Virus record (IMG/VR): IMGVR_UViG_3300037245_002806
Coordinates: 1 to 64,000 of that record
Reading direction: 5' to 3' (one strand)
DNA length: 64,000 nt
Source of the DNA: a virus
In this document: positions 1 through 64,000 of the stretch, piece after piece
Position numbering within the stretch: position 1 is the first letter of the stretch
Layout: each line of letters opens with the position of its first letter
The notes under the pieces: generated by a model
Told to the model about the DNA's origin: nothing
Database searches by the model: none
Seen by the model: only the letters and a program-made list of their open reading frames with translations
Made by a program: the position numbers and the translations under genes

Positions 1-241
1 ATCCGAATCCCGACCCGCTTTCTATATCACTGCCCCCCTTCGTCGGCGCCTTTCTCTGTTTTTCTTTCCCTGGCTTGGCTCCGGCTGTGGTTCTAACCGC
101 GTCCACCAACTCTAACCCCCGCTTGTGGAAATCCCAATGGAATTCGGTGATCCGGTTGGTGCACCGGAAGCAAAAATGATCGTCTTCGCAGTCCTGGCAA
201 TAGCATCGCCCCACCGCCCCGCATGGGAATCTAATCTCCAT
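1..241 (-). CDS. Hypothetical protein with Cys motifs, 3' end outside window
   Basis: Partial gene: the start ATG overlaps the stop of the upstream DUF5131 gene (ATG inside ATGGAGATTAG) and the frame stays open to the left edge, giving 80 codons. The N-terminus has a cysteine/histidine cluster (CYCQDCEDDHFCFRC) suggesting zinc binding. A copy of the dispersed GATATAGA element is read in frame near the edge as GGSDIES. Function unknown. Confidence 0.7.
   Translation of the reverse strand, partial: MEIRFPCGAVGRCYCQDCEDDHFCFRCTNRITEFHWDFHKRGLELVDAVRTTAGAKPGKEKQRKAPTKGGSDIESGSGFG
21..38 (-). repeat. GATATAGA dispersed element, copy 1
   Basis: On the minus strand this reads GGGGGGCAGTGATATAGA. 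It lies inside the partial gene at the left edge and is translated GSDIES in the same reading frame used by the other intragenic copies. Confidence 0.75.
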
Positions 242-986
242 GTGGGAAGCTCTTTCTTTCCTGGCCGTCGAGCATCGCGCCCGCGGCCTTCTTTCCAACT
301 CTGACCCCTTGGGAATTCCATGCGCCCCACTGTTTAAAGAAAAATGGCACCCCTGCGGCGTTGCATTGATCTCTAAGGCTCCGCACCCAATCGGGGCTCA
401 TCGGTCGCGCCCCTGGCCCGCTTTCCCCACCGACCACCACCCAATCTAGAACCCGTAACGCCTCGGTGGCGTCCACCGGCCCCAGTAACGGCTCGAAAGA
501 AACCCACCTTACCGTAGCCGGCGTTTGGCGCAACCACGGCGCCCGGTAGTCGAGGGTTGGCTGGTCCTCTGCTGAGATGCCTAGCCACGTGTTCGATGGT
601 GCCTCGATATCTTCGAACGCCTTCGCCATACGTTCCGCGCGCTTGGTAAGAATTTGAAAGGTGTGGTGTTTTGCCCTTTCTATACGCACCATTATCGAGC
701 AAAAGAACTGGCTCGGCACCTGCTCATGGAATAAATCGGACATCGAGCACACGAAGATCTTTCGTGGGCGCCGCAAAAGCAACGGCTGTTCTAGGCGCTC
801 GGGGTGTAAAGTAACGTTCCGCTCGGCGTTATTCGCCGTCCACGGGTGGAATTTGTTCCGCCGCCCCGATAGGATTAGGCGTTGATCCATTCGCTCGGCA
901 TAGCAATTTAAGCACCCTGGGCTTACCTTGCTGCACCCGACCACCGGATTCCACACCTCGTCGGTCCACTCTATTTTGGTTCCCAT
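231..986 (-). CDS. DUF5131 family protein (phage Gp37/Gp68-like)
   Basis: 251 residues, near the full length of this phage/bacterial family. Visible family marks are IEWTDEVWNP at residues 5-14, the cysteine set C18, C25, C28 (CSKVSPGCLNC, reminiscent of radical-SAM-type clusters), SFEPLLGP, the glycine-rich VVGGESGPGARP and the C-terminal FFFKQWG. The family has no well-established reaction; an Fe-S or radical-SAM-like role is inferred from the cysteine spacing. It is followed directly by an overlapping gene and preceded by a run of small overlapping genes, so it sits in a long operon. Confidence 0.9.
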   Translation of the reverse strand: MGTKIEWTDEVWNPVVGCSKVSPGCLNCYAERMDQRLILSGRRNKFHPWTANNAERNVTLHPERLEQPLLLRRPRKIFVCSMSDLFHEQVPSQFFCSIMVRIERAKHHTFQILTKRAERMAKAFEDIEAPSNTWLGISAEDQPTLDYRAPWLRQTPATVRWVSFEPLLGPVDATEALRVLDWVVVGGESGPGARPMSPDWVRSLRDQCNAAGVPFFFKQWGAWNSQGVRVGKKAAGAMLDGQERKSFPHGD

Positions 987-993
987 GTGGTTT

Positions 994-1224
994 TTATTCC
1001 GCGTATGGTGGGCCGTTGATTAATTGCGACCGAATAACCGCTACCACTTCTTTGCACACCTTGTCCCGCGCCGGCTTGCTGCTCTTGCATCGCTCGGCCA
1101 TTTCGGTGGTAATCGCAATGTTTACCCCGAGCTTGAGGGTTTCGGTATGCTTCGGCTCGCCGTTCCCCGGCTTCGGTGGCGGTGGCCATTTTTTCGGCGC
1201 CAGGATTTTTCGCAGTTTTTTCAT
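994..1224 (-). CDS. Small hypothetical protein
   Basis: 76 residues from an ATG that overlaps the stop of the upstream gene (ATGA). Basic, proline-rich N-terminus (MKKLRKILAPKKWPPPPKPG) followed by a short helical region with a VNIAITTEMAERCK stretch. The next gene upstream carries a similar phrase (ITVSIAISNRMVELSK), so the two neighbours look like diverged paralogues. Function unknown. Confidence 0.7.
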   Translation of the reverse strand: MKKLRKILAPKKWPPPPKPGNGEPKHTETLKLGVNIAITTEMAERCKSSKPARDKVCKEVVAVIRSQLINGPPYAE

Positions 1225-1511
1225 GGCCTTGCCCTCGTTCTCCTCTGCCGGCAAACGCTGCAATCCTGGCCCGGCGGGAAATCGGTACCCTCGCACTCGC
1301 AACGGGTTTCCTCTGAAGGTGGACCTTTTTCGAGTAGCTCGCCTACCAGATCCGCCACATCGGCGCATACCACCGCTCGAACCGCTGGAGACGCCTTGGA
1401 AAGCTCCACCATTCGGTTAGATATTGCGATCGAAACCGTGATCGTTTTCTGGTTTTTGGCTTGGTAGTCCTGGCGCTTTCCGTCTACGCTGTACCCCGAT
1501 ACCGTGATCAT
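1221..1511 (-). CDS. Small hypothetical protein, paralogue of its downstream neighbour
   Basis: 96 residues; the ATG overlaps the preceding stop (ATGA). The central segment TVSIAISNRMVELSKASPAVRAVVCADV parallels the downstream 76-residue protein in order and spacing. The C-terminus carries cysteines (CECEG...CSVC) typical of a small zinc knuckle. Function unknown. Confidence 0.7.
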   Translation of the reverse strand: MITVSGYSVDGKRQDYQAKNQKTITVSIAISNRMVELSKASPAVRAVVCADVADLVGELLEKGPPSEETRCECEGTDFPPGQDCSVCRQRRTRARP

Positions 1512-1840
1512 TCTTTGCCCCTTCCCGGTTGCTCTAGCTTTTCTTCCGCTCTTTCCGCTCGGGCTCTCCATTGATCCGAAATCGCCACCGCTTTGATGGC
1601 CCGTTCCTGCCACCCGTCGCCCCCGCCGGATTCCGGTGGACGCTTTTCGACCACAACCCGCACCGGCGCGCCCTCTTGGATCATAACCGCTAGATCCTTG
1701 GCTAGCACGGTAAAGGTAACGGCAAACAATTCGCCCACCTTGCCCTCCACCTTGACCCCTCTAACGGGGATCTCCTGGCCGTCCAGCAAAACCCGGCTCG
1801 AATGGACGTGGCCGCCCGGTGCGTATATCTCGACCTTCAT
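1508..1840 (-). CDS. Hypothetical protein
   Basis: 110 residues. N-terminal beta-rich segment (MKVEIYAPGGHVHSSRVLLDG) followed by a charged C-terminal helix. Start overlaps the stop of the ParB-like gene. No recognised family. Confidence 0.7.
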   Translation of the reverse strand: MKVEIYAPGGHVHSSRVLLDGQEIPVRGVKVEGKVGELFAVTFTVLAKDLAVMIQEGAPVRVVVEKRPPESGGGDGWQERAIKAVAISDQWRARAERAEEKLEQPGRGKE

Positions 1841-2742
1841 CCCTGGGCCTCATCTTCGGCGTCGGTTGCCTGCTCGAATAGCTTGCGCATCGCCTGGTTG
1901 GCCGTTAGCTCGTGGCCGTAGTGGGATCTCAACCATTCCAGCATTTCGCCCCACTCGATAAACTCCGCCGGCGTCTCGAACCCGAGCACATACCAATCTT
2001 TCCCGACCGGCCCGGCTGAGTACTCGGGATCGGCAACCGCCTTGCTTAGTGCCCCTTGCTCGACAAACCGGATAATCCGGCCCGCCGCGGTTTCCTCGTC
2101 CGGATAGCTCTCTCGAAGTAGCTTTACGAAGTCGTACCACTTCGCTTGTTGCTCCTCATTGTCGAAAATGATCTCGTACCGAATGATCGGCGTGCCTAGC
2201 CCTGGGCTCTTTTTGGGATCGTCTTCGGTGGTCGGTGGCGGTGGCTCGGGCTCGGTCGGTGGCGGTGGCTCCGTCTGCAAAAGGTCCGCGGTGATCCGAT
2301 CCAACGTCTCGGCGTCTATCGCCAAAACGTCGGGGGAAAAGTCGGGCATCTCTTCCATGAGCATTAGGGCTGTTTTGCCTAGCTTCTCTTCGTCTAACAC
2401 GCTCATGTTGGAGATCGTATTATCCCGTACCCGGTAAGCCGCGGCCTCTAACAGGTTTCCCACGAATGGCACTGCCGGCACGTGGGTATAACCGACCACT
2501 TTGGCCGCCCGCAACATCGCATGCCCCTTTTTAAGGGTAAAGCGCCCGTCTCCCGTCGGGAACAATGTAACAGGCTGTAACATGCCGTGATCGGTAAACG
2601 ACTCTGTGATAGCTTGGATCTGCTCTGGGCTGTGGGTGTTCTCGTTTTCTGGATCCTCGTCGATCAACTGCACATCCACTAAGAGCTTTTCGAGACCCGG
2701 CGCACAACTAAAAATCCGCTCTTCAGCTTTCTTCTTTGGCAT
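1837..2742 (-). CDS. ParB-like nuclease-domain protein
   Basis: 301 residues. Residues about 22-95 match the ParB/Srx fold: LIDEDPENENTHSPEQIQAI, then GMLQPVTLFPTGDG and KKGHAMLRAAKVVGYTHVPAV, where GHAMLRAA takes the place of the ParB GERR box. A proline-rich linker (about 155-175) leads to a C-terminal alpha/beta region (IRYEIIFDNEEQQAKWYDFV) of a type found in phage ParB-like proteins next to methylase or terminase genes. No ParA partner is visible, so a DNA-binding or nuclease role is more likely than segregation. The start has a GGGAAG ribosome site. Confidence 0.85.
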   Translation of the reverse strand: MPKKKAEERIFSCAPGLEKLLVDVQLIDEDPENENTHSPEQIQAITESFTDHGMLQPVTLFPTGDGRFTLKKGHAMLRAAKVVGYTHVPAVPFVGNLLEAAAYRVRDNTISNMSVLDEEKLGKTALMLMEEMPDFSPDVLAIDAETLDRITADLLQTEPPPPTEPEPPPPTTEDDPKKSPGLGTPIIRYEIIFDNEEQQAKWYDFVKLLRESYPDEETAAGRIIRFVEQGALSKAVADPEYSAGPVGKDWYVLGFETPAEFIEWGEMLEWLRSHYGHELTANQAMRKLFEQATDAEDEAQG

Positions 2743-2977
2743 TTTTCTTCCCTTTATATTGTTCTTTTAAATAGGCTGTTAGCTTGGTAAAACCCTCGGC
2801 CTCTTCCTGGCCCGAAAAGCCCCGGAAAGAAACCCTAGCCGGATAGGCTTCTGTTACTTCGCCGCCGTCGTCTTCAACAATGAGCACGATAGCCCAACCG
2901 AATAAGTGCAACCCTCGATTAACCCACCACAAAAGCCCGGTTTGGCGGAATTCTCCCCACGTCGCCCGTTTGATCAT
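2723..2977 (-). CDS. Small conserved phage-type hypothetical protein
   Basis: 84 residues from the internal ATG that overlaps the upstream stop (ATGA). N-terminus MIKRATWGEFRQTGLLWWVN is followed by HLFGWAIVLI and acidic/charged regions. It overlaps the ParB-like start by 20 bases. Function not assigned. Confidence 0.7.
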   Translation of the reverse strand: MIKRATWGEFRQTGLLWWVNRGLHLFGWAIVLIVEDDGGEVTEAYPARVSFRGFSGQEEAEGFTKLTAYLKEQYKGKKNAKEES

Positions 2978-3498
2978 TGGCTTGCCCCTTCCCGCCCGGT
3001 GCCCTCGCAATAAGGGCATTCCTTCCCCTCACATTCGACGGCATCGGAATCCTTACCCCGGATCGTGGCCCCGCTGTAGCCTGGTTCCCACGGCGACGGC
3101 TCCCCAGGTAAAGTGCAAAACCTCCACACCGGCCCGGATTCTGCCCACGGTTTTGGGTTTGGCCTTGGCTCGGCTTCGAACGCCGCGATCCTCCACCATG
3201 GGATCCCGTGCTCTCCCCCGGTCTCGGCATCTTCCCAAGTCAGGGCCCCCACGGTGCAATTGTGGAATTTGGCGAGCACCTCGAACCTGGTAAACTTCCG
3301 CTCGGTTTCGCCGGTCTCGTCGCTTACAACCTCGTATTGTTGGTCCCAGAGGGAAATGAGTATCTTATACGACCCGGCGGGTGGGGCAGTCGGCTCGGGA
3401 TTGCTCTCGGGCTCGTCGCCCCGCGCCGCCGGGTGTCCCTCGTCAGACTCTTTCCAGTCCTGTGGCCGTGCTCGCATCTTGATCTTTTCTTCGGCCAT
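2974..3498 (-). CDS. Hypothetical protein with C-terminal CxxC pair
   Basis: 174 residues. Charged, low-complexity N-terminus (residues 1-40), a beta-rich middle, and a C-terminal CEGKECPYCEGTG that resembles a DnaJ-type CxxCxGxG zinc motif. Start ATG lies one base after the stop of the small membrane protein gene. Function unknown. Confidence 0.7.
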   Translation of the reverse strand: MAEEKIKMRARPQDWKESDEGHPAARGDEPESNPEPTAPPAGSYKILISLWDQQYEVVSDETGETERKFTRFEVLAKFHNCTVGALTWEDAETGGEHGIPWWRIAAFEAEPRPNPKPWAESGPVWRFCTLPGEPSPWEPGYSGATIRGKDSDAVECEGKECPYCEGTGREGASQ

Positions 3499-3499
3499 T

Positions 3500-3661
3500 C
3501 TATCGCCCTTCTGTTAGATATGTCCAGAGCCCCGCCGCCAGGACACCCGCTATCCACGGGTTGACATTGTAGGCGATATCGAGCACCGCCAGAATTACCA
3601 GAGAAATAACAAAAACGCCGATACGCTCCGCCCATGCAATTCGGAAGCGCCAATATCTCAC
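3500..3661 (-). CDS. Small membrane protein
   Basis: 53 residues with a GTG start overlapping the upstream TGA (GTGA). Two hydrophobic stretches (IGVFVISLVILAVLDIAY and WIAGVLAAGLWTYL) predict one or two membrane segments. Short, basic N-terminus (VRYWRFRIAWAER). Role unknown. Confidence 0.6.
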   Translation of the reverse strand: MRYWRFRIAWAERIGVFVISLVILAVLDIAYNVNPWIAGVLAAGLWTYLTEGR

Positions 3662-4029
3662 GCCGCCCCCCTTCGGTTTAGATCGACCGCAAGGCGATCC
3701 AAGGCTTTCCGGGCTTGCTTGATCCTCTGGCGGGCAATGGAAATCCGCTTGCCATTAAGGAACTTGCCTCGCTCGTCTCGTCCTTCCATGTCCAAGGTCT
3801 CGACAACCGCGCCGGCATCGTGGAGAAGGTTGGAGCACTTGATCACCGATTTTCTGGCGATCTGCTCGTCGGTGGGGTTTTGGTATTCGAAATTCGGTTT
3901 AGGTGGGCTCTTTTCGTCGCTTAGCTGCTCCGGCTCCTCCGACGGCTTCGAATAGTTTCGAAATTCGAAATTCTCCTCCGGTGGAGTAGGCGCCGGCCCC
4001 GGAGACCGGGGTTGCTCCGGCGCCTTCAT
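3658..4029 (-). CDS. Hypothetical protein with proline-rich N-terminus
   Basis: 123 residues from ATG (MKAPEQPRSPGPAP). Low-complexity N-terminal half contains NFEFRNYSKPSEEPEQ and NFEYQNPTDEQ, a visible internal duplication at DNA level; the helical C-terminal half (RQRIKQARKALDRLAVDL) may be a coiled coil. Start is two bases after the previous stop. Confidence 0.65.
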   Translation of the reverse strand: MKAPEQPRSPGPAPTPPEENFEFRNYSKPSEEPEQLSDEKSPPKPNFEYQNPTDEQIARKSVIKCSNLLHDAGAVVETLDMEGRDERGKFLNGKRISIARQRIKQARKALDRLAVDLNRRGAA

Positions 4030-4030
4030 G

Positions 4031-4174
4031 CTACTCCCCGATGGCTTCGAATAGTCGCCCGCATTTGCAACGCACTTGCCCGTGAATCTCGATTGTTTGT
4101 CCAACGGAAGCACATACCGGACAAGGAACGAACCGCGCGGGATCTGGCTCTTCGCACTTCGGTGGTGTCAACAT
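4031..4174 (-). CDS. Zinc-ribbon mini-protein
   Basis: 47 residues. The pairs CPVC and CKCG, 18 residues apart, form a classic zinc ribbon. The ATG at 4174 was chosen because GAGGGGG lies eight bases upstream; a longer version from 4213 lacks such a site. Confidence 0.6.
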   Translation of the reverse strand: MLTPPKCEEPDPARFVPCPVCASVGQTIEIHGQVRCKCGRLFEAIGE

Positions 4175-4259
4175 AACCGGCCCCCTCGTTTTGTCTGTCT
4201 GCTGTGTGCACATCGCGCATATAAGGTACCCCTCTTTTATGTCGGAATCAAGCTAAAAC

Positions 4260-4469
4260 TTACGGTTTTCGCAAAATGTCCACTTTCCACCCTTTCTGGT
4301 GGCAATATCTAATAACGTCTATACGTTTCCACCCGAGCATCCAACGCAAAATCGGTGCCGTCGTGGTGGTTTGGCCTTTCTCTGTTTTGGCTCGCACCAC
4401 GATCCCATCTACCGTAACGAGCGCCGCCGTAAAATGTGGCGCCTCGATTCGGATTACCTCGGTGGACAC
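4260..4469 (-). CDS. Small hypothetical protein
   Basis: 69 residues from GTG (VSTEVIRIEAPHFTAALV), overlapping the previous gene by 16 bases. Beta-rich N-terminus and a WMLGWKRIDVIRYCHQKGWKV helix. Similar short proteins are common in phages; function unknown. Confidence 0.6.
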   Translation of the reverse strand: MSTEVIRIEAPHFTAALVTVDGIVVRAKTEKGQTTTTAPILRWMLGWKRIDVIRYCHQKGWKVDILRKP

Positions 4470-4651
4470 TCGATCACCTCTCGTATCACCGCCCCAGTCC
4501 TGGGATCTATTCTCTTTACTGGCCCGTGCTCGCCCTCGTTCCTCCATGCCCAATTGCGATACCTGGCCTTTCGGAATCCACTAAGGCCGCCCATCGCCTC
4601 TCTTTTTCTCCTCGCCCGGTGGTTGGCTTGGTTGGATCGCCGCTTATTCAT
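4454..4651 (-). CDS. Small basic hypothetical protein
   Basis: 65 residues, strongly basic N-terminus (MNKRRSNQANHRARRKRE), and VKRIDPRTGAVIREVIECPPR at the end. ATG overlaps the preceding stop (ATGA). Function unknown. Confidence 0.55.
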   Translation of the reverse strand: MNKRRSNQANHRARRKREAMGGLSGFRKARYRNWAWRNEGEHGPVKRIDPRTGAVIREVIECPPR

Positions 4652-4800
4652 TCGTGGCCGCACTTCTCCGGCGCTCGACCGGCCCACCGCATAACCTGGC
4701 ACCGCCGGCATAGTTTTCGCTTCGGCTTTGGCCGGCGCCGGCCCCGTAAGAATTCGACGAAATCCCAAAACCGCACCAAAAGGCTAACCGGTACTTTCAC
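4648..4800 (-). CDS. Small CxxC protein
   Basis: 50 residues from a GTG that overlaps the TGA of the upstream gene (GTGA) and has GGAG nine bases upstream. Contains LCRRCQVMRWAG and a terminal CGHE, a possible zinc knuckle. An ATG at 4818 is an alternative start but lacks a ribosome site. Confidence 0.5.
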   Translation of the reverse strand: MKVPVSLLVRFWDFVEFLRGRRRPKPKRKLCRRCQVMRWAGRAPEKCGHE

Positions 4801-5387
4801 TGGTCCGGCTCCTGCCATGGGATCGTGTCGCCATTTAACTGCCGAATAAGGCGCTCTCTGCACATCGTTCGCTCGAAGCTCGTCCACTCCCGCGCCACGC
4901 CCCGCCAGAATTCGCCGTATCTATTCGGGATCACACCCTCGATCCTTACCGACCCGTCGGGCTCGATACATATCTCCCCACCGCCGTCGGTACTTATCTG
5001 CAAAAGGGCGCAAGTATAGGAAAGCTCCTCGGGCTCGTCTGCGGTAAACGTCCATTGGCCGGGTTGCCCGAGAAACGCCCCAGGTATGCTTTTCTCGCTC
5101 GCCGTGAACCGCCAGGATTCGGTAAACGGTATCGGCTCCCCTTGGTCGGTACCATCCTCGACCCGTTGCCATTCGCCCGCGTCGGTCTGGTACCATCCGT
5201 CGTTTGGCCCGTTGTAAAGCCCCGGCCCAAAATGTATGTTCCCCGGCACCAACTCGGGCTCGAATTTAAGGTGCTCGGGCTCGTTCGCTTGCTCGGCATC
5301 TTTCTCGGCAAAGTAAACCACCACGCTGGCCGCCGCGATAACCGAAAAAAACAGAACCCATAAGCCCCAAAATATCTCTTTTCTCAT
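4797..5387 (-). CDS. Membrane-anchored hypothetical protein
   Basis: 196 residues. One N-terminal transmembrane segment (IFWGLWVLFFSVIAAASVVVYF, residues 4-25) followed by about 170 residues, probably outside the membrane, rich in W, G and acidic residues. ATG preceded by GAGAGGGAGG. Lies directly after the HExxH lipoprotein gene, so both may act at the host envelope. Function unknown. Confidence 0.7.
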   Translation of the reverse strand: MRKEIFWGLWVLFFSVIAAASVVVYFAEKDAEQANEPEHLKFEPELVPGNIHFGPGLYNGPNDGWYQTDAGEWQRVEDGTDQGEPIPFTESWRFTASEKSIPGAFLGQPGQWTFTADEPEELSYTCALLQISTDGGGEICIEPDGSVRIEGVIPNRYGEFWRGVAREWTSFERTMCRERLIRQLNGDTIPWQEPDQ

Positions 5388-5421
5388 AGCGCCTCCCTCT
5401 CTTGGCATAGTCCTTGCATGG

Positions 5422-5883
5422 CTAGTAACATTCCGGCTTTGCCCCCACCTCGCACCCCGGATGGCCAAAGCACCTCGCCAAGGTTGGATGACCCATAGCG
5501 AAAAGTAGTGCATGGCCGGCCTCGTGCCTTACTGCATGTTTGGCCGCCTTGGAATAATGGATCGTTCTCGGCTTTGAGAAATGCCCCCACACGTAGCCGA
5601 GACCCGAAACCCGGTAAACGTCGGTGTAGGTGATCCCCCCGAGGGTGACTGTAACGGGCTCGTGGCCGACGAATCGGTAAGCTGTGGCGTTGTAGTGCAC
5701 CACGCTCGGGAACTCCTCGACCAAGTAGCATTGTGCAATCGCCCACTCTTCCAAGATCCACGGCGCCGGCGTCGGCGTTGGCCCGAGACCACTGCACCCT
5801 AAAAGCCCGCCCGCGGCCAACAAAAGCGCAACCAAAGCGACCACGTTTAAGGCGATCCAGAGAACATAAGCCCCGCCCTTCAT
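5422..5883 (-). CDS. Putative lipoprotein metallopeptidase (HExxH)
   Basis: 153 residues. Residues 7-30 form a signal sequence ending in the lipobox LLGC (C30), so it is probably lipidated and exported. The C-terminal part has HEAGH (H120, E121, H124), the zinc-metallopeptidase signature, followed by H132 and cysteines C138 and C144. The spacing does not match the metzincin HExxHxxGxxH pattern. Start ATG overlaps the stop of a 35-residue membrane peptide. Substrate unknown; envelope remodelling or exclusion of other phages is possible. Confidence 0.65.
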   Translation of the reverse strand: MKGGAYVLWIALNVVALVALLLAAGGLLGCSGLGPTPTPAPWILEEWAIAQCYLVEEFPSVVHYNATAYRFVGHEPVTVTLGGITYTDVYRVSGLGYVWGHFSKPRTIHYSKAAKHAVRHEAGHALLFAMGHPTLARCFGHPGCEVGAKPECY

Positions 5884-5987
5884 CCTAAGCTCCCGCCCGC
5901 GGCCAGCAAAAGGAAAAGCATACAGAGCACCATGGCCAACCACACGAAAAACGGTACGCACCTAAGCTCCAACGGTAACCTGCTCAT
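5880..5987 (-). CDS. Small transmembrane peptide
   Basis: 35 residues with a single hydrophobic segment (VPFFVWLAMVLCMLFLLLAAGG). Both ends use four-base overlaps with the neighbouring genes (ATGA at each side), which supports translation. It precedes the HExxH lipoprotein. Role unknown. Confidence 0.5.
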   Translation of the reverse strand: MSRLPLELRCVPFFVWLAMVLCMLFLLLAAGGSLG

Positions 5988-6268
5988 CCCATCGACTCTC
6001 TTTCGACGTCGGAATCCGCCGGCTTATCGAACCTAGCCCGCAACGCTTGATCGAATATTGTGCATATATCGTTCTCGGTATCGGCTCGGGTAATGATATC
6101 CCTGGCAAGTGCCTTGGAAACCACAAGCTCGGCCCGAATTCGATAGGCTACGCTCTGGAAAGCCGAGCCTTCGCTTTTGTCCATCGCCACGATGACCTTG
6201 GCTCTCGATAGCTCCCTCGCTCTCGTTTCCCTCCGCTCGCAGTCGCACCCCTCGCAATGTCGCTCCAT
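5984..6268 (-). CDS. Small hypothetical protein with Cys-rich N-terminus
   Basis: 94 residues; MERHCEGCDCERRE at the N-terminus suggests metal binding, the rest is helical (ELSRAKVIVAMDKSEGSAFQSV). ATG preceded by AAAGGGGGG. Function unknown. Confidence 0.6.
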   Translation of the reverse strand: MERHCEGCDCERRETRARELSRAKVIVAMDKSEGSAFQSVAYRIRAELVVSKALARDIITRADTENDICTIFDQALRARFDKPADSDVERESMG

Positions 6269-6279
6269 GGAACCCCCCT

Positions 6280-6468
6280 TTAAATTGCCGATTTTAGGAT
6301 CTCGACAAGCTGTCGCGCCACCCTTGCGGCGCTGTGGCGTAAGTCTTCGTTTACCTCTCGAAGTCGCCGGATCTCTCTGCACAGTTTTAGCCGGTCTTCT
6401 TTACTGTTCATCTCGTGGCTTTGGAACTGTAGCCGGCCCAACTCCTCGTCGTGTAATGGTTCTTGCAT
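6280..6468 (-). CDS. Small helical protein
   Basis: 62 residues, almost entirely charged helix (DRLKLCREIRRLREVNEDLRHS), a likely coiled coil. Its ATG lies three bases after the previous stop. Function unknown. Confidence 0.6.
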   Translation of the reverse strand: MQEPLHDEELGRLQFQSHEMNSKEDRLKLCREIRRLREVNEDLRHSAARVARQLVEILKSAI

Positions 6469-6470
6469 CT

Positions 6471-6704
6471 CTACCCCGCTAGAAAATTCGCGCAGATGTA
6501 TTCGAGCGCCAACCCTTCGGGCATCCCCTTCTCGCCCTCGTCCTCTCGGATTTTTCGGATCGCCGCGATGACTGTTTCGTACTGTTCTTCGGTACACCAC
6601 ACCGTTCGGCCCACCCCGGTGTTGGGCATCTGGCCCCGGCCCCGAGCCCGCTGAAAGCTCGACCGGGTGTTGGCTTTGATCTTTTCGAGCATCGGGTTTG
6701 CCAT
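6471..6704 (-). CDS. Small hypothetical protein
   Basis: 77 residues from an ATG overlapping the upstream TAA (TAATG). Contains VWCTEEQYETVIAAIRKIRED and EGLALEYICANFLAG. Function unknown. Confidence 0.6.
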   Translation of the reverse strand: MANPMLEKIKANTRSSFQRARGRGQMPNTGVGRTVWCTEEQYETVIAAIRKIREDEGEKGMPEGLALEYICANFLAG

Positions 6705-6946
6705 TATTCCATGTCCATGGCTGGCGCCACCCGACCATAAAAGCCCCGAACCCTCATGCACTTATTCCCACACCACCCGGCAACCCTTTTTCGTAGCTGG
6801 CCGGTATCGTTCCAAAGCACATGCCCCGACCAATAACGCGCCGGCTTGTAGCACCTTACGCACCGGTTGGTTGCGTTGCGGGGTTTCTCGGAAGTCCGGA
6901 TCTCCCCTTGTAGAACCATTTTTCTTTCCCACTCGGCATCGGTCAT
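6704..6946 (-). CDS. Zinc-ribbon hypothetical protein
   Basis: 80 residues; CVRCYKPARYW and CGNKC make a four-cysteine zinc site. ATG overlaps the previous stop (ATGA). Function unknown. Confidence 0.6.
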   Translation of the reverse strand: MTDAEWERKMVLQGEIRTSEKPRNATNRCVRCYKPARYWSGHVLWNDTGQLRKRVAGWCGNKCMRVRGFYGRVAPAMDME

Positions 6947-7572
6947 TCTTGGCCCCCGCACTCTCCATCGTGGCCTTTGACCTTTTCGCATTGGTCCGAT
7001 CGGCAACCGATTAGACGGCTTGGCGTTGGGCAGTAATTGCCGGTGCAACGGTCTTCCGGCGCCGGCTTGTCGTCCGCCAACTTGGTAGCGGGTACCACGT
7101 GGCCGCCCGGTGTCCTGGTGATGCACTTGCCCTCGTGGCCTTTTTTTAGCTGGCAACGCTGCTCGTAATCTTCGTCGGTAAGCGGCAACCCGGAATATCT
7201 AAACTCGCATTGGTTGGTAAGGTTAACCGTCTCTTCCGGCGCCGGCTTCTCTTTCCAGTCGAGCGCCGTATTGTATTGCACCCCCACGGCACTCATGATC
7301 TTACATGCCCCGAGGTGCCCGTATTCCCGCTGGCACCGATACTCCACCCCGTTGTATGCCCTTTTTATATAGCACTGGTTCTCGGGGTCAACCGGCTTGG
7401 CCGGCACGGTAAACCCGTGATCTTTGCCGACTAGGCCGGTTTCTATATACCTGGCGAACTTACCCGCCCGGTACATGGTTTCTTCGGGGTGTTCGTCCCC
7501 TGCCACTTGCACCGCCGCGGAAAGCGCCGCGATACGAACCAAGCGATCCTGCATCTCGTCTTCGCTTACCAT
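6943..7572 (-). CDS. Cys-rich protein with three GHxGxC repeats
   Basis: 209 residues. After a helical N-terminus it carries three related units: C...C-x5-GHLGAC, C...C-x5-GHEGKC and C-x5-GHDGEC. Each looks like a small metal-binding knuckle with Cys-Cys-His-Cys ligands. The same unit is attached to the MazG-like enzyme encoded immediately upstream. It overlaps the preceding stop by seven bases. The role is unknown; substrate or protein recruitment is an inference. Confidence 0.7.
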   Translation of the reverse strand: MVSEDEMQDRLVRIAALSAAVQVAGDEHPEETMYRAGKFARYIETGLVGKDHGFTVPAKPVDPENQCYIKRAYNGVEYRCQREYGHLGACKIMSAVGVQYNTALDWKEKPAPEETVNLTNQCEFRYSGLPLTDEDYEQRCQLKKGHEGKCITRTPGGHVVPATKLADDKPAPEDRCTGNYCPTPSRLIGCRSDQCEKVKGHDGECGGQE

Positions 7573-8213
7573 GGTGGGCACTCCCCCTCGTGCGCCAATT
7601 GGCAACGGCACGCATGTTTCGACAATCCAAGGTCAACCGGCCCGCCGGCCTCGACCGCCTCTTTTACGTCTTCGGCCCGCATGGGCTGCAAGATCGAGCA
7701 CTCGCCGGGGTGGCCCTTTCGTAGCCGGCACCATAGGTCGATATTCGGAGAAATCCGCTTGGCGCATTCGTTCGGATCGTTGGCTCGGTAGGCAAAGCAC
7801 GGCCCCTCGTGGCCTTTCGGTTTCTGGCACCGGTACACCGCCGTTTCTCTTACCTTTCGCCCTTGGCACATGGCCACGTCGCCCGGTTTCGGCCCCATGG
7901 CGTTTTTCTTCCAATCCCGTTGCATTACGGTTTCCCAAGTCTTCTCGACCGCCGCGGAAAGAGATATCCCCTCCCGCTCGCAGTAGTCCGCCAGGTAGAT
8001 CACGATATCCCCGATGGCGTCCACCTTCATGGCTTGGATCTCTTCCGGGCTGTGTCGGATCCCCTGCTCGCCCTTGAGGTGTGCGTGGTCTAGCTCTCCC
8101 ACCTCTTCCCCCACCCCTAAAAGCGGGCGATAGGACGGCTGGTCCCCGAAATTCCGCCTCGACCACTCACCGACCAACCCTTGCAACTCTTCTAGAAATC
8201 GTCTGCCCTGCAT
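7566..8213 (-). CDS. MazG-like nucleotide pyrophosphohydrolase fused to GHxGxC motifs
   Basis: 215 residues. Residues about 12-105 match the MazG fold: LLGVGEEVGELDHAHLKGEQ carries the ExxE pair and DAIGDIVIYLADYCE carries the second acidic helix with D in ExxD position. MazG-type enzymes hydrolyse NTPs and dNTPs. From about 115 onward come cysteine units C-x5-GHEGPC, C-x5-GHPGEC and a terminal AHEGEC, shared with the next gene. The fusion of a house-cleaning enzyme with these motifs is unusual. Confidence 0.8.
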   Translation of the reverse strand: MQGRRFLEELQGLVGEWSRRNFGDQPSYRPLLGVGEEVGELDHAHLKGEQGIRHSPEEIQAMKVDAIGDIVIYLADYCEREGISLSAAVEKTWETVMQRDWKKNAMGPKPGDVAMCQGRKVRETAVYRCQKPKGHEGPCFAYRANDPNECAKRISPNIDLWCRLRKGHPGECSILQPMRAEDVKEAVEAGGPVDLGLSKHACRCQLAHEGECPPW

Positions 8214-8443
8214 AATTCTCTAAGCCCTTTCATGCAACCCATGGCGCCGCAATGGTACCTCTTCCACCCCTGCTCGCTTGGGAGATAAAACGCCCCTGTT
8301 ATGGAAATCCCGCACCATTCACAGACAAACCCGACCGGATTAATAGGGTTGCCGCGCTCGTCGGCTTGTGGTACCCGGCGTATGCCTTGGCCGGCTGGCC
8401 CTCGCCCGCCGGCTTTGGCATCGTCCTTGTCGTAAACGCTCAC
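8192..8443 (-). CDS. Zinc-finger hypothetical protein
   Basis: 83 residues from a GTG overlapping the upstream TGA (GTGA). CEWCGISI and CGAMGC supply a four-cysteine zinc site. Overlaps the start of the MazG gene by 22 bases. Function unknown. Confidence 0.6.
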   Translation of the reverse strand: MSVYDKDDAKAGGRGPAGQGIRRVPQADERGNPINPVGFVCEWCGISITGAFYLPSEQGWKRYHCGAMGCMKGLRELCRADDF

Positions 8444-8862
8444 GCCCGAAACGCCACGGCCCGGAAGGTCTCTCTCGCCGCGGTGGCCCGGAAACGCTTC
8501 TGCTGTGCCATGTCCATCTCGGCCACGGCCTCTCGGAGAAGTCGCGTCCGCTCTTCCACCACGGCCATGGCGTCGGCCACTACCCGATCGGTTTCGTCTA
8601 TTCGTCGGTTGAGTATTTCGAGTTGGTTCGAAGTGTATTCGCCGGCCTCGTTGTTCCGGCGGGCAACGTCTTCGAGCACCCTTACATGATCCATGGGCGG
8701 GGGAACCTCTTCGCATTCGTTTTGGGTAACGGTTGGCCCGGTGGGATCCGGTTCGATCGGGCTTGGCCCTTTGACCGCTGGCCCTCGCATCCTGTGGATC
8801 TTCCCTTTGATCCCTGGTCCTTTGTGGGGTTTGCCTATGATCTTCTTTCTTACTGCTCTCAT
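8440..8862 (-). CDS. Hypothetical coiled-coil protein
   Basis: 140 residues; basic N-terminus, then a long helix from about residue 58 (VARRNNEAGEYTSNQLEIL onward) likely to form a coiled coil. ATG preceded by GGGAGGAAGG. Function unknown. Confidence 0.65.
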   Translation of the reverse strand: MRAVRKKIIGKPHKGPGIKGKIHRMRGPAVKGPSPIEPDPTGPTVTQNECEEVPPPMDHVRVLEDVARRNNEAGEYTSNQLEILNRRIDETDRVVADAMAVVEERTRLLREAVAEMDMAQQKRFRATAARETFRAVAFRA

Positions 8863-8929
8863 GCCTTCCTCCCGAATTTGGTTATGGGGGGGAGCGGTAC
8901 AGAACCCAGAAACCGCCCCCCGCCCCGGT

Positions 8930-8945
8930 GGCGGGATACCCCGCC
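8930..8945 (-). terminator. GC hairpin between genes
   Basis: Minus strand: GGCGGG, four-base loop, CCCGCC, just after the 8954 stop codon, with no U-run. Could be a weak or factor-dependent terminator, or simply a GC-rich spacer. Confidence 0.25.
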
Positions 8946-8953
8946 CCGTTTAG

Positions 8954-9319
8954 CTAACCCTCCACCGCTGTCGGGAAGGCGATCGCCTCTTGGCGCTCCT
9001 CTTCCGTCAAGGTCTCGGTGGATACCGTCTCTCCGGTATCGTTCCGGAAAGTCTCGACCACTCCCCGATCGAAATTCTTCTCGACCCGGCACTCCACGTC
9101 GCGATCCTCCGCCTTGGCCCGGACAATGGAAGCGAGGTGTCCCGTTTCCTCTGACAGGATTTCGAGTTGGTCCCGATAATCCTTCGCCCGGTCTTTGGCC
9201 TCGGTCTTTAACGCTTCCGCCTGGCCGATAAGCTCCGCCAGCTTTTCGCCTTTCTCTCGTAGCTCGTCCTTTGTTAGCTTAACCGGCAGGATTTTTACAA
9301 TGTCCATGCTTTGCTCCAT
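8954..9319 (-). CDS. Hypothetical helical protein
   Basis: 121 residues, mostly charged helices (DELREKGEKLAELIGQAEAL). Start ATG preceded by AAAAGGGGC, which follows a strong 10-bp hairpin in the leader. Function unknown. Confidence 0.7.
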   Translation of the reverse strand: MEQSMDIVKILPVKLTKDELREKGEKLAELIGQAEALKTEAKDRAKDYRDQLEILSEETGHLASIVRAKAEDRDVECRVEKNFDRGVVETFRNDTGETVSTETLTEEERQEAIAFPTAVEG

Positions 9320-9333
9320 GTTTTGCCCCTTTT

Positions 9334-9356
9334 ATGCTACCTTCTAAAGATAGCAT
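9334..9356 (-). promoter_or_regulatory. Leader hairpin upstream of the 9319 gene
   Basis: Ten-base-pair inverted repeat ATGCTATCTT / AAGGTAGCAT (one G-U pair) with a three-base loop, ten bases before the ribosome site. There is no U-run, so an operator or RNA processing/stability hairpin is more likely than a terminator. Confidence 0.4.
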
Positions 9357-9380
9357 TTCTAACGCATGTTGTCTATCTTT

Positions 9381-9986
9381 TTATTCGGTTTCGGGAACCT
9401 CTCTCAACCCACCTTCTTTCGGGTTGCCCTCGGGCTCGCCTTCGACCACCGTTCCCGGCGCGTCGATTTCCTCTGTGGTCCCCGCCGGCACCTCGGCGTC
9501 GATAACAGAAAGCGCGGGTACCTCGTCGGGTGGCTCGGCGCCTTTGAAACACCCGTCTTCCCCGATGTACCCCTCGGTCACGGGCTCGCCGGCCTCGTCG
9601 ATCCCTTGCAAGGCGATCTCTTTGATCTCACCCGGCGCCAAGTCGCCGATATGCACCGTTTCCCCCGGTCGCGCCACGAACCCGCCGGGTGGAAGCTCGC
9701 CGGGCACGCTTTCTATATCACTGCCCGCCCCGACGGCTTGGGTTTTGGGCTTGGCCTCTTTTTGTAGCCACGCCCCGAGATAGTCGGGTAATTCGTCGGC
9801 CACCATGTACCCGAGAAACGCCCGCATTGCCTCGACCTTCGCTTGGGCGCATTGGTGCACATCGGTGGCTTTGTACTTCCACGGCAGACTGACCACCCCG
9901 GCCATGTTCTCGACCGCGGTTTGCCATGCCTCCGCTTCGGCATACTCGGTCTGGCTCGTGTCTTCGAGATTAATTTTAAACTCCAT
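9381..9986 (-). CDS. Hypothetical protein with acidic C-terminal half
   Basis: 201 residues. The N-terminal 90 residues look globular (ATDVHQCAQAKVEAMRAFLG); the rest is Gly/Pro/Glu-rich and probably extended. A GATATAGA element is read in frame at the junction (GAGSDIESV). ATG at 9986 has AAAGGAG eight bases upstream; a GTG nine bases earlier is too close to that site. Function unknown. Confidence 0.7.
   Translation of the reverse strand: MEFKINLEDTSQTEYAEAEAWQTAVENMAGVVSLPWKYKATDVHQCAQAKVEAMRAFLGYMVADELPDYLGAWLQKEAKPKTQAVGAGSDIESVPGELPPGGFVARPGETVHIGDLAPGEIKEIALQGIDEAGEPVTEGYIGEDGCFKGAEPPDEVPALSVIDAEVPAGTTEEIDAPGTVVEGEPEGNPKEGGLREVPETE
9712..9730 (-). repeat. GATATAGA dispersed element, copy 2
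   Basis: Minus strand GGGCGGGCAGTGATATAGA, inside the 9381-9986 gene, read as GSDIES. Confidence 0.75.
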
Positions 9987-10025
9987 CGCCTTCACTCCTT
10001 TGATTTGGGTATCTTAACCCGGTTT

Positions 10026-10712
10026 TTATTCGTCTGGCCGGCCAGAGGTGTCTGAAACGGCCATTCCCGCCGGCACTTCTACTTCGATAGGTGGAAGCTC
10101 TTCGCCTATTTCGCTTACTTGTACGTAGCTTATCCGCTGCTCTTTTATTATTGCCTGGAAGATCATATCGGGTGGTTCCCTCGGCGGTGGCTCTCCATAA
10201 ACCCCTAGCCCGAGGTTTTGTACCGATACCATAAGCGCCACCCGGCTTTGTAGCAGGCTGACATTATCGTCGAACGGATCCTCCACCATAACGTTGCCCT
10301 TTTCGTCTTTCTTGGGCTTGCCGTCTTCGCCCTTTAAAACCAATAGGTTGCCGCTCAAGGTGCGTTGGATGTGCTCGGCTTCCTTCGCCAGGATACGCCC
10401 CACCCGCCAGGTTAAAAGCTGAACTTGCCGCGAAAGGAAATCCCGAAATATTTCCCGGTCGTCTCGATCCGCGGGTTTAGCGGATTTGCCAGAAAGCATC
10501 GCTTTCCTATATTCGTCTTTTTTCTCTTTCCACTTGTGGCGCGCGGAATACTTGTAAACGGTCTCTGGCTTGAGTTTATATTTTTCTATTATCCTGGCCA
10601 ACGGTACCTCTGGTCCTTGTATTACCTCCACCTCTAATAGGCGCCAAAAACGCTTTTTATTAGACTTTTGCAACTCTAAAATGTCTTTGTTAGGTGCATT
10701 TGTATCTGCCAT
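10026..10712 (-). CDS. Helix-turn-helix protein, possible small terminase subunit
   Basis: 228 residues. Residues about 28-70 (VPLARIIEKYKLKPETVYKYSARHKW) form a helix-turn-helix like those at the N-terminus of phage small terminase subunits and terminase-associated regulators, followed by a long helical region and a flexible tail. Its position away from visible head genes leaves the role open; it could equally be a regulator. No strong ribosome site is seen. Confidence 0.5.
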   Translation of the reverse strand: MADTNAPNKDILELQKSNKKRFWRLLEVEVIQGPEVPLARIIEKYKLKPETVYKYSARHKWKEKKDEYRKAMLSGKSAKPADRDDREIFRDFLSRQVQLLTWRVGRILAKEAEHIQRTLSGNLLVLKGEDGKPKKDEKGNVMVEDPFDDNVSLLQSRVALMVSVQNLGLGVYGEPPPREPPDMIFQAIIKEQRISYVQVSEIGEELPPIEVEVPAGMAVSDTSGRPDE

Positions 10713-10721
10713 AGTGGACTC

Positions 10722-11429
10722 TTAATATATTCTATTGTCGAAAGTCGTTGGTGTCCGGTAATCTTCTGGCGTATCTGGCATCTTCTCTGGGAACACGTCT
10801 TCAAAGTGCACCTTTGGGAAAACGGTTAGAGCGGAGTCTAGGTTGCAATTGTAGACTTTAACCCTGCCGCGGAGTTTTCTTGCCGCAAGCTCGAATGCCT
10901 CGGTCTGGGCTTTTAGCATGGATGGCGCCATGGAATGACCTGGGTAGAAATGCCCGGCGCCCCCCCTCGGCTTGAGATCCACGGCGATAAGGAAAACTTT
11001 GTCGAACCCTATGTAAGCCGCTACCTGCAACGCAAAGTACGTGGTCCCCCGGTAGAAAGCCCCCTTCCCAAGATCCCAACTCCACCCAAGCTCGTACTTT
11101 CTTCGGTGGAAAAGCCTTTTCCATAGGCTCGCTCTCTGGTTTAGCCCTGGTACCTCGATACACCCGATCCCCGGTATTTTGTCCCAAAGCGGCGCCCGCC
11201 CGGTGGCGGTAAATAAATACTTCAACGGCTTTTTTATGGCTTCTATCTGTGGTGGGTCCACGGCGCAATGGTAAAGAGAAGCGATACGCTCCCACGATCG
11301 GTTGACCCCGATGGTAGGACAATTAATCCGGAGTAGATCATGATCGGCGAGTGACGGCCCGTTGGCAATAATGGCACACCGCCCCCCGGTGTAGCGGTTT
11401 TTGATCTCTCCCGCCGGCTTGGCAAGCAT
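10722..11429 (-). CDS. MptE/DUF115-like Rossmann protein
   Basis: 235 residues. The N-terminal CAIIANGPSLADHD is the hallmark NGPSL loop of DUF115/MptE-like proteins, followed by TIGVNRSW and, in the middle, GFDKVFLIAVDLKPRG. Relatives occur in surface-glycan loci and phage genomes and are thought to act on nucleotide-activated or phosphorylated substrates. Possibly modifies a phage or host glycan together with the glycosyltransferase at 50.5 kb; that link is an inference. Confidence 0.6.
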   Translation of the reverse strand: MLAKPAGEIKNRYTGGRCAIIANGPSLADHDLLRINCPTIGVNRSWERIASLYHCAVDPPQIEAIKKPLKYLFTATGRAPLWDKIPGIGCIEVPGLNQRASLWKRLFHRRKYELGWSWDLGKGAFYRGTTYFALQVAAYIGFDKVFLIAVDLKPRGGAGHFYPGHSMAPSMLKAQTEAFELAARKLRGRVKVYNCNLDSALTVFPKVHFEDVFPEKMPDTPEDYRTPTTFDNRIY

Positions 11430-11430
11430 C

Positions 11431-11679
11431 CTATCCCGCTATCTTTCTTAGTTTCTCTGCCCGCTCCGGATCTTGTTCCCCGGTCTCTTTTTCCTCCTTC
11501 GGGAAACGCTTCTGCAATAGGTCGGCCAACCTCTCGGTATACCTGGTAACGGCCTCCTGGTGCTCTACTTCTCTCGCCCGCAAGGTTTTTACCTCTTCGG
11601 CGTAAAGATCCCTTTGGATTCGGAGCCTCGATACCTCTTCCCGTAGTCCCTCGATCAAGTCGTCTAGCTTCTGGGTCAT
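11431..11679 (-). CDS. Small coiled-coil protein
   Basis: 82 residues, nearly all heptad-like helix (LDDLIEGLREEVSRLRIQRD). ATG overlaps the upstream stop (ATGA). Function unknown. Confidence 0.65.
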   Translation of the reverse strand: MTQKLDDLIEGLREEVSRLRIQRDLYAEEVKTLRAREVEHQEAVTRYTERLADLLQKRFPKEEKETGEQDPERAEKLRKIAG

Positions 11680-12542
11680 CGTTTTCCTTCCTCCACTTCT
11701 TCGATCACTTCCTTTAACGCCACCCGCATGGCTTTGGCGCATGGGATGCAGGTAATAAACTGCCCGCCCCCGGTCGGAATTCTGATTATTGGTCCTTTCT
11801 TGCTCTTGCACATCTCGCATTCGTCCCTGGCTTGGATCGGCCCATGGCCGTGATCGGCGCATACAAAGATCGCGCTGTTGCTGTGCTCGTAAACCGTCTC
11901 GGTGGCCTCGTGGCCGCAATAGTAACAGATCTCTTTCGGCGCCTTAAACTCTGGATGGGAGCACACTTGGCGATGTTGGCATTTTGGGCATACGTGGCCC
12001 TCGGTTTGGAATTCCTCTACCTCGTAAAGGAAACAACAACTCTGGCACACGTGCTCGTGCTCACGTGGCGCCGGCGCCGGTGGCCTCAGGAGATCTAGAT
12101 CGGTCTCCGGTAGCTTCTCGCCCGCGCATTCCGTGCATTCGTAAACCTCGCCGCCCTCTGGCCCCTTGGCGGGTCTCACCCGCCGGGTAAGCTGGTCGCA
12201 CGTAATGCAAGCGCCGCAATATAGCGCCAGACCGGCCTTGTTGCCGTCCGCCGCGCATTCGCGCGCCTCTTGCGCATTCGCCGCCATAGCCGCCTTGCAT
12301 GCCGCTGTTGGTTCGGGGGAGGGGGCAGGGGGGTCATTTTGGCACCACCGCCGAAAGAATTCACGCAACGGTTTGACCATATCGCCAACGTTAGCGCACA
12401 CTACACAAAAGTCGATCCCTTTGGCCCGGCACCCGGCTTGGTGCTCTACCGCGCTGGAAACCACGTCATTGGCGCTCTGTACCAAGTCCATTACCATTTT
12501 GGTATCTGCTAGCTTAACTTCCACCTCTGCATTTTTCGCCAC
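11676..12542 (-). CDS. Multi-CxxC zinc protein
   Basis: 288 residues from GTG, with AGGAG seven bases upstream. Contains about ten CxxC-type pairs (CGACITC, CTEC, CQSC, CPKC, CYYCGH, CEMC, CIPC) spread from residue 105 to the end, implying several zinc ribbons in series. The frame stays open upstream of the GTG through a Lys/Ala/Pro repeat (see repeat at 12543). Function unknown; nucleic-acid or protein binding is likely. Confidence 0.65.
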   Translation of the reverse strand: MAKNAEVEVKLADTKMVMDLVQSANDVVSSAVEHQAGCRAKGIDFCVVCANVGDMVKPLREFFRRWCQNDPPAPSPEPTAACKAAMAANAQEARECAADGNKAGLALYCGACITCDQLTRRVRPAKGPEGGEVYECTECAGEKLPETDLDLLRPPAPAPREHEHVCQSCCFLYEVEEFQTEGHVCPKCQHRQVCSHPEFKAPKEICYYCGHEATETVYEHSNSAIFVCADHGHGPIQARDECEMCKSKKGPIIRIPTGGGQFITCIPCAKAMRVALKEVIEEVEEGKR

Positions 12543-12612
12543 TTTTTTGCTCCTAGCTTTTGGTGCACCTTTTGCTATAGCTTTTGGTGTAGCTTTTGCT
12601 GTAGCTTTTGCT
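12543..12612 (-). repeat. Tandem AGCAAAAGCTACA-type repeat
   Basis: About five imperfect 12-base units on the minus strand (AAAGCTACAGCA / AAAGCTACACCA) fill the gap between two genes. They stay in frame with the downstream zinc protein, where they would encode KATAKATPKAIAK. The same repeat recurs inside the replication gene at 26.4 kb. Confidence 0.6.
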
Positions 12613-13002
12613 CTATCGGCCCTTAAAGCAACTGTTGGCGCCCGGTTTATTAACGAGTCTCATCTGGTCTACCTTGTGTAAACACTTGTAATGGTACACC
12701 TCTTCCTCCCCTCGAAACCACCGCGCCGGCTTCCCTTCCCATCGGTGGGTACATGGGATCTCGCACCATTCGAACCCGTCGCCGCACCTGGCGCACTTCG
12801 ACCACATCCACCGCTTTATCTCTTGGATGATCGGTACTTGGAATTCCCAATGCCAAAAGTGCCACCGCGGATTTATTCCCCTGTGTCCCTGGTGCAACCG
12901 CTCGTGGTACGGCCCGTAACAAAGATCCCCGCCCTTCGGGTCTCTGTGCCAGATCACCACCACGTGTCGCATATCGAAAGCCACTGTCATCGGATCGTAC
13001 AT
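12613..13002 (-). CDS. Hypothetical W/H/C-rich protein
   Basis: 129 residues; unusually rich in Trp and His (HFWHWEFQVPII) with a CARCGDGFEWCEIPC zinc-like cluster. ATG preceded by AGAAAGG. Function unknown. Confidence 0.6.
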   Translation of the reverse strand: MYDPMTVAFDMRHVVVIWHRDPKGGDLCYGPYHERLHQGHRGINPRWHFWHWEFQVPIIQEIKRWMWSKCARCGDGFEWCEIPCTHRWEGKPARWFRGEEEVYHYKCLHKVDQMRLVNKPGANSCFKGR

Positions 13003-13015
13003 TAAAAAGCCCTTT

Positions 13016-13312
13016 CTATACCTTGGTTCTCGGCCATCTCCACCCATAACCCCACCGCGATCGCCGAAACGGAATAAGCCCGCCGATACGCACGCCGAGA
13101 AAATAAAGCCGGCTGACCGTCCATGCTGCACCGCTCGACCACCCGGCTTGTAAACAAACCTCGTCCATGCAATCTCTTAGCTTACGATCGCTGGCAAGGC
13201 GCTCGCGCCAAGTCCCGCCAGTCCAGTATTCTAGATCGTGCACCTCGCAGCATTTCCGCCAGATCCCATCCGGGGAAAATGTGCACCCGTCGCTTTTAAA
13301 GGGGTAGTCCAT
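13016..13312 (-). CDS. Phospholipase A2-like protein
   Basis: 98 residues. The CCEVHD signature (C21, C22, H25, D26) followed by a helix and LASDRKLRDCM reproduces the PLA2-type catalytic His-Asp arrangement seen in small bacterial and phage PLA2-like proteins. The calcium loop is not clear, so lipid hydrolysis is not certain. TAATG overlap with the gene upstream. Possible role in envelope attack or entry. Confidence 0.6.
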   Translation of the reverse strand: MDYPFKSDGCTFSPDGIWRKCCEVHDLEYWTGGTWRERLASDRKLRDCMDEVCLQAGWSSGAAWTVSRLYFLGVRIGGLIPFRRSRWGYGWRWPRTKV

Positions 13313-13461
13313 TATTTTGCCTTTAGCTGCTCGATTTCCTGCTTTTTCTCGGTAAGCTCTTGCAGTAGCGCCCGGATTTTAACAAGGTGCTTTTGACCGT
13401 ATGGACACGTTTCCACGTTGGAGCACCCATGCGGGCAAGATAAATACCATGGTCTTGTCAT
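13312..13461 (-). CDS. Small Cys protein with coiled-coil tail
   Basis: 49 residues: a cysteine cluster (CPHGCSNVETCPYG) followed by a helix (RALLQELTEKKQEIEQLK). It ends by TAATG overlap with the PLA2-like gene and begins at an ATG with GGAGGG upstream. A 15-codon ORF (13459-13506) with overlaps on both sides lies just before it and may only be leader. Confidence 0.6.
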   Translation of the reverse strand: MTRPWYLSCPHGCSNVETCPYGQKHLVKIRALLQELTEKKQEIEQLKAK

Positions 13462-13504
13462 CGTTTAACCCTCCGGCGCCACGTACCCGGCGCATTCGAA
13501 CCCA

Positions 13505-13744
13505 TCACGGCCCCACGTACCTTGTTTTCTTGCACCTCGGGCAAACCTCCCAATTTTTATCTGGCCGGATCGAATAACGGATCGTTATCCCTGGCCCCGC
13601 GATCGTCGGGGTTTCTATGTGGAGAATATAACCCCACTTGTGGGAGCACGCCCACCGCTCAACCGTGGCTTTAAGGAAGCACCGTAACGTATATAAGCAC
13701 CCCGCCGGCACGCTTCCCCATGTAATGTTTTGTTCGTTCCGCAT
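13505..13744 (-). CDS. Small hypothetical protein
   Basis: 79 residues; beta-rich with a C-terminal CPRCKKTRYVGP. ATG preceded by AAAGGGGAT. The 90 bases upstream hold a GC hairpin (10 bp, minus strand) and no gene. Function unknown. Confidence 0.6.
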   Translation of the reverse strand: MRNEQNITWGSVPAGCLYTLRCFLKATVERWACSHKWGYILHIETPTIAGPGITIRYSIRPDKNWEVCPRCKKTRYVGP

Positions 13745-13833
13745 TAAATCCCCTTTTGGGCGCCGGTGCCTGCATGTTGGGTTGGGCACCGACGCCCGCC
13801 CTCACGCGCCTACGGTCGGCACATGTTCGGATC

Positions 13834-15357
13834 CTATCTACCGCATTTATCGTCCATCTTATCGCCACTAATCGCGATAATAAATAATCCGCCTCCGGTA
13901 TCCCCTGGGCTCAGACACTCCGAACAAGAGGTATGGAATTCCCCGCTCGAAGTCCCCACCGTAAAGGGGTGGTTGTGTGGTTTACCGATATCGAAAAACG
14001 TCCTCTTGCTTAAAGGGTTGCTTATTTCCCCAAGCGTGATCGAAGTAATACACGGCGTGTGGCATTTGCCCTTCCATTCGCATTTCTTCTCGTCCCAATG
14101 CTGCTCCTGGCACTCGGGCTCGCCAACGGGCTCGCAAGCGCATTTCCCTTTCCATTGGCATTTCTTGTAGTCCCACGTTTGCTCGTCGCACTCTTGCCTA
14201 TGGTCTGGCTCGCATACGCACGGCCCCTCCCATCTACATTTGGATTCCGACCACGTTTGCTCGGCGCACTCTGGCTCGCCGATGGGCTCGCAGAGGCAAT
14301 CGCCTTCCCACTGGCACGTTTTCTCGTTCCACGTCTGCTCGGCGCATTCGGGCTCGCCCACTGGATCGCACCAACAATCACACGTCTCCGGGTGGAGGTG
14401 CTCGCCGGGGTCGCATTCGAGAGTACACCCGCAATCGCCCACCCACTTGCACTTTTCCGGATCCCATACCTGGATCGGGCATTCCTTTTCGCCGACGGGC
14501 TCGCAGAGGCAATCGCCCACCCACTTGCACTTTTTCGGATCCCACTTCTGCTCGGCGCATTCTGGTTCGCCAACGGGCTCGCACTCGCAGTCGCCAACCC
14601 ACTTACATTTAATCGGATCCCATTTCTGCTCGGCGCATTCGGGCTCGCCGTCGGGCTCGCAGAGGCAACCGCCTACCCAAGAACAACTCTCATAGTCCCA
14701 TTTCTGTTCCGGGCACTCTGGCTCGGTTGTCGGTATGCACTTGCACCCCCACTTACATATTTCGTCCCCGAGCCACTCGCATTCGAGACCTGGCCCCGAC
14801 GGATCTGGCCCTTTGGTGCATTCGTCGGGCTCGCAATCCACTTCGCAAGGCTTTTCGCAAAGCCCGGTACCGCGCTCGTAATAGGCCAAAAGCTCGACCG
14901 CCGTGTAATACGGGATCGTTCGCGGGGTTTGCCTTTGTACCGAATCGCACTGGATCTTGCACATGCCGCCGTCTTTGTTTTTCGGCATCTTTAAACCAAG
15001 GCGCCCGGTGCTCTGACCATTGGCCAAGGATCTCCGGTGGTCGGGCTCTAAGATGATCTGATCCTCGATCTGGCCGGTCGGATCCTCGTAGCAAACGAAA
15101 ACGAAATTCTCGGCTTGCCCCCGGTTGTTTTGGATCTCGGTGTAAACGCTTTCGCCGTTCGTCCAAAACCGCGCCGTTGCTGTTCGGCTGGTGTCCGGTG
15201 GCGTGTTGTTTGTCGCCGGCTGGTTCGGCGCCGGCGTCGTTACCATGCTTCCCGGCTGTACGCTCGGCGCTGTCGGGTTGTTGCTGCTCTCGCAAGAGAA
15301 AAGCACCGCCGCGCCAAAAAGTGCCGGCGCCAAAAAGTACAAAACGATTCGCTTCAT
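13834..15357 (-). CDS. Lipoprotein with tandem Cys-rich repeats
   Basis: 507 residues. Residues 4-22 are a lipoprotein signal (LFSC, C22), followed by a Ser/Thr/Pro-rich stretch and a globular part (about 60-160). From about 200 to 440 there are eight to nine tandem units of about 24 residues with the pattern C-x-CEPxGEPECxEQxWDxxKCxWxGDC, then a C-terminal domain of about 65 residues. The paired cysteines imply disulphide-bonded modules outside the cytoplasm. ATG preceded by GGAGG. A surface protein made by a phage suggests a change of the host surface, such as exclusion or adhesion; this is not shown. No known family recognised. Confidence 0.7.
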   Translation of the reverse strand: MKRIVLYFLAPALFGAAVLFSCESSNNPTAPSVQPGSMVTTPAPNQPATNNTPPDTSRTATARFWTNGESVYTEIQNNRGQAENFVFVCYEDPTGQIEDQIILEPDHRRSLANGQSTGRLGLKMPKNKDGGMCKIQCDSVQRQTPRTIPYYTAVELLAYYERGTGLCEKPCEVDCEPDECTKGPDPSGPGLECEWLGDEICKWGCKCIPTTEPECPEQKWDYESCSWVGGCLCEPDGEPECAEQKWDPIKCKWVGDCECEPVGEPECAEQKWDPKKCKWVGDCLCEPVGEKECPIQVWDPEKCKWVGDCGCTLECDPGEHLHPETCDCWCDPVGEPECAEQTWNEKTCQWEGDCLCEPIGEPECAEQTWSESKCRWEGPCVCEPDHRQECDEQTWDYKKCQWKGKCACEPVGEPECQEQHWDEKKCEWKGKCHTPCITSITLGEISNPLSKRTFFDIGKPHNHPFTVGTSSGEFHTSCSECLSPGDTGGGLFIIAISGDKMDDKCGR

Positions 15358-15369
15358 GGGTCTAACCTC

Positions 15370-15657
15370 CTATTGTGGTTGTGGTTTGGGGGATTTGGCC
15401 TCTATCTGGATCGCACCGTTCTCTAAAATCCGCACCGTCTGGCCGTCTACCAATTGGATCACCATTTGGCCCGGCATGGGTGGCCCCTCCTCAACGCTTC
15501 TGGCGTCTTCGATGGCTACATCTTCGATCCCTACTCCAGTGAGAGCCGTAAATAATCTTTCGCACGGATCCACCCCCCTATGAACCGCGAAAGCTGCTAC
15601 CAAAAGCAAAAGGGTAAAGTTCACGCTCGCCATTCGCTTTTTAATTGTTTCTAACAT
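15370..15657 (-). CDS. Small single-span membrane protein
   Basis: 95 residues; one membrane segment (VNFTLLLLVAAFAV, about 11-24) then an acidic outside part. Placed immediately before the Cys-repeat lipoprotein in the same transcript. ATG with GAGGTC ahead. Function unknown. Confidence 0.6.
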   Translation of the reverse strand: MLETIKKRMASVNFTLLLLVAAFAVHRGVDPCERLFTALTGVGIEDVAIEDARSVEEGPPMPGQMVIQLVDGQTVRILENGAIQIEAKSPKPQPQ

Positions 15658-16076
15658 ATCGAGACCTCTGCCTGGCACTGCTCGCACACGATAAAACCGC
15701 CAATGTCGGGCTCTTTCGGATCGAACGCCTCAACCGTGGTGCACTCCTCGGCGCATGGTACTTTCTCGTAACACTCCGGGCACCCGTGCACGTGCTCCCG
15801 CCGCACTTCTATATCACCACCCGCCCGCGCTTCCAAGTCGATGTGTCGAGACCACCCCGTATGCCCGCAATCGGTGCAATAATATTGCCGTTCATAAAAC
15901 GAATTCCGCTGCCCCCCTTGGAATCGTTTGGGTTGTCGCATCTTCCCGGTAAGCACCACGCGATCACGCTGCCCGCCGCCAACCTGGGCTCGTTTCATAT
16001 ACCCAATGGTTCCCCATTTTTTGCGACACTTCGAACACCGAAAGAAAGTCGGTTGCCCGGTACCTGTCCCGCTCAC
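15651..16076 (-). CDS. Zinc-ribbon protein
   Basis: 141 residues from a GTG overlapping the TGA of the HNH gene. Four CxxC pairs (CSKC, CTDC, CPEC, CEQC). A GATATAGA element is read in frame as GGDIEV. Function unknown. Confidence 0.65.
   Translation of the reverse strand: MSGTGTGQPTFFRCSKCRKKWGTIGYMKRAQVGGGQRDRVVLTGKMRQPKRFQGGQRNSFYERQYYCTDCGHTGWSRHIDLEARAGGDIEVRREHVHGCPECYEKVPCAEECTTVEAFDPKEPDIGGFIVCEQCQAEVSIC
15808..15825 (-). repeat. GATATAGA dispersed element, copy 3
   Basis: Minus strand GGCGGGTGGTGATATAGA inside the zinc-ribbon gene, read as GGDIE. Confidence 0.75.
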
Positions 16077-16711
16077 AGCGCCCCCAGAGTCTTTATCCGC
16101 CGGTTGGTCTCGATGGCTTTAAACCCGATCAACTTCCTTTGCCTGGCTTTCCGGTTGGCTTGCTCCGCCGTCTTTGTCTTGTGGCAGAAATGGCAAAGCG
16201 TCTGTACGTTGGAAAGCTCGAAGCTGCCGCCCTCGTCCAGAGATTCGATGTGGTCTGCCTGCCACAAGCTCGGGCAAGTGCCATGCCATTCCGGTTTTAC
16301 GCTAAAACCTTGGTCCTTTATAACTTGTAGGGCTTTCTGCATCGCCGGCCACTGTCTAATATTGTTTATCCGCCGGCGTAGCTCGGTGCAATCGATCCCA
16401 CACCCACGGCACACCCCCCGATCCCGTTCGTGCACCTTGCTCCGTAGGAACTGGTTATCCGATACAAAGAAATATGCTTCCATGCACTCGTCTGAACACC
16501 ACGACCGCCGGCGTTTGGGGCATGGATCAAGGCAAAGCCGGCACCGTAGCGGTGGCCTCGGTAGTAGCCGGTGCTTGCATTTGGAGCACTTTTTTAGATT
16601 CCACGGCATCCATTTTCCGCAATTCGGGCAGTGAGTGCTCGTTCTGTTCGGAACTGGGAGCACTTCGCCCCGCTTTAACTGCACCAACCGTTGCCTGGCT
16701 TTATCTTTCAT
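16073..16711 (-). CDS. HNH endonuclease with N-terminal zinc ribbons
   Basis: 212 residues. N-terminal CPNC/CSKC and CRLC/CSDEC ribbons (about 28-75) precede an HNH core: ERDRGVCRGCGIDC, then LWQADHIESLDEGG and LSNVQTLCHFCHKTKT. The DH pair plus the final cysteines and histidine provide the beta-beta-alpha metal site. HNH enzymes nick or cut DNA; a free-standing homing or packaging-associated nuclease is plausible. Confidence 0.85.
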   Translation of the reverse strand: MKDKARQRLVQLKRGEVLPVPNRTSTHCPNCGKWMPWNLKKCSKCKHRLLPRPPLRCRLCLDPCPKRRRSWCSDECMEAYFFVSDNQFLRSKVHERDRGVCRGCGIDCTELRRRINNIRQWPAMQKALQVIKDQGFSVKPEWHGTCPSLWQADHIESLDEGGSFELSNVQTLCHFCHKTKTAEQANRKARQRKLIGFKAIETNRRIKTLGAL

Positions 16712-16715
16712 GCCC

Positions 16716-16901
16716 TTATACCAGTAGAAGATATTTGATCTCTTTCCGGAGATCGCGCTTTGCCCACCTCGGCTCTAACCTTGAGGTGGGTACGGCGTTA
16801 TCGACGTCGTAAATGGAACCGCCGTCGTCGTAACACACGTCGAGATCTCCCGCCTTCTCTAGAGATACCTTTAGCGTTTCGATCAACTTGGAAGTCTTCA
16901 T
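16716..16901 (-). CDS. Small conserved hypothetical protein
   Basis: 61 residues; LIETLKVSLEKAGDLDVCYDDGG resembles a short fold common in phages and plasmids. ATG overlaps the upstream stop (ATGA). Function unknown. Confidence 0.65.
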   Translation of the reverse strand: MKTSKLIETLKVSLEKAGDLDVCYDDGGSIYDVDNAVPTSRLEPRWAKRDLRKEIKYLLLV

Positions 16902-17137
16902 CGCCAAGTAGCCCCCTTTGTGATCGCCTCGATAACCTGCGCCACCGCCTCGGTGTATTTCGCAACCGTCGTCCGGTGTATCTCGACCACCTTGGCCCAT
17001 GCTTTTTCTTTGTCCACCTCTGGGTAGGCCGCTAAAATCCTGTCGAATTCTTCGCTAGCCTCGATTTGCCGGACGAACCCCGCCGGCAGGTAACCCGCCA
17101 GCGCCGCGGCTCGTACCTTTAACGCTGGCCACTTCAC
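16898..17137 (-). CDS. Small helical protein
   Basis: 79 residues from a GTG that overlaps the upstream TGA (GTGA). All-helical (KAWAKVVEIHRTTVAKYTEAV). A longer version from 17158 would overlap the upstream gene more. Function unknown. Confidence 0.55.
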   Translation of the reverse strand: MKWPALKVRAAALAGYLPAGFVRQIEASEEFDRILAAYPEVDKEKAWAKVVEIHRTTVAKYTEAVAQVIEAITKGATWR

Positions 17138-17856
17138 CGGCCCCGGCGCCCCACTAACGCGGTGTCCTCTTCTTCGAAAAAGCGCACGCCCGGCACGTTG
17201 GCCCGTTCGCGGTACTCGTTCATATGTTTCCGGATCTTGCCGGTGTCGGGCTCGCATTTCCGAAAGTCGTGTGGGATTAAGCCCTCGTCTTCGATTTCGT
17301 ATTTCCACACCTTCCGGGGTGTCGTGTTCTCCGTCTCCGGTACTTCGGCCTCGATGGCTTCGACCACATCGGTTGCCATGTCGAGCGCCCGTTGCTTCTC
17401 TTTGGCTTCCTGCCGCAAAAGCTCGGCTTGGGCTGCATCTTCCGCTTGGGTTGCCTTCGCCGCGGCCTCGGCGTCGTCGATTTCCTTTTGCTTGGCCGCT
17501 CGCTCTTTGTCTAGGATCTCCTGGCGCCGGCGCTCTTCCTCCGCGGCCTCGTCCCTTATTTTCTTCCGATAGACGTCCATCTGGCTTTTGGTGCGGCGCA
17601 TGGATTTCTCCACCCGATCGATAAACGGATTAAAAAAAGCCAAGGCCGCTTTCCATGCCGCGCGCGCCGGCACTCCGATCTTGTCTCGCTCAGTCTCGAT
17701 GTCCTTTTTGATCTCGGCCATCCTCCCAAGTGCACGATCTGCCTGTTTAAAATGTGCATCTGTTAAAACGGCAAAGTTTTCGCTCCAGATAACTACGGCG
17801 TCCACTTGTTCGGCTTGCTTCGCCGCTACCTTTTCGGCTTGCTCTACATAGTTCAT
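17134..17856 (-). CDS. Coiled-coil phage protein
   Basis: 240 residues. Long charged coiled coil (about 60-180, rich in K/E/A/Q) and a C-terminal module with WKYEIEDEGLIPHDF, CEPDTGKIRK and VPGVRFFEEE. This C-terminal pattern is common in phage proteins found in recombination or replication loci; its biochemical role is not established. ATG overlaps the upstream stop. Confidence 0.7.
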   Translation of the reverse strand: MNYVEQAEKVAAKQAEQVDAVVIWSENFAVLTDAHFKQADRALGRMAEIKKDIETERDKIGVPARAAWKAALAFFNPFIDRVEKSMRRTKSQMDVYRKKIRDEAAEEERRRQEILDKERAAKQKEIDDAEAAAKATQAEDAAQAELLRQEAKEKQRALDMATDVVEAIEAEVPETENTTPRKVWKYEIEDEGLIPHDFRKCEPDTGKIRKHMNEYRERANVPGVRFFEEEDTALVGRRGR

Positions 17857-18038
17857 TTTTCCTCGCTTCCTTTGTCCCCTGCCGAATAACCGTCTTTCGC
17901 CCACCCGTCCCCGTTAAACTGGATCCCATGGACGCCCACCAATAGAGTTTCGCACCGAATGTGCCTGGTGTAGGGCTCGCCCCGGCCAGGATATACCATC
18001 CGGTTGCACGCCTTTTCGCACCGATCACATGTCCACAT
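17853..18038 (-). CDS. Zinc-binding mini-protein
   Basis: 61 residues; CDRCEKAC at the N-terminus and a later cysteine. ATG preceded by AGAGG; it overlaps the upstream gene by 14 bases. Function unknown. Confidence 0.6.
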   Translation of the reverse strand: MWTCDRCEKACNRMVYPGRGEPYTRHIRCETLLVGVHGIQFNGDGWAKDGYSAGDKGSEEK

Positions 18039-18282
18039 CGCGTAAAAACCTCTCTCTAAAAGCCGCCACCGAAAGCCCCTCGTTTGGGTCGCTCCAGTCT
18101 CGCACTTGTCGCCCTTGCACGAATCTCGGCACCGTATCTTGGATCTGGGTGGCGTCTTCCCAGTCGTGGGTTTCCGGCAATCGGTTTCGTGGCATCCTGA
18201 ATTCCCGACCGTCGTGGAAAACGGCGATCACCTCTTCATCTTCCCGGTACCAGTCCCGATCCGCCAGAGGATGTATGCTCAC
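18025..18282 (-). CDS. Hypothetical protein
   Basis: 85 residues from GTG overlapping the upstream TGA (GTGA), with AAGGGGG ahead. Beta-rich N-terminus (EEVIAVFHDGREFRMPRNRL). Function unknown. Confidence 0.6.
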   Translation of the reverse strand: MSIHPLADRDWYREDEEVIAVFHDGREFRMPRNRLPETHDWEDATQIQDTVPRFVQGRQVRDWSDPNEGLSVAAFRERFLRDVDM

Positions 18283-18512
18283 CCCGCCCCCTTTGGCGCC
18301 TTATCGCCTTGTAGTTCTCCCCGAGGGTATCGAGACCTTACGCTTTCCGAAACCGCCTCAACGGCCTTGTCGAAAGTCTCGTGCACCCCTTGGTAAACGG
18401 CCACGGTAGGCGCCCACTCTTTAGGGATCGTCGGGCTCTCCCTCTGCTCTGGGATGTCGGCCCACTCGTAATGCCACCCGTCTGGCTTTTGCTCTACAAA
18501 AATACGGATCAT
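18279..18512 (-). CDS. Hypothetical protein
   Basis: 77 residues; MIRIFVEQKPDGWHYEWADI, then a helical half. ATG overlaps the upstream TAA (TAATG). Function unknown. Confidence 0.6.
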   Translation of the reverse strand: MIRIFVEQKPDGWHYEWADIPEQRESPTIPKEWAPTVAVYQGVHETFDKAVEAVSESVRSRYPRGELQGDKAPKGAG

Positions 18513-18901
18513 TAGTGCATTCGCTCCGGGGTGTCCTGCTCTAAAAGTCGCCCAACCCGGTAATGCCTGGCCGTTTCGGTGGCCGGGCTCTCTTCGTCTT
18601 TGGCCTCGGGGGCGGTAAGGTGGAGCCAATGATCCACGCAATCTTTGGTGGATCGGTAATTGTCGGCGTTTTCGTAAACAAAATGTGCAAACGCACTAAT
18701 GATCACCCGCGCCACTTCCCCGCCGTACCCGTCAAAGAATCCGATTAGGTTGGATTTGCGCATGTTCCCCCCAGGATCGTTCGCCAACGTCGCCCGGTAA
18801 AGCTCGTCCGGGGTGATCCCGTATACATGGAAGAAAGCCCAAAGCTCTTTCGGATCCTGCAAGGTGCACTTGGGATTATCGCAAAGCCGCATAACCTTCA
18901 C
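18512..18901 (-). CDS. Hypothetical protein
   Basis: 129 residues from GTG overlapping the upstream TGA; a second start at 18892 is possible. Starts with a short Cys pair (CDNPKC), then mostly helical (ELWAFFHVYGITPDELYRAT). Function unknown. Confidence 0.6.
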   Translation of the reverse strand: MKVMRLCDNPKCTLQDPKELWAFFHVYGITPDELYRATLANDPGGNMRKSNLIGFFDGYGGEVARVIISAFAHFVYENADNYRSTKDCVDHWLHLTAPEAKDEESPATETARHYRVGRLLEQDTPERMH

Positions 18902-19146
18902 TCGCTGCCCCCGTTTGGCTGTACCAACGGCCCCGGTGTGATCTCTCCCTCTTTGATTGCCCTTTGGACCTCCAATGTAAGAATTCGCCGGATTAGATCG
19001 CGCCGGTTTCGGCAATCTCGATACGCCAATTTGTCGAGTCCGTTGATCACTTCCTTGTTGAGCCCAACGCTTACGGTTTCGGCGTCCTTTAGCCTGCTAA
19101 ACCTCTTCCCGCCGAACGGTTTTGCCGTTGCTTCGTTTTCTGCCAC
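18898..19146 (-). CDS. Ribbon-helix-helix-like DNA-binding protein
   Basis: 82 residues from GTG with AGGAG eight bases upstream. KDAETVSVGLNKEVINGLDK followed by RDLIRRILTLEVQRAIKEG fits a CopG/Arc-type ribbon-helix-helix: one strand then two helices. It lies just after a strong hairpin and may be a regulator of its own transcript; that is inferred. Confidence 0.6.
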   Translation of the reverse strand: MAENEATAKPFGGKRFSRLKDAETVSVGLNKEVINGLDKLAYRDCRNRRDLIRRILTLEVQRAIKEGEITPGPLVQPNGGSE

Positions 19147-19162
19147 TGTGCTCGCTCCTCTC

Positions 19163-19202
19163 TCGAAAATAGGGGAAGGGCTCTTCCCGGTAGCCCCTCC
19201 CC
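19163..19202 (-). terminator. Terminator-like hairpin
   Basis: Eleven-bp stem on the minus strand (GGGGAGGGGCT / AGCCCTTCCCC, one G-U), nine-base loop, then TATTTTC. It separates the 19210 gene from the RHH-like gene and could stop or attenuate transcription. Confidence 0.5.
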
Positions 19203-19209
19203 CCGTTAC

Positions 19210-19479
19210 CTACTCGCCCAAGTTCTCGAAGTCCAACCCGGTGTCATCGTCGGGCTCTTGTAGGTATGGATGTTTATGGATCAATATCTCCAGCGCCACC
19301 GTTAACGCCTTGGTTGCCGCAATCGCTTCCTTGGAAACGCCCACGAATTTTTTAAACTCTGCTATGGCCCGATCCCGTTGCGCCTGCATTGTTCGCCCGA
19401 CGGTCTCGGCCTCGATTCGCAATTTCGTTTCCAGATGTGCCGCTGCTCTGGCGATGTTCCGCTCGTCCCGCAAACTCAT
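19210..19479 (-). CDS. Hypothetical helical protein
   Basis: 89 residues; ATG overlaps the upstream TGA (ATGA) with AAGG ahead. Long helix (ERNIARAAAHLETKLRIEAE) and an acidic tail. Function unknown. Confidence 0.6.
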   Translation of the reverse strand: MSLRDERNIARAAAHLETKLRIEAETVGRTMQAQRDRAIAEFKKFVGVSKEAIAATKALTVALEILIHKHPYLQEPDDDTGLDFENLGE

Positions 19480-19745
19480 CCCATCCACCTTTCCCAATAT
19501 CTAGCTAGCACCGCCCCTTGTAGCAACGTTACCAAAACCGCCCCGGTGGCCATCGCCCACCAAAAGCTCCCCGCTGCAATCCCGACCACCCCCGAACAAA
19601 CCACGGCGCCGGCCATCCACCCGAGGATTAAGCATCCAAAGATCTCACTTTTGGGCTTTTGTGGCATCTCGGGCCTTTCCGGCTGCTCTCGCATGGGTGG
19701 ATCTAAGAGATCGTAAACAGTTCGGCCACTCGACTTTCTGTCCAT
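19476..19745 (-). CDS. Two-span membrane protein
   Basis: 89 residues: polar N-terminus, then IFGCLILGWMAGAVVCSGVV and WWAMATGAVLVTLLQGAVLA as two membrane segments. The start at 19745 has GGAG upstream and overlaps the previous gene by 101 bases; an ATG at 19694 would shorten the overlap. Function unknown. Confidence 0.6.
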   Translation of the reverse strand: MDRKSSGRTVYDLLDPPMREQPERPEMPQKPKSEIFGCLILGWMAGAVVCSGVVGIAAGSFWWAMATGAVLVTLLQGAVLARYWERWMG

Positions 19746-20232
19746 CGTCCGTTACTCCGATCCAATAAACCGACGGCGCCGGCTGTAGCTGCTCGCTCCC
19801 GATCACCAACGGCGTATTTTTTGTAAACTCGCCCTCTCGTTTTGCCGCCTGGTGCGCGTCGAAGTGCCACCCCTGGATCATGGCGGTACAAACCCGCTTG
19901 CCGGCGCTCTTCTCGATTATCGGGCTCAACGCTACCAGATACCAGAGAAGCCCCCTTACCCGGCGCTCGTCCACGCTTAGTTTGGTACCACCCAACCCGG
20001 CAGGGGTCTCGACCAAAACGCCTTGCCATCTGATATTGGAATAAACCACATCGCCGAATGCCTTTGGCTTGTAAAGGCGCCGCAACTCCGCGATCCCGTT
20101 GCCGCCGAAATGGTACCTGCACCCCGCAACCGCGGCCAACTCGTCGAGTAGGATCGAATCGTTTACCTTGGTAATACGCTCCGCCAGCTTGATCTCTTCC
20201 TCGCCGAGCATAAATACTATTTTGTCTCTCAT
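19645..20232 (-). CDS. Hypothetical protein
   Basis: 195 residues; ATG overlaps the stop of the nuclease gene (ATGA). Mixed alpha/beta with KVNDSILLDELAAVAGCRYHFGG and LLWYLVALSPIIEKSAGK. Function not recognised. Confidence 0.65.
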   Translation of the reverse strand: MRDKIVFMLGEEEIKLAERITKVNDSILLDELAAVAGCRYHFGGNGIAELRRLYKPKAFGDVVYSNIRWQGVLVETPAGLGGTKLSVDERRVRGLLWYLVALSPIIEKSAGKRVCTAMIQGWHFDAHQAAKREGEFTKNTPLVIGSEQLQPAPSVYWIGVTDDGQKVEWPNCLRSLRSTHARAAGKARDATKAQK

Positions 20233-20768
20233 CGGCGCCCGCCTTCCCACATCGGGATCAATTTAAACCAAAACATCGCCAACGCCAGGTACTCATGCCG
20301 CCCGATCTGTGTTACCCGCACATCGGCGAAGTGCTTCGCCATTCGCTTGGCTTTTGATCGGTCGCTCGGCATTTCCCGCCCTTTAACCTCGAAATATTCG
20401 CCCCGGATGGTTTGGACACGTGGCCGATCCCTTTTTACCTTGTTGCCGGGAAACGGCATATCTTTCTCCGGTCGCTTCCCTGGTAGGATATCCGCCCACC
20501 CGGCCAAGTCGTTTCCCAACGCGATCGGATTCCACTGCACCAAAAAGTCGGGAGTATACGCCCACGGCCCCCGCCGGTAGCCGGCTTCGGCAAACAAGTA
20601 AACGTGTGGCTCGTACCACCACTGTATGACTACCGTTCGAAGTCGCAAAGCCTCGAAGATCCTTGCAACGTTGGCTTCCATCGCCGAACGAAGAAAAAGC
20701 CCTTCGAGATCTTCCCGCTTCCCGCCCTTTGGCCGAACCGTCCGCCGGTTCGTATGCGCGATTACCAC
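20229..20768 (-). CDS. PD-(D/E)XK endonuclease (DUF1064-like)
   Basis: 179 residues. Motifs in order: SAMEANVARIFEALR (E of the first helix), YTPDFLVQ (the PD) and EYFEVKGREM (the ExK), the arrangement of small phage nucleases and Holliday-junction-resolvase-like enzymes. It lies in the replication/recombination block, so processing of DNA branches is a reasonable role. GTG start overlaps the upstream stop by seven bases. Confidence 0.75.
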   Translation of the reverse strand: MVIAHTNRRTVRPKGGKREDLEGLFLRSAMEANVARIFEALRLRTVVIQWWYEPHVYLFAEAGYRRGPWAYTPDFLVQWNPIALGNDLAGWADILPGKRPEKDMPFPGNKVKRDRPRVQTIRGEYFEVKGREMPSDRSKAKRMAKHFADVRVTQIGRHEYLALAMFWFKLIPMWEGGRR

Positions 20769-21052
20769 TGCACGGCCCCCGGTAGATCGGATCTAAACTC
20801 GCCGCGGTACCCGGACAAAAGGGATCGCACTGTCTCGAATGGCGTCCACTCCCGAGGTGCAAAAACATAAAAGCCGAATCCGATTTCTCTTCGCTCGTAG
20901 TGGGTAACCGTTGGCTCTACAAACTTCGCCGCCTTGCCTGGCGGTGTCAACATCGGCCCCATGGCAACCGGCACATCGACCACCGTGGTGGTCTCGTCTA
21001 GGCCAATTACCTTGTTATCCGCCGGCCCGCCAATAAAGAGATAGCTTTTCAT
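20762..21052 (-). CDS. Hypothetical protein
   Basis: 96 residues; MKSYLFIGGPADNKVIGL and THYERREIGFGFYVF are typical of a small phage protein family of unknown role. Start directly follows the upstream stop. Confidence 0.65.
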   Translation of the reverse strand: MKSYLFIGGPADNKVIGLDETTTVVDVPVAMGPMLTPPGKAAKFVEPTVTHYERREIGFGFYVFAPREWTPFETVRSLLSGYRGEFRSDLPGAVQW

Positions 21053-21562
21053 CTAAATAAACCCCACTGGAATTCGCATTTTTTTGTACCCTCTGGGAAA
21101 CCATGGGCAACTGCAAAACACCGACCGGCTTGGGTGATCTGGGCAACCGTCGTGGTAGGTCTGCACCGCCGCAAGTAGGCTCGGGTTGGCCCGTTTGCGT
21201 AGGCCGATGCTAAAAGAAGAATGCCCGGCACCGTTCCAGCATTTATTCACCGGCCCGAGTATCACCTCGGCCATGTGCCCAAGCTCTAGGATCTCTTTGT
21301 CCCGCCATATCCTCGGCTTGCTGCCTAGTCTGCTGCTTATGTATGCCTCCCGAAATTCGAAGGTCAGTACCGGTAGCCCCTTGGACCCTTCCGGGCATAT
21401 CCCGAAAACGATCCCCGCTCTCGGCCCTCCCATGGCGGTATGGATCCCGTGGTGTTGCAGTAACGCCCCCGGCGTCTGTGTGGCTTCATAAAGAAACCAC
21501 CGACCTTGCCGTAACCGTTTAAGAAGCTCTTTTGCAACGGGTTGTATTCTCTCTCGTGCCAT
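21053..21562 (-). CDS. Hypothetical protein
   Basis: 169 residues, mixed alpha/beta, with LTFEFREAYISSRLGSKPRI and a Cys-containing C-terminus (CPDHPSRSVFCSCPWFP). The start has no clear ribosome site; TAGAAT lies 7 bases before the ATG, so a leaderless start is conceivable. Function unknown. Confidence 0.6.
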   Translation of the reverse strand: MARERIQPVAKELLKRLRQGRWFLYEATQTPGALLQHHGIHTAMGGPRAGIVFGICPEGSKGLPVLTFEFREAYISSRLGSKPRIWRDKEILELGHMAEVILGPVNKCWNGAGHSSFSIGLRKRANPSLLAAVQTYHDGCPDHPSRSVFCSCPWFPRGYKKMRIPVGFI

Positions 21563-21610
21563 TGTCTTAATTCTACCAGATAAAAGGCTTTTTTGCTAGG
21601 ATAAAGCGCC

Positions 21611-21766
21611 TTAATTGTCGCACCAAAGCATGATCTGGCTTTCTATGTTCATTTCGGCTTGTTCGATACGCCTGTAAACGTCGTCGAGATCGTGGTAGGT
21701 CCGGGCTGCCTGCACTGCTCCAGAACCGATAAGCGCCCCCAGGATAAAACCTAAGATAAACTTCAC
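21611..21766 (-). CDS. Small membrane-anchored protein
   Basis: 51 residues from GTG overlapping the upstream TGA (GTGA). One membrane segment (FILGFILGALIGSGAVQAA) and a charged helical tail. Function unknown. Confidence 0.6.
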   Translation of the reverse strand: MKFILGFILGALIGSGAVQAARTYHDLDDVYRRIEQAEMNIESQIMLWCDN

Positions 21767-22155
21767 TCTCCACCCCTTTTGTTTGCCGAACCCTTTAGTT
21801 TTACGAAAAGCTGGTTTGCATGGCTCGCGCAAAGCTGCGTTTTGCTCCGCCCGAGACCGATCCGAACCACCGCGGGATCACCTTCAAAAGCGCAATTCCC
21901 GCTCGAAATCCTGGTAACGACAACGTTTTCCCCGGAAGCCCCGCCCCCGCCGCCGCCGGCGCTACCGCCGCGGAAATCGTCGCTGTTGGGGCAACTCTCC
22001 CAATGGGGTTTTGCTTCTCCGGTGTCCATGGGGATCTTTTTGCCGTTCGGGGTCTCCCACCATGTGATCTCGGCCTCGCACCCTTTGCACTTGCCATCGT
22101 TTAACCGCTTGTAATTGCGATCTTCCATTTCCTCGACCGTTGTTGGAAAGCTCAC
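21763..22155 (-). CDS. Hypothetical protein with N-terminal zinc site
   Basis: 130 residues from GTG (GTGA overlap). N-terminal CKGCEAEITWWETPNGKKIP with a later C/H is a pattern frequent in small phage zinc proteins; a run of glycines (GGGGGGASG, about 68-76) links to a C-terminal half ending NQLFVKLKG. Function unknown. Confidence 0.65.
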   Translation of the reverse strand: MSFPTTVEEMEDRNYKRLNDGKCKGCEAEITWWETPNGKKIPMDTGEAKPHWESCPNSDDFRGGSAGGGGGGASGENVVVTRISSGNCAFEGDPAVVRIGLGRSKTQLCASHANQLFVKLKGSANKRGGE

Positions 22156-22517
22156 GATTTGCCCCCTTTAACTTCCTCGCGGTAGTCGGTACGGCTTTCT
22201 CGGCACGCGCATTCGCCCTCGTGCTCTTCTGGTAGGTTACATGTGCGGGTATGTGGCCATCCGACGGTGTGCGACAAATCCCGGCTTTCTATATCATCCC
22301 CCGCCTCGGTAGATACCCGAAAGCCCTGGGAAACCAAAAGCTCGACCACCGCCCGCTTGGCCCGGCTGTCGGCCCGGAATTCCACGGTTACCGGCTTTCC
22401 GGTCATGCTGTCGAGTAGGATCTTGCCCCGGATTTCGACGTCTTCGCCGCTTACCTGGTTGACTTTTATGTGGATCGATTCGATAAAAAGCTCGCATTCG
22501 GTTTGGATGCTAAACAC
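22152..22517 (-). CDS. Hypothetical protein with HEGEC motif
   Basis: 121 residues from GTG. Beta-rich N-terminal half; a GATATAGA element is read in frame as AGDDIES, followed by CNLPEEHEGECAC, a single unit of the HxGxC motif seen in the MazG fusion. Function unknown. Confidence 0.65.
   Translation of the reverse strand: MFSIQTECELFIESIHIKVNQVSGEDVEIRGKILLDSMTGKPVTVEFRADSRAKRAVVELLVSQGFRVSTEAGDDIESRDLSHTVGWPHTRTCNLPEEHEGECACRESRTDYREEVKGGKS
22288..22305 (-). repeat. GATATAGA dispersed element, copy 4
   Basis: Minus strand GGCGGGGGATGATATAGA, inside the 22152-22517 gene, read as GDDIES. Confidence 0.75.
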
Positions 22518-23052
22518 CGGATTTCCCCGGCGGAAGCAACGCCCGCACGGCTTCGACGGCGCCTTTAACCTTGCATCCGTTGATGTAAACCTCGATTTCC
22601 TTGGGTGGGTGGTTTAGCAGTGGGATCACCGGTAACGGCTTTTTGTCTTCCAATGGCAAGGCCGCTTGTGCAACTGCTTCCGCCGCTGCCTTTGCTCGGG
22701 TAAGCTCGTTCAAAATCGGGCGCCCGAGGCTGCTATTCCATGCCACATCGGCGATCCAATCCTCGTCTAGCTCGCTCTGCACAAAGGTGTAGCTCCTCAA
22801 AAGGTGGGTTGCTGTAATGTGCTTGCACGATCCTTTGGTCTTCCCGCCTGGCCGGCCCTTGGCAACCCGCATAGCAAAGCACTTTTTGCCGTAGCCGCGG
22901 GGATCGTCTACCCCCGTTTTGATCACCGCGATCCGCTCGGTGGCACTCCTCGAAGCTCCAACAAACATCTGGGCACCTTCGTAAATGCCTAGCCGGATCT
23001 TTTTCATGTTGCGTTGGCTCTCTCGCAACCGCGCCGTTCGTTCATCGTCCAT
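22510..23052 (-). CDS. Hypothetical protein
   Basis: 180 residues; ATG preceded by AAAGGGGAG. Contains YGKKCFAMRVAKGRPGGKTKGSC and KEIEVYINGCKVKG. First gene after a promoter-like sequence. Function unknown. Confidence 0.65.
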   Translation of the reverse strand: MDDERTARLRESQRNMKKIRLGIYEGAQMFVGASRSATERIAVIKTGVDDPRGYGKKCFAMRVAKGRPGGKTKGSCKHITATHLLRSYTFVQSELDEDWIADVAWNSSLGRPILNELTRAKAAAEAVAQAALPLEDKKPLPVIPLLNHPPKEIEVYINGCKVKGAVEAVRALLPPGKSGV

Positions 23053-23075
23053 TATTCTCCCCTTTCTATTGCCCA

Positions 23076-23103
23076 ATTGTAGCACATCTACCGAATAATG
23101 CAA
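23076..23103 (-). promoter_or_regulatory. Sigma70-type promoter
   Basis: TTGCAT, 16 bases, TACAAT on the minus strand, 24 bases before the ATG of the 180-residue protein, with a separate ribosome site. Unlike the early promoters it has a conventional leader. Confidence 0.6.
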
Positions 23104-23148
23104 CCGTTTTATCGGTGTTCCAAGGTGTTCCATGCTGTTGCTGCTCGC

Positions 23149-25008
23149 CTAATTCTCTGTTACCCACGCCGGCGCGTCGTCGTCCCCGTCTGACCACCCT
23201 TTTGCCTGGCGCCACGCCCCGCGCTTGCCCTTGTATTCCACTTGCTCGCCTTGGTAAAGCTCGCGGAAACGGTGTTGCGCGCCTTCGAGATACAAGATCG
23301 CGTCTTTCTGGCTCCCGAAACGGGTTTTCTCGATACGTACCAACGTATACGGGCTCAATAGCGGTTTTTCGTGGTCTTCTCGGTCGTAAAGCTCCGTGTC
23401 CTTCGGGCTCGTAACCTGCTGCCGGTGTAGGATGATCATATTATCGGCATCCGATAGCAGATCCACCGATTCCTTTACATCCCAGCGGTTCATTATCTTC
23501 CCAAGCTCGATTTTTCTAGGCTGTGCGATTGCGACCACCGTTATATTGTTTTCCATCGCCAGGTTTTTAAGCCCTATGGAAAGCTCCCCGATTATGTAGC
23601 GCGCTTTCTCGCCCCGGCCCAAAACATGCACATTATCGAAAAAAAGTATCTTCAAGTCGAAGCGGTGGATCGCTTCTTGCATTAAATCGAGCACCGCCGA
23701 CACGTCTTTAAACTTGGGAGCATACCCGAGGTAGAACGGTCTCTCGGCGTAGTCTTCGCCGAATCTCTCGATGACCCCGCCGTCGTTCGCCTTTAGCTGG
23801 TGGATGTCCTTTTGGTATCTGGCCATGATCACCTTGGCAACTAGCTCGTCGGCCCCCATTTCCAAGCAATAAAAAAGCGCCGGCTTGTTTTGCTCGGCCC
23901 AAAAGTCGCATATCTGCAACCCGAAAGTCGTTTTCCCGACGTTCTGTGGTGCCGAAAGCACGACCAACCCGTTAAACCTGGCCATCCGGTCGTTGACCAC
24001 CGCCCACGGCGTATGTGCCTCGATAGGCTCGCTACTACCGAAAAAGCCCGCCTTTAGATCCTCGATTAGGTCTGTAACGTGCTTGATCGTCGGGATCTCC
24101 GCCTTGGCGGAACCCTTGATCAACCCGTCCATCTTCGCCTTGGCTTGCTTGCCGTGTTTTACCAGAAATTCGTTTGCGTCTTTTACGTCATCCGGTAGCC
24201 GCACCACCTTGGCGATATCGATCCCGATTTTCTTGGATACCTTCTCCGCGGCCTCTCGCCCGGTTTTATCGGAATCGAAAAGCACGTAAACGGTTTCCAT
24301 CTTCCGCAATTGCTCCATGTGGCCAATGGGCATCGAATTCTCGCCCGTGGTACTCGCCACGACCGACCGATATCCCATGGTCATTAACGAGATTGCGTCC
24401 GTTTCGCCGCTCGCCAGGATTACCGATCGTAGCGGTTGCCCCTCTTTTTGGAAGTCGAGCACATCGCCGTTATACAAAACCGATTTGTACCCCTTTAGCC
24501 GGCGGAACCGGTGGAGACCTTCGCGTAGGTCTGGGGGAAAGATTCGGTATTTGATCCCTCGCCATTCCTTCCCAACTCGCCATGGGAACCCGATCCATCT
24601 GGCGCCCTTCCACTCTTCGAGAATAAGGGACATGCCTTTGATCACCGGCTCACCGAATCCCCGTTGCTGCAAGAGATATTCGCACACGTCGGCGTCGGCC
24701 AAAAGCCGTTTTACCCCGCCTTGGATCCTGCTGTTCTCGATGGGCTCGGGCTCGGGCTCTGGCTCCACCGGTGGCGCCGTATATGCCGGGCGAAGCGAAA
24801 GCATCCCAAGCTCTTGTTTTAGCTGGTAAAGGTTTCCCGCCTTGCCGCACGCCTTGCAGTCCCATAAACCCTCGGCGGCATTGCAATAAAAGTGGTCCTT
24901 TTTCTGGCAAAACGGGCACGCCCCGATATATTGCCCACCGCTCCGACGTACCTGGATCCCCGCTGCTTGCAGAACTGCGCCAGGATCTTCCTTCGGATAG
25001 TCGCTCAT
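23149..25008 (-). CDS. T7 gp4-type DNA primase-helicase
   Basis: 619 residues, one polypeptide for primer synthesis and replication-fork unwinding. The zinc-binding domain has C31, C34, C51, C54. The TOPRIM domain has the glutamate in ASGETDAIS (E202) and DSD (D245, D247). The C-terminal RecA-like DnaB-type helicase has Walker A in SAPQNVGKTT (352-361), E383 in CLEMG, Walker B ending in D458 (ILFFDN) and the sensor-like VVAIAQPRK. The Pro/Glu run at 80-90 is a linker. ATG overlaps the upstream stop (ATGA). The G39P-like and DUF1376-like genes upstream likely work with it. Confidence 0.95.
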   Translation of the reverse strand: MSDYPKEDPGAVLQAAGIQVRRSGGQYIGACPFCQKKDHFYCNAAEGLWDCKACGKAGNLYQLKQELGMLSLRPAYTAPPVEPEPEPEPIENSRIQGGVKRLLADADVCEYLLQQRGFGEPVIKGMSLILEEWKGARWIGFPWRVGKEWRGIKYRIFPPDLREGLHRFRRLKGYKSVLYNGDVLDFQKEGQPLRSVILASGETDAISLMTMGYRSVVASTTGENSMPIGHMEQLRKMETVYVLFDSDKTGREAAEKVSKKIGIDIAKVVRLPDDVKDANEFLVKHGKQAKAKMDGLIKGSAKAEIPTIKHVTDLIEDLKAGFFGSSEPIEAHTPWAVVNDRMARFNGLVVLSAPQNVGKTTFGLQICDFWAEQNKPALFYCLEMGADELVAKVIMARYQKDIHQLKANDGGVIERFGEDYAERPFYLGYAPKFKDVSAVLDLMQEAIHRFDLKILFFDNVHVLGRGEKARYIIGELSIGLKNLAMENNITVVAIAQPRKIELGKIMNRWDVKESVDLLSDADNMIILHRQQVTSPKDTELYDREDHEKPLLSPYTLVRIEKTRFGSQKDAILYLEGAQHRFRELYQGEQVEYKGKRGAWRQAKGWSDGDDDAPAWVTEN

Positions 25009-25235
25009 TCTGCAACCTCGTCGATTTCGAAACGCCCGTTTTCTTCGAGTAGCCACACATCTACGGTCGCCATGTACCGCTCTTTCACCCTACAAAGCCA
25101 CTTAACGTGGCCGGCGAGAAAAACGACCAACTTTGCCGTTATGATCGGGTGTCTCCATCCCGGCGCCGCTTCTACGCAAAACCGCTTTTTGTGGGCGGCG
25201 CACTCCACCCAAAGCTTAATCCGCATGTTCCGCAT
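25005..25235 (-). CDS. Hypothetical protein
   Basis: 76 residues; ATG preceded by GAGAGGGGGG. Beta-rich with an internal hydrophobic stretch (HPIITAKLVVFLAGHV). Between helicase loader and primase-helicase genes. Function unknown. Confidence 0.65.
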   Translation of the reverse strand: MRNMRIKLWVECAAHKKRFCVEAAPGWRHPIITAKLVVFLAGHVKWLCRVKERYMATVDVWLLEENGRFEIDEVAE

Positions 25236-25250
25236 GGTCCCCCCTCTCTC

Positions 25251-25859
25251 TCATATACCGCTCTCCCCGTCGCCGTACCCCTCGTCGCCCCGGTCCCCCC
25301 TCTCTATCACCGCCCCTTCGTTCGACTCCAGAAACCACACCCGCATGGAGTTAAATAGCGCCATTCGCATCGGGGTGTTGGTAATTGGTACCCCTTTCTT
25401 TAGCTCCACGGTGCTTATTTGCAAGGTGTGCTTGTATTTGCCCTCGTGCCGTTCGTCTTCGCCGAGCCACTCCCACGTATCCCGAAACGGCGAGTCAATG
25501 TGCATCCGAACCCTTACAAACCATTTCCCCTCTTGGATCTTCTTTTCCAGAAACGCCCCTAGCAGTTTATCCCGCTTGGCCTCGTGCTCGATTTGACTCT
25601 CCATCGCCGCGTCGAAAGCGCCGTCCGCTGTGGTTTTGGGATCTACCCACCGGGCAAGCTGCGGCGCCGATGGGAAAAACTTCGATCCGGATTCTTTTAC
25701 GAACCTCCGGATCCCGGCCAAAAGGTCTTCGAAGTCGTGGTCCGCCAAAACGTCGTAATAAACCTGGTAGTTTAGTTCGGTAAACTCCGGGCAGTCGGGA
25801 AACGCCGCTATTAGATACGCCAGCGCCTTATTTATCTGGCTGTTTAGTAGTTTTGCCAT
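25251..25859 (-). CDS. Helicase-loader-like protein (G39P-type N-terminus)
   Basis: 202 residues. The N-terminal 75 residues (AYLIAAFPDCPEF, YYDVLADHDFEDLLAGIRRF, FFPSAPQLARWV) resemble the loader/inhibitor domain of phage SPP1 G39P, which delivers the replicative helicase. The C-terminal region is charged. ATG follows AGGAGG by ten bases and overlaps the DUF1376-like gene by 32 bases. Its place between replication protein and primase-helicase supports the call. Confidence 0.6.
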   Translation of the reverse strand: MAKLLNSQINKALAYLIAAFPDCPEFTELNYQVYYDVLADHDFEDLLAGIRRFVKESGSKFFPSAPQLARWVDPKTTADGAFDAAMESQIEHEAKRDKLLGAFLEKKIQEGKWFVRVRMHIDSPFRDTWEWLGEDERHEGKYKHTLQISTVELKKGVPITNTPMRMALFNSMRVWFLESNEGAVIERGDRGDEGYGDGESGI

Positions 25860-26841
25860 CTTCCAATAACCTCCTTTTCTGCGCTTCCTCGGCTTCGAAT
25901 CGTTTTTGCCGCTCTTCCGCGGCCTTTAGATTTCTGCTGCTCGTGTTATACCGCCCCTTGGCGCCCGTCGTACTCCCCCGGATTCGATCGAGTCGGTCCA
26001 CTTTGGCTTGCTCGCTGTTTAGCCAATTGGTAAAAAACTTGATCGCGCTCTTTTTCCGCCGGCTCCTGGTTTGCGATACGTTCCAATTGCCGGCCCTGGC
26101 TTGCTCGGTGTCGATGTTCAGCTTGGGATAGCTCTTTGCCATGGCATCGGCAAAGTCTGTGGCCATTTCGATCTCTCCGGCAGAATTGAACCAGATCCCC
26201 TTGGATCGATCTGGCGGGGCGGTGCTCGCACCGTCCACCTTCCCCCCCACTCCCCCCCTTTCTACAAAGATCTGATCTTGAATATAATTATTTTCTTTAC
26301 TTGAGGGATCTAAATCTAAATCTATATCTATATCGCTACCCGTTTGCTGGCTTTCGTCGATAGCTTTTGCTGCGTTTTGCTGCGTTTCGTCGATAGCTTT
26401 TGGTGTAGCTTTTGCTGTGGCTTTTGGTGTAGCTTTTGCTACTTCCGGTGGGATTCCTTCCCGGTCTTCGAGTAGCTTTTGCTGCGCCTTTTGCCGCTTC
26501 TTTGCTGTAGCTTTTCCTCCCAGAGCGCCCAACGTTTGCCGCTGCTCAATCATCTTCGCATACTGGCGCCGGCTGTCTTCCTGCACTGGGTGGGTTTGCC
26601 GGCCCGCGCCTTTGGGCTCGAATTTCCCCTTGATCAACTCGACCAACTCGGCAAAGTCTTCGTCGTTTTCGACCTTTAGGAGCTTTCTTACGTGGTCCCA
26701 CTTCGAGGGGATAGATCCTTCCGTCCAGTCGTGGGATAAAATCTTTAGATACATGCCTATCTGGCGGTAATTAAGCAACTGTACCGCCTCGTCTCGCCAG
26801 AATTTATCGGGATAAAATCGAAACCACGGTGGGCTTTTCAT
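25828..26841 (-). CDS. DUF1376-like replication protein
   Basis: 337 residues. N-terminal winged-helix-like DUF1376 signature: WFRFYPDKFWRDEAVQLLNY then IGMYLKILSHDWTEGSIP. The middle is low complexity: KATPKATAKATPKAIDE repeats, then SDIDIDLDLD, a tract typical of phage replication-initiation proteins. A basic helical C-terminus follows. DUF1376 and related proteins act at the origin or recruit the helicase. ATG at 26841 with GAGAGAGG eight bases upstream. Confidence 0.75.
   Translation of the reverse strand: MKSPPWFRFYPDKFWRDEAVQLLNYRQIGMYLKILSHDWTEGSIPSKWDHVRKLLKVENDEDFAELVELIKGKFEPKGAGRQTHPVQEDSRRQYAKMIEQRQTLGALGGKATAKKRQKAQQKLLEDREGIPPEVAKATPKATAKATPKAIDETQQNAAKAIDESQQTGSDIDIDLDLDPSSKENNYIQDQIFVERGGVGGKVDGASTAPPDRSKGIWFNSAGEIEMATDFADAMAKSYPKLNIDTEQARAGNWNVSQTRSRRKKSAIKFFTNWLNSEQAKVDRLDRIRGSTTGAKGRYNTSSRNLKAAEERQKRFEAEEAQKRRLLEDGKTTKQPDK
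26345..26440 (-). repeat. AGCAAAAGCTACA-type repeat inside replication gene
   Basis: Imperfect 12-base units on the minus strand encode KATPKATAKATPKA. Very similar units fill the gap at 12543-12612, 14 kb away. Confidence 0.55.
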
Positions 26842-26920
26842 CAAGTGCACCTCTCTCCCATGCCTAACCGTCCTCGGGTCTTACGCTTCCCGAAAGGGTA
26901 GCGCCTCTTGTAACCTGCTG

Positions 26921-27427
26921 TCAATAAATATTTTGCAAGCGCCGGTCGAAAAGCACCGCAATGCTACCGAACTTCGGGGATCCCAATGACTTACCCGTTT
27001 TGGGGTCCACGTGTTTTATTCTCCGGGCAAGAAACGTCCCGCGGCATCCTGGGATCCAGATATTCCTTTCTCGATCGAATATCTGGCCGAACCATATTGT
27101 GCTCGTGTCTGATGGTAAAAGCGCCACGATAACTAACCCGTTGTTTCGGCTCTCTTCCCAGAATTTTCGGATCCACTTCGCCAGCGGCCCCCCGGCTTGG
27201 CTATACGGCGGGTTAACCCAAACTGCCGCGCCGGCGGGCGCATACTCCCGCCACGCCACCTTTAAAGCATCGATCTCTTTGGTAAGGAACGGCGATACGA
27301 TAGCGTTTTCCTTGCTCGCAGCGGCGTCCAACCGGAAGCGCAAGAGATCATGCCACGGCTTCCAAATTTGCTCTGGTGTGCTCCACTCGTCTCCGCACGA
27401 ATTATCCACTTTTTCCGCTTCGCTCAC
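26921..27427 (-). CDS. DNA N6-adenine methyltransferase (phage Dam family)
   Basis: 168 residues from GTG overlapping the upstream TGA, with GGAG ahead. Family marks: DEWSTPEQIWKPW at 13-25, LDAAASKENAIV, the catalytic NPPY (72-75) and a C-terminal KFGSIAVLFD. This family transfers methyl groups to adenine N6, often to protect phage DNA. It sits in the replication block. Confidence 0.85.
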   Translation of the reverse strand: MSEAEKVDNSCGDEWSTPEQIWKPWHDLLRFRLDAAASKENAIVSPFLTKEIDALKVAWREYAPAGAAVWVNPPYSQAGGPLAKWIRKFWEESRNNGLVIVALLPSDTSTIWFGQIFDRERNIWIPGCRGTFLARRIKHVDPKTGKSLGSPKFGSIAVLFDRRLQNIY

Positions 27428-27612
27428 GATGTTTTCTCCGCGCACCGGAATTCGAGCACCTTTGTATCCCACCCGCGCCGCTCGGCCTCTTTGTTGCCCT
27501 CCGTCCGGGCTCGCACGGAATTTTCGGCCTTTACGACCACGTGGGCTGGAAGCCCCGCGATCCCCAAGATCCCGAACGTAACGCAATATTCATCCAGCTT
27601 TTTCTTTCCCAT
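27424..27612 (-). CDS. Small hypothetical protein
   Basis: 62 residues; ATG preceded by GGAGGAG and overlapping the previous gene by 23 bases. Beta/helix mixture (YCVTFGILGIAGLPAHVVVK). Function unknown. Confidence 0.6.
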   Translation of the reverse strand: MGKKKLDEYCVTFGILGIAGLPAHVVVKAENSVRARTEGNKEAERRGWDTKVLEFRCAEKTS

Positions 27613-27883
27613 GCCGTAACTCCTCCTCTGTGCAATTTAAGATCCCTTTGGCGGGCTCTCGTAGCATTGCCTCGACCTCTTTTTCCGCCAGCGCCCGCAC
27701 AAAGTCGGCAATTTCGTCGCCGAGCGCCTTGGCGATTCTTTCTCGCTGCTCGCCCTCGGCCCCGACGATCCCTTGGTAAACGGTATCGTTTAACGCCATC
27801 GCAATTAAGATCCCGCCGTCGATCCTCCGAATCTCAATCTGCTTTGGGGGCAACGGCCCCTCCCGAGGCAGGAAATGTGCCAT
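27590..27883 (-). CDS. Hypothetical helical protein
   Basis: 97 residues; ERIAKALGDEIADFVRALAE is strongly helical. Starts three bases after the previous stop. Function unknown. Confidence 0.6.
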   Translation of the reverse strand: MAHFLPREGPLPPKQIEIRRIDGGILIAMALNDTVYQGIVGAEGEQRERIAKALGDEIADFVRALAEKEVEAMLREPAKGILNCTEEELRHGKEKAG

Positions 27884-27886
27884 TTT

Positions 27887-28099
27887 CTATCCTTCCGGCA
27901 AAATTATGTGTAGATCTTCCGATTGGTTGCGGTGCACCTTGATCGCCATCTCTGCACCACCGCCGACGATAAAGGGCTTGTCTTGATCGTCGGGATCTTG
28001 GGTGGTAGGCCATTCCACGTAAACCTCCACCCAATGCCCCATGGAACAACTCTCGACCACGATTTCCTCTTTCTTTATGCGGATTACCGCTGCTCTCAC
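27887..28099 (-). CDS. Small hypothetical protein
   Basis: 70 residues from GTG overlapping the recT stop (GTGA). Beta-rich (VESCSMGHWVEVYVEWP). Function unknown. Confidence 0.6.
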   Translation of the reverse strand: MRAAVIRIKKEEIVVESCSMGHWVEVYVEWPTTQDPDDQDKPFIVGGGAEMAIKVHRNQSEDLHIILPEG

Positions 28100-29427
28100 G
28101 CCGGCCCCCCCATAAACTTCTCCCACGCTTCCGCGGGGTCTGGCTCGTCGGCGTCGTCTTTTAGCGCCTTGTCGATCGTCGGCTCCGGCTCGGGGTCGCT
28201 CGGCCCGTTACCCTTTTCCGGCTCGCTTTCTATATCATCTCCCCCCTTGGCGGGCTCGGGTGTTTCGGGTGTTGGCTCGGTTGCCGCGGGCTCTTCGAAT
28301 GGCCCCGCCTCCGCCGGCTTGGTGGGCTCGTCCTCGTCCTTGCCTTTGTTTTTCGATCCCTTTGGCCGGCCCCGCTTCTTCGGCTCGGCCTTCGGCTCCT
28401 CTGTTTTTTTGATTTCCTCCTGGATCGCGTCCTGCACCTTTTCGCCGGTGCTTTTGTTCTCTGTGCCCGCCTGCTCGGGCTCGGGCTTCTTCTCCGACGT
28501 TTTGTCGGCTTCCGCCTTCTTCTGTGCGATAAAGGTATCGAGCGCCGTTCCTGCGGCCTCTGAGCCCTTAATGCCCGCCGGCACCGCCACGGTATCCTTG
28601 CCCGCTTCGAGTAGCTTTTGTGCCACCGCGATCAACTGTTTGTCCATGTTGGCCGCTAGTATCTGGTCTACCCCGGCGTCTACCTTCTCGTCCAGAGAAA
28701 CCGCGCCGGCCAGAGTATCGTCTAACGCCGGGCTCAACTTTAGCACCTGGCGCAACGGGGTTTTCTTCTCCATCCACGACCGGACGAGATCGCTTTTCGA
28801 CCGCCACGGGGAAAATTGGCTTTCGGACCCGTCGGAAAGATGATCCCGGATCTCTTGGATCTGCCATCCCATAACGTAGTCGAAATCCGACTCCCCGCCT
28901 TTGTACCGTAGGATCGCGTAAGCCAATTTCAACTTGCGATCCTTTTTGGCTTGCTCGTCGAGGTTGGGCACGTGTACCAACTTTTCGTCGAGACCCTTTA
29001 CAATCTCGATACCGTCCCCCTCGTAAACCCGCTCGGCGGAAACCGACTTGCCTGGCTCTGCAATCGGCGAGCGTCGGAACAGGTTTACCCAACCGCGATA
29101 CCCGAGCATAAAATTGCATCGGAGCATCCCAAGATCTTTATCGTACCTTGGGACGAGGTATACATGCCCCCGCAAGTCGTCCGGGTAAAGGCTGTACTCT
29201 GCACACGTTTTAAACGCCGCAACTATGCTCATGGTCTCGCACATTACCAACTTTGGATTGCGCGAAAACACCTGCAACGCCATTTGGCCGAACCGATCCA
29301 CGTTGAGATCGATGGTTTTGGCCCACGTCTTGCGGATAACCGGTAGAAAGCTCGGTAAAAAGCTCTCTTCGAACCGATCGAGCCGGCCCATTAATGCAAC
29401 ATCTGTGCCATGCTTAACGTTTCCCAT
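28096..29427 (-). CDS. recT: RecT-family single-strand annealing protein with AT-hook tail
   Basis: 443 residues. Residues 1-270 carry the RecT fold (SIVAAFKTCAEYSLYPDDL, CNFMLGYRGWVNLFRRS, GWQIQEIRDHLSDGSESQ). It pairs complementary single strands exposed by the YqaJ exonuclease encoded just upstream. Residues 300-443 are acidic and low complexity, with an AT-hook-like RGRPKGSKN at 352-360 and an in-frame GATATAGA element (GGDDIES, 395-401). The long tail is unusual for RecT. ATG preceded by GAAGGGGG. Confidence 0.9.
   Translation of the reverse strand: MGNVKHGTDVALMGRLDRFEESFLPSFLPVIRKTWAKTIDLNVDRFGQMALQVFSRNPKLVMCETMSIVAAFKTCAEYSLYPDDLRGHVYLVPRYDKDLGMLRCNFMLGYRGWVNLFRRSPIAEPGKSVSAERVYEGDGIEIVKGLDEKLVHVPNLDEQAKKDRKLKLAYAILRYKGGESDFDYVMGWQIQEIRDHLSDGSESQFSPWRSKSDLVRSWMEKKTPLRQVLKLSPALDDTLAGAVSLDEKVDAGVDQILAANMDKQLIAVAQKLLEAGKDTVAVPAGIKGSEAAGTALDTFIAQKKAEADKTSEKKPEPEQAGTENKSTGEKVQDAIQEEIKKTEEPKAEPKKRGRPKGSKNKGKDEDEPTKPAEAGPFEEPAATEPTPETPEPAKGGDDIESEPEKGNGPSDPEPEPTIDKALKDDADEPDPAEAWEKFMGGPA
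28229..28246 (-). repeat. GATATAGA dispersed element, copy 5
   Basis: Minus strand GGGGGAGATGATATAGA region within the recT tail, read as GDDIES. Confidence 0.75.
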
Positions 29428-29428
29428 T

Positions 29429-30676
29429 TTAAGCCCCCTTCTTTTTTTTCTCGACCACCTTCCGGAAAACTCTTGGCGGATCCTTCGGTGGCTTTTTGTA
29501 TTCTGCCTTCATCGCCGTTAGCTGTTTGCGCTCTTCCTCTGTTCGGTTGCCTTTAACCGTCCACTTTGGATCGGATTTCTTCTGGGTTCGCCAGGTAAAG
29601 TTCATCCCCCCGCCGTAGGTAAAAGCGGCCTCGGCGGTTTCCATTTCCAATTTTACCCGGTTTTTAAGCCCTTCCAACTCTTTTCCCGCCTCGACCTCTG
29701 CACTGGTAACGAGCATATACCTGGTCTCCAGCGCCTTCGAAAGCTCTTCGGTAAGCTCGACCGATTTTACCTCGCTCTTGGGATGCCGGCGGGCAAGGTC
29801 TTCCCCGGTCTTTTTGTGGTCGTCCGGTGGAGGTGGTACCCCGTCGAAGCACCCTTGCCAGAATTTCCGCTCCTCGTCAAAAATATACTGGATCGCCTCG
29901 TCGTCTCTGGGTAGGTCCACCCAATAGAATTTCCGCCCCATAAGTACGGCAATCGAGCCCCACTGGAACCCGGTAACGCCTAACTGGTGCTGGAATTGGA
30001 TTATCACCGGAAGCGGTGGATCGCCGTTCTCGTCGAAAAACTCCGCCCACATCTCGGTTGTCTTCATCTCCAGAGCGCCCGGCCCCTCGGGGATAACCCC
30101 GCCAGGTAGCAGGCAATCTATCTCGCTCGCTCCGGTGGTGACCCCTGGATCTTCGATCTCCATGTCGATGGCCGCTACCCACCATTGGTGATCCTGGTTG
30201 ACCCTCGTATCCCACCGTCCGCTTGGCTTGTACTCGGCCCGGTCGATTAGCCGGCGCTTGGTCCGGCGCATGTAAAGCTCGGCCACCACGGGCTCAAGTA
30301 AACTCCCCGTCTCTGCTAGCTCCAAGTATGTGGCCGGCGGTTTTGCAACCTCGCCCCGAATCTCGTGGTAAAGGCCGATGGGGCTTTTGTAGGGGCTCAC
30401 GCCTAGAATGATCGGCGCGTCGTAGCTCCCGATCCCCTGCTTCTTTCTTTTAAACGGCCCGATGTTAACGCCCCAGTCCCACCGCAATTCCGGCCCGGTG
30501 TATTTGGCTTTGGTAACGTTGGCCGTCTGCATCGGGTGGCGCTTCTCAAGAGACGCCAGGTAGATCTCTAAAAACTTTTCGTCGGTGGTCCCGAGCAACG
30601 CCGCGGCGCTCTGTAAGGTGTTGCGCTCGCTCTCGGAAAAATTTGCAATCTCTAGCTTTTTTGTGGTATTCTCCAT
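29429..30676 (-). CDS. YqaJ-like recombination exonuclease
   Basis: 415 residues from MENTTKK, with AAGAAGTGAAG upstream. Motifs of the lambda-exonuclease/YqaJ fold: IGSYDAPIILGVSPYKSP near 85, TGSLLEPVVAELY, SEIDCLLPGG with the conserved D, ALEMKTT (ExK) and IIQFQHQLGVTGF. It degrades one strand of dsDNA ends to feed RecT. Lysine-rich C-terminus. A longer frame upstream lacks a ribosome site. Confidence 0.9.
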   Translation of the reverse strand: MENTTKKLEIANFSESERNTLQSAAALLGTTDEKFLEIYLASLEKRHPMQTANVTKAKYTGPELRWDWGVNIGPFKRKKQGIGSYDAPIILGVSPYKSPIGLYHEIRGEVAKPPATYLELAETGSLLEPVVAELYMRRTKRRLIDRAEYKPSGRWDTRVNQDHQWWVAAIDMEIEDPGVTTGASEIDCLLPGGVIPEGPGALEMKTTEMWAEFFDENGDPPLPVIIQFQHQLGVTGFQWGSIAVLMGRKFYWVDLPRDDEAIQYIFDEERKFWQGCFDGVPPPPDDHKKTGEDLARRHPKSEVKSVELTEELSKALETRYMLVTSAEVEAGKELEGLKNRVKLEMETAEAAFTYGGGMNFTWRTQKKSDPKWTVKGNRTEEERKQLTAMKAEYKKPPKDPPRVFRKVVEKKKKGA

Positions 30677-30796
30677 TTGCTTCACTTCTTTCTCATGCCG
30701 AAAGAGAAGGCGAGCGGGTCTTGGGGCTGGTCCACTTAACCGTTGGGCCGGCCCCAATTTTTTTTGCCCGGCGCGCTCTCTATATCACCCCCCGCC
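30677..30796 (-). other. Intergenic spacer with GATATAGA element (copy 6)
   Basis: No gene. Positions 30779-30796 are GGGCGGGGGGTGATATAGA-like on the minus strand, starting right after the upstream TAG. The rest is a GC-rich stretch with an A-run (minus strand) and the ribosome site of the exonuclease gene. Confidence 0.6.
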
Positions 30797-31045
30797 CTAG
30801 CCTGCGGGGTCGGTTGTTACGGCTTGGTTTGGTGCTACGTACCCCTCGACCGGGGCGAGCTTTCCGGCGTGTACTTGCATCTGTACCCACTCTCGCAAGA
30901 TGTATCGGATCAACTCTTTCATCGGTCGATCCTCCACCTTGGCCGCCTGCCTTAACATGTCGTATTCGCCTTGCTCTACTTCGCTGTAGACTTTTTTCGG
31001 CGAAAACATGCTATTAGCACGGGGCATTGTCATTGCTTTGCCCAT
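30797..31045 (-). CDS. Putative small DNA-binding protein
   Basis: 82 residues; ATG preceded by AGGAGG. KVYSEVEQGEYDMLRQAAKV then MKELIRYILREWVQ suggests a ribbon-helix-helix-like arrangement. First gene before exonuclease/recT; may regulate them. Function inferred only from pattern. Confidence 0.5.
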   Translation of the reverse strand: MGKAMTMPRANSMFSPKKVYSEVEQGEYDMLRQAAKVEDRPMKELIRYILREWVQMQVHAGKLAPVEGYVAPNQAVTTDPAG

Positions 31046-31060
31046 ATCTAAGATCCTCCT

Positions 31061-31372
31061 TTATTCGTCCAGTGTAGCATAAAATGGGTCTTTTGTGTCG
31101 GTAAAATAGTCCTTTCTTGCCCGCGCCCTTTCCTGTAAAAGCCGTTGCTCGGCGAGCGCCATTGACCTTTTTACCCCTTCGAGTCGGCCCCGTAGGGAAA
31201 CCACCTGGCCGTCAAGTAGGCTTTGCAACGCCGTAGCCTTGGCCTCGGCTTCCCACCACTTCGATGTTGCCCCGATCGCGATCCCGATAATTACCAGAAA
31301 CGCCACCAAAAGCGGGCGGACGTCCACCCGCCACCCGGATTCGTGCCAGATCTTGATCCTTAATCCTCCCAT
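31061..31372 (-). CDS. Single-span membrane protein with coiled coil
   Basis: 103 residues; PLLVAFLVIIGIAIGATSKWW is the membrane segment, followed by a coiled coil (LDGQVVSLRGRLEGVKRS). ATG preceded by GGGGG. Spanin- or regulator-like shape, but far from the lysis genes. Function unknown. Confidence 0.6.
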   Translation of the reverse strand: MGGLRIKIWHESGWRVDVRPLLVAFLVIIGIAIGATSKWWEAEAKATALQSLLDGQVVSLRGRLEGVKRSMALAEQRLLQERARARKDYFTDTKDPFYATLDE

Positions 31373-31557
31373 ATTAACCCCCACTTTTTGCAAAACCGCT
31401 TGGCCCCCTTCGAGTCGGTGTCTCGGTCGAACCCCCGCGGAAACCTGCACCGGTGACCCACATAGTAGTAATCCACCGTCCACGATATCCGGTACCAGTT
31501 TAGCCCCATCTTTCGGCAGCGGTGGTCGGTGGAGCCACTTGGCCGATGCCGTCCCAT
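31360..31557 (-). CDS. Small basic hypothetical protein
   Basis: 65 residues; ATG overlaps the upstream TAA (TAATG). Basic and aromatic (MGLNWYRISWTVDYYYVGHR; an inner ATG is an alternative start). It overlaps the next gene by 13 bases. Function unknown. Confidence 0.55.
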   Translation of the reverse strand: MGRHRPSGSTDHRCRKMGLNWYRISWTVDYYYVGHRCRFPRGFDRDTDSKGAKRFCKKWGLIWED

Positions 31558-31976
31558 TACGCCGGCACCAACGCCGCCTGGTTTTGGAGGTAGGCGCCAT
31601 TCTGGGTCAACTGTGCCATGGCCCCGAGCGGAGTACCGCCCACGCCGTATTTGATCTGCGGTGGCGCCAACCTGGGCAACCGTCGAAACGTTGCCATCCA
31701 CCGGGTATCGTCACGCCCTCCCATCTTCTCGACCGAGATCCCGCACCGCACCGCGAATGCAACCAACCCTTCCTCGGTCATCTGCCAACGGGCTTGCATC
31801 CTTCGGATCTGGGAATCGTCGGCCCCCAACGCCGTGGCCTCGATGGCAATCCGCCACAAAGCCCCCATGGTGGTGGCGTCTTCGTCGAAAGCCCACGCCT
31901 TGATCGCGTCGGCTGGCACCGACCGTTGTGTAAACAAAAACCGCTTTCTCTGGTCGATAAAGTAAAAGCCTTTCAT
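31557..31976 (-). CDS. Hypothetical protein
   Basis: 139 residues; ATG preceded by AAAGGGGG. Helical (WAFDEDATTMGALWRIAIEA). Function unknown. Confidence 0.65.
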   Translation of the reverse strand: MKGFYFIDQRKRFLFTQRSVPADAIKAWAFDEDATTMGALWRIAIEATALGADDSQIRRMQARWQMTEEGLVAFAVRCGISVEKMGGRDDTRWMATFRRLPRLAPPQIKYGVGGTPLGAMAQLTQNGAYLQNQAALVPA

Positions 31977-31993
31977 CTCGGCCCCCTTTCCTT

Positions 31994-32242
31994 TTAAAAA
32001 AGCCTGCCCTGTTTTGGTTTTACCGGATGCCCCTGGTTTTTCGCTCGGGGCTCATCGTCCCCCGGTGGCCCCATGTCCGCCGCATGCCGCACCTGGCCCC
32101 GGTAGGTTTCGCAATCCACCATAACCCCGATGGCGTCGGCTCCGCACTCCAGACAAGATTTCGGATTTTGCGATGTCAACCCGAGCGCCCGGTCCGGGTA
32201 AGCCCGGACAAAGCACGGAATGCAGGCGAATAGCAGTCTCAC
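31994..32242 (-). CDS. Zinc-ribbon hypothetical protein
   Basis: 82 residues from GTG overlapping the upstream TGA (GTGA) with AAGGAG ahead. IPCFVRAY and CLECGADAIGVMVDC provide cysteines for a zinc site. Function unknown. Confidence 0.55.
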   Translation of the reverse strand: MRLLFACIPCFVRAYPDRALGLTSQNPKSCLECGADAIGVMVDCETYRGQVRHAADMGPPGDDEPRAKNQGHPVKPKQGRLF

Positions 32243-32409
32243 GCCAACTCCTTTCGCGCCTCTTTTAGCTCGGCCTTGCTCCAGTAAACCCGGCAATCGT
32301 TGCACACCCCGTCCGGGTTGGTGGTATGCGCATCGCAATAAATCCGCCCGAGATCGTCGCCGGGGTGGTATCCGCACTCGGCGCATATACAGGTTTTCGG
32401 CACTGTCAC
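32239..32409 (-). CDS. Small zinc-ribbon protein
   Basis: 56 residues, below usual gene-calling size. GTG overlaps the upstream TGA and its own TGA overlaps the next GTG. Cysteine pairs CICAEC and CNDCRVYW with C/H between give a clear zinc ribbon. Function unknown. Confidence 0.6.
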   Translation of the reverse strand: MTVPKTCICAECGYHPGDDLGRIYCDAHTTNPDGVCNDCRVYWSKAELKEARKELA

Positions 32410-32813
32410 GAAATTACCCTCCCGAGCACCTTTTTGATCGCGCGCGGTTTTACAACCGTCTCAGTGGTCCCAAACTGCCCCGTACCGACCCGGAGGTGCC
32501 CGTCTGGGAGCACTTCATACACCGTACCATCCATAACCCCTCGGGCACTCTGGAATCGAATCTGCCGCCCCTCAAACCACTTTTTTAGCCCTTCCCCGAT
32601 CTCGCTCGGCCTGGCCGCCAGGGATTGCCACGGCAGATCGACCTTTTTGGCCAAAAGCCGAATTAGAACCAACTGCCCGTTTGTCACGTGGTATATGGTG
32701 CTCCCCACTTTGGTGGCCGCCGGCCCTTCCGTTAGCCCCTTTTGGACCAACTTGCAATCGTCTGTGTGGGTTGGCTCATCTATCGTCCAAGTGCAATCGC
32801 ATTTAACAATCAT
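32406..32813 (-). CDS. Hypothetical protein
   Basis: 135 residues; ATG preceded by AAGGAG. Begins with MIVKCDCTWTID and ends with a basic beta-rich region (IRFQSARGVMDGTVYEVLPD). Function unknown. Confidence 0.65.
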   Translation of the reverse strand: MIVKCDCTWTIDEPTHTDDCKLVQKGLTEGPAATKVGSTIYHVTNGQLVLIRLLAKKVDLPWQSLAARPSEIGEGLKKWFEGRQIRFQSARGVMDGTVYEVLPDGHLRVGTGQFGTTETVVKPRAIKKVLGRVIS

Positions 32814-32822
32814 CGGCTCTCC

Positions 32823-32906
32823 TTAGAGTTGTTCGGCGGCGAGTATCTCTTTTTCGAGTTGGTCGGAATCGACCTCAGGCCAATTAGCTTTCTCTTTGTT
32901 TTCCAT
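32823..32906 (-). CDS. Leaderless 27-residue early peptide
   Basis: Begins MENKEKANWPEVDSDQ and ends at a TAA ten bases before the next ATG. Its ATG is six bases after the -10 box of the promoter at 32913, so it should be at the mRNA 5' end. An acidic small peptide or a translated leader for the 32406 gene. Confidence 0.5.
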   Translation of the reverse strand: MENKEKANWPEVDSDQLEKEILAAEQL

Positions 32907-32912
32907 ACTTAT

Positions 32913-32941
32913 AATATACCTCTTTCGTGGTCGGTTGTCAA
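32913..32941 (-). promoter_or_regulatory. Early leaderless promoter, copy 1
   Basis: TTGACA, 17 bases, TATATT, then ATAAGT and ATG (minus strand). Predicted +1 is the A of the ATG at 32906. Confidence 0.85.
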
Positions 32942-32968
32942 GTATAAAATGGGTTTATTATGCGGTTT

Positions 32969-33208
32969 TTATCGTCGCCGACCGTCCCCGAATAAACGCA
33001 CGATCTCGGCCTCTTCCTGTGCCAAGGCCGCTTGTATCGTGCTCGGCGGTACGTTCCACATATCTTGCACGCCGGCGTAGTAGAATTCGGCCCGGTGCTC
33101 GGCATCGTGTTCCCCGGCCCACTGGTAGTAGTCTTCCAACTGCTCAGCAGTGTAAAGCCCTTCGCCGTCGATCCCCTCGAAAGCCGGTAACATTCCTGCT
33201 TGCGCCAT
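32969..33208 (-). CDS. Hypothetical protein
   Basis: 79 residues; ATG preceded by GAAAGGTGAG. Acidic helical (EQLEDYYQWAGEHDAEHRAE). The last gene of an early transcript ahead of the promoter at 32.9 kb. Function unknown. Confidence 0.65.
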   Translation of the reverse strand: MAQAGMLPAFEGIDGEGLYTAEQLEDYYQWAGEHDAEHRAEFYYAGVQDMWNVPPSTIQAALAQEEAEIVRLFGDGRRR

Positions 33209-33225
33209 GGTCTCTCACCTTTCTG

Positions 33226-33245
33226 GGGGCGCCCGTAGGCGCCCC
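33226..33245 (-). terminator. GC hairpin between early genes
   Basis: Perfect 8-bp stem GGGGCGCC / GGCGCCCC with a four-base loop, just after the 33254 stop; no U-run. Could protect mRNA ends or act with a factor. Confidence 0.35.
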
Positions 33246-33253
33246 GTTTCGGT

Positions 33254-33676
33254 TTACGCCGCGGCCATCTGGGCTTTGTGTGCCTTGGCGAACCCTTGGT
33301 GGCGGATATTGGAATTCCAGGTACGGGCAAAGCTCTTTTCGTCGCGCATTTCGCGGCGGTTGCTCACCATCTGGCTGCCTTCCCACTTAATCGCAACCCG
33401 GTAGTATCCGATCCCGTCCATCTGGATGCTCACGGGGTACCAGCCGTCGGCAAAGCCGTTGCAACCGGTGGCCAGCAAAAAGGTCATCTCCGGATCCCGC
33501 ATTAAGTCGGAACGTTGCTCGTAGTAGTGGGCGACCGAAACCATTTTTCGACCGTCGGGAGAAAGGCCGATACCCTCGATTGTCAGGTCCATGTAGGAAC
33601 CGTTGGAAATTTTGATGTGGAAAAACGAGTCGTTTTCGTGGCCGGCGTCTTTAATTATCCGTTCGATTTCTTTCAT
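33254..33676 (-). CDS. Hypothetical early protein
   Basis: 140 residues from MKEIERIIKDAGHEND, with AAAGGGG upstream. Begins inside the end of a 13-codon leaderless upstream ORF (ATGA overlap). Beta-rich middle (MDLTIEGIGLSPDGRKMVSV) and a helical C-terminus. Function unknown. Confidence 0.75.
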   Translation of the reverse strand: MKEIERIIKDAGHENDSFFHIKISNGSYMDLTIEGIGLSPDGRKMVSVAHYYEQRSDLMRDPEMTFLLATGCNGFADGWYPVSIQMDGIGYYRVAIKWEGSQMVSNRREMRDEKSFARTWNSNIRHQGFAKAHKAQMAAA

Positions 33677-33714
33677 TTCGCTTGCCCCTTTTCTGTTTCT
33701 TTGTTGCTTTCCAT
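33673..33714 (-). CDS. Leaderless upstream ORF
   Basis: MESNKETEKGQAK, stop TGA overlapping the next ATG. The ATG is at the predicted +1 of the promoter at 33721. Translation of this peptide would deliver ribosomes to the next gene (coupling). It matches the N-termini of other leaderless proteins (MESNKETKK at 42.27 kb). Confidence 0.5.
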   Translation of the reverse strand: MESNKETEKGQAK

Positions 33715-33720
33715 ACTTAT

Positions 33721-33749
33721 AATATAGCAACATTATGGGGTTTTGTCAA
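33721..33749 (-). promoter_or_regulatory. Early leaderless promoter, copy 2
   Basis: TTGACA, 17 bases, TATATT, ATAAGT, ATG. Preceded by an A/T-rich tract that may be an UP element. Confidence 0.85.
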
Positions 33750-33763
33750 GAGAAAAAGGTGGT

Positions 33764-33988
33764 TTATTTGATTTTATTTTTGTCCCCCTCGTCCATAATA
33801 TCGAGCACGCTTCCGAGGTAGGTGGCTCTCGAAATTCTGGTCTCAACCACCTGGCCCCGCTTGTTGTACCGCTTTAACCGCCAGCGCATGCCGGAATCCG
33901 CCGGCCCCCTGACTACCTGGGTTTCCCATTCGCCGGCGGAGTAGGTGCCGAGCACCGCCCACGGCTTATCGCTTGTTGGCCCTCTCAC
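33764..33988 (-). CDS. Hypothetical protein
   Basis: 74 residues from GTG overlapping the upstream TGA. Beta-rich (WAVLGTYSAGEWETQVV, RWRLKRYNKRGQVVETRI). Function unknown. Confidence 0.6.
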   Translation of the reverse strand: MRGPTSDKPWAVLGTYSAGEWETQVVRGPADSGMRWRLKRYNKRGQVVETRISRATYLGSVLDIMDEGDKNKIK

Positions 33989-34206
33989 TGGCCCCCCTCT
34001 GCCCGCCAGCGCCGGCACCGCTCCAAAACCAAGGCGTCAACCGCTTCCCGCGCGGCCTTCCGGGTTGGGAACACCGTTGGAATCTCGACCCCGCATGCCC
34101 CGTTGGTGACCCACCCGCGGCCCGTCCGGAGTTTTTCGATAAAGTGGTCCGGCCCGTATCCCGCCCACCGGTTAGATAAAACGTGCATATCATGGTTGTC
34201 TAGCAT
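33985..34206 (-). CDS. Hypothetical protein
   Basis: 73 residues; ATG overlaps the upstream TAA (TAATG). Contains RTGRGWVTNGACGVEIPTVF and a helical end. Function unknown. Confidence 0.6.
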   Translation of the reverse strand: MLDNHDMHVLSNRWAGYGPDHFIEKLRTGRGWVTNGACGVEIPTVFPTRKAAREAVDALVLERCRRWRAEGGQ

Positions 34207-34439
34207 TATCCCTCGCTCCAAGGCCGGAAGCTATGCCGGGTGGTATCGTCGCACCTTACATGCCCGAGGTGGTCGCACCCGCAATCCCCGGTATGTACTA
34301 CAGTCCACCGGCCATCCATTCTCACGTGCATGTGCCCGCAATCCCGGCACGGCCCGGAATCGACTCCCATGCCACCGACGACGCCGCGATTTTCTACTTC
34401 GCCCCCGCACATCCTGCACTCAACTCGCTCGTTGTCCAT
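34206..34439 (-). CDS. Leaderless zinc-finger protein
   Basis: 77 residues (MDNERVECRMCGGEV). Cysteines CRMC, CRDCGH and CGCDH make one or two zinc sites. The ATG is six bases after a -10 box, with no ribosome site, as in the other early leaderless genes. Function unknown. Confidence 0.65.
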   Translation of the reverse strand: MDNERVECRMCGGEVENRGVVGGMGVDSGPCRDCGHMHVRMDGRWTVVHTGDCGCDHLGHVRCDDTTRHSFRPWSEG

Positions 34440-34445
34440 AACCTA

Positions 34446-34473
34446 ATAATAGCATATCAGGCGGATAAAGCAA
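34446..34473 (-). promoter_or_regulatory. Early leaderless promoter, copy 3
   Basis: TTGCTT, 16 bases, TATTAT, TAGGTT, ATG on the minus strand. Same geometry as the others with a weaker -35. Confidence 0.7.
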
Positions 34474-34513
34474 GTCTTTTATAATTGTTTTTTTGGATTT
34501 ATTCCGGTGGGTT

Positions 34514-34535
34514 GGGAGCCCCCCGTGGGGCTCCC
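34514..34535 (-). terminator. Terminator-like hairpin
   Basis: Perfect GGGAGCCCC / GGGGCTCCC stem right after the stop of the 34542 gene and before the next promoter. No U-run on the minus strand. Confidence 0.5.
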
Positions 34536-34541
34536 TCTTTC

Positions 34542-34799
34542 CTACTCCTTACGCCGTCTCGAGATCGAGCACCGTTCTACGATGTCAACGATCTCCGAAT
34601 GGCCCTGGCGCCACCGTCTGACTAGGTGGATTACCCGACACGAAGGTCCGGCGCTCTTCGTGTGGCTCTTGGCGAAAAAGCGGCCTTCGTCCGTGTTTTG
34701 GACCCCACGCTCCCAATGACAGGCAACGCACCTGGCAAAGTAAGGCTCTGTAAGAGTAGGCTTTTTGGCGGTCGGTTCTTGTAGCAACGTTTTTATCAC
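34542..34799 (-). CDS. Zinc-binding hypothetical protein
   Basis: 85 residues from GTG overlapping the HNH gene's TGA, with AAGGGG ahead. CVACHWERGVQNTDEGRFF resembles a small zinc motif. Function unknown. Confidence 0.55.
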   Translation of the reverse strand: MIKTLLQEPTAKKPTLTEPYFARCVACHWERGVQNTDEGRFFAKSHTKSAGPSCRVIHLVRRWRQGHSEIVDIVERCSISRRRKE

Positions 34800-35311
34800 C
34801 CCCTTTCGGCTTTCTGCTTTCTGTGGTTGGAGTTGTAGCGCCGGCTGGCCGCCTTGCATCGGTCGCAACGGCAACCTCGGCTCCATTCGCTAGTCGTCCC
34901 ATGGTTGCGGAGATCGCTCGGGCTGTATTTTTTCTTCCGCTTCCGGTTGTAATCCCCATGTGCTCTCGTACAATCCGGACATCTGCACCCGAGCCGATAT
35001 CCACTTGTGCTCCCATGCGTAGCTGTCCGCTCGTGCTTAAATCCCGCGTCCCCCCTCTCCTCGTGCGTCCTGCCGTGACAGGATCGGCATAGCAACATGC
35101 ACTTTGCCACCTCGGCCAGGAAACGATCGAGCCCGTAGGCTACTCCAGAGGATAAAATGCCAAAGCTCTTTGTTTTGGGATCGACGTGGTGGGTGACTAA
35201 CCCTTCCTTCGTCCCGCACCTGGTGCACTTTCCGCCGAGCAAAAGGATCGCCAGCGCCGTCCGGAAAGCTCGCCGGCGGTGTTTCCAGGCTTGGGTTTTG
35301 GAGGTGGGCAT
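34796..35311 (-). CDS. HNH endonuclease with C-terminal GCRC repeats
   Basis: 171 residues from MPTSKTQ (AAAGGACAG upstream). HNH core: GGKCTRCGTKEGLVTHHVDP then KCMLLCRSCHGRTHEERG. Two C-terminal repeats of the form HGSTSGYRLGCRCPDC and HGTTSEWSRGCRCDRC are probable DNA-recognition knuckles, as seen in free-standing phage HNH enzymes. It follows a structured intergenic region, so a mobile intron or homing element is worth considering. Confidence 0.8.
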   Translation of the reverse strand: MPTSKTQAWKHRRRAFRTALAILLLGGKCTRCGTKEGLVTHHVDPKTKSFGILSSGVAYGLDRFLAEVAKCMLLCRSCHGRTHEERGDAGFKHERTATHGSTSGYRLGCRCPDCTRAHGDYNRKRKKKYSPSDLRNHGTTSEWSRGCRCDRCKAASRRYNSNHRKQKAERG

Positions 35312-35363
35312 CTGTCCTTTAAGTACCATATAAGCCGGTAACTTGCAAGGTTTTTATGGAAGT

Positions 35364-35501
35364 CAGCCGGGTGGTTTATGCCCGGCTGCTCCCCAATGGT
35401 GGGCGATCGACAGCGACGATGACGCCCTCAAGGGGGGGCCTTGGGGCAAGCTCTGGGAATAGCCGCCGATCGCCCCTTTGCGCAGGAGGTTTCCCAGAGC
35501 T
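35364..35501 (-). ncRNA. Candidate structured RNA with pseudoknot
   Basis: No gene in 35312-35499. Interlocked perfect pairings: GGGCGATCG at 35401-35409 with 35467-35475 (9 bp), and AGCTCTGGGAA at 35449-35459 with 35491-35501 (11 bp), a pseudoknot topology. Inside is a 9-bp hairpin with a single-base bulge (35424-35447), and at the far end an 8-bp hairpin (35364-35388). The flanking genes and a possible promoter (35524-35551) suggest minus-strand transcription. No known class recognised; an attachment or regulatory DNA site is the alternative. Confidence 0.5.
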
Positions 35502-35598
35502 AACGCTCAATCTGCATCGCAAGATAGTAGCACATTAAGCAAACGCCGCAAGCTAGAAACCCTATGGAATAGGCTTTGCTTTCTACGCGAAAAACCAC
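35500..35598 (-). CDS. Possible 32-residue membrane peptide
   Basis: GTG start (VVFRVESKAYS) overlapping the upstream gene by 16 bases; hydrophobic IGFLACGVCLMCYYLAM. No ribosome site, so translation would rely on coupling. Confidence 0.3.
   Translation of the reverse strand: MVFRVESKAYSIGFLACGVCLMCYYLAMQIER
35524..35551 (-). promoter_or_regulatory. Possible promoter for the structured RNA/HNH region
   Basis: TTGCGG, 16 bases, TACTAT on the minus strand; predicted start near 35517, just ahead of the pseudoknot region. Confidence 0.35.
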
Positions 35599-35939
35599 AC
35601 CGCCGCGGCCAACGCCGCCAACGATCCGACCACCGCCACGAATAGCGCCATGCTGCCCGGTCTTCGGTCCATTTGCTCGAAGTCCATGGCCACCGTGTCG
35701 AGGTTCACCTTTTCCTCGGGATACCAGTCCCGCTCTTTCGCCTGGGGATACTCGTCCTCCAGTCGTATCCAATAGATTCTCCCGCCGTCGGCACACCCGC
35801 CGCGCCCGAGCACCTTGCCCGCCGCGGTGTAGTTAATGCCCGGCTTGGGGTTTATGTCCACCCGAACCAGATCCCCGATCTTAAATCTGGCCCCTTCCAT
35901 TGTTTTGCAGTGTTCCACGTACCCTTTTTGCATCTCCAT
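35583..35939 (-). CDS. SH3-like domain protein with C-terminal membrane segment
   Basis: 118 residues. FKIGDLVRVDINPKPG and GKVLGRGG...IYWIRLEDEY suggest a small SH3/KOW-like barrel; the C-terminus (SMALFVAVVGSLAALAAAVWFF) is a membrane anchor. ATG preceded by AAAGGGG. Function unknown. Confidence 0.6.
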   Translation of the reverse strand: MEMQKGYVEHCKTMEGARFKIGDLVRVDINPKPGINYTAAGKVLGRGGCADGGRIYWIRLEDEYPQAKERDWYPEEKVNLDTVAMDFEQMDRRPGSMALFVAVVGSLAALAAAVWFFA

Positions 35940-35996
35940 CCCATGCCCCTTTCTGTGTCACCGCCCGCCCGCGCCTTCCGGCCCGGTACCGGCTTT

Positions 35997-36170
35997 TTAG
36001 ACTTTGCTGGCTACCAACCTGCCGGCCTCGTCGTAAACGTCGATCCACGCCCACCGCGCGGAAGTGACCACCCGGTAATCCCACTCGGGATCGCCCGTCT
36101 GGAAAAGCGCCGCCACGCGCTCGGCCTCTTTGTGCTCGTAAAATTTGTCCGGCCCGTCAATCCGCGGCAT
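35997..36170 (-). CDS. Small hypothetical protein
   Basis: 57 residues from MPRIDGPDKFYEHKEAE, with AAGGGGGAAG upstream. It overlaps the end of the upstream 56-residue ORF by 14 bases. The 57 bases after its stop hold a decayed GATATAGA element at 35952-35969. Function unknown. Confidence 0.6.
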   Translation of the reverse strand: MPRIDGPDKFYEHKEAERVAALFQTGDPEWDYRVVTSARWAWIDVYDEAGRLVASKV

Positions 36171-36327
36171 CTGCTTCCCCCTTCTGGTGTGCTTCCTTTT
36201 GGATAAAAGCCAAGCTCTCGTAATCCTGGTCGTGGAAAAAGATCCCCATAGCTCGCGGCGCATCGTGCCACTTCAGCGCCGCCAAAAGCCACTTGTAAAG
36301 GGCTTTTACCTTACCGATCCGCGGCAT
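36157..36327 (-). CDS. Small hypothetical protein
   Basis: 56 residues from MPRIGKVKALYKWLL, GGGGAG upstream. It shares the MPRI start with the next gene, perhaps a local duplication of the start region. Helical and aromatic. Function unknown. Confidence 0.6.
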   Translation of the reverse strand: MPRIGKVKALYKWLLAALKWHDAPRAMGIFFHDQDYESLAFIQKEAHQKGEADAAD

Positions 36328-36544
36328 AATACTCCCCTTTCCACTGCATCGCCTTCGAGATACCTTCGAGCCAATCTTGCACGATCAAGGTACCGTTGAC
36401 CCCCTCGTCCCGCGCTTCGCGCACCCGCTTTTGGGTGATCTGCATCTGGAAAGCCAAAGCCTTTATCGTTACCCGGCGCCGGCGCATCATGCGCTTTATC
36501 GCCGCGCCGGCCAACCTCTGCTCTGCAAAACGTCGATCAAACAT
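36311..36544 (-). CDS. Helix-turn-helix-like early protein
   Basis: 77 residues from MFDRRFAEQRL, preceded by a run of G. RRRVTIKALAFQMQITQKRVREARDEG fits a Cro/CI-type helix-turn-helix. A regulator of early genes is plausible. Confidence 0.6.
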   Translation of the reverse strand: MFDRRFAEQRLAGAAIKRMMRRRRVTIKALAFQMQITQKRVREARDEGVNGTLIVQDWLEGISKAMQWKGEYYAADR

Positions 36545-36552
36545 CGCCCCCC

Positions 36553-36945
36553 CTATTTGGTTTCGTCGATTGCCGCGAACATCGCCTTGTATCCCGCTTC
36601 CGTCGGGATTCCGTGCTCGTTTACCCACTTGCTCGGCTTGGTTTCCAACCTGGCGATCCTATCGGAAAGCCGGAACTGCCGCGCCGGCCAGGAAGGATCC
36701 TTCTCCCAAAGCCGGCCCGCCATGGCCGCCTCGATCGGTATCGCCTCGTCGTAAAGGTCTCCCAACTCGACCTCCAGATCGGAGATCTCTTCCTCATGGA
36801 GAAAGTCTAGATCGAGGTGCTCGGCGAGATTTTGCAAAGCGGCCTCTACCGCCTCGACCCGATCCGGCGCGATCCCCCGCTTCCGGTCTGCCGCTAAACC
36901 ATCGAGGAAGTACGCCGTTACCATCCATTGCGTTGTTATCTTCAC
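36553..36945 (-). CDS. Hypothetical protein
   Basis: 130 residues from GTG overlapping the upstream TGA. Helical and acidic (HLDLDFLHEEEISDLEVELG). Function unknown. Confidence 0.6.
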   Translation of the reverse strand: MKITTQWMVTAYFLDGLAADRKRGIAPDRVEAVEAALQNLAEHLDLDFLHEEEISDLEVELGDLYDEAIPIEAAMAGRLWEKDPSWPARQFRLSDRIARLETKPSKWVNEHGIPTEAGYKAMFAAIDETK

Positions 36946-37172
36946 CTGGCGCCCCCTTCGGCCCACTTTGCGTTGATCTGGCCGTCGGCCTCGATCCTTG
37001 CCAATTCGGGAGTATAGGACACGCTCGAAAAGTCGAACCGGTCCCACCGGACCAAAACAAAAGACTCAGACTCGTATGGCGCCGCCGGCCTTCCCGCGGT
37101 AACCGTTCCTTTGTAATCCCACAAGCTCGGGGTTTTGTAGGTAACTCTGTCGCCTTCTTTAAGATTCGGCAT
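36942..37172 (-). CDS. Small SH3/KOW-like protein
   Basis: 76 residues; LKEGDRVTYKTPSLWDYKGT looks like a KOW-type beta barrel start. ATG preceded by AGGAG. Function unknown. Confidence 0.6.
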   Translation of the reverse strand: MPNLKEGDRVTYKTPSLWDYKGTVTAGRPAAPYESESFVLVRWDRFDFSSVSYTPELARIEADGQINAKWAEGGAR

Positions 37173-37181
37173 TTTCGGCTC

Positions 37182-37514
37182 CTAGATTTCGGAAACGTCG
37201 ATTTCTGCATCGGCGAGAATTTCCGCCGGCGAAGCAAACGCCAACCCGGCAAAAGGGTTGTGGGTAAGCGCCTCGTCATCGGCAGGATCGAAAAGTAGCT
37301 GCCAACCGGTACCAGGCTCCCCCGTAGGCTCAGGCTCGCCGCAACCGCCGCAACCGACGTCCTGCAAGTAAACCACATCGGCGAATTTGTCACAGCGGTA
37401 GGTGGTTCCGCAAGTGTCGCATTTGGCAAGCAAGTAGGCGTCCACTTCGTCGGTGTGGTCGCTAATCGTAAAGGTGTTCCCCGCGCCGCTCTCGTTTGCT
37501 TTGTTGTTTTCCAT
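37182..37514 (-). CDS. Leaderless early protein with zinc site
   Basis: 110 residues (MENNKANESGAG). CDTCGTTYRC and CGGCGEPEP give a zinc site; acidic C-terminus. The ATG is six bases after the -10 box at 37521. No ribosome site. Function unknown. Confidence 0.7.
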   Translation of the reverse strand: MENNKANESGAGNTFTISDHTDEVDAYLLAKCDTCGTTYRCDKFADVVYLQDVGCGGCGEPEPTGEPGTGWQLLFDPADDEALTHNPFAGLAFASPAEILADAEIDVSEI

Positions 37515-37520
37515 ACTTAT

Positions 37521-37549
37521 AATATAGCAACATTATGGGGTTTAGTCAA
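37521..37549 (-). promoter_or_regulatory. Early leaderless promoter, copy 4
   Basis: TTGACT, 17 bases, TATATT, ATAAGT, ATG. The spacer is nearly identical to copy 2 at 33.7 kb. Confidence 0.85.
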
Positions 37550-37595
37550 GAGAAAAATGGGGTTTATTTGGATTTATTTTACCCCCCCGTGAGCC

Positions 37596-37643
37596 AAAAA
37601 CCCCGGCGCCGTGGATCTGATCTTGTGGCCGGCGCCGGGGTTT
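37596..37643 (-). terminator. Strong rho-independent terminator
   Basis: Perfect 13-bp stem AAACCCCGGCGCC / GGCGCCGGGGTTT with TTTTT after it on the minus strand. It insulates the 37514 promoter from the upstream early transcript. Confidence 0.8.
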
Positions 37644-37699
37644 CGATCTATACATACCAAGTATCGCCCGTAGTGGACTAGGATCCACTCATCGCTTGT

Positions 37700-38002
37700 T
37701 TAACATAAAGCCCCCTTTCGTTTTGCTCGCCGGTCGGCGTCCCTCTTAAAGATACAACCGGTACAAAGTACCATAAACCCGAGATCAAGATTTCGTTTAT
37801 GCTCATCCAGAGATTTCGCCCTCGGGAGCCCACCAAGGTCAGGATGTACCGGCCTGGCGTGGTGCCCGCACCTCGGGCGCCCGCAATCCAAGCAACGCCC
37901 GGTCGTTTTCCTTTTGCATCGGGCCATCCCCTTGCCCTTTGGCCCCGCATTGCACCGTTGGGGTTTTCGCCCCGCCGCCGCTTTTGCTTTGTCGTGTTCC
38001 AT
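37700..38002 (-). CDS. Leaderless zinc-finger protein
   Basis: 100 residues (MEHDKAKAAAGRK). CNAGPKGKGMARC, CLDCGRPRCGHHARPVH and a later CTGC give two potential zinc sites; the protein is basic. ATG at the predicted +1. Function unknown. Confidence 0.65.
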   Translation of the reverse strand: MEHDKAKAAAGRKPQRCNAGPKGKGMARCKRKTTGRCLDCGRPRCGHHARPVHPDLGGLPRAKSLDEHKRNLDLGFMVLCTGCIFKRDADRRAKRKGALC

Positions 38003-38008
38003 ACTTAT

Positions 38009-38037
38009 AATATACGCTTTCTATAGGGCTTTGTCAA
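38009..38037 (-). promoter_or_regulatory. Early leaderless promoter, copy 5
   Basis: TTGACA, 17 bases, TATATT, ATAAGT, ATG on the minus strand. Confidence 0.85.
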
Positions 38038-38047
38038 GAGAATAATG

Positions 38048-38230
38048 CTAGATTTTACCGTAGAGCGCCGGGATCGTCTCGGTCAAAAACTCGTGCCTGG
38101 CCGCATGGATGGAAGCAATCCCCCGGCGCCGGCTCTCAAGATCCACCCAACCCCGGAAGCGCCGCTCCGCCCGAGCCCAAAAAGCCAGCTTTTGTAAGAT
38201 GTGCTTTTGTATCCGATTTCGTTTCTTCAC
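38048..38230 (-). CDS. Small basic protein
   Basis: 60 residues from GTG with AAGGGGG ahead. Basic helical (ARAERRFRGWVDLESRRRG). Function unknown. Confidence 0.6.
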   Translation of the reverse strand: MKKRNRIQKHILQKLAFWARAERRFRGWVDLESRRRGIASIHAARHEFLTETIPALYGKI

Positions 38231-38242
38231 GGCATCCCCCTT

Positions 38243-38644
38243 TTAAAGCTCGTTCAAGGCGTCGGTAAGCTCGTCCGCCGTTTCGCAATTAAGAGAAAGG
38301 GTAAGCTCGTCCGCGTTAAACGGCCCCGCGGTACGAAGTGCTTTCGGCCCCCGAGTCACAATCGCGCCATGCTTGGCGTGCTTTTCCAACTCGGAAATGG
38401 AGCCCACGTGGATTCCATCTATCTGGATTTCGAAAAGATTAAACGAAAGGGTGGAAACCTGGAAACCAGCTTCCACTAAATTGCAAAGCCCCTTCAGCCG
38501 GGTAACGACCTTCGAACCCGAGGTGCAAACGACGTTGGAAACGAATCCCTCAGGCGCCCGGTGGCCTTCGAGCCCGTCGCGTTTCGCTAGAGCCACATGT
38601 AACCGTTTCAGCTCACGTACCGTAGCATTCTCTTTCTGTGCCAT
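38243..38644 (-). CDS. Hypothetical protein
   Basis: 133 residues; ATG with GAGGAGG upstream. Mixed alpha/beta (GFQVSTLSFNLFEIQIDGI). Three bases after the previous stop. Function unknown. Confidence 0.65.
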   Translation of the reverse strand: MAQKENATVRELKRLHVALAKRDGLEGHRAPEGFVSNVVCTSGSKVVTRLKGLCNLVEAGFQVSTLSFNLFEIQIDGIHVGSISELEKHAKHGAIVTRGPKALRTAGPFNADELTLSLNCETADELTDALNEL

Positions 38645-38647
38645 TGC

Positions 38648-38839
38648 CTATGCCTCCTCGATTTCGAGCCCGGTTTCTTTGGCCAACGCCACCGCTTTGG
38701 CTTTCGCGCCCGCCTTGGTTTTGCTAACCTTGGCGTTTACGATTCCCTCGCCATCGGTGATCCCCGTAATCCAACCGTGCATCATCGGGAAGTAAACCAC
38801 CTTGCGGCCCGTTCCGTTTTCGTTTTCTTTGTTTTCCAT
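38648..38839 (-). CDS. Leaderless early protein, first of the minus-strand block
   Basis: 63 residues (MENKENENGTGRKVVYF). Beta start, then Lys/Ala helix. ATG at the predicted +1 of the promoter at 38845; it is the outermost gene of the minus block facing the divergent region. Function unknown. Confidence 0.65.
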   Translation of the reverse strand: MENKENENGTGRKVVYFPMMHGWITGITDGEGIVNAKVSKTKAGAKAKAVALAKETGLEIEEA

Positions 38840-38844
38840 ACTTA

Positions 38845-38872
38845 ATAGTACCATATCTACCGGCGTTTGCAA
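38845..38872 (-). promoter_or_regulatory. Early leaderless promoter, copy 6
   Basis: TTGCAA, 16 bases, TACTAT, TAAGT, ATG. It faces left out of the 0.9-kb divergent control region. Confidence 0.7.
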
Positions 38873-39738
38873 GAGAATAATGCCCATTATTCGCATTTAT
38901 TCTCATCCTTAATAAGAGTAAATTAACCCCGCCGTACCCCCGTTTTGGCACCCGCCTTGCATGCGGATAGGGCGCCTATATCGGCCAGATGGCAGGATTA
39001 TTTTATGTGTTCCAAATCACCTTTTTAGCCGAATAGTGTTGCATCTTTAAAGGTGGGAAAAACCCATAGTTTTAGATCCTGTGCCACCTCGATCCGGGCT
39101 CGCTACATGACCCATGCCAGGAGAATTGTAAGGCTTTGCTTTCTACCCCATAAACGGCACCAATTATATGGATGGTCCGCCCACATCAAGCGCCATGCCA
39201 ACCCGAATCTACACCTATTATATACCGTGTTTTGGGTGTTTCTAAGTGCGCTTAAAATAAGGGTTTGGTGCGTTAGCGGCGAAATATCGAGATCACCATG
39301 CTAGGAGTCGTTTATATTTATTATCGGCCTTAAACGACCCCTCACGACGTCGAACAAAGCCTTTGTTCTCTAAGGGTTAGCGGGATTGTGGGTGTGGGGT
39401 TTTCACCTTTAAAGATTAAACGTAGAGATGCACACCTTATATGGATAGTTTGTGCGATTTGTCACACAACACATAATAAAAATAAATATTCCCGCGCGGA
39501 GCTTGAGGAAATCCTTTTTGGACTATTTTAGATATTTTAACTCTGACCTATCCGGTCGGGTATCCGGCACACCTCGGGCGGGCTCGCAATGATATAGATC
39601 ACACCTCCGATGTTTTCCTTGTTTTTCTCAAGAAACCGCCCAATGGGCCGCCCACTAATAGAGGATAGATTGCACGCTTCATGCCAACAATAAGGGTATA
39701 TCCCCCGGATAAAAAAGCCCTCTTATTGCATTATTTTC
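38873..39738. other. Divergent control region, possible origin
   Basis: About 870 bases between divergent promoters with only one plausible coding trace (39334-39531). More A/T-rich than the rest, especially near 39470-39500. Holds a GGGCGGG...TGATATAGA-like sequence in opposite orientation at 39577-39600. Such a region between early transcripts often carries operators or the replication origin; nothing more specific is visible. Confidence 0.45.
39334..39531 (+). pseudogene. Possible remnant of an HNH-type nuclease
   Basis: A 65-codon open frame with no start codon near its beginning. The C-terminal half (RRDAHLIWIVCAICHTTHNK, then YSRAELEEILFG) looks like the end of an HNH domain, CxxCHxxxH. 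No ribosome site. Could be decayed DNA from a mobile nuclease. Confidence 0.3.
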
Positions 39739-39767
39739 TTGACGCGGCCATATAAAGATGGTACCTT
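39739..39767 (+). promoter_or_regulatory. Early leaderless promoter, copy 7
   Basis: TTGACG, 17 bases, TACCTT, ATATAT, ATG. Starts the plus-strand early block. Confidence 0.65.
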
Positions 39768-39773
39768 ATATAT

Positions 39774-40271
39774 ATGGAAAGCAAGAAAGCGCAAAACGAA
39801 AACGAGGGAGAAACCATGACACACGAAATCCGAATTGCCAAGGGTAAGAAAAGCTGCGATAAATGCTCGGCCCATGGACTCTACTGGCACCAAAGCCGCG
39901 CCGGCAACTGGGTGTTATTCGAGTTGATCGACATCGTGGATGAGGCTGGCGACTCTGTAGATTCCACCCACCGCGCCCACTACGCTTACTGCGGCGCCGA
40001 CGTCGAGCAAGCGCCCGCCAAGGTTACCCCCGAAATCGACGCCGAAACCCGCAACGCTATCCACGAAGCGATCGGGGTTATCTACGATAATTGCGACGGT
40101 GCGACCCGCCGGGATGGCGCTGGCTTCTCGAAGCACGACGCCCGCTTTGGCCACGACCTTGCAAGGGCCGGCAGCCTGAGCAATAACATGGCCGCCGCTG
40201 GCCGCCGCATGGTAAAAAAATACCGCCGCCAGCTTACCGCGGCTGGCTTCGACCTCGACCGCTTGAATTAG
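39774..40271 (+). CDS. Conserved phage-type zinc protein
   Basis: 165 residues from the +1 ATG (MESKKAQNENEGETMTHE); an inner ATG at 39816 with GAGGGAGA upstream is a second possible start. CDKCSAHGLYWH binds metal; the C-terminal FSKHDARFGHDLARAGSLSN and KKYRRQL match a module common in phage proteins of unknown role. Confidence 0.7.
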   Translation: MESKKAQNENEGETMTHEIRIAKGKKSCDKCSAHGLYWHQSRAGNWVLFELIDIVDEAGDSVDSTHRAHYAYCGADVEQAPAKVTPEIDAETRNAIHEAIGVIYDNCDGATRRDGAGFSKHDARFGHDLARAGSLSNNMAAAGRRMVKKYRRQLTAAGFDLDRLN

Positions 40272-40287
40272 AGGGGGGATAGATACC

Positions 40288-40767
40288 ATGGCAAGTTTAT
40301 TCGACGTCCGGAGCAACGCGCTCCGACTCTTTAAAGAGCACGGGCTCGATGAGAAGGGTTGGAGCTTTGGCTTTGACAATGCAAAACGTAGATTCGGCCA
40401 GTGTAGCGCCGGCGCCAAGCGGATCACGATCTCGAAGCACCTGGCCGCCCTAAACACCTTGGAACGGGTGACCCAGACCATTAAACACGAGATCGCGCAT
40501 GCGCTCGCCGGCCCCGTTGGCCATGCCCGTGCATGGCGGATCATGGCCTTGAGGATCGGTTGTCCGCCTGTCCGGTGCTACTCTACCTCGGAGGTTGCTA
40601 CCCCGAGCGCGCCATATGAGGCTAAATGCCCCGGTTGCGGCATGGTGGCCAAAAAGTTTAAGCGCCCCCGCCGGCCTTCGTCCTGTGGTCGGTGCTCGCC
40701 CCGATACGACGCCCGTTTCCTTTTGACCTTTCTCGACGTGCGGGCTCGGCTCCGCCAGGGGAAATAA
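40288..40767 (+). CDS. SprT-like zinc metalloprotease
   Basis: 159 residues. HEIAHALAG (H67, E68, H71) with the downstream GHARAWRIMA is the SprT/Spartan catalytic pattern, and CPGC...CGRC near 113-140 is the family's C-terminal zinc ribbon. Spartan-type enzymes cut proteins on DNA; the phage role is unknown. ATG after AGAGGGGGG. Confidence 0.85.
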   Translation: MASLFDVRSNALRLFKEHGLDEKGWSFGFDNAKRRFGQCSAGAKRITISKHLAALNTLERVTQTIKHEIAHALAGPVGHARAWRIMALRIGCPPVRCYSTSEVATPSAPYEAKCPGCGMVAKKFKRPRRPSSCGRCSPRYDARFLLTFLDVRARLRQGK

Positions 40768-40768
40768 C

Positions 40769-41023
40769 ATGTATCGAACGATACCCAACGGAATCGACCT
40801 TACAGCGATTAGACAATGGATGTGGGATCACGTTGACATGTATCCCACCGACGTGGATCGGTTGGTGCACCTCTACTACCTCGACCACGTTCTAGATACC
40901 GAGATTGAGGCCAGGATCGATACCGCCGCGGGGAAGGTGGACCCCGCCCGGTACGTCGCCTTGGAAATCCAAGAATATTTCGCCCGAGGTTGGAAAAATG
41001 AGAAAAAGCCACCCTCGAATTAA
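40769..41023 (+). CDS. Hypothetical protein
   Basis: 84 residues, helical and acidic (DVDRLVHLYYLDHVLDTEIE). Starts just after the SprT stop. Function unknown. Confidence 0.65.
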   Translation: MYRTIPNGIDLTAIRQWMWDHVDMYPTDVDRLVHLYYLDHVLDTEIEARIDTAAGKVDPARYVALEIQEYFARGWKNEKKPPSN

Positions 41024-41047
41024 AAGCATAATTATCGCACTTTTTCC

Positions 41048-41076
41048 TTGACAGAACCGGTAGAATATCGTATATT
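41048..41076 (+). promoter_or_regulatory. Early leaderless promoter, copy 8
   Basis: TTGACA, 17 bases, TATATT, ATAAGT, ATG. Spacer identical over most of its length to copy 9. Confidence 0.85.
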
Positions 41077-41082
41077 ATAAGT

Positions 41083-41298
41083 ATGGAAAGCACAAAGAAA
41101 GGGGAAAGCACGATGACAGAAACACAGAGAAACGCTCTCCGCGCAATGGCCGCCCGGAACACCGGCGCCTTATTGGTTGGACCTTGGGGCGACCGTGAAG
41201 GCGCCAGTTGGTGCTGGCCGGAAACGGTACGGCTCTCCGACGATGCCGCCCGCGCTGTGCTCGCCCGCTTAGCCGAACTGGAAAGGAACGGACAATGA
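41083..41298 (+). CDS. Leaderless early protein
   Basis: 71 residues (MESTKKGESTMTETQRN). An inner ATG (41113) follows AAAGGGGAAAGC, so both a leaderless and a ribosome-site start are possible in one frame. Function unknown. Confidence 0.65.
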   Translation: MESTKKGESTMTETQRNALRAMAARNTGALLVGPWGDREGASWCWPETVRLSDDAARAVLARLAELERNGQ

Positions 41299-41663
41299 CT
41301 AACGAAGAAATCGCAATGTTAGCGCAAGAGGTTTACCAACTCGCCGCGGAATCCACCCGCAAGGGCGGATCGTGGAATCCTGGTGACCTAAAAGGGTTCG
41401 ATACCGGTAAGGCGCAACGGGCTTTCCAGATATTGACAAAGGCCGCCGGCGATCTCGATACCCTGGCGAAAGAAGGGGATCACACCGAAGGTGAATGCGA
41501 AGTATGCCAAGGCGCCGCCGCCGGTTGCGTAACATGCGGTGGATCCGGGCAAGCCCTTTACTGCTTGCGGACGGGTTGTGGGAGACCGGCAACCCACTTA
41601 GAGAACGTGGCCGGCGAAAGCCACGCCTATTGCGACGAGTGCACCACTGGAGGTACCCGATGA
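41295..41663 (+). CDS. Zinc protein with DnaJ-type motif
   Basis: 122 residues; ATG overlaps the previous stop (ATGA). CEVCQGAAAGCVTCGGSG is a DnaJ-like CxxCxGxG set, followed by CGRP and CDEC. Function unknown. Confidence 0.65.
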   Translation: MTNEEIAMLAQEVYQLAAESTRKGGSWNPGDLKGFDTGKAQRAFQILTKAAGDLDTLAKEGDHTEGECEVCQGAAAGCVTCGGSGQALYCLRTGCGRPATHLENVAGESHAYCDECTTGGTR

Positions 41664-41974
41664 ACTGTAACGAATGTGACCGCAAGGTGGTAAGGCGAAA
41701 CGCCATCGGGCAGTGCCAATGGTGCTCGGCGGAAGAAGCGCGGATCCTAAACCGCGCCGAATCGATCGCCAGGGAAAAGCACTACACCGTCGCGGAAGTG
41801 AACCGCCGCGCGGATCTGGCGCTCGAATCGGTACGGCTGGCCGATGCCGCTTCGAAGGCCGGCCCGCACACCGTACCGCCTTGGTTTGCCGCTGAGAATC
41901 TAATCCTGGGGCCGGCGGAAGTCGCCGCCAGATACCGAACCAACCTGGCGATGGCGGGAGATGTAAAACCATGA
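41660..41974 (+). CDS. Zinc-binding hypothetical protein
   Basis: 104 residues; ATG overlaps the previous TGA. CNECDRKVVRRNAIGQCQWC forms a zinc ribbon, the rest is helical. Function unknown. Confidence 0.6.
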   Translation: MNCNECDRKVVRRNAIGQCQWCSAEEARILNRAESIAREKHYTVAEVNRRADLALESVRLADAASKAGPHTVPPWFAAENLILGPAEVAARYRTNLAMAGDVKP

Positions 41975-42132
41975 GCATAATAATCGAGGTAGAAGAACAC
42001 GATCTTTGGGTAATCCGGTATGCGCTTAAAGTGCTCGCCCGCCGGGCTTTCTTGCCGCCTCTGCCGCCGGATGATTCCAAAACGCAAAAAGAAGCCGTCG
42101 AGGTTTTGCAAAAGCTCCACCGCCAGACGTAG
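41971..42132 (+). CDS. Small hypothetical protein
   Basis: 53 residues (MSIIIEVEEHDLWVIRYALK); ATG overlaps the previous stop. Helical. Last gene of its transcript unit. Confidence 0.55.
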   Translation: MSIIIEVEEHDLWVIRYALKVLARRAFLPPLPPDDSKTQKEAVEVLQKLHRQT

Positions 42133-42188
42133 CGACTAGGGATCTCACCGAAGGGGGATGCTAAAAAACCACCACTCACGCCGGGTAT

Positions 42189-42202
42189 GCTAAAATTTTA
42201 GC
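42189..42202. promoter_or_regulatory. Perfect palindrome upstream of promoter
   Basis: GCTAAAATTTTAGC, 35 bases before the -35 box of copy 9. A dimeric regulator site is possible. Confidence 0.35.
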
Positions 42203-42236
42203 GGCAAAATAAATACAAAATAAATCCCTTTTTCTC

Positions 42237-42265
42237 TTGACAAAACCGGTAGAATATCGTATATT
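42237..42265 (+). promoter_or_regulatory. Early leaderless promoter, copy 9
   Basis: TTGACA, 17 bases, TATATT, ATAAGT, ATG, with an A/T-rich tract upstream (AAATAAATACAAAATAAAT). Confidence 0.85.
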
Positions 42266-42271
42266 ATAAGT

Positions 42272-42559
42272 ATGGAAAGCAACAAAGAAACAAAGAAAAG
42301 CAAAGGGGAAAAAGCCATGACCCAGGAACAGATGGAGCAACTTATAGTAGCGGTGGACGACGGACGAATAACCGGTGAGTTTTTCGACGCCACGATAAAC
42401 GGTCGGGACCAATGGGTACCTGGCTCGGGCGGAAATGAGACCTGGACCCTGGCGCGAAATGGCCGCTCTTACCTGTACTGTTACAACCCGGCCACCCAGG
42501 AGCACGGTTGGCTGAACCAGAGCGATATAGTCGAGATGGAAAGCCCTTACGGGCTCTAG
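42272..42559 (+). CDS. Leaderless early protein
   Basis: 95 residues (MESNKETKKSKGEKA), with an inner ATG at 42317 after AGGGGAAAAA. Beta-rich with WTLARNGRSYLYCYNP. Function unknown. Confidence 0.65.
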   Translation: MESNKETKKSKGEKAMTQEQMEQLIVAVDDGRITGEFFDATINGRDQWVPGSGGNETWTLARNGRSYLYCYNPATQEHGWLNQSDIVEMESPYGL

Positions 42560-42566
42560 ATAGAAG

Positions 42567-42582
42567 GGGGGCGAAAGCCCCC
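42567..42582 (+). terminator. GNRA-loop hairpin
   Basis: GGGGGC GAAA GCCCCC right after the 42559 stop; no U-run, so it may act as an mRNA 3' stabiliser. Confidence 0.5.
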
Positions 42583-42897
42583 ACCCCGGCGGACGAGGGG
42601 ATGCACCCCGCTTATTTAGGCTAGCGCCGGGACGGCATAATAAAACCCTGTTAGCTCGAACCCTCGGGGCGCGAAAGCGCCCCATCTTTTTGCTCAGGGG
42701 AGCCCGCCCCGAGCCCGCCGTTTTTCGACCTCCCGCGCCGGCGCCAGGAGCACCGCATACTAACCCGCTGATAAGGTCTGTCTATCCCGATGCTACGCCG
42801 TTCCCAACTGGATAAAAGTGCACCGATTCCCGCCGTAGGCTCAGGGCCCGCCCTCATCGAGCCCTAAAAATAAATCCAAAATAAAGCACCTTTTTAC
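42583..42897 (+). other. Non-coding spacer
   Basis: About 315 bases between two early units. It holds the terminator at 42666 and otherwise no convincing ORF; GC-rich then an A/T-rich stretch before the next promoter. No tRNA fold found by eye. Confidence 0.5.
42666..42691 (+). terminator. Rho-independent terminator
   Basis: GGGGCGC GAAA GCGCCCC followed by ATCTTTTT: 7-bp GC stem, GNRA loop and U-run. Confidence 0.8.
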
Positions 42898-42926
42898 TTG
42901 ACAAAGCCGGTAGATATTGGTATATT
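42898..42926 (+). promoter_or_regulatory. Early leaderless promoter, copy 10
   Basis: TTGACA, 17 bases, TATATT, ATAAGT, ATG. Confidence 0.85.
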
Positions 42927-42932
42927 ATAAGT

Positions 42933-43082
42933 ATGGAAAACGAGAACGGGCGAAAAACAAAACTGGAAAAAGAATCCGCCGGCGAAAAGCAGAAATGCCC
43001 GACTTGCCGGTATCGCTGGCCGGGACATAACACAAGCTGCCCGGTGCTACGCTCGAATCGCCTACATGGAAAGAGTGAATAA
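42933..43082 (+). CDS. Leaderless small zinc protein
   Basis: 49 residues (MENENGRKTKLEKES). CPTCRYRWPGHNTSCP is a zinc-binding loop. Ends with TAATG overlap to the next gene. No ribosome site at the start. Confidence 0.6.
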   Translation: MENENGRKTKLEKESAGEKQKCPTCRYRWPGHNTSCPVLRSNRLHGKSE

Positions 43083-43249
43083 TGGACGAGATTAAGACAA
43101 TGCAGGATGGCAACAAGGTCCGCCACGAAGGGCCGTGCACGTGGTGCAAAACCTTCTCCACCCACCTGAAGCCCTCGGATCGCTGGATGCAACCCGGCGA
43201 ACTTATCTGCAACGGCTGCCAAAACCAACTAACCGAAAGCAAGAGGTAA
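43082..43249 (+). CDS. Small zinc protein
   Basis: 55 residues (MDEIKTMQDGNKV) with CTWC and CNGC, a zinc ribbon. TAATG overlap at its start. Function unknown. Confidence 0.6.
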   Translation: MDEIKTMQDGNKVRHEGPCTWCKTFSTHLKPSDRWMQPGELICNGCQNQLTESKR

Positions 43250-43253
43250 TCCG

Positions 43254-43916
43254 ATGACCAAAGAATGCACCCGCTGTGAAGGAATGCCCGCGATGGAGTG
43301 CCCCGACGAGCCCGTTTGCAAGCGGTGCGAAGGTACCGGGGAAGAGCCGGCGCCGTGTGGGTACGGGGAAGCCTCGTGCCAGGATGTGCAACTGAGGGAT
43401 CCTTCCTACACTTGCCACGACCACCCGGTGCCTGTGCCATGCGAAAAGTGCGGCGGTAACGGGTTGCTTGGCGAAAATGGCGAACGGGTGGAGCGCACCT
43501 CCCATGCCCCGATGAAAGCCTGCAACCGCTGCTTTGGATCGGGAGTCGAGCCCCCAGAGGATATCCGACGGGCGCCCACGCCGGCTGAGGTGATCGCCGG
43601 CGCCCACCCCGAGGTTGCCGCCCACGCCGAAAGGGTGGCCAACCCGCCGGCGCCGCCACCGCTTCGACCGTATTCCCCCATGGTGCATAACAACGGCACC
43701 GGACGCCAGGAGCTTGAAAGCCAACTCCGCAACGCCGGCGCCGCGGTACAAAATGCGATGGAAGCACTTCGCGCCGCCTACCCGAACGGGCGAGATTATT
43801 ACATCCAAGATACCCTGAAGGCCGCTTGCACCCAATGGGATGCCCGCTTCGAAAAACTGCAAACGGTTTACCGTGAGATCTTCCAGATCTACGAAAACGT
43901 CGCCGATCAAGAATAG
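43254..43916 (+). CDS. DnaJ-type zinc-finger protein
   Basis: 220 residues. CTRC, CKRCEGTG, CEKCGGNG and CNRCFGSG within the first 100 residues reproduce the repeated CxxCxGxG of the DnaJ Cys-rich domain without a J domain. The C-terminal half is helical with a Pro-rich linker. Function unknown. Confidence 0.7.
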   Translation: MTKECTRCEGMPAMECPDEPVCKRCEGTGEEPAPCGYGEASCQDVQLRDPSYTCHDHPVPVPCEKCGGNGLLGENGERVERTSHAPMKACNRCFGSGVEPPEDIRRAPTPAEVIAGAHPEVAAHAERVANPPAPPPLRPYSPMVHNNGTGRQELESQLRNAGAAVQNAMEALRAAYPNGRDYYIQDTLKAACTQWDARFEKLQTVYREIFQIYENVADQE

Positions 43917-43928
43917 GAGTAGAAACCG

Positions 43929-44147
43929 ATGTGCCAGAAAAGCATAAACGAAAGAGAACGGGAACAGGAAACCGAGCGCCGCAAGGTGGAAGCTCTCGAA
44001 AGGATTGCCGCCCGGCTGGAACAGCTAAACGGCACCGTCGCCAAAGCCCTTGAACCCCTTCAAAATCTCGGATACATCGACAACGTAGCCGAAAAGATTG
44101 CCGGCGAATTGGTAAATCTTTCCGCCGTGATCCATAAAAGGAAATAG
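43929..44147 (+). CDS. Small coiled-coil protein
   Basis: 72 residues; REREQETERRKVEALERIAA is a likely coiled coil. ATG after AGGAG. Function unknown. Confidence 0.6.
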   Translation: MCQKSINEREREQETERRKVEALERIAARLEQLNGTVAKALEPLQNLGYIDNVAEKIAGELVNLSAVIHKRK

Positions 44148-44151
44148 CCAA

Positions 44152-44397
44152 ATGGATATGTGCAAACTGGACGACCTGAAAGAGTGGGTTCGAGATTGGG
44201 CCGTGCACTACAGTCGAACCCCGGAGAAGTTTTACGCCCGCGTAGCCATGGTTGCCCGTGAACAACGGATCAACATGGAAAACGCCACCTCTGGCGGTAG
44301 ACACCCGACGTGGTGCGACCCGAAAGAATACCGGCGATGTGTCGAGCGCCTCGAAGATATCGCCCGCCGGCGCCCACCCCTCAAAACCCTCTGGTAG
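44152..44397 (+). CDS. Hypothetical protein
   Basis: 81 residues, helical and basic (WAVHYSRTPEKFYARVAMVA). Last gene before a strong terminator. Function unknown. Confidence 0.6.
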   Translation: MDMCKLDDLKEWVRDWAVHYSRTPEKFYARVAMVAREQRINMENATSGGRHPTWCDPKEYRRCVERLEDIARRRPPLKTLW

Positions 44398-44404
44398 TCA
44401 ACGG

Positions 44405-44431
44405 AGCCCCCCACCCCCAGGGGGGGCTTTT
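44405..44431 (+). terminator. Rho-independent terminator
   Basis: AGCCCCCC / GGGGGGCT stem followed by TTTT just after the 44397 stop. Confidence 0.75.
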
Positions 44432-44612
44432 CCCCACCTTGCCCGCGGTGGAATTCATCCCTATCCGGTGAACCCCTTTATCCACACCGCTTAGCCCCGT
44501 GGGGCTCATCCCCCTACGTTTAGTGCGAAATACCCCTTTCTACCCACACCTTTTGCCTTTCTACCAAGCGGCATCACCTAAACCCTTGTTTTACCTTGCT
44601 TTAATTGGATAG

Positions 44613-44648
44613 ATATATGCGCCTTATTGGCACGAAGCGTGCATATAT
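44613..44648 (+). promoter_or_regulatory. Nested inverted repeat before a small operon
   Basis: ATATATGC pairs with GCATATAT around an inner GCACG/CGTGC hairpin; TATATA lies eight bases before the ATG. The arrangement could be an operator with the -10 box in one arm. No good -35 box. Confidence 0.4.
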
Positions 44649-44655
44649 AAGAGGT

Positions 44656-44793
44656 ATGATGACAAAAACAGCAAAAAGCAACGGGGAAGCAAAAGCGGCC
44701 TCGACGGTTTTTGCGCCCACCGGGGATAACGCTACCGAGCCCAAAGGGCCGGTGGTAGGTAACCCGGTGGAGCTTTCGGGGGGATCAAAATGA
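44656..44793 (+). CDS. Small hypothetical protein
   Basis: 45 residues (MMTKTAKSNGEAKAA), low complexity. AGAGG is only one to four bases from the two ATGs, so the start is uncertain. Ends in ATGA overlap with the next gene. Confidence 0.5.
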   Translation: MMTKTAKSNGEAKAASTVFAPTGDNATEPKGPVVGNPVELSGGSK

Positions 44794-44897
44794 CTTTCGC
44801 AATTATCGCCTTTATCGCAATCGGTGTTATCTGGCTTAACTGCGCCTTCCCCGTGACCCCTTTTGGTCGCCTGGTTCTAACCCTTATCGGAAAATAG
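44790..44897 (+). CDS. Small membrane peptide
   Basis: 35 residues, mostly hydrophobic (FAIIAFIAIGVIWLNCAF). ATG overlaps the previous stop. Function unknown. Confidence 0.5.
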   Translation: MTFAIIAFIAIGVIWLNCAFPVTPFGRLVLTLIGK

Positions 44898-44906
44898 GAG
44901 CAAACC

Positions 44907-45017
44907 ATGGAAATTCCAGCGTACTACCCTTTCGGCGAGCCCGAGACCGTTCCGGATTTATGCTACAACTGCGATCGCCCGATGGATGACCACCACCCCG
45001 ATTGCCCGGACGCCTAA
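44907..45017 (+). CDS. Small Cys protein
   Basis: 36 residues; CYNCDRPMDDHHPDC is a compact zinc site. ATG with AGGAG upstream. Function unknown. Confidence 0.5.
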   Translation: MEIPAYYPFGEPETVPDLCYNCDRPMDDHHPDCPDA

Positions 45018-45029
45018 ACCCTACCCCTC

Positions 45030-45057
45030 GGGGGGCGAAAGCCCCCCACCTTCCTTT
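45030..45057 (+). terminator. GNRA-loop terminator
   Basis: GGGGGGC GAAA GCCCCCC then ACCTTCCTTTT, 12 bases after the 45017 stop. Confidence 0.65.
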
Positions 45058-45075
45058 TGCCCGATCTGACCCTTC

Positions 45076-45414
45076 CCTCTGCGAACGTCGCCTGATTAGG
45101 GGTGTTCGACTTCGCACACCTGGCCGGCGTTTCGAGGTGCTCCCTCTGCGAGCCGATCCGGTGCCCGCCTCTGCGAGCGATCCGGGGTGGCCCCTCTGCG
45201 AGCAAAAATGGGGTGTTCGACTTCGCACACCTGGCCGACATTTCACGTGGTCCCCTCTGCGAGCGTTTCGAGGTGGTCCCTCTGCGAGCCGATCCGGGGT
45301 GTTCGACTTCGCACACTATCTACGTCGATCCGGCGGTGCTCCTCTGCGAGCGTTTTAGGGGTGTCCGTCTTCGCACACCTGGCCGGCGTTTTAGGGGTGT
45401 TCGACTTCGCACAC
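45076..45414. repeat. Non-coding array of two alternating short repeats
   Basis: Five copies of GTGTTCGACTTCGCACAC (starting 45101, 45212, 45298, 45360 with two changes, 45396), each able to fold as a GTGTTCG/CGCACAC hairpin with one mismatch, and seven copies of CCTCTGCGAGC (near 45076, 45143, 45168, 45193, 45254, 45279, 45341). Spacers repeat fragments such as GGCCGGCGTTT and GATCCGG. No gene fits. Candidate iteron/centromere-like DNA or a multi-hairpin RNA. Confidence 0.7.
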
Positions 45415-45447
45415 CTCAACCTACCACATAATAAATGTATTTTATGC

Positions 45448-45476
45448 TTGCCTTATCTACGGGGTTTTGGTACTAT
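45448..45476 (+). promoter_or_regulatory. Early leaderless promoter, copy 11
   Basis: TTGCCT, 17 bases, TACTAT, ATACGT, ATG. The +1 ATG starts MEVGENG, a 7-codon ORF (45483-45506) whose stop lies just inside the next gene. Confidence 0.7.
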
Positions 45477-45498
45477 ATACGTATGGAGGTTGGAGAAA

Positions 45499-45675
45499 AT
45501 GGTTAAAGTTTTTCTCTGTTGGTTCGAAAACGGCCAATTCGCCGAGTGTAGGGCGCGAAGTGCCGAATCCGCCAAATCGTTTGTAAACTCCTATTACAAG
45601 CGCCCGGTGGTAAGCGTCGAGTTGACCACCGAATACCCTGCGGCGCTCCATGAGGCGCTCTGGAGTGCGGTTTAG
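45499..45675 (+). CDS. Small hypothetical protein
   Basis: 58 residues (MVKVFLCWFENGQFAECRA), with GGAGGTTGGAG upstream; overlaps the leaderless 7-codon ORF. Alpha/beta. Ends in TAGTG overlap with the HD gene. Confidence 0.6.
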   Translation: MVKVFLCWFENGQFAECRARSAESAKSFVNSYYKRPVVSVELTTEYPAALHEALWSAV

Positions 45676-46214
45676 TGCGCATCCAATGCTTTTACTGCCA
45701 AGGAAGTGGAACCACCGCCCTCAATGCCTCGGGGATCTGCCACCGGTGCGATGGGATTGGTACCTTGGACGGTGAGCACCCGGTGGCCTACGCCTACCTT
45801 TTTGCGAAGGATTGCCACGCCGGGCAAACGGATGACGACGGAAAGGATTACCTCGAAGCCCACTGCCGCCACGTCTTCGAGATTGTCCGCGCCGCGGCCC
45901 CTGAGGATACCGCGCTCCATGCCGCTGCTTTCCTGCACGATGTGATCGAGGATACCGAGCACGACTATAGCGAGATCCATGCCGAATTCGGCCAGGACGT
46001 CGCCGATTTGGTGCACGAAGTAACGCATGAGGGCCAGAAGGATTCCAAAGGGTTCTACTTTCCGCGGCTGCGGACCCCCAGAGGGATCCAGCTAAAATTC
46101 GCCGATAGGCTCTCGAATCTATCCCGTATGGAGCCGTGGAGCGAAAGGCGGGTCAACCACTACTTGCACAACTCTCGTTTCTGGCGTACCGGGAACGAAA
46201 AGAGGTTTCGATAA
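45675..46214 (+). CDS. HD-domain (RelA/SpoT-type) hydrolase with zinc-finger N-terminus
   Basis: 179 residues from GTG (TAGTG overlap). Residues 80-150 carry the HD metal site of (p)ppGpp hydrolases: LHAAAFLHDVIEDTEHDY (H82, H88, D89, E92, D93) and KFADRLSNLSRM (D144). The N-terminus has CFYCQGSG and CHRCDGIG, DnaJ-like zinc pairs, an unusual addition. Likely removes a pyrophosphate from alarmones or related nucleotides; the N-terminal cysteines may sense or bind a partner. Confidence 0.8.
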   Translation: MRIQCFYCQGSGTTALNASGICHRCDGIGTLDGEHPVAYAYLFAKDCHAGQTDDDGKDYLEAHCRHVFEIVRAAAPEDTALHAAAFLHDVIEDTEHDYSEIHAEFGQDVADLVHEVTHEGQKDSKGFYFPRLRTPRGIQLKFADRLSNLSRMEPWSERRVNHYLHNSRFWRTGNEKRFR

Positions 46215-46978
46215 TGCCGACACTGACGATTGATCCTAACCTACGCGGTATCCTTGCCAATATGGTCTGGCGAGAAAATGCCGCTAAGATCGTGGCGAAG
46301 CTCGACCGCCCCACCTACGTAAAGATCAACAAGATTTTAGAGTGCCTCGGGGGAAAATGGGATCGGTCGCTCCAAGCGCACATTTTCGAAGGGGAAGCCC
46401 GCGAAGCGGTGGAGGATGCCGCCGAGACCGGCACATACATTGACTGGAAGCGGCAAAACGAATTCTTTGAAACCCCCGAGCCCCTTGCCTGCCGTATGCT
46501 CGACCTTGCCGACGTCGCCCCCAATTTTACCGTTCTGGAGCCCTCCGCGGGGAAAGGCGCCATCGTAAAGCCGGCACTGCAATTCGGCGCCACGGTGCTC
46601 GCTGTCGAGCAATTCGAGCCCTATGCCAAAGTGATCGCCGGCTTGGCTCCGGACGGTTTCGACAGGCTCAAGGTGGCGGTGCTCGATTTCCTTGCCTTTA
46701 AACCTACTCCGGTTTTCGATGCCGTGGTAATGAACCCGCCTTTTAAAACCGACGTCTACCACGTCGCCTATGCTGCCCGCTTTCTTCGCCCCGGCGGAAA
46801 GCTGGTCTCGGTGATGGGGCCAGGTTGGACGTTTCGAACCGCGGCGATCTCCGAACGTTTCCGATATTGGGTTACCACCATGGGCGCAAAATGGGAAAAG
46901 CTGCCAGAGAAGTCTTTTTCCTCGTCCGGTACCTATGTCCATTCCGGGTTGCTTACGATGCAAAGGGCCGACCCGTGA
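46214..46978 (+). CDS. SAM-dependent adenine-type methyltransferase
   Basis: 254 residues; ATG overlaps the previous TAA (TAATG). VLEPSAGKGAIVKPAL (SAM loop, 108-115) and VVMNPPFKTDVYH (catalytic NPPF, 174-177) define the family; the helical N-terminus may recognise DNA. Second methylase in the window after the Dam-type enzyme. Confidence 0.85.
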   Translation: MPTLTIDPNLRGILANMVWRENAAKIVAKLDRPTYVKINKILECLGGKWDRSLQAHIFEGEAREAVEDAAETGTYIDWKRQNEFFETPEPLACRMLDLADVAPNFTVLEPSAGKGAIVKPALQFGATVLAVEQFEPYAKVIAGLAPDGFDRLKVAVLDFLAFKPTPVFDAVVMNPPFKTDVYHVAYAARFLRPGGKLVSVMGPGWTFRTAAISERFRYWVTTMGAKWEKLPEKSFSSSGTYVHSGLLTMQRADP

Positions 46979-47418
46979 CCGAATACCGAAAGCGGGATCG
47001 CTTCGCGCTCGAAGGCCGGGAACTGTTTTTCAGGGAGGAAAATGTGAAAAACGAAAGCGAGATCAAGTGCTCGAAACATTGTGGCCGCGGCTGCACCCGG
47101 AAAGAATACGAAACCGCGGAGAAAGGCGCCCTCAAACTCGCCCGCCGGCTTGGCAAAGGGTGGAAACCCGACGTTTGGGAAAATCTCGGCTGGCACTATG
47201 CCGCCCGCCGCGGTGGAGTGCGAGTGCACCCACATCCTACCGGCCCGCCCGGTTTTACCGCTTACCTTAATTACCAAAAGAGCCCCGGTGGTCGGTGGGT
47301 TGCCTCTGCGAGCACCCCCCAGAAGGCCATTACCGAAGCTCTGGCGATTGCGAGAATGGAGCGAGACGAAATCGCCAAGGCCGTTCGAAAAATCGAGCAA
47401 TATTTAGAGGAAGATTAA
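46975..47418 (+). CDS. Hypothetical protein
   Basis: 147 residues from GTG overlapping the methylase stop. CSKHCGRGCTRKEYETAEKG and YAARRGGVRVHPH suggest nucleic-acid contact. Function unknown. Confidence 0.6.
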   Translation: MTEYRKRDRFALEGRELFFREENVKNESEIKCSKHCGRGCTRKEYETAEKGALKLARRLGKGWKPDVWENLGWHYAARRGGVRVHPHPTGPPGFTAYLNYQKSPGGRWVASASTPQKAITEALAIARMERDEIAKAVRKIEQYLEED

Positions 47419-47771
47419 TGCCCTACCCTAAAATCCGCGATCCCGAGATCACTATCCCGATCCCCTGCAAGCGTCATCGGGAATATGGGGGAAAGAAAGC
47501 CCCGACGAGCGGTTGCACTATCTGCGAGATCTTCTACCTGGAGCGCCGTACCGCCATGGCCGAAGTAAAGGCCGCGCTCCGGTTGCTCGACCGATATGGG
47601 GCCGTCGATTGGTACGAAGGCGGGTACCCAACGCCGGGCCTCTCGGATATGCGGATAAAAACCCCGCCGTGGATGTCACACGGGCGGACCCTGGTAAGCA
47701 ATAGCGGCCACCGGGAACGGCAAAACGACGGGTGTTTGCTGTACGAACGGTTGCGCCGGCATCCGAGGTAA
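47418..47771 (+). CDS. Hypothetical protein
   Basis: 117 residues; TAATG overlap. Cys pairs (CKRHREYG, CTICEIFYLERR) near the N-terminus look like a zinc site. Function unknown. Confidence 0.65.
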   Translation: MPYPKIRDPEITIPIPCKRHREYGGKKAPTSGCTICEIFYLERRTAMAEVKAALRLLDRYGAVDWYEGGYPTPGLSDMRIKTPPWMSHGRTLVSNSGHRERQNDGCLLYERLRRHPR

Positions 47772-47772
47772 C

Positions 47773-47790
47773 TCTATATCACCCCCCGCT
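47773..47790 (-). repeat. GATATAGA dispersed element, copy 7
   Basis: Minus strand AGCGGGGGGTGATATAGA, between two plus-strand genes, so it keeps its absolute orientation although the genes around it are reversed. Confidence 0.75.
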
Positions 47791-47807
47791 TACGAAAGGT
47801 TGCGGCG

Positions 47808-47954
47808 ATGCAAAAGCAAAAATGTAAACGGTGCGATCGCGTCTTTTGGACGAGGGGGAAAGCCCTCTGCAAGCGATGCCTGCGGATTTTAGAAAGGCCG
47901 TTAACGCCGAATGGCAAGGATCTGATGGTAAATTGGAATCGCGGAATCTTCTAG
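47808..47954 (+). CDS. Small zinc-ribbon protein
   Basis: 48 residues (MQKQKCKRCDRVFWTRG, then CKRC). Last gene of the plus block; its TAG stop shares CTAG with the stop of the convergent tail gene. Confidence 0.55.
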   Translation: MQKQKCKRCDRVFWTRGKALCKRCLRILERPLTPNGKDLMVNWNRGIF

Positions 47955-48616
47955 GGTTCCGTCGTTTGGCTCGCTTCCACCTCGACCTCGGCCCACTCGA
48001 TCAAGATGTTGCCCGCGTCTGTAATCGCCGTATATTTTACGGTGTGCACGTTGACTTGGGTACCGTCGTTTAAGGTTTTGGCTTGCCCCGTTACCACATC
48101 GGAACCCACGACCGCCGTGCCCGACGTAAAAAGGATCAACGTGGTGTCCGCGCCGGCGAACTTCTCGACGGCCTCGACCGTCCCGCTGCTTACCGCTTCC
48201 CCTGTAGCCAAAACGTCGGTAAAATCCACCCCCACCGGGAAGGTCTCTTGCTCTTTCTTCGTAACGTAAAGCACCGGTGTTCGTTCCGTTACCACGCTTA
48301 GGAAGATTTCGATCTCGAATTTCGTGCCCCCGTCGGTGATGATCTCGAATTCGACGAGATACTCCCCCACCGTTGTGCCGCCAGGATCGGCGATCACCCG
48401 CGCCGCTACTAGATTGTTTGGGGCATCTATCGTTTTTTCGACCACTACCCCGAAAAGTGCATCTGTGCTGTAGACAATCGGGGAAACCCCCCGCTCGATC
48501 GCCTGCACATTAAACGCGGTGATCGTCTCGCCGGCAGGAATGGCAAACGGAATCGCCGTTTCGAGCCAGAACTTTTCGCCCGTTGCTTTGGTAACCGGTC
48601 CTTTTGATTCTCTCAT
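47951..48616 (-). CDS. Beta-rich virion protein
   Basis: 221 residues, almost all beta-strand with Ig-like patterns (TVGEYLVEFEIITDGG, VEKFAGADTTLILFTSG). ATG overlaps the fibre stop (ATGA). Likely a tail fibre or decoration protein from its place in the tail cluster. Confidence 0.6.
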   Translation of the reverse strand: MRESKGPVTKATGEKFWLETAIPFAIPAGETITAFNVQAIERGVSPIVYSTDALFGVVVEKTIDAPNNLVAARVIADPGGTTVGEYLVEFEIITDGGTKFEIEIFLSVVTERTPVLYVTKKEQETFPVGVDFTDVLATGEAVSSGTVEAVEKFAGADTTLILFTSGTAVVGSDVVTGQAKTLNDGTQVNVHTVKYTAITDAGNILIEWAEVEVEASQTTEP

Positions 48617-50526
48617 TTCCTACCAGCTTTCCCGGTGGTCCGGAGCACAAAGGAAGCCCTTTTCCTTTTCGGTGCGTTTGCTGTGATCCTGGTAAGCTCC
48701 CAGGTTTCCCGCGATGGCCCCCCAGGATTAAAATCCCACCAAGTGAAAGCCCCTGGTTCCCCGATGGCCGTTGGCGCCGCCAAGGCGTTTGGCGAAATCG
48801 TGATCGCCCCGATGGAAACCGCCGGCTGGCCAATGGCCGTTGGCGCCTCTAACAAAACAGGATCTATTCCGTACCCTCCGCCCGGCTGCCCAATGGCCGT
48901 TGGGGCTGCGAGAGCGTTAGGCTCAATGGTCATCGAGCTAACACCAACCCCAGGGGCCGGTATTGCCGTGGGAGCCTCTAAGGCGCTCGGTGAGAGCGTT
49001 ACACTACCAACGGTAATCGCGGGTTGCCCAATAGCGGTTGGTGCCTCCAAAGCATCCGGGGAAATGGTGATCGCGCCAACGGTAACCGCGGGTTGCCCAA
49101 TAGCGGTTGGTGCCGCCAAGGCGTTTGGCGCGATCGTCGCCGCGCCGGTGGTAACCGTAGGTTGCCCGATGGCCGTTGGCGCTTCCAAGGGATCCGGCGA
49201 AATCGTAGCCCCGCCGGCGGTAATCGCGGGTTGCCCAATTGCCGTCGGCGCTTCCAAAGCGTCCGGGGAAACGGTAACCGGGCCGGTGGTAACCGCGGGT
49301 TGCCCAATAGCGGTTGGTGCCTCCAAGGCGTTTGGCGCAATCGTAGCCCCGCCGGCGGTAACCGTGGGTTGCCCGATGGCCGTTGGCGCTTCCAAGGCGT
49401 TTGGCGCGATCGTAACGGCGCCGGCGGTAACCGTCGGCTGCCCGATTGCCGTTGGCGCTTCCAAGGCGTTTGGCGCGATCGTAACGGCGCCGGCGTCAAC
49501 CGTAGGTTGCCCGATGGCCGTTGGCGCCGCCAAAGCATTCGGGGAAATGGTAACCGGGCCGGTGGTAACCGTCGGCTGTCCAATTGCCGTTGGTGCCGCC
49601 AAGGCGTCGGGGGAAATGGTGATCGAGGTGGTAACCGCCGGCTGCCCGATAGCCGTTGGCGCCGCCAAGGGATCCGGGATCGCGCCAACCGGGCCGACTG
49701 CGATCAATGGTTCCCCGATAGCGGTGGGCGCCGCCAAGGCGCTTGGCGCAATCGTAACCGGGCCGGTGGTAACCGTAGGTTGCCCAATTGCCGTCGGCGC
49801 TTCCAAAGCATTCGGGGAAATGGTTTGATCGCCCGGCCCTGCTGGCGTTAGCCTCCCGCTTACATCGTCGGTACAAATGCCTTTTGGATTTGTTTCGACG
49901 CCACCTATCCCCTGGCTTGTTTTTATGGTGGATTCGAACTGCCCGGACTGTAGATAGAGCTTATCAAACGATTCACCGATCCAAGGGGTGTTTGTTCCAT
50001 CCCAAGAAATATCTCTGGGATTGGCATCGACGGTAATTACGACTAGGCTTGTTTTTAAAGTTGTGGAAAATTGACCACTTTGGAGATAAAGTTTTTTGGC
50101 CTGGTTCCCCGTCCAGGGAGAATTTGTGCCGTCGAAAGATATGCCTTGCAGAACATTATCCACACCGCCAACGGCCAGGCTCGTTTTTACTGTTGCGGTG
50201 ATTTGGCCGCTTTGGACGTAAAGTTTATCTCCGGTATCCGCGCACCAAGGCGTGTTTTCCCCATCCCAAGAAATGCCGGTTGGGCTAAAACCAACTCGGG
50301 CAAAGCTGGTTTTTACAACGGAACTAAACTGGCCACTCTGTAGAAAGAGCTTTTCGAACCAATTCCCGCACCATGGCGTATCTGTCCCGTCGTAAGATAT
50401 GCCGCTCGACCAACCGTCTTTGGTGTTAATCGACTGGCTGGTTTTTAAGGTGGAGGTAAACTGACCGGACGTTAGATAGAGCTTGTCGCCCTGTGTGCCT
50501 ACCCAAGGTGTTGCCGTCGTCGCCAT
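48613..50526 (-). CDS. Repeat-rich tail fibre protein
   Basis: 637 residues. Residues 1-215 contain five units of about 42 residues (GISWDGTNTPW...DKLYLQSGQFSTTLKTS), resembling a beta-propeller. Residues about 225-600 contain some 16 units of about 23 residues based on ALEAPTAIGQPxVTTGPVTISP, a thin-fibre type repeat. The C-terminus is compact and basic. Repeat number could change by recombination. Probable receptor-binding or fibre role. Confidence 0.75.
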   Translation of the reverse strand: MATTATPWVGTQGDKLYLTSGQFTSTLKTSQSINTKDGWSSGISYDGTDTPWCGNWFEKLFLQSGQFSSVVKTSFARVGFSPTGISWDGENTPWCADTGDKLYVQSGQITATVKTSLAVGGVDNVLQGISFDGTNSPWTGNQAKKLYLQSGQFSTTLKTSLVVITVDANPRDISWDGTNTPWIGESFDKLYLQSGQFESTIKTSQGIGGVETNPKGICTDDVSGRLTPAGPGDQTISPNALEAPTAIGQPTVTTGPVTIAPSALAAPTAIGEPLIAVGPVGAIPDPLAAPTAIGQPAVTTSITISPDALAAPTAIGQPTVTTGPVTISPNALAAPTAIGQPTVDAGAVTIAPNALEAPTAIGQPTVTAGAVTIAPNALEAPTAIGQPTVTAGGATIAPNALEAPTAIGQPAVTTGPVTVSPDALEAPTAIGQPAITAGGATISPDPLEAPTAIGQPTVTTGAATIAPNALAAPTAIGQPAVTVGAITISPDALEAPTAIGQPAITVGSVTLSPSALEAPTAIPAPGVGVSSMTIEPNALAAPTAIGQPGGGYGIDPVLLEAPTAIGQPAVSIGAITISPNALAAPTAIGEPGAFTWWDFNPGGPSRETWELTRITANAPKRKRASFVLRTTGKAGRK

Positions 50527-51201
50527 TTAACAAAGCCCTTTTATGGCCCTCGCCACTTCGTTTAACTCGATCTCGCTAAAATGGTTGCAGGGGTAATCAA
50601 AATGCGCCCACACCTCGAAGCCGCAATCCCGCGCCCGTTCGCAAAAAGAGATATCGTTTCCCCGATCAACCGTACCGTTTGGGTTTAGCTTCCTGGTAAA
50701 GGCGCCGTTCTGCATATTCGGGTCTTCGAAAACTCGCCGCGCAATCAAAAAGCACCCCGTCCCGATGGCGTCCACCTTCTGTAACCCGTCGCGCTCCTGC
50801 CATTCGTTGTAACCCTCCGAACCGTCGCCGTGGATTTTGTAAACGTTCCAATAGATCGGGCGCTCGCCAGGCTTGCCGGTGTAGTGCCAGATCGGAGTAG
50901 GCAACCCGATAATATCTTTGTCGAACGCCACAAGATCAAGCGGATTTTCTAAGGGTGGATTGTCCGCGTCCATCGAAAGCCAATAATCGTATCCACCTTT
51001 TAGGAAATCTTTAACGATGTGGTGCAAGTTGTTTTCGTAAGGCTTGTTGCTTGGCCATTCGATTTTAACCTTGTACCTTTTGTCCATAGCCAAAAGGAGT
51101 AAGCACCGGGCTACGGTCTTGTGGATCCAGTGTAAACAAGGAACCGTTATTAGGATGCTTTTTTTATTGTCACGTCCAGAATCTTTTTTGCGTCCCGCCA
51201 T
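50527..51201 (-). CDS. Glycosyltransferase-like protein
   Basis: 224 residues. Alpha/beta fold with ILITVPCLHWIHKTVARCLL, then WLSMDADNPP, whose DAD fits the metal/nucleotide-sugar DxD motif of GT-A enzymes, and FLIARRVFEDPN later. Overlaps the upstream gene by 52 bases. Might glycosylate a tail protein. Confidence 0.7.
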   Translation of the reverse strand: MAGRKKDSGRDNKKSILITVPCLHWIHKTVARCLLLLAMDKRYKVKIEWPSNKPYENNLHHIVKDFLKGGYDYWLSMDADNPPLENPLDLVAFDKDIIGLPTPIWHYTGKPGERPIYWNVYKIHGDGSEGYNEWQERDGLQKVDAIGTGCFLIARRVFEDPNMQNGAFTRKLNPNGTVDRGNDISFCERARDCGFEVWAHFDYPCNHFSEIELNEVARAIKGLC

Positions 51202-51674
51202 TTTTTCATCTTATTTTTTACGACACCCGGCGTGGGATCGTCCGCGTCGAGCGCCTTGGCCAATTGGACTTCTGTGCCACCGTAGGCAATGCCCATCTCT
51301 CTTTTCAGATCTCGTTCTTCTCGGAGCCCCCGAAGCTCGGTATCGTTCCGGTCGTAATCTGGCATGTGTGCGTGTGCCCGATCGTCCCAAAACTCCTCTA
51401 GCTCATCCTCGGTAAGCACTGTAATGAGCGTCGGGAAGGTGGCCAACGCTTCGATGGAAAACGCTTCCGTTACCAATAGTACGCCCCACTGCATCCCCAT
51501 TGGACTGTCGGCGCTTGATTCTTGGTGGCCGCTGGTCTTGTCGTATTTCCACCCGCCCGGCATTGCCGCCGCCGCCGTTTCTTTATCGTAGGATGGCAAT
51601 AACTCCCATCGAGGGTGATCGGCGTGCCCGTTTGGCCTAAGCCCGATTTTTACTTTGATCGGTACTAATTCCAT
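51150..51674 (-). CDS. Hypothetical protein
   Basis: 174 residues; KVKIGLRPNGHADHPRWELLP then LLVTEAFSIEALATFPTLIT, acidic and helical later. Virion or virion-assembly role from context only. Confidence 0.6.
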   Translation of the reverse strand: MELVPIKVKIGLRPNGHADHPRWELLPSYDKETAAAAMPGGWKYDKTSGHQESSADSPMGMQWGVLLVTEAFSIEALATFPTLITVLTEDELEEFWDDRAHAHMPDYDRNDTELRGLREERDLKREMGIAYGGTEVQLAKALDADDPTPGVVKNKMKKWRDAKKILDVTIKKAS

Positions 51675-51683
51675 GGTGTCTCC

Positions 51684-52040
51684 TCACGGGATATCCCGGT
51701 CGAACCCCCAATATTGATATTCTCGCCGAAGCTCTTCCTGCACGCCCGGCACCGTTGCCGTATAGAGTGCATCGAGCCGATCCCGATCTTCCATTACCGT
51801 TGCGCCCGCTTTGCGCCGGTACGGCTTTACAATCTCCACTAACTCTCCCGCGTCGAGTCGTGTTTGTTCGCCCGCGTCAATCCACGGCACCTTGCTTTCT
51901 TGGTTGCGGGCTGGATCTTGTTGTATGGCGGTGCGTATTTTAACGCCCGCTCGATTCGTTTCGTCTAGCACTGGAACATGAAACGCAATCCTGTAAGTGC
52001 GTCCATCGCCTAAGCCGTTTAGCACGTGATAGTCGGACAT
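51684..52040 (-). CDS. Hypothetical protein
   Basis: 118 residues from MSDYHVLNGLGDGR with GAGGGAAAG upstream. Beta start (TYRIAFHVPVLDETNRAG) resembles small virion-associated proteins. Function unknown. Confidence 0.6.
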   Translation of the reverse strand: MSDYHVLNGLGDGRTYRIAFHVPVLDETNRAGVKIRTAIQQDPARNQESKVPWIDAGEQTRLDAGELVEIVKPYRRKAGATVMEDRDRLDALYTATVPGVQEELRREYQYWGFDRDIP

Positions 52041-52048
52041 CTTTCCCT

Positions 52049-52300
52049 CTACTGCCGGCTGGCAGCGATCGCCCGCACAGCACAAGGCCGGATAACCTGT
52101 GTCGGTGGTTTCTTGTGGTTATCCTTGGCTCTCAAAGTTAAAACGTTCATGGCCGCCCGGCACCGTTTCGCCGCCTGCTCTTGCACGGTTTTAAAACGCT
52201 TGTGGGATGCCTGCACTTCCTCGGTCGCCTGCTCACCGTAGATTTTTTCCAACTCTTCGAGCGTGTAATCCCTCCCCGAAGGGATAATTAAATTCGACAT
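52049..52300 (-). CDS. Hypothetical protein
   Basis: 83 residues; YTLEELEKIYGEQATEEVQA is helical. ATG preceded by GGGGGG. Function unknown. Confidence 0.6.
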   Translation of the reverse strand: MSNLIIPSGRDYTLEELEKIYGEQATEEVQASHKRFKTVQEQAAKRCRAAMNVLTLRAKDNHKKPPTQVIRPCAVRAIAASRQ

Positions 52301-52317
52301 GGGCCGTCGCCCCCCTT

Positions 52318-52335
52318 TCTATATCACCACCCGCC
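52318..52335 (-). repeat. GATATAGA dispersed element, copy 8
   Basis: Minus strand GGCGGGTGGTGATATAGA, in the short gap between two tail-region genes. Confidence 0.8.
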
Positions 52336-52337
52336 TT

Positions 52338-52748
52338 TTAGACGGCTTGGTTGATTTGGAATACTATACCACTCGCCCACGCGATGATGATATCGCCCCC
52401 GTTCGGCGTAACCGGCATCCCCGCGGAAAAGCTGTCGATGTAGCAGATCAAAGGATCTGTGGATGGCGCCCCACCGGTATCGACCAAAACCGCCAACGCT
52501 TCCGATTCATCCCCGGAAACGGCGGAAAACGTCGTATTTGGTGCATCCACCTCGCCACCCACCGCACTTGTGACCCCGATGACCGCTTCCGACTGCTCGC
52601 CCGAAAGCTCGTCCTCGAATTCGTGTGCGGCGGAATAAGTGTAAACCCCCGTGTCGAGCAATTGGGTTTTTACGACAACGGCGGTAAGATCCCCGAGCAA
52701 CCCCGTCAAAAACTTTTCCAGCGCCTTTGTGTAGAATTGGTTTGCCAT
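52338..52748 (-). CDS. Probable virion protein
   Basis: 136 residues, beta-rich with a helical N-terminus (FYTKALEKFLTGLLGDLTAV). Typical of small tail-associated proteins; function inferred from context. Confidence 0.6.
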   Translation of the reverse strand: MANQFYTKALEKFLTGLLGDLTAVVVKTQLLDTGVYTYSAAHEFEDELSGEQSEAVIGVTSAVGGEVDAPNTTFSAVSGDESEALAVLVDTGGAPSTDPLICYIDSFSAGMPVTPNGGDIIIAWASGIVFQINQAV

Positions 52749-52776
52749 TTGATTTTTTTCCTTTCCTTCCCTGTTT

Positions 52777-53184
52777 TTATTCCCCGCCGAGCATCCGATC
52801 TAGCGCCCGGAGAATTTCTATCTCTTCGTCGGTAAAGCCCGCTTTGCGTTTCGCCTCGACCCGTTCCATAAAGTCGGCGTAATCGAAATCGCCGGCCACA
52901 TCGGGATCCAAGAGAAGCTCGACCCCGAGGTGCAATTTCTTCACAGGGATCTTGTCTAGTCCCAAGTCTTTAAGCAACGGAAGCGCCAAAAGGATGGCTT
53001 TCTTCGCCTTCGCCTTCCCGCCCCGAGCCTCGACCACCGCAATGGTCCCCCTGAGGATATCGATCACCTGGGATGGGAGCCCGATAATCGGGATAAACTT
53101 GGTAACGGTGTTCGCTATCTTGGCGCCCGTCCAGACGTGTTTGAGCCAGGATTTTTTCGGTTTTATCTTGCTCCAAAATGACAT
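52777..53184 (-). CDS. Hypothetical protein
   Basis: 135 residues; amphipathic (IANTVTKFIPIIGLPSQVID), then a helical EEIEILRALDRMLG end. ATG after AGAGGGAAG. Function unknown. Confidence 0.6.
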   Translation of the reverse strand: MSFWSKIKPKKSWLKHVWTGAKIANTVTKFIPIIGLPSQVIDILRGTIAVVEARGGKAKAKKAILLALPLLKDLGLDKIPVKKLHLGVELLLDPDVAGDFDYADFMERVEAKRKAGFTDEEIEILRALDRMLGGE

Positions 53185-53196
53185 TTTCTTCCCTCT

Positions 53197-55503
53197 TTAG
53201 ATTTGCGTAAGGTGCAAAATACACCCGTACTTCCATTGGGGTTTCGGTAGCTTCCACGATACCTCGCCCGGCCCCACCGTGCCGCTCGAAATAAGCGCCC
53301 CATCTACTTCGTAGGCGTCGATCCGGTAGCTTTTCGCCCCCAGAGCAAAACCTATGTTGCCCTCGGGCTTGAGCACGGTAACGATGATCTCTTTATCGTC
53401 CTGGCCGGCCAGGCAAAACGCCTTAAAAGAGCCCCCGCCGGTACCCGAAAGAGACCGAACCGGGCTACCCTTCCACCCGGAGTTAAACGGCGTGCACCCG
53501 GCAAAAGGAAACGTTTTGGTGATCTTCTGGTAGAAAGCGGCCACCTTGTAGATCGGCTCCGTCTGCGGGAAATCGGGATCTGGCCGGTTTGGTCGCTTTT
53601 TGTTGTACCCCAGGAAAAAGCCCCCTTGGTTGTGGATCGTGGTTCCCACGCCGGCGCAAAGTGCCACAAAGATCGACATTCCATACATTTGCCAATCTCG
53701 GGAGGAGCCCCCGTAAGGCCATTCTTTGTGTTGCTTCTCGGTTTGCAGGAAGATAGGCTCATCGTTTCGCCCGAACCCCTGGCCTCGATTCCCGCCGGCC
53801 ACGAATGCAAACGCCTGGTCGTTTAGGTGCCAGCATGTGCGCACCCAAGGCGGAAAGCCCTCGACCGCGGGGTTTTTGTCCCGGTTGACATGCACGTTCC
53901 AGTAATCGAGCACCTCTTCTCCGTGGTACGCGAAGTTGTACCCACCTTCCTTGCCTTGGTGGTCGATATTCTCTCCCGAGACCGACAAAAGCACATCGGG
54001 AAGGATTTCTTTTATAAAGCGGCCCCACTTGTCGATAAACTTGGCACGGTTCTTGCGACCGATAAGCGCAAGGTGCGATCCGTGGTTGATCTCGTTAAAA
54101 AGCTCGACGTTTACCGCCGGGTGGTCCTTTAGCCGCTGGCAAACTGCCCGAAGAAAGTCTTCGATAGCATCGTTATGGAAGGTTGTATCGCTGCCCGCTT
54201 CCTTGTCGATAAACATCTCTTGGAAAGCGCCCCAGAATACCGTTAGCTGTGGCCGAATTCCCCTGCTCACGGCGTAGGCCAACCGAACCTCCATTTCATC
54301 TAGGAACTTGGGATCCACCTTTCGGCTGTACCCCCAATAATCTGGAGCCCCGCCCTTTTTAAAAGGGATCACCGCTGGCGCCGTCTGGGTTTCCGGCCCC
54401 AGTTTTCCCCATCCAAGGGTGGAGATGTTAAACCGAGCATCGTTTACCAACCCCGCCAGGTTGTCGATCACCGTCTCGTAATAGTCCCTCGGCATCCCGC
54501 CGAGCGCATGGAAAAGCGAATTCCCCAACGGGATCGAATTCCGCACCGGCTTTTCTGGCTCGTGGAACCACCGATGTTTGGCTTCGACCCGCCGTACCGC
54601 CGCAACCGGGCTCACCGGCCCCGCTTCGTCTACCACGGCGATTTCTGGCCCCATGAGCCTGGCGACTAACTTCCACTCGTCCTTGTAAGTGTCTTCGAGA
54701 TCTCGCCACCCGTACCGGTGCCCGGTGTTATTGGGATCCGGCCCGTCGTTTAACTGGTAGTAAGAAACCCCCTCGATTAACTCGGTCTCGTACCAGAAAC
54801 GAAGGTCGTTGATCATTTGCCTGGCGATTTCGTCTTCCGATAGCTCGCGCCGGTCCTGTCGCCAACAATATGGCCATGGCTGGCTGCGGTAATAAACCTC
54901 GCTCTGCCCGGTCTCTGTCATCCAAAGCTCGCGCCCCGCGCCGGCCACGTTTTTTACCGCCTCCACCTCTGCAACCCTGGAAAGATACCCCGATCGGGGT
55001 TTGGAAAGATCCGGCGTGGTATACCGATGGAAAGCAAAACCCACCGCCGCGGGGATCTTGCCGAGCATCTTGGCTGCATACTCCAACTCCGCCGGCCCGA
55101 TATTCGAAATGGACGGAGAAAGCACCTTGATCCCCGTTGGCTCAATCCGCCCCCAGATCTCGGCCACCAACTCGCCAAGGTCTTCCGGTCGGTCGCGCCA
55201 CTCGCCCCCCAGGTTGACCTCGTTTCCCATTTCCAAAATAACGTGTTTCTCGATGCCGTACTCTACCGCCCATGCGGCCAACTGCGCCGCTCTGTCGGAA
55301 ACCTCTTGCGCTGTGGCCCCTTTTACGACGTAGATATGCCGAGATTTAGGCCGCCTGGCCACCCACCTCGCCAACTCTTTCATGGTGGATTTGTGATCGG
55401 CCATTGTCCCATGCCCAACCCGGCACCCACGAAGATTTAAAGCCGCAAACCGGTCCAGCAAAAGCCCGAAGCTCGTTGCGCCGGCGTCTAGATATACCTG
55501 CAT
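53197..55503 (-). CDS. Tandem GH-A-like glycoside hydrolase, probable tail depolymerase
   Basis: 768 residues with two clan GH-A-like TIM barrels. Domain 1 (about 1-290): acid/base in LEMGNEVNLGG (E95) and likely nucleophile in WMTETG (E197). Domain 2 (about 330-690): VELFNEINHGS (E471), with the second acid not clear. A beta-rich C-terminus follows (about 690-768). Located in the tail cluster near the endolysin. It may degrade capsule or exopolysaccharide during entry; the exact GH family cannot be told by eye. Confidence 0.75.
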   Translation of the reverse strand: MQVYLDAGATSFGLLLDRFAALNLRGCRVGHGTMADHKSTMKELARWVARRPKSRHIYVVKGATAQEVSDRAAQLAAWAVEYGIEKHVILEMGNEVNLGGEWRDRPEDLGELVAEIWGRIEPTGIKVLSPSISNIGPAELEYAAKMLGKIPAAVGFAFHRYTTPDLSKPRSGYLSRVAEVEAVKNVAGAGRELWMTETGQSEVYYRSQPWPYCWRQDRRELSEDEIARQMINDLRFWYETELIEGVSYYQLNDGPDPNNTGHRYGWRDLEDTYKDEWKLVARLMGPEIAVVDEAGPVSPVAAVRRVEAKHRWFHEPEKPVRNSIPLGNSLFHALGGMPRDYYETVIDNLAGLVNDARFNISTLGWGKLGPETQTAPAVIPFKKGGAPDYWGYSRKVDPKFLDEMEVRLAYAVSRGIRPQLTVFWGAFQEMFIDKEAGSDTTFHNDAIEDFLRAVCQRLKDHPAVNVELFNEINHGSHLALIGRKNRAKFIDKWGRFIKEILPDVLLSVSGENIDHQGKEGGYNFAYHGEEVLDYWNVHVNRDKNPAVEGFPPWVRTCWHLNDQAFAFVAGGNRGQGFGRNDEPIFLQTEKQHKEWPYGGSSRDWQMYGMSIFVALCAGVGTTIHNQGGFFLGYNKKRPNRPDPDFPQTEPIYKVAAFYQKITKTFPFAGCTPFNSGWKGSPVRSLSGTGGGSFKAFCLAGQDDKEIIVTVLKPEGNIGFALGAKSYRIDAYEVDGALISSGTVGPGEVSWKLPKPQWKYGCILHLTQI

Positions 55504-55512
55504 GGACCCCTC

Positions 55513-55878
55513 CTAAACTGGTTTTTCGACCACTTGGGCCGTAAGTCTTCCCGTAACCCCACCGCCGCCGGCGCCAAGGGTGATCACCATGGCGGTGTTT
55601 TCGAGCCCGTAGAGATTCCACCCCATGATCGGAATCGTGCCCGCCACGACCACGGTAACCTCAACATCCACTTCGCCCACGGTATCGGCCCCCTCGATCA
55701 CAACCGTTCCCGCCGCCGCCGGCGTGACGTCGTAGTCCGCCAAAAGGTTGGTAAGCATGTGCCGGAATCCTGGTTTTGCCGGGAATGTGATCGCCACCGC
55801 GGCGTTAGCCGCGCTTCCAACCGCGCTCTGCTGCACCGGGTACCTGTTCTCGTCTTTTGTTAAAGGTGTTGGCGCCAT
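55513..55878 (-). CDS. Small virion protein
   Basis: 121 residues from MAPTPLTKDENRYP, GGAGG upstream. All-beta (AVAITFPAKPGFRHMLTNLL, TVVIEGADTVGEVDVEVTVV), like small phage decoration proteins. Confidence 0.6.
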   Translation of the reverse strand: MAPTPLTKDENRYPVQQSAVGSAANAAVAITFPAKPGFRHMLTNLLADYDVTPAAAGTVVIEGADTVGEVDVEVTVVVAGTIPIMGWNLYGLENTAMVITLGAGGGGVTGRLTAQVVEKPV

Positions 55879-55883
55879 GGTTT

Positions 55884-56390
55884 TTAAACCTCCTCGTAGG
55901 CTCGTTTGAGCCAACCGTTTAGGAAAACTTGCTTCTCTGGCTCCACCGCTGCCAAAAGCCGGTAAAAGCCTGCTTGCTCGCTCCGAATCGAGGTGATCAA
56001 CGGCACCTCGCTTGCCTTTTCTGCCGCATGGAACGATATCGGCCCCAAGGCGCCGTCGTCATCTACCCAATGGCAACCGTTCGCCCGCAATGCCCGTTGG
56101 AAGATTCGATGTGCTTGCCCCGGCCCCGTGTTTACGGCCATGTCGAAAACTTTGGTCGCAAGGCTTTGGGGCTCAAGCTGCCCGTACCCGTACCGTTCCC
56201 AAAAATGTACTTTGTAAAGCTCCACCGCGTCGGTCCTGGTAATCTCTCGCGGGTGTCTGCTGTCCCCTATCCGGTGGAGAAACCGTGCCGAAATCCCGTA
56301 ATTAGTCGCCCCGCCAGGATCTTTCGGGTGATCGATGTATCCGCCCTCGTTCTTTAAAACCGTCTTGATCGCTTCGTCGAATTCGCTCAT
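55884..56390 (-). CDS. GH108-type endolysin
   Basis: 168 residues. VLKNEGGYIDHPKDPGG and ATNYGIS (catalytic E15) is the GH108 muramidase signature; the C-terminal half (FDMAVNTGPGQAHRIFQRAL, DDDGALGPIS) matches the peptidoglycan-binding part of these enzymes. No signal peptide, so release needs the adjacent holin. ATG with GGAGAAAAAG ahead. Confidence 0.9.
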   Translation of the reverse strand: MSEFDEAIKTVLKNEGGYIDHPKDPGGATNYGISARFLHRIGDSRHPREITRTDAVELYKVHFWERYGYGQLEPQSLATKVFDMAVNTGPGQAHRIFQRALRANGCHWVDDDGALGPISFHAAEKASEVPLITSIRSEQAGFYRLLAAVEPEKQVFLNGWLKRAYEEV

Positions 56391-56483
56391 TTTTCTTTTT
56401 CTCCGAGAGCGCCGGCGGGCGCGCGCTATCACGCCAATTAGATAGGACGTTAAAGCCCCGCCGGCGCCTCTGCCCGAGCAGGT

Positions 56484-56789
56484 TTACTCGGGACGGCCCT
56501 TCGCCTTTGCTTTAAGTACCTGCGAAGCTCGAAGCATCCCGAAAGCCACCGCCGCGATTCGGTCTGCGATGGCGTCGTCATCCGAAGGATCCCCCGGATT
56601 GCCTCGAACAATAAAACTGACCGTCTTTGCCGATTCCAAAGCAATCTCTGGGATCGCGCGAATGTCGCCCAAGTCGGCCCCGTCGCTGAGCCTTTCCTGG
56701 GCAAGCTGGATCGCCCGGTACATGGGCTCGACCCCGAGGTGCTCGTCTGGCGATAAATCGACATTGCTTGGATCATAGTCAGGTAACAT
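56484..56789 (-). CDS. Hypothetical protein
   Basis: 101 residues from MLPDYDPSNVDLS with GGGAGG upstream. Acidic, helical; lies between holin and endolysin. Function unknown. Confidence 0.6.
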   Translation of the reverse strand: MLPDYDPSNVDLSPDEHLGVEPMYRAIQLAQERLSDGADLGDIRAIPEIALESAKTVSFIVRGNPGDPSDDDAIADRIAAVAFGMLRASQVLKAKAKGRPE

Positions 56790-57018
56790 TTTTTCCTCCC
56801 GGTTTAAGTAAACGTGCGACAAGTAACCCAAGGATCGCCCCCAGGAAACCCGCCGCCCCTTGTGGGATCTCTATCCCAAAAAGCGTAAATATCCACACCA
56901 CGAAAGCCGTGCTGCCGCCGACGGTCCCGACCAACGCCAGGTCACCACCGTTTAGACGGTAAGCGCCTTTGTACCTCTTGGGCAAAACCTCCACCGCGCG
57001 CTTTAGCATTTCCGCCAT
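56779..57018 (-). CDS. Putative holin
   Basis: 79 residues with two membrane segments (LALVGTVGGSTAFVVWIFTLF and GAAGFLGAILGLLVARLL) and a basic C-terminus, the layout of a small holin. It is two genes ahead of the endolysin. A GATATAGA element abuts the start codon, so its GGTGAT part may serve as ribosome site. Confidence 0.6.
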   Translation of the reverse strand: MAEMLKRAVEVLPKRYKGAYRLNGGDLALVGTVGGSTAFVVWIFTLFGIEIPQGAAGFLGAILGLLVARLLKPGGKNVT

Positions 57019-57036
57019 TCTATATCACCACCCGCC
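57019..57036 (-). repeat. GATATAGA dispersed element, copy 9
   Basis: Minus strand GGCGGGTGGTGATATAGA, filling exactly the space between the previous TAG and the holin ATG; its first base overlaps the TAG. Confidence 0.85.
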
Positions 57037-57365
57037 TATTGCCTGGCTTTTATGGTTGTGGTGTCCGTTTTTACCCCGTCCACTGCCGTTTTTAGATCGG
57101 AAACCCGATCATTTAGGGCCGAAAACTGCACTGGAAGGTTTTGCAGTGGTTCCAGAGATGAATTGATCGTCTTTAGCCACTCCACCATTGCTTTGGTGCT
57201 CCCGTTGTTTAGCGGGCAAACGGTAGGCGCTATCGGATTCCCTGTGGATTTCCTGTAAGCATCCCGAACGGCCCCGACGGCGATTTCCGCTAGTTTAACG
57301 GCCCCAACCGCTATTGCGAGCACCACGCCTAATTGTAGCTGGTCCACTTGTTGTAGCTCCGGCAT
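57036..57365 (-). CDS. Membrane protein with coiled coil, lysis-associated
   Basis: 109 residues: LGVVLAIAVGAVKLAEIAVGA near the N-terminus and a C-terminal coiled coil (LNDRVSDLKTAVDGVK). Resembles XhlA-like or holin-accessory proteins. ATG after AAAGGTGATC. Confidence 0.6.
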   Translation of the reverse strand: MPELQQVDQLQLGVVLAIAVGAVKLAEIAVGAVRDAYRKSTGNPIAPTVCPLNNGSTKAMVEWLKTINSSLEPLQNLPVQFSALNDRVSDLKTAVDGVKTDTTTIKARQ

Positions 57366-57388
57366 TTGATGATCACCTTTCGCCCCCC

Positions 57389-59344
57389 CTAACTTGTAAC
57401 GATCCCGTGTGGGCTTTCTACTATGTCAAGATTGGTCGTCTGTATATCTGCCGTTCGTTTCTTTAGGCTCGTTTCTGGTTTCGTAACCTTGGCATGTAAA
57501 ACCACATTCCCTTGGTCGTCGGGAACAAAGATAACCCCCCGGCCCCCGAATTCCGAACGGTACCAAAACTCCTCGCTCCAACGTTGTTGCTGTTCGTCGG
57601 TTTGTCGGAATCTGAGCCGGTACCCTCTGCGCCGCAATTTCTCTTTCTTTACGTTCCATCTTTCTGCCACGAAGGCCGTTTCCAACTGCTGTTGGCTGAA
57701 CGCCTCGATTATTTCCACCTCTTGCTGTATTGGGTTTCGGAGAAGCGCCAGGGGATCCCCTACCGCCCATTGCCCCACCGAAACCGACTCAACCGGGTTG
57801 GTCCCTTGGAACCGAATCCGATAAAACCGCTGGTATTCCCCTGCAAAGGAAATAAAACTAGCTTGGCTCTCGGCTGGAAACTCGTCCCCCGCGATCCCGG
57901 TGGTCGGTGTGCCGTTGACCGTAAAGGTGATCCCGCCGCTGGCCGCAACCGCGTAGGCTGCCGGCGTCGAGCCAAAAAGATAAAGGGTTGCATCCGACCC
58001 GGCCACCAACTCGCCTCGATCCCCTAGCTGCACCCAATTGCCAGATCCGTTGATAAAAAGTCGCCGGTTGGCCGTTGTCGAGATATTGATCTGGATCCCT
58101 TGGTAAAGCCAAAGGTGCCCGTGCTCCCCTTCCCACCCGTTCGCCGGTCCGCCGGTATCGCCAACCGTCCACCCCGATCGCGTAAAGTCGATGAGGCCGT
58201 TTACGATACTCCCGCTCATGCTCTCCAAGCTGTCGTCGATATAAACCTGCAACGTCGCTGTGGAAACGTCCGCCGATATGATCGCGTTGTGCCAAACATC
58301 GTCGGCCAAAAAGGTCGTGGTGGAGGTGTGATCGAGCAACGTAGTTGAGGCTGCGTTTTGCGCGAAAATGTGTAACTGGTTCGAAGCGTTTATCTCGATA
58401 AGGAAAAAGCCGCCCGAATTCCGGATAATGGTCCTCGCCTGGCCGGCCCGCCCGGTGCACTGGAACCACACCGAAAGAGTAAACTTTGCCGAATCCACCG
58501 ACCCGTTTGGATCGCTGCCCACGCTGAGATAATCGCCGGAACTGGCAAAGCGTATGCTGTGATCCACCGGCGCCGTGGCCCCCAAGCTGTAATCCGACCG
58601 CGCGAGAATAACCCGCACCGCCGGCGCAACGTTGTGGCTGTGGAAGCTCGAAAGGGTTTGCCGTGGCAGGATAAACAAGTCATCCACCCAAAAGGTACGG
58701 TTGGCCACCGCGGAATCCATGTGGATCCTAACCTGCAAAGTGCTCGTGTCGGCTTGCCCGATAACGTAGCTCTCGACCGAAAACAAAAGCTCTGTTTTCC
58801 CCAAGGTCGTTATAACGCTTTCGACCGCGTTTACCTTTCGCCTTGTCCATGCCCCAAGCGCGTCGAGATAATCGCCCGTCCGCTTGTTGTAAACCTCGAT
58901 GGTCACCGGGCTGTCCGCGTTGCTGGTCTCGGAGTAAACCGACAATTTGAGCAACCGCCCGGTCTGCACGTCGATATCTTGTTGGACTTCGACATTGCCG
59001 TTGGCCCCGTTGGCCATTTCGGCGCTCGACCCCGATACCACCGGGGTGGAAACCTCTTGCGTGATCGCGCCGGTACCGGTAAGGGTGGTTGTAAAATTGC
59101 CCGGAAGCCCGCCGGACCACGAATCGAAAGAGCCCCCCAGGATAAGGTTGACATCCACTTGGATCCAGTCGTCCTCTTGGGAAGCCGGGAAGATAAACCG
59201 CTGGCTTGGCCTATCATCTGCAAGGCGAGAAAGGGGGAATATTGCATCCGGCGTTTGGCTGGCCGTTAGAGAGGAAACCTTGCTTTCTAGGACGTTGGAC
59301 CCCTTGCCGGCCAAAACAAGGGCTTGGTGCACGTCTGTGCTCAT
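57389..59344 (-). CDS. Tail protein with LamG-like lectin domain
   Basis: 651 residues. Residues about 255-430 form a concanavalin/LamG-type sandwich: FTLSVWFQCTGRAG, HNAIISADVSTATLQVYIDD and GWEGEHGHLWLYQG. The N-terminal 240 residues look like a carbohydrate-binding jelly roll. The C-terminal part is basic. ATG overlaps the upstream stop. Probably binds host glycans. Confidence 0.75.
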   Translation of the reverse strand: MSTDVHQALVLAGKGSNVLESKVSSLTASQTPDAIFPLSRLADDRPSQRFIFPASQEDDWIQVDVNLILGGSFDSWSGGLPGNFTTTLTGTGAITQEVSTPVVSGSSAEMANGANGNVEVQQDIDVQTGRLLKLSVYSETSNADSPVTIEVYNKRTGDYLDALGAWTRRKVNAVESVITTLGKTELLFSVESYVIGQADTSTLQVRIHMDSAVANRTFWVDDLFILPRQTLSSFHSHNVAPAVRVILARSDYSLGATAPVDHSIRFASSGDYLSVGSDPNGSVDSAKFTLSVWFQCTGRAGQARTIIRNSGGFFLIEINASNQLHIFAQNAASTTLLDHTSTTTFLADDVWHNAIISADVSTATLQVYIDDSLESMSGSIVNGLIDFTRSGWTVGDTGGPANGWEGEHGHLWLYQGIQINISTTANRRLFINGSGNWVQLGDRGELVAGSDATLYLFGSTPAAYAVAASGGITFTVNGTPTTGIAGDEFPAESQASFISFAGEYQRFYRIRFQGTNPVESVSVGQWAVGDPLALLRNPIQQEVEIIEAFSQQQLETAFVAERWNVKKEKLRRRGYRLRFRQTDEQQQRWSEEFWYRSEFGGRGVIFVPDDQGNVVLHAKVTKPETSLKKRTADIQTTNLDIVESPHGIVTS

Positions 59345-62300
59345 GTGAAGAGCCTCCTAATTGCCGTCTGTGGTAAAGCAAACTGTTTGATCTCTAATTT
59401 CCGTACCCATGCGTCTATCATCTCACCATCGGTACCGTCTTTGCTACCGAGATAAAGTAAGCTCTGGGTGGGAAGTGGGAATTTCTGCCCGACCACCGTG
59501 GTGGTACCTTGCTCGCCGCCCACGAATATTGAGATAGAAAACGGGGTTTCGTCCAAGTCGCCCTCGGAACTAATCCACCTCGTAGCCACTTGCACCGGCT
59601 GCCCCGCCATTATGTGCGGCCAATATTTTTCGCAAGAAAACGTTGTGCCCGCTACCCGGCGCTCGTAAACGAACTTCTCATTGTCGCAATCGTAGTAGCA
59701 AACATCCCAATTAAAGGAATCCACCACCACCCCGTAAACGTACCGCCTCGACCCCGCCCGGCGTGGTAGCTGCGCGGTGTTCCATATCGTTTCCAACTCC
59801 ACCCCGAAGGTGCCCCGGCCCTCGGCTGGATATGTTGGCCGGTCCCGGTTGTTTTCGAGAAAGAAGGCGAGCCCATCCCGAACCACCGGCCCCGTCCGGG
59901 TAAGGATAAAATTGCTCATGTACCGTTGGTCGCGCCCATCGGCGATCCGGCCCCCTTCCACTTGTACCCCATAGATCCGGTTTTGGTGGCCGACGGTGGT
60001 TTGCACCCCTAGATTTAGGTTTAGGGTCTGGTCGTCCTGCACCGGGCTTGAAGCGGAATCCTCGGCGTTTTGGAGCGTAAATTTAAATTGGTCCTTGGTA
60101 ACCTCGCTCCGCACCGGTAAAGGATGCCATTGCGTATCGCCCGCGTTGGTGCAATTGCCCCAGACGTCCCACCCGTAGGCGCCGAAAGCCGGTGGATCGA
60201 ACCAAAGATTTATATAAAGCGGTGTCCCGCTCGGATCTTTGTGGATCACCGATACCGCATAGTCGCTCCCCTGCGGCGAAAAAGGTGCATCCCCCTTCTC
60301 AAAGGCCATCGTGGTGTTTATAAAAGTACGGTTGGCCGGTACCGTTGGCGTGGTGAGCACCACCGTTCGCGGCCTCGTCCCCTGTAGATCTTCCTCCCAT
60401 ATATCATCGTCGAGATCTTCCGCAATCGCCCCGCCGGCGCCGATGTTTTGTGCCCACCCGGTAAAAACGTCTGTGGCCCCCTCGGAAAACGCCGAATTGA
60501 CCACCCGGTTGGTCGTTCCGTTTATTACCAGGATCCCCTTGATCCCCGTCGGTGGCTCCCCGCCGTTTAGCTCTTGGAACTGCCCCGCAAAATCGTCCCG
60601 TAGATAGTCGTTTGTGGTGCGGACGAAGTTGAGGGAAACCCCCGGCGTAAGCACGGCCATCCCCGTTGCGCTGGCCCCCTTGGCTCGGGTGGAGCCCGTG
60701 ATCCAAAGGGTTGTAAGAAACTCCCGCACATCTAAGAAGGTCGTTTCCACCTGGTCGGTCATCATGTTTACTTTTTTGCGGAAAAGCCGCATGAGAGACC
60801 GATCCCACCGTTCGAACCCCAAGGTTGCCGATAATCTTGGGATCGCGTTGTGGATGCAACCCACATCGTCGAGCATCCGAACGTCGCCGAAAGCCGGTGG
60901 CAGGCTGAGCTTTAAAAACGGCTGTGGCTTCCGGAGTAACCGGAGCTTTCGAGAAACGATATCCCGCGCCGCGTCGATTTTCTCGGGGATTAAGTCTAGA
61001 TCGATTTCGAGAACTAGATTCGAGATCTGCTTGTAATAAAACTTGTTTTCCCCCATCGCCTCCCAGATCACCACCAAAACGTTAACCTCTGCCCGCGTCC
61101 ACGCGAGACCGGTAAACGGGCTCAAAGATCTAGCAAAAGGCTTGTCCTCGAAAAGCTCGTTTAACTGCACCGATTCGGAAACGTCGGTACCGCCGTCGGT
61201 GCCAAGTCGCCAGGTAACCCGCCACCCCGCCGAAGAAAATTGCTCGGCCCTTGCCCGGCAGATCGCCGTCACGCTCGTTATTTGGGAAACCTCGGGAATG
61301 CCTGCAAAATCCACGCCAAACTTCTTGTTTCCGCTGTGCTGACTCTCCATATATTTCGAGTCGTCTGGCGAGTCGGTTGGATCGTCGATTGTAAGATGGT
61401 AATACAATTCCCCACCGTTGGGCTTGCGTCGATACTCGCACTTGGCGAAAAGCTGAGAGATGCGGGTTTGCCCAATATTGTTTTCGTTGTCGATTCCAAC
61501 CGTTGCCGCGTTTACATTCGCAACGGTGATCTCGGCTGCCGACGAATTGATAGTGCGAAAAAGCGCGAGATCTGTAAAATTGCCAAAGCCGATGTCGAGC
61601 CCCGGATAATCGCCGTTGGTGCCGCACCCGGCAGGATCGTCGCCCGGCCCCACGTGGGTTCGAGCGGTAGAAAGTATGCCCGTTAGCCGAATTATGGTGC
61701 GAAACCCGCCATCGTTGCTTTGCGCGGGCGGCCCATCCATTAGGCTCAAATAATCGGCGGAATTCGCCCTCGGTGGCGTGCCGATGCCGCAAGGCGTGTC
61801 CCCGGCTTGCGCCCCCAAAGGATCCCCTTGGTTTAGCATGGTGTGCCGCCCATGCCCCGCAAAAGAGATCACGCTGATAGCTTCCGCCGGCAGGTTGTCC
61901 ACATGCGCCTCTGTCCGGTCGGTGCTCTGGTTCATTAGCAAACATTGCGTGTTATCGTCGCTCGGCGTCGAAAACGTGTCCTTTGTTACCACCTCGTGCG
62001 CCCGATCTTGGTTCGCTATCACCGCCCCATCTATACTCGGGTGGAAGAAACCTTGCTGGAAAGCAACGAAAAGCCGAATAAAGCCCCACCGCTTATCCTT
62101 TGCTGGCGTCTCCCCCAGGAAGTTAACCCCTAGCTCTAAGGTTTCCAGATCCGCCAGAGTAAAAGGGTTCCCTGTTTTCGGGTTGATCGAAAGGGTAACC
62201 GGAGTGAGCGTGCCGTAATTCGTCGCGTTGCTGTGCCCGATAACCCAATCCGAATCGCCAGATCCGAACCGCATCAGTAAATCTAAACCCGCGGTGGTAC

Positions 62301-63081
62301 CCGCTTCGTTCCCGACGAAATAATGGATCGTAAGGGCCGAAACTGAGAGGATTTGCCAAGGCGCCAAAGAAGGGTAAGAAACGTATGCCCGTTGATCACT
62401 CGTCGAGGTTGCGCCTGCATAGGAACCGTTTGGGGTATCGCCCGCAACGTTGGGATCCCCGGCCAAAACGCCCCCCAATATAGTGCCGCTCGACCCGACG
62501 ATCTCGTAAATCGTATCCGCACATGCCGGCCCCACAATAAGCGTATCATCGGACATTGGAGCCCCGCCGCCGGCTGCATCGAACCCGGTACCCACCACGC
62601 TTGTGATCGATTTTACTTTGAAAGAGGTGTAGTGCGGCCCCTTGCCAACCGACCCTAATTGCCAAGCATCCACCCGCCCGTTGTCGCCGTCATCGGTATA
62701 AGTGATCGTGATCGTACCGTCGCCACCACCGCCAATGATCGAGTCGTTATTGTCTACAAAAAGCGCCGCGTAAAACTCCGGAAAGTTGGGAACCTCCCCG
62801 CCCCTGAGGGTAAAAGTCTTATTGCCTAACCGCTCCCCTAGTAGCTGGCGCTCCCCGACCCCCGCCGCGGAAACCGCCGGCAGAGAATTCGGTCTGTGCC
62901 CGCGGTTGCGGACCCGAACGATCCCGCCGTCTTCGAGTGTATCGGCATTCGGCCCGATGGTATCGCTTGCCGGGTATCCGGTGCTCGTCCATCCCGCCGA
63001 CATACTTGTTGGCTGTAGGTGGATCCAGTTTTCGTTCTCAAAAACTCTAGTGCTGCGCGGTTTTAATCGTAAAATAGTCAT
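59341..63081 (-). CDS. Very large tail/baseplate protein
   Basis: 1246 residues, beta-rich throughout with no single recognised domain. A stretch near 690-800 is more helical (IDAARDIVSRKLRLLRKPQ). A carbohydrate-binding-like jelly roll is likely around 860-1000. The C-terminus (GEMIDAWVRKLEIKQFALPQ) fits the LamG-type ends of tail proteins. Start and stop both overlap neighbours. Inferred as a central tail or baseplate component. Confidence 0.65.
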   Translation of the reverse strand: MTILRLKPRSTRVFENENWIHLQPTSMSAGWTSTGYPASDTIGPNADTLEDGGIVRVRNRGHRPNSLPAVSAAGVGERQLLGERLGNKTFTLRGGEVPNFPEFYAALFVDNNDSIIGGGGDGTITITYTDDGDNGRVDAWQLGSVGKGPHYTSFKVKSITSVVGTGFDAAGGGAPMSDDTLIVGPACADTIYEIVGSSGTILGGVLAGDPNVAGDTPNGSYAGATSTSDQRAYVSYPSLAPWQILSVSALTIHYFVGNEAGTTAGLDLLMRFGSGDSDWVIGHSNATNYGTLTPVTLSINPKTGNPFTLADLETLELGVNFLGETPAKDKRWGFIRLFVAFQQGFFHPSIDGAVIANQDRAHEVVTKDTFSTPSDDNTQCLLMNQSTDRTEAHVDNLPAEAISVISFAGHGRHTMLNQGDPLGAQAGDTPCGIGTPPRANSADYLSLMDGPPAQSNDGGFRTIIRLTGILSTARTHVGPGDDPAGCGTNGDYPGLDIGFGNFTDLALFRTINSSAAEITVANVNAATVGIDNENNIGQTRISQLFAKCEYRRKPNGGELYYHLTIDDPTDSPDDSKYMESQHSGNKKFGVDFAGIPEVSQITSVTAICRARAEQFSSAGWRVTWRLGTDGGTDVSESVQLNELFEDKPFARSLSPFTGLAWTRAEVNVLVVIWEAMGENKFYYKQISNLVLEIDLDLIPEKIDAARDIVSRKLRLLRKPQPFLKLSLPPAFGDVRMLDDVGCIHNAIPRLSATLGFERWDRSLMRLFRKKVNMMTDQVETTFLDVREFLTTLWITGSTRAKGASATGMAVLTPGVSLNFVRTTNDYLRDDFAGQFQELNGGEPPTGIKGILVINGTTNRVVNSAFSEGATDVFTGWAQNIGAGGAIAEDLDDDIWEEDLQGTRPRTVVLTTPTVPANRTFINTTMAFEKGDAPFSPQGSDYAVSVIHKDPSGTPLYINLWFDPPAFGAYGWDVWGNCTNAGDTQWHPLPVRSEVTKDQFKFTLQNAEDSASSPVQDDQTLNLNLGVQTTVGHQNRIYGVQVEGGRIADGRDQRYMSNFILTRTGPVVRDGLAFFLENNRDRPTYPAEGRGTFGVELETIWNTAQLPRRAGSRRYVYGVVVDSFNWDVCYYDCDNEKFVYERRVAGTTFSCEKYWPHIMAGQPVQVATRWISSEGDLDETPFSISIFVGGEQGTTTVVGQKFPLPTQSLLYLGSKDGTDGEMIDAWVRKLEIKQFALPQTAIRRLFT

Positions 63082-64000
63082 TCGATAAACTGTGGCAGGC
63101 TACTCGGAAGCCAAAAGGCTTGCAGGTTTTCCGCCGCTCCGTCTTCGATTTCGATGTCTTCCACATCCACGTTGGCAAGGAACTGATTTTCCGCCTCTTG
63201 CCGAAGATACGCTATCGAGATTTTATTTAGGATCTTTCTGCCATCCTCCTTATATTTCGGATCTGTTAGGTCGTGCAATCCCTCTTCTATAACGTGGGTG
63301 GTCGGATAAACGTCGATCGTCGCATGGTCGTTTACCCCGATGGAAACCAACCCCAGGTTGTCGAACCACACCTTTATCTCAAGGTTTTTCGAGAAACGGT
63401 TGATCTCTTGCAGAATCCCCGATGCCGCCGTTTTTCCCCCGATATACCTGGAGCCGGCTTGCCCGGTCCTATTGAAAAAGTCCCGAGCCTCGGTAAACCG
63501 CACCGTGTTTACCGGAAGCCCCGTTGTGGCCTTCCAATTGCCGCTGGCGTACTCGCTAAAAACGAAGTTAACGAACCAATGTAGGAACTGCAAAGCCGGG
63601 TTTGTAAGCAAAAGCCCGGTACCGTCGCCGGTCTCTTCGTACCCCTTCAGATCGGCCCGAATTTCCTTTTCCTTGTTGGCCGCCGCGCCGGCCCCAACCA
63701 ATTGCGCCCCGCTGTATTGCCGCCCGTTCTTTATTGGGTACCACTCCACCCAATCGGTTGTCGGGGTGAGTAGGGCAACCGTCGGGGGATCTCCGCTCTC
63801 GTATGTATAAAGGTTGGTGTGCTCTTTGATCCGCCCGTAGGAAGAAACGAAAGCGGCATCGGCCACCCGGAATAGCTTGACCATGCCGTCGTTATTTAGC
63901 TCTTGGCTACTGTGGACCCCATAAATCTGCGGTACATAAATGTCGTAGATTTTAGGATCCGGCGCCGCGGGAAAGTCGGGCTCGGTAAACTTGGGCTGTA
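63078..64000 (-). CDS. Tail/baseplate protein, 5' end outside window
   Basis: Open from the right edge to 63078, about 307 codons; the ATG at 63884 is internal because the frame continues upstream (IYDIYVPQIYGVHSSQELNN). Beta-rich with LEIKVWFDNLGLVSIGV. Function inferred from the tail cluster. Confidence 0.65.
   Translation of the reverse strand, partial: QPKFTEPDFPAAPDPKIYDIYVPQIYGVHSSQELNNDGMVKLFRVADAAFVSSYGRIKEHTNLYTYESGDPPTVALLTPTTDWVEWYPIKNGRQYSGAQLVGAGAAANKEKEIRADLKGYEETGDGTGLLLTNPALQFLHWFVNFVFSEYASGNWKATTGLPVNTVRFTEARDFFNRTGQAGSRYIGGKTAASGILQEINRFSKNLEIKVWFDNLGLVSIGVNDHATIDVYPTTHVIEEGLHDLTDPKYKEDGRKILNKISIAYLRQEAENQFLANVDVEDIEIEDGAAENLQAFWLPSSLPQFIE

Follow-up and report, generated by a model that had tools for sequence, protein, structure and literature searches.

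Do promoters that run straight into an ATG, repeated eleven times in an uncultured tailed phage, drive leaderless mRNAs, and does each protein begin at that ATG? The copies lie in the first 64,000 nt (the window) of a 99,905-b (99.9 kb) record, the rest of which was read as two loci. The original prediction had described eleven promoters, on both strands, that share -35, spacer, -10 and ATG-GA. All eleven were located, with the consensus TTGACa-N16/17-TAtatT-N5/6-ATGGA (n = 11), and all are confined to 32.8-45.5 kb, with none elsewhere in the record. We name each unit by the A of its ATG: 32906, 33714, 34439, 37514, 38002 and 38839 on the minus strand, and 39774, 41083, 42272, 42933 and 45483 on the plus strand. 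The two cassette-bearing arms diverge from an A/T-richer intergenic region (38897..39738).

Numbered from left to right, cassettes 1 (32907..32941), 2 (33715..33749) and 5 (38003..38037) on the minus strand and 8 (41048..41082), 9 (42237..42271) and 10 (42898..42932) on the plus strand all read TTGACA-17-TATATT-ATAAGT (-35, spacer length, -10, gap to the ATG). Cassette 4 (37515..37549, minus) differs from them by one base in the -35 (TTGACT-17-TATATT-ATAAGT). The remaining minus-strand copies are cassette 3 (34440..34473, TTGCTT-16-TATTAT-TAGGTT), the weakest, and cassette 6 (38840..38872, TTGCAA-16-TACTAT-TAAGT), and those on the plus strand are cassettes 7 (39739..39773, TTGACG-17-TACCTT-ATATAT) and 11 (45448..45482, TTGCCT-17-TACTAT-ATACGT). 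The spacer is thus 17 bp in 9/11 and 16 bp in 34439 and 38839, the -10 is exactly TATATT in 7/11 and TACTAT, TACCTT or TATTAT in the others, and the gap is 6 nt in 10/11 and 5 nt in 38839. Alignment of the copies reveals conservation beyond the promoter: the T at -1, the ATG and GA at +4 and +5 are invariant in 11/11, and the run ATAAGTATGGAA is conserved. As had been claimed, the products start M-E (ten) or M-D (one). The A/T tracts noted upstream are real, appearing as information peaks at -62..-59, -55..-49 and -43..-39, and may serve as an UP element.

Promoter-like sequence might simply be expected in A/T-rich DNA. A generic sigma-70 scan of the cassette region returned 12 sites against 8.8 in shuffles, which is not significant, and weak consensus matches prove nothing alone; cassette-specific tests were therefore used. 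Even in the generic scan, the cassettes account for 7 of the 12 sites, among them all six with 11/12 matches. Allowing at most 2 mismatches, the window has 11 matches to the core TATAAGTATGGA where 1.7 would be expected, and 11 was reached in 0/100 shuffles; these matches take in 19259+, which is not a cassette, and leave out 34439. A matrix derived from the same 11 cassettes, scanned over the whole record, separates the copies from the remaining genome and puts exactly these 11 at the top. Under leave-one-out scoring (flexible spacer), no non-copy position outscores any of nine copies, and the only positions to outscore 38839 are two shifted registers of other copies. About 30 other positions outscore 34439, which makes it marginal by promoter sequence alone. 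The repeated cassette is thus confirmed, with ten copies clear of background and 34439 weak; chance is refuted for those ten and could apply to 34439 only, and we give it almost no credence as an account of the set.

Where transcription begins is suggested by the spacing. Bacterial transcription most often starts 7 bp below the -10 (PMC5730371), and in the cassettes the A of the ATG lies at just this distance (6 bp in 38839), preceded by a T. Because this is the usual start position, 5'-terminal AUGs on the cassette mRNAs are very likely, and a transcription start at the ATG, or no more than 2 nt from it, is strongly supported by this geometry and by the collection-wide controls described below. 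An SD-like 4-mer is found at 1/11 cassettes, as against 76/92 other genes, a count that comes from a gene caller biased toward SD starts. The single cassette example sits upstream of the expected RNA start, and no presumptive RNA has an SD ahead of its +1 ATG (0/11). Folding predictions leave the 5' AUG unpaired, together with most of the dozen nt that follow. The +1 frame has the top codon-model score in 10/11, in a test that is weak for short A-rich segments, and all +1 ORFs are of gene length except for short leaders, which finish where the next start lies or immediately ahead of it. Automatic gene calls place several units at SD-led or upstream starts instead of the +1 ATG.

Judged by their reading frames, the units are not one class. 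The +1 ATG is clearly the frame opener in four, none of which has an SD-led internal start nearby: 34439 (34206..34439, minus, 77 aa, MDNERVE...), 37514 (37182..37514, minus, 110 aa, MENNKANES...), 38839 (38648..38839, minus, 63 aa, MENKENENG...) and 42933 (42933..43082, plus, 49 aa, MENENGRKT...). Purely leaderless translation is well supported for these, and probable for 38002 (37700..38002, minus, 100 aa, MEHDKAK...), the ambiguous fifth member of the class, where codon 26 may be an in-frame, SD-like start. No phage homologues were found that would fix the starts of 37514 or 38002. Three further units, in which the opener is ambiguous, have an SD-led in-frame ATG 10-15 codons in: 39774 (39774..40271, plus, 165 aa, MESKKAQ...) after 14 codons, 41083 (41083..41298, plus, 71 aa, MESTKKG...) after 10 and 42272 (42272..42559, plus, 95 aa, MESNKETKK...) after 15. 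The homology match of 39774 spans residues 78-154 only.

The last three units have short leader ORFs. At 33714, a 13-codon leader (MESNKETEKGQAK, 33673..33714, minus) contains an SD, AAAAGGGG, and ends in an ATGA coupled to an SD-led gene (33254..33676, minus) of the Pfam family DUF6908 (PF21849), whose domain begins at residue 2 when the protein is counted from the internal start. At 45483, the leader has 7 codons (MEVGENG, 45483..45506, plus) and overlaps the next SD-led start, that of a 58-aa gene (45499..45675, plus), by 8 nt. At 32906, the TAA that ends a 27-codon ORF (MENKEKANW..., 32823..32906, minus) overlaps the AAGGAG that serves as SD for the following gene (32406-32813). An SD-led start thus lies inside or just after the +1 ORF in 6 or 7 of 11 units, so that in about half of the units the real protein may begin at an SD-led start, leaving the 5' AUG the part of an upstream AUG. 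The claim of leaderless translation, made for the whole set, is well supported for 34439, 37514, 38839 and 42933, probable for 38002, and weakened in the others by their internal SD-led ATGs or short leader ORFs. "5'-AUG cassette regulon" should be preferred to "leaderless regulon".

These starts invite a wider reading, in which most 5' AUGs are upstream AUGs that dock ribosomes while SD-led starts, internal or downstream, make the proteins. In its favor are the SD-led starts at 39774, 41083, 42272, 33714 and 45483, the one adjoining 32906 and possibly one in 38002, along with the DUF6908 homology that starts at the internal SD start. Natural E. coli mRNAs with a 5'-terminal upstream AUG exist, one (rhaB) with an ATGA overlap, and in some the AUG affects the downstream gene (PMC4965119); another uncultured phage, G004, has the same ATGA leader design twice. 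The four units without an internal SD start do not fit this reading, the codon model rates the segments ahead of the internal ATGs as coding in the +1 frame, and the SD starts within 39774, 41083 and 42272 are all in frame. We consider it a serious minority possibility.

It is considerably less probable, and in our estimate unlikely, that what is conserved at +1 acts at the level of DNA, as an initiator, a discriminator or a phage-regulator site, with the ATG there by chance or cassette duplication. The run described above is conserved beyond promoter needs, some copies are recent duplicate pairs (the spacers of 33714 and 37514 are identical), and in G004 similar promoters carry TATC, TATA or TATT in place of TATG, retaining T-A-T at -1..+2 even without an ATG, so initiator preference may be part of the reason for the "AT" at +1. 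Against this, the copies keep ATGGA and the position of the ATG fixed (11/11) while their spacers diverge, frame 0 is coding in 10/11, and ORF-opening ATGs are enriched at 6 nt across unrelated phages. The only palindrome is the 6-bp TTATAA; with no operator-like dyad beyond it, the idea of an operator was dropped. We favor, with good confidence, a promoter-placed 5' AUG that would serve leaderless, extension and leader-ORF units alike.

The enrichment comes from a collection scan, in which a perfect promoter with an ATG at 6 nt occurs at no fewer than 118 viral loci and 45/55 distinct ORFs open for at least 40 aa; the control, with the ATG at 10 nt, gave 27 loci and 3/12 such ORFs. In the same contigs with the selected sites removed, distances from promoter to ATG show a sharp peak at 6 nt (19 vs mean 2.5; Poisson P ~4e-11). 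This peak is absent from contigs that were not picked for the cassette (set B), so the geometry, general across the collection, belongs to particular lineages and requires a host that tolerates leaderless mRNA. The acidobacterial phages Tunturi_3 and Tunturi_4 have annotated starts 6-7 nt below such promoters, other phages have smaller cassette sets, and Thermus phage MN1 has a single 6-nt case only. Two exact-core matches were rejected, L007 because it lies within a reading frame and has no recognizable promoter, and L008, at a gene start, because it has no -35.

No close relative was found by megablast (24 kb vs 50,697 phages) or by IMG/VR scans with RecE and primase. The best protein matches disagree and point to no consistent host: Thermus phages for the helicase (38%), Tunturi_3 for the primase (26%) and Leptospira phages for DUF6908. 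The 32-46 kb region contains no RNA families, and the scanned subset of proteins contains no RNA polymerase, sigma factor or repressor.

For RNA 5' ends, translation starts and timing, we infer the following route. Host RNA polymerase would recognize a near-consensus primary-sigma promoter and initiate either at the A of the ATG or no further than 2 nt away, giving an mRNA that opens with AUG and continues into A-rich sequence that is mostly free of pairing (AUGGAAARC...). This AUG would be bound directly by ribosomes, probably in the form of 70S particles carrying fMet-tRNA. In 34439, 37514, 38002, 38839 and 42933 it would make the protein itself; in 39774, 41083 and 42272 it would start an in-frame N-terminal extension before the SD-led AUG; and in 33714, 45483 and 32906 it would open a leader ORF whose stop overlaps the start or SD of the next gene. 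Outside the leaderless units, the 5' AUG may recruit ribosomes to the SD-led gene or couple with it. Under cassette control would be small genes of the non-structural region, in two divergent sets, most likely expressed early and by host RNA polymerase. More speculatively, and improbably on present evidence, this may be a dedicated early programme in which promoter, initiator, start codon and A-rich codons 2-5 are fused, the mRNAs are favored in infection through either the initiation factors of the host or a phage factor that recognizes ATAAGT-ATGGAA, and promoter and ribosome-binding site spread between genes as one unit, with comparable cassettes evolved independently in uncultured phages G003 and G004. 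If the favored reading is true, this phage has made leaderless initiation a modular, repeated early-gene device, with a geometry that recurs in other viral contigs, and when and why phages use leaderless translation becomes testable. Phage start annotation would be corrected, since gene finders seek an SD that these +1 ATGs lack, and the leader ORFs that stop at the following start offer a natural, repeated test of coupling by a 5' upstream AUG.

Lambda cI is a precedent for such a start. Most middle and late mRNAs of Thermus phage phiYS40 are leaderless, and infection raises IF2 and lowers IF3 (PMC3594737); a whole transcript class is leaderless there, as is predicted here from sequence, but ours has near-consensus -35 and -10 boxes in a repeated cassette that includes the first codons. 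In Cluster O mycobacteriophages, the SigA-type promoters PL1, PR2 and PL2 have a predicted +1 that coincides with the first start-codon base, and two of them diverge from an A/T-rich intergenic region (PMC4351075), but these three are not described as a repeated promoter-plus-codon cassette. TA-led leaderless genes of Actinobacteria, Deinococcus-Thermus and Acidobacteria have TANNNT ~10-12 bp upstream of the start codon and no SD (PMC3160421; PMC12340547). The cassettes likewise have TANNNT, 5-6 nt before the ATG, but those genes are dispersed in the host, whereas ours share one phage region, full -35 boxes and common N-terminal codons. In the E. coli mRNAs, the short ORF that a 5'-terminal AUG opens either precedes an SD-led gene or overlaps it, as in the 8-aa uORF of rhaB with its ATGA overlap (PMC4965119); by sequence, 33714 (13 codons, ATGA) and 45483 (7 codons, 8-nt overlap) have this layout, with 32906 stopping inside the next SD, but in a repeated phage cassette mixed with leaderless genes rather than at single host genes. 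The Start-Associated Sequences of Cluster K mycobacteriophages are also short repeats that hug start codons of non-structural phage genes (PMC3203893), but they bear an SD (AGGAG) in the RBS position; in place of GGGATAGGAGCCC with its SD core, the cassettes, which are promoters, have a -10 and discriminator without SD. The proposed early regulon, put forward as unusual, is made less so by phiYS40 and Cluster O, from both of which it differs in having one cassette repeated in 11 copies.

The record is 99,905 b long, the window being part of it, and belongs to a tailed phage with genes for a portal, a major head protein, a long tape measure and terminase, together with RecE/RecT-type recombination genes, a primase-helicase and an SNF2-type helicase; searches of phage genomes and IMG/VR found no close relatives. 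The eleven predicted cassettes, near-consensus promoters with an ATG at the expected +1, are present on both strands at 32.8-45.5 kb, to either side of an A/T-richer intergenic stretch (38.9-39.7 kb) that separates the divergent arms, and a matrix scan of the whole record found none beyond them. Their consensus is TTGACA-17-TATATT-ATAAGT-ATGGAA; TATATTATAAGTATGGAA is exact in seven, and the remaining copies have TACTAT, TACCTT or TATTAT boxes. They are putatively early, judging by where they lie and by their host-type promoters. Within the intergenic stretch, a sequence of 20 nt (..TTATATGGAT..) is directly repeated at 39157-39176 and 39430-39449; it is similar to the start of cassette 7, and the two copies may be decayed cassettes.

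The cassette core occurs 11 times with at most two mismatches, against 1.7 expected; on its own, scanning the region for generic sigma-70 sites gives no significant result. In leave-one-out scoring, nine copies have no better non-copy position, the only positions that outscore 38839 (minus strand; cassettes are named by the A of the ATG) are other copies in shifted registers, and 34439 (minus) is ambiguous. Alignment bore out conservation beyond the promoter: the -35, the block from -10 to +7 and upstream A/T tracts (-62 to -59, -55 to -49 and -43 to -39) are all kept, while spacers diverge among subfamilies, with an identical spacer in 33714 and 37514 (both minus). Divergent spacers between conserved blocks point to selection and not just to recent copying.

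Bacterial RNA polymerase favours a start 7 bp below the -10 and seldom departs from that modal site by more than 1 bp in the upstream or 2 bp in the downstream direction (PMC5730371). Because the A of the ATG lies at position 7 (position 6 in 38839), cassette transcription should begin at the ATG, which an invariant T directly precedes. Upstream there is only promoter: a Shine-Dalgarno (SD)-like 4-mer occurs in one cassette (32906, minus), inside the promoter, versus 76 of 92 other genes of at least 100 aa, a tally from a gene caller that itself favours SD starts. In most units the predicted fold has the 5' AUG unpaired, along with most of the next dozen or so nucleotides.

The original reading of the set as a leaderless regulon holds in part. 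By sequence, 34439, 37514, 38839 and 42933 (plus) are putative leaderless genes without a nearby SD-led start, and 38002 (minus) is similar, although its codon 26 is an in-frame ATG with an SD-like sequence before it. The others depart from that reading. In 39774, 41083 and 42272 (all plus), an SD-led ATG lies in frame 10-15 codons downstream of the +1 ATG. The remaining three open leader ORFs: 13 codons in 33714, ending in ATGA with the SD AAAAGGGG inside, ahead of a gene in which the DUF6908 domain starts from the internal initiation site; 7 codons in 45483 (plus), overlapping the next SD-led start by 8 nt; and 27 codons in 32906, with the stop inside the next gene's SD. Simple in-house rules underlie the tallies of SD-led starts and coding frames; under them, the +1 frame scores highest for codon use in 10 of 11 units, among them the 13-codon leader of 33714 and, in 39774 and 42272, the segments before the internal ATG. 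The 39774 product (39774-40271) matches, over residues 78-154, the helicase genes of two Thermus phages, phiLo and MN1, to which the phage's own helicase (record 90766-92793) is also closest.

Across IMG/VR, TTGACA-17-TATATT is followed by ATGGAA after 6 nt in at least 118 stretches; among the matches listed, an ORF of at least 40 codons begins at 67 of 81 sites (45 of 55 distinct). With a 10-nt gap the total is 27, and such ORFs begin at 3 of the 12 distinct sites (Fisher P ~3e-4, distinct sites). In 0.95 Mb of these viral contigs, with the selected sites removed, ORF-opening ATGs peak sharply 6 nt below other strong promoters (19 versus a mean of 2.5), with a second, broad hump at ~20-36 nt. 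The 6-nt peak is absent from contigs not chosen for the cassette, so only some lineages share the habit. In the acidobacterial phages Tunturi_3 and Tunturi_4, annotated genes, gp51 (RNase H) and gp47 (DNA polymerase), start 6-7 nt below a promoter; leaderless genes average ~13% in three acidobacterial genomes surveyed (PMC3160421). Tunturi_3 also has several ATG-at-+1 promoters at ~35.6-44.1 kb that resemble one another, some with TTTTGNTATAGT; the one at 35655 has no annotated gene, suggesting a missed small gene.

A 264-kb uncultured virus record (G004, IMGVR_UViG_3300018080_000099) has nine exact promoter-plus-ATG sites at 51-95 kb, a second cassette set of predicted leaderless geometry. 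Two of these sites open leaders (19 and 16 codons) that end in ATGA on an SD-led start, the same design as 33714. In some G004 promoters TATC, TATA or TATT replaces TATG, which indicates that initiator preference contributes there. A 17.8-kb fragment (G003, IMGVR_UViG_3300042987_003260) has four ATG-at-+1 promoters at 12.9-16.5 kb, three sharing a METIK start. Only the hexamers of either set resemble those of our phage, and since the sequences differ elsewhere, both sets look independent of it. A helix-turn-helix regulator-like gene in a MAG of Candidatus Saccharibacteria (PGXZ01000013.1) has an exact TTGACA-17-TATATTATAAGTATGGAAAAC, identical to our cassette from -12 to +9. A MAG labelled cyanobacterium (CAKZHE010000099.1) carries two near-identical TATATTATAAGTATGGAAAAC cassettes separated by 1 kb; the ORFs that they open have 42-44 codons (MEN[EK]RATRTSSGK).

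In the open-access literature searched, we found no description of a promoter-plus-codon cassette repeated in this way. Middle and late mRNAs of Thermus phage phiYS40 are mostly leaderless (PMC3594737), three promoters of Cluster O mycobacteriophages have a predicted +1 at the ATG (PMC4351075), and a start-adjacent -10 is common in Deinococcus-Thermus genes (PMC12340547). In E. coli mRNAs with an upstream AUG at the 5' end, the upstream ORF can affect the SD-led gene (PMC4965119). The SAS repeats of Cluster K have a layout similar to that of the cassette, but carry an SD (PMC3203893).

Follow-up and report, generated by a model that had tools for sequence, protein, structure and literature searches.

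An interlocked structure upstream of an HNH endonuclease gene in a tailed phage, a candidate pseudoknotted mRNA leader

RNA structures at the translation start restrain the expression of phage homing endonucleases, as described for I-TevI, Aeh1 mobE and segB (PMC3014915, PMC2988022). In seg43(25) of Aeromonas phage 25, a very stable hairpin was found that does not cover the ribosome binding site (PMC2988022). In the known leaders of homing endonuclease genes, a simple hairpin covers or adjoins the ribosome binding site, and several of these leaders contain late promoters. A pseudoknot is found in another phage mRNA leader, the T4 gene 32 operator, which lies 67 nt upstream of the start codon (PMC3014915).

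The element analysed here has traits of both systems. Like the leaders of Aeh1 mobE, T4 segB, I-TevI and seg43(25), it would form a folded RNA immediately ahead of a homing endonuclease gene of a phage; as in Aeh1 mobE, the endonuclease is of the HNH family, and as with the seg43(25) hairpin, the ribosome binding site is left uncovered. In contrast to the hairpin leaders, however, its helices interlock and leave about 52 nt between the structure and the start codon, and no promoter was recognised. With the operator of T4/T2 gene 32 it shares the H-type pseudoknot arrangement in a putative phage mRNA leader, tens of nucleotides before the start codon, but its helices are longer (11 and 14 bp) and the downstream gene does not encode a single-strand-binding protein.

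The DNA comes from a tailed phage whose virus record (IMGVR_UViG_3300037245_002806) spans 99,905 bases; positions 1 to 64,000 of the record form the window studied here. Judged by the primase-helicase protein, its nearest named relatives are the Tunturiibacter phages Tunturi_3 and Tunturi_4 (about 25% identity). The element lies within a 253-base gap (35330-35582) between a 118-aa gene and the HNH gene, both on the minus strand like all genes neighbouring the element (Table 1). Gaps in this genome are usually short, as remarked before: the median intergenic gap is 12 bases (home-made gene caller), and the element falls within the intergenic part, which makes up 9% of the genome. No coding signal was detected in any frame of the 253-base gap.

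Table 1. Positions of the element, its parts, neighbouring features and a dispersed 19-mer, numbered as in the record
Feature	Position	Strand	Basis or remark
Whole structured element	35364..35501	minus	read 5'->3' from 35501 to 35364; pairings, shuffles, fold z-score, non-coding gap
Helix A, 5' arm AGCUCUGGGAA	35491..35501	minus	perfect 11-bp pairing to 35449-35459
Helix A, 3' arm UUCCCAGAGCU	35449..35459	minus	inside the loop of helix B
Helix B, 5' arm GGGCGAUCGGCGGC	35462..35475	minus	inside the loop of helix A; pairs with 35401-35414
Helix B, 3' arm GCUGUCGAUCGCCC	35401..35414	minus	14 bp on minus (2 G-U), 9 bp on plus
Hairpin D	35423..35448	minus	10 bp, one bulged A, within the loop of helix B; minimum-energy folds
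Hairpin E	35364..35388	minus	8 bp, arms 35364-35371 / 35381-35388; HNH start codon follows after about 52 nt
Linker to HNH start codon	35312..35363	minus	contains Shine-Dalgarno-like AAAGGA
HNH endonuclease gene, 171 aa	34796..35311	minus	phrog_4234 E=9.6e-25; PF01844; codon usage
Upstream gene, 118 aa, function unknown	35583..35939	minus	probable co-transcript with the element
Sigma-70-like promoter TTGACT-17-TATATT	37521..37549	minus	gap upstream of the element
19-mer GGCGGGTGGTGATATAGAA, in the window	15807, 22287, 28228, 30778, 35951, 47772, 52317, 57018	minus	
19-mer GGCGGGTGGTGATATAGAA, beyond the window	67258, 75460, 80893, 85558	minus	

The two interlocked perfect pairings of 9 and 11 bp claimed in an earlier note on this DNA are present exactly where it placed them, and helices A and B interlock. 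The perfect core of helix B comprises 35401-35409 / 35467-35475. On the minus strand, this core continues with G-U, C-G, G-U, G-C and C-G pairs to a 14-bp form (GGGCGATCGGCGGC / GCTGTCGATCGCCC), while the plus strand has two A-C mismatches at the same positions. The two hairpins noted earlier were recovered as well, E as an 8-bp pairing and D as a prediction by folding, where D competes with a 6-bp pairing (35441-35446 / 35391-35396). A and B have the geometry of an H-type pseudoknot, with a loop 1 of 15 nt, a junction of 2 nt and a loop 3 of 34 nt that includes hairpin D; these lengths allow a pseudoknot to form.

The same extension bears on the strand, which the earlier note had left uncertain on the ground that the pairings are symmetric, with the neighbouring genes favouring minus. 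Full symmetry does not hold, since helix B reaches 14 bp on the minus strand only. The preference for minus stands: it is favoured by the longer helix B and by the minus orientation of all neighbouring genes, although hairpin E, lengthened by two G-U pairs in the plus reading alone, counts against it.

Helix B also bears on whether the locus acts as DNA, either through inverted repeats bound by a protein or as a recombination or cleavage site of the HNH nuclease. Homing endonuclease genes lie near their own target sites, and helix B contains the palindrome CGATCG. We nevertheless consider a DNA-level element quite improbable, because a one-strand G-U extension is meaningful only in RNA, the interlocked order of the arms follows no obvious DNA-binding logic, and HNH homing targets normally lie within a neighbouring conserved gene.

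Of 2,000 dinucleotide shuffles of the 253-nt gap, 0 contained two interlocked perfect helices with lengths of 11 bp or more and 9 bp or more. This gap-only figure overstates the case, since the search for such features extended everywhere, and whole-genome shuffles serve as the correction. A 9/11 interlock appeared somewhere in 14 of 300 shuffled 100-kb genomes (about 5%), and the genome holds 7 interlocked 8/8 pairs where 4.7 are expected; together with the GC-rich sequence, these counts speak for chance pairing in a decaying non-coding stretch. Against it stand the strand-specific 11/14-bp form, which arose in 1 of 400 shuffled genomes, the location in the small intergenic part of the genome, the two further hairpins and the fold energy z-scores of -3.85 (minus) and -3.90 (plus). 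Chance is thus an improbable explanation in our judgement, and the structure is probably, though not certainly, under selection.

The 138-nt minus-strand RNA is predicted to form nested folds equally well with either helix (-65.3 kcal/mol with B only, -65.1 kcal/mol with A only). When the A arms are kept free, the B fold amounts to -62.5 kcal/mol, and formation of helix A contributes -18 to -19. Using the standard literature value of about 9.6 for the pseudoknot penalty, the combined pseudoknot is estimated at about -71 to -72 kcal/mol. Based on the energies of the A-only, B-only and combined forms, both a pseudoknot and a two-state switch appear feasible.

The HNH nuclease gene reported earlier as a neighbour of the element lies directly downstream on the same strand (34796-35311) and is putatively of homing type; an alternative in-frame start is the ATG at 35329. 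PF01844 scores above the cut-off, together with its neighbours in the frame, and the protein also matches other small phage HNH endonucleases, the phrog_4234 family being widespread in phages. The codon usage of the HNH gene and of two small downstream frames (34206-35311, minus) differs from that of the long phage genes, which suggests that the three form an acquired block. A second, different HNH endonuclease gene is located at 16073-16483 on the minus strand (PF01844, phrog_333 best), with an open frame that extends upstream. We rejected it as a further case of such a leader, since its apparent upstream gap is coding.

Relatives of the HNH protein are often located in tRNA arrays of phages, as in several of the records examined. 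Neighbourhoods of tRNA genes are a known habitat of free-standing homing endonucleases, for example T4 segB (PMC2988022). An independent gene for a trans-acting small RNA, with the HNH gene as an intruder homing near RNA genes, would agree with this setting and with a compact 138-nt structure more stable than its shuffles. Such a gene is unlikely, however: no promoter was found directly upstream of the element and no terminator of its own, ARAGORN called no tRNA or tmRNA there (window and rest of the record), and Rfam gave no match. A plausible source of a minus-strand transcript is the promoter at 37521..37549, in a stretch where the count of promoter-like sites equals chance.

How might the element act on the HNH gene? 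Its Shine-Dalgarno sequence and start codon lie outside A and B, and the predicted mean unpaired probability of the start region is 0.42-0.43 with either A or B formed. Because the start region is equally accessible in both cases, simple sequestration of the ribosome binding site does not describe the element. One alternative is a processing or insulation element, that is, an RNase site or a barrier in mRNA half-life which would keep the acquired gene apart from the operon before it, with no specific effect on translation. B and D would provide a long, near-continuous stem on the minus strand, and the homing endonuclease transcripts of segB, segG and Aeh1 mobE in T4-like phages undergo RNase E processing (PMC2988022). 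Yet the interlocked helix A would be superfluous for such a role, and we regard it as a minor possibility.

The reading we prefer, quite possibly correct though held tentatively, is that the element is a pseudoknotted or two-state 5' leader within a polycistronic minus-strand mRNA. It would tune how the HNH gene, probably an acquired, free-standing homing endonuclease gene, is translated or processed. The element would be transcribed as part of this mRNA; A and B would then either fold together into an H-type pseudoknot or be the mutually exclusive states of a switch, with hairpins D and E capping and following them. The folded leader may restrain endonuclease expression by hindering ribosome entry, by binding a protein or as a signal for processing or stability. 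As neither helix alters the predicted accessibility of the start region, the leader would have to act on the HNH start from a distance. Further results weigh against the preferred reading: no promoter directly upstream of the element, no similar leader in the other HNH homologues examined, and a 9/11 interlock in about 5% of shuffled whole genomes. If real, the element would add a pseudoknotted form to the restraining hairpins already described for phage homing endonucleases.

The distance between the HNH gene and the next gene, together with a Shine-Dalgarno sequence belonging to the HNH gene itself, agrees better with a 5' leader than with an RNA partnered with the HNH protein. The earlier note had pointed to ribozymes or guide-associated RNAs, and a new RNA of this type working with the HNH protein could draw on the pseudoknotted topology, the adjacent HNH gene and the lack of a known class. 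This suggestion found no support: the protein is an ordinary 171-aa phage endonuclease, no ribozyme or HEARO model matched, and the nearest HNH relatives examined have no comparable structure upstream. We therefore consider it extremely improbable. Very improbable, too, is that the element represents a novel class of structured RNA in phages, perhaps with catalytic activity or a protein partner, which moves with the HNH homing endonuclease as a mobile unit. The HEARO/omega-RNA of IscB/IsrB is likewise a structured RNA beside an HNH gene, but the element has no Rfam match to that model, and the 171-aa protein matches small HNH endonuclease families only, phrog_4234 best, whereas IscB/IsrB comprise about 350-500 aa with RuvC and HNH; this assignment was rejected.

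The statement that the element matches no class was confirmed by Rfam, which gave no match to it at the gathering threshold over the window and, up to E=10 over the element region, a chance gntR-DTE hit only. Known self-cleaving ribozymes (hammerhead, HDV-like, twister, pistol, hatchet) were rejected as no Rfam family model matched, and a group I or group II intron encoding the HNH protein was dismissed in the same way, the flanking open reading frames showing no split gene. A tRNA-like reading had been considered because helix B is followed by ACCA, the unit measures 79 nt and the HNH family occurs among tRNAs; it was discarded, with no T-arm and no ARAGORN or Rfam tRNA match.

DNA relatives of the element beyond chance were absent from the phage and plasmid collections, which may leave out near records. 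Among viral contigs, searches with the upstream protein, the exonuclease, the primase, the terminase and the HNH protein (identities up to 43%) led to no close relative, and the capsid protein recovered only a piece of the same virus, 100% identical, that lacks the element region. Scans of viral contigs for the two-helix pattern returned chance hits only, many of them similar to cyanobacterial GCGATCGC repeats; one 20-bp match, in contig L139, was rejected because it lies inside a DNA polymerase gene. A single-sequence covariance model found only itself. A contig that it scored at E=0.02 (L144) was rejected, having been pre-selected by the helix A pattern and having lost most of helix B. The search of genome contigs yielded one distant HNH only.

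A second interlocked leader was found in the same genome (82297-82410, minus), adjoining the capsid genes, in the gap 82303-82417 before the gene 81601-82302. Its stems are GGGGGTTGCCCC/GGGGCAACCCTC with inner ATGGTAGGTAGG/CCTACTTGCCAT. The apical loop TTCTTCCCGA forms 10 bp with the Shine-Dalgarno sequence TCGGGAAGGA of that gene, and the 3' arm region TGCCATGG pairs with its start codon CCATGGCA. Triple interlocks of this size arose somewhere in 18 of 400 shuffled genomes, while this one lies in a gap and on a Shine-Dalgarno sequence and start codon; no Rfam match was obtained. By its predicted pairings, it looks like a translation-control pseudoknot or switch, and as a second interlocked leader it supports in kind our reading of the element before the HNH gene as a leader. 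If both are real, they would suggest pseudoknots as a means of translation control in this phage lineage.

Further features of the genome were observed on the minus strand. A dispersed 19-mer, GGCGGGTGGTGATATAGAA, has all 18 of its 18 copies (at most 5 mismatches) on this strand, 5 of them perfect, versus 1-6 copies in mononucleotide shuffles. Many copies are placed in gaps immediately ahead of start codons, and others fall within genes, where they encode GGDIES-like residues; the placement recalls the start-associated sequences of cluster K mycobacteriophages. Within 37515-37677 and 38009-38037, a strong terminator (a 14-bp GC-rich stem, AAACCCCGGCGCCG, then TTTTT) and two good sigma-70-like promoters (TTGACT-17-TATATT and TTGACA-17-TATATT) belong to a leftward operon. 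At 56409-56467, a very stable 11-bp GC hairpin, GCGCCGGCGGG, ends just before the Shine-Dalgarno sequence of the gene starting at 56390.

Follow-up and report, generated by a model that had tools for sequence, protein, structure and literature searches.

A twelve-site array of two short repeat types ahead of a small operon in a phage genome

In the genome of an uncultured phage, two early operons are separated by an array of twelve short sites, which fall into two kinds (five A sites and seven B sites, all on the + strand) and extend over positions 45076-45414. We tentatively interpret the array as a non-coding, cis-acting DNA element on which one or two sequence-specific proteins would dock, probably to regulate the adjacent operon.

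The window, i.e. the whole stretch of DNA analyzed (64,000 nucleotides), corresponds to bases 1-64000 of a viral record of 99,905 bases. The two ends of the record have 24 bases in common, which makes it probable that the assembly is circular and complete. The phage carries genes for terminase, portal, capsid and tail proteins, a primase-helicase, RecE- and RecT-like proteins and a DNA helicase. Most of the genes are directed leftward, and the array lies inside a block of small rightward operons (approx. 39.8-47.9 kb).

No close relative of the phage was found in the phage collection, in which the best protein matches were far under 60% identity. A 13.7-kb contig is 100% identical to the phage and covers structural genes only; the other relatives were distant (at most 41%), and the methyltransferase and the primase-helicase were without relatives in IMG/VR. 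In the host search, the capsid relatives in GTDB were distant matches only, spread over several phyla, and therefore permitted no host assignment.

Composition and conservation of the array

The A site, GTGTTCGACTTCGCACAC, is present in four exact copies and in one copy with two substitutions, while the B site, CCTCTGCGAGC, is present in six exact copies and in one with a single substitution (Table 1). The five A and seven B units noticed in an earlier sequence-only reading were thus borne out, together with their positions. That reading had also described the units as alternating, which is not strictly the case (the order is BABBBABBABAA), and their spacing as irregular (24-111 bases), which proved to be wrong: the distance between neighboring sites is set by the site type. 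Measured from start to start, it is 25, 25 and 25 from B to B, 20, 20 and 20 from B to A (26 after the degenerate first B), 41, 41 and 42 from A to B, and 36 from A to A. There are two unit lengths, of approx. 25 bp (B) and approx. 36 bp (A), and a GGTG box stands ahead of nearly each core (the array contains ten such boxes, where approximately two would be expected).

Table 1. Sites of the array and neighboring features (positions in the window).
Feature	Position	Strand	Remarks
Intrinsic-terminator-like hairpin	45030-45047	+	End of upstream operon; pattern scan; weak T tract
B site 1	45076-45086	+	CCTCTGCGAAC; one substitution
A site 1	45102-45119	+	GTGTTCGACTTCGCACAC; imperfect palindrome
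B site 2	45143-45153	+	CCTCTGCGAGC
B site 3	45168-45178	+	
B site 4	45193-45203	+	
A site 2	45213-45230	+	
B site 5	45254-45264	+	
B site 6	45279-45289	+	
A site 3	45299-45316	+	
B site 7	45341-45351	+	
A site 4	45361-45378	+	GTGTCCGTCTTCGCACAC; two substitutions
A site 5	45397-45414	+	
AT-rich stretch	45421-45447		Approx. 74% A+T; gap between array and promoter
Promoter-like site	45448-45476	+	TTGCCT-17-TACTAT, TG before TACTAT; by eye; below the scan's detection
58-codon ORF	45499-45675	+	First gene downstream; no family found
HD-domain phosphohydrolase gene	45675-46214	+	
Methyltransferase-like gene	46214-46978	+	

The array is real, and chance is excluded as its source. By chance, the rest of the genome would be expected to contain approximately 5e-7 exact copies of A and 0.03 of B, and 19 of the 52 clustered 9-mers found genome-wide are located in the array, while ten simulated genomes contained none. 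Clusters of A and B occur at 45 kb and nowhere else in the genome. As the longest exact repeat in the array is 28 nt, a short-read misassembly is unlikely.

Single exact B sites were also detected outside the array, at 14286, 14499 and 14655 (− strand), at 47303 (+ strand) and at approx. 6586 (+ strand) of another piece (L006) of the same record. These sites fall in three genes, and synonymous shuffles reach an average of 0.3 genes (0 of 150 reach three), an excess that was noticed post hoc and in which three of the five outlying copies stem from the internal repeat of one gene.

Comparison of the copies, which judges conservation within one array and not between phages, revealed an identity of 96% for the A core and 97% for the B core (100% among six B sites). 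In contrast, the connectors, together with 9 nt on each side of the cores, are only about 26-54% identical, and the cores therefore appear to be constrained, although the comparison is partly circular because the cores were picked for looking conserved. Such unequal drift argues against plain tandem duplication, in which all parts would drift alike, and the retention of 11-18 unchanged positions in otherwise drifted units is not expected under neutral drift after duplication.

Several connector types (e.g. CGATCCGG, GTTTCGAG and GTTTTAGG) recur beside different cores, indicating that recombination has also rearranged the array. Homogenization or gene conversion could be responsible in part for the conservation observed within it. 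The recurring connectors would also fit a functionless tandem repeat generated by replication slippage, as would the constant unit lengths, a visible 111-bp higher-order duplication and the fact that the searches returned no relative; this origin is nevertheless rather improbable, since the connectors have drifted to roughly random identity while the cores have not. A coding repeat was ruled out, as neither unit length is divisible by three and stop codons occur in all frames.

The sequence-only reading had proposed a search for the units in related phages. This was run over phage, plasmid, IMG/VR and GTDB collections and yielded no relative: exact and degenerate patterns gave nothing, or chance and coding matches only, in IMG/VR, and the searches of the GTDB genomes and of the phage and plasmid collections were empty. 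The array thus appears to be without a known counterpart in public collections, although little can be concluded about its uniqueness, since the phage is itself nearly free of relatives in them and near-identical records may be missing.

The array as a proposed docking site next to the downstream operon

From the anatomy of the array we infer that proteins would bind these sites and act on the DNA, and, in a further step based on its position, that the downstream promoter would be their target. Of the sequence-only reading, the general notion that protein binds to a repeated site still stands. The twelve sites of the same orientation would be docked by one or two proteins encoded by the phage or by its host. 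A would be bound by a dimer, whereas the partner of B would be either another protein or the A-binding one in a different mode. In the fixed register of the array, in which the two unit lengths differ by about one helical turn, neighboring proteins could touch each other and build a single nucleoprotein filament or loop. The operon under control would be composed of the small ORF, the HD phosphohydrolase gene and the methyltransferase gene.

Control of this operon is the most likely job of the array, given its position in the gap from the upstream terminator to the downstream promoter and the distance of 33 bp between the end of the last A site and the −35 box. Like a multi-site operator, the array has short, constrained sites that are non-coding and close to a promoter (here recognized by eye). 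Against docking, the sites end 33 bp before the −35 box and none overlaps the promoter, and twelve sites are many for a simple operator.

The array had been described as following a terminator and preceding an early promoter. The former was confirmed by the pattern of the hairpin, whereas the latter can be upheld only as a candidate that escaped the scan because of its weakness. Three small operons of the same block have strong promoters of the form TTGACA-17-TATATT, each of them stronger than this candidate.

Temperate actinophages contain stoperators, asymmetric sites of one orientation that are scattered through the genome. The array resembles these multi-site operators in that asymmetric sites recur with a common orientation close to a promoter; however, it forms a single cluster, and palindromic sites are mixed into it. 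A small protein encoded at 30797-31045 (− strand) gave a weak match to Arc-like repressors (E 0.0027) and may be considered a candidate regulator for a repeated operator, the sole one noticed.

It is improbable, though conceivable, that the array represents a novel type of assembly site for phage nucleoprotein, with palindromic and asymmetric sites interleaved in a fixed register (units of 25 and 36 bp, which differ by one helical turn), two partner proteins that read them, and a role in DNA maintenance or host takeover in a lineage that has no close known relatives. If docking were confirmed, the array would provide a 340-bp DNA bait for catching a DNA-binding protein of a lineage without a cultured close relative, as well as a test case for two site types in fixed register that build one complex.

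RNA folding and replication

The A site is an imperfect palindrome with dyad symmetry at 14 of 18 positions, a level met by 0.17% of the genomic 18-mers (16 of 20 over 20 bp, a level met by 0.06% of the genomic 20-mers), whereas the 11-bp B site is asymmetric and non-palindromic. As RNA of the + strand, the A copies would fold into hairpins with energies of −6.3 to −9.0 kcal/mol, and their 7-8 bp stem is foldable on either strand. Five of the units had been called hairpin-forming, which holds true for A; the B units have no stem beyond that of shuffled sequences. Folding of the whole region was likewise not beyond the shuffles (z of +1.65 and −0.52), the + strand being worse than most of them and the − strand approximately average.

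These features bear on the possibility that the array specifies a non-coding RNA in which hairpins and linear motifs are repeated, and which would act as a sponge, a decoy, an antitoxin repeat or a signal for antitermination. The hairpin of A, which also counts against protein docking, and the alternation of hairpin and linear motif, reminiscent of boxA/boxB, are consistent with such an RNA, as is the location of both substitutions of A site 4 outside the RNA stem. On the other hand, B has no conserved fold, the unpaired positions of A are conserved as well, a terminator lies ahead of the array, and promoter scans revealed no promoter that would transcribe it by itself. The region had no Rfam match, even at a relaxed threshold, and no tRNA or known RNA was detected. 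An RNA function, including the multi-hairpin sponge proposed earlier, is thus unlikely, and a role as DNA is favored.

In type III toxin-antitoxin systems, an operon is preceded by tandem repeats with a length of 25-40 bp, a layout that the array shares. It differs from them in having two unit lengths and no promoter ahead of it, and no toxin family is represented among the genes that follow.

A replication element is a further alternative to which we assign a low probability. The array could consist of iterons bound by an initiator, with the AT-rich stretch (Table 1) as the unwinding element, or could be a late-origin or fork-barrier site. Its form agrees with the replication iterons suggested by the sequence-only reading, since such origins usually consist of palindromic iterons that adjoin an AT-rich segment within a non-coding gap, and the phage has a primase-helicase, RecE/RecT-like proteins and a weak helicase-loader match. 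In a lambda-type origin, several imperfect palindromes of approx. 18-20 bp likewise lie beside an AT-rich stretch; in contrast, the array has two site types and is not located in an initiator gene. In addition, comparable AT-rich stretches occur ahead of other promoters in the region.

The GC-skew check proposed for locating an origin showed no switch at the array. Whichever way the genes run, the + strand shows an excess of C at their fourfold-degenerate sites over the whole genome, with no switch anywhere, and the array therefore lacks the sign expected of a bidirectional origin, to which the test speaks. This same-sign skew suggests one-directional replication, which leaves the position of the origin unlocated by this test.

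A better candidate is provided by a different repeat family, AGCTTTTGSTG, found at 26362-26515 inside a gene with a weak DUF1376 match (25828-26841, − strand), after which come the gene with the weak helicase-loader match and, next, that of the primase-helicase. Beside these repeats, in an AT-rich segment at 26259-26340, is the 40-mer with the lowest GC content in the genome (20% GC, at 26259). Repeats of this family are present again 13.8 kb away, at 12545-12612, where the DNA is non-coding and protein sequence is therefore no explanation for them.

In Bacillus phage SPP1, oriL consists of direct repeats and an AT-rich element inside gene 38, whereas oriR, with the same kind of elements, is intergenic, lies in non-coding DNA between transcription signals about 13 kb from oriL, and shares with it repeats that are bound in both origins by gp38 (PMC6316719). 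Like these origins, the array is a cluster of direct repeats close to AT-rich DNA, and like oriR it is located in an intergenic, non-coding stretch. However, the SPP1 repeats are common to both origins, while the A/B cluster occurs at one place only, and the SPP1 layout is better matched by the AGCTTTTGSTG family.

By this analogy, the repeats at 26.3 kb and 12.6 kb are a probable SPP1-style pair of replication origins, with the DUF1376-like gene as the likely initiator gene. No cluster of A and B sites occurs in or near this gene, and since the A and B units are unrelated to the AGCTTTTGSTG repeats, the array is probably not the site of the initiator. An SPP1-like origin pair makes the question of replication directly testable through sequencing coverage.

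ParB-like proteins and other identities

It is very unlikely that the array is a centromere-like partition site of a phage able to persist as a plasmid. Some known partition sites are clusters of short sites of two kinds (in P1 parS, A and B boxes form one cluster), and a ParB-like protein is encoded at 1837-2742 (− strand). However, this protein matches only the N-terminal domain (ParB_N), both in Pfam and among solved structures, without a match to the parS-binding domain. Among the proteins scanned, a set that left some small ORFs outside, there was no ParA-type partner, integrase or plasmid Rep, which further weakens the earlier proposal of a centromere for the ParB-like gene. The structures predicted for the ParB-like and loader-like proteins had a confidence too low for use.

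A second, weaker ParB_N match adjoins a PAPS-reductase-like gene near the terminase (14379-14888 and 14866-15933, respectively, both on the − strand, of piece L007 of the same record). The ParB_N-like proteins flank the terminase end of the circular map, which suggests packaging or DNA modification rather than partition. Across the circular junction, the pair and the PAPS-reductase-like protein may form a DNA-modification or packaging cluster.

Other identities were rejected as well. A CRISPR array is incompatible with two repeat types, recurring connectors and the lack of a CRISPR match in Rfam; the sequence-only reading had correctly set the array apart from CRISPR, but for the wrong reason, that of irregular spacing. 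Mimicry of a type I-E CRISPR repeat was considered because some B units start, by eye, with GTGCTCCC, a part that is not conserved. A packaging site was dismissed on the location of the terminase large subunit gene (98.1-99.5 kb) and of a weak small-subunit candidate (10.0-10.7 kb). Elsewhere in the window, a tail-protein gene (49011-49821, − strand) contains approximately twelve coding repeats of 69 bp.
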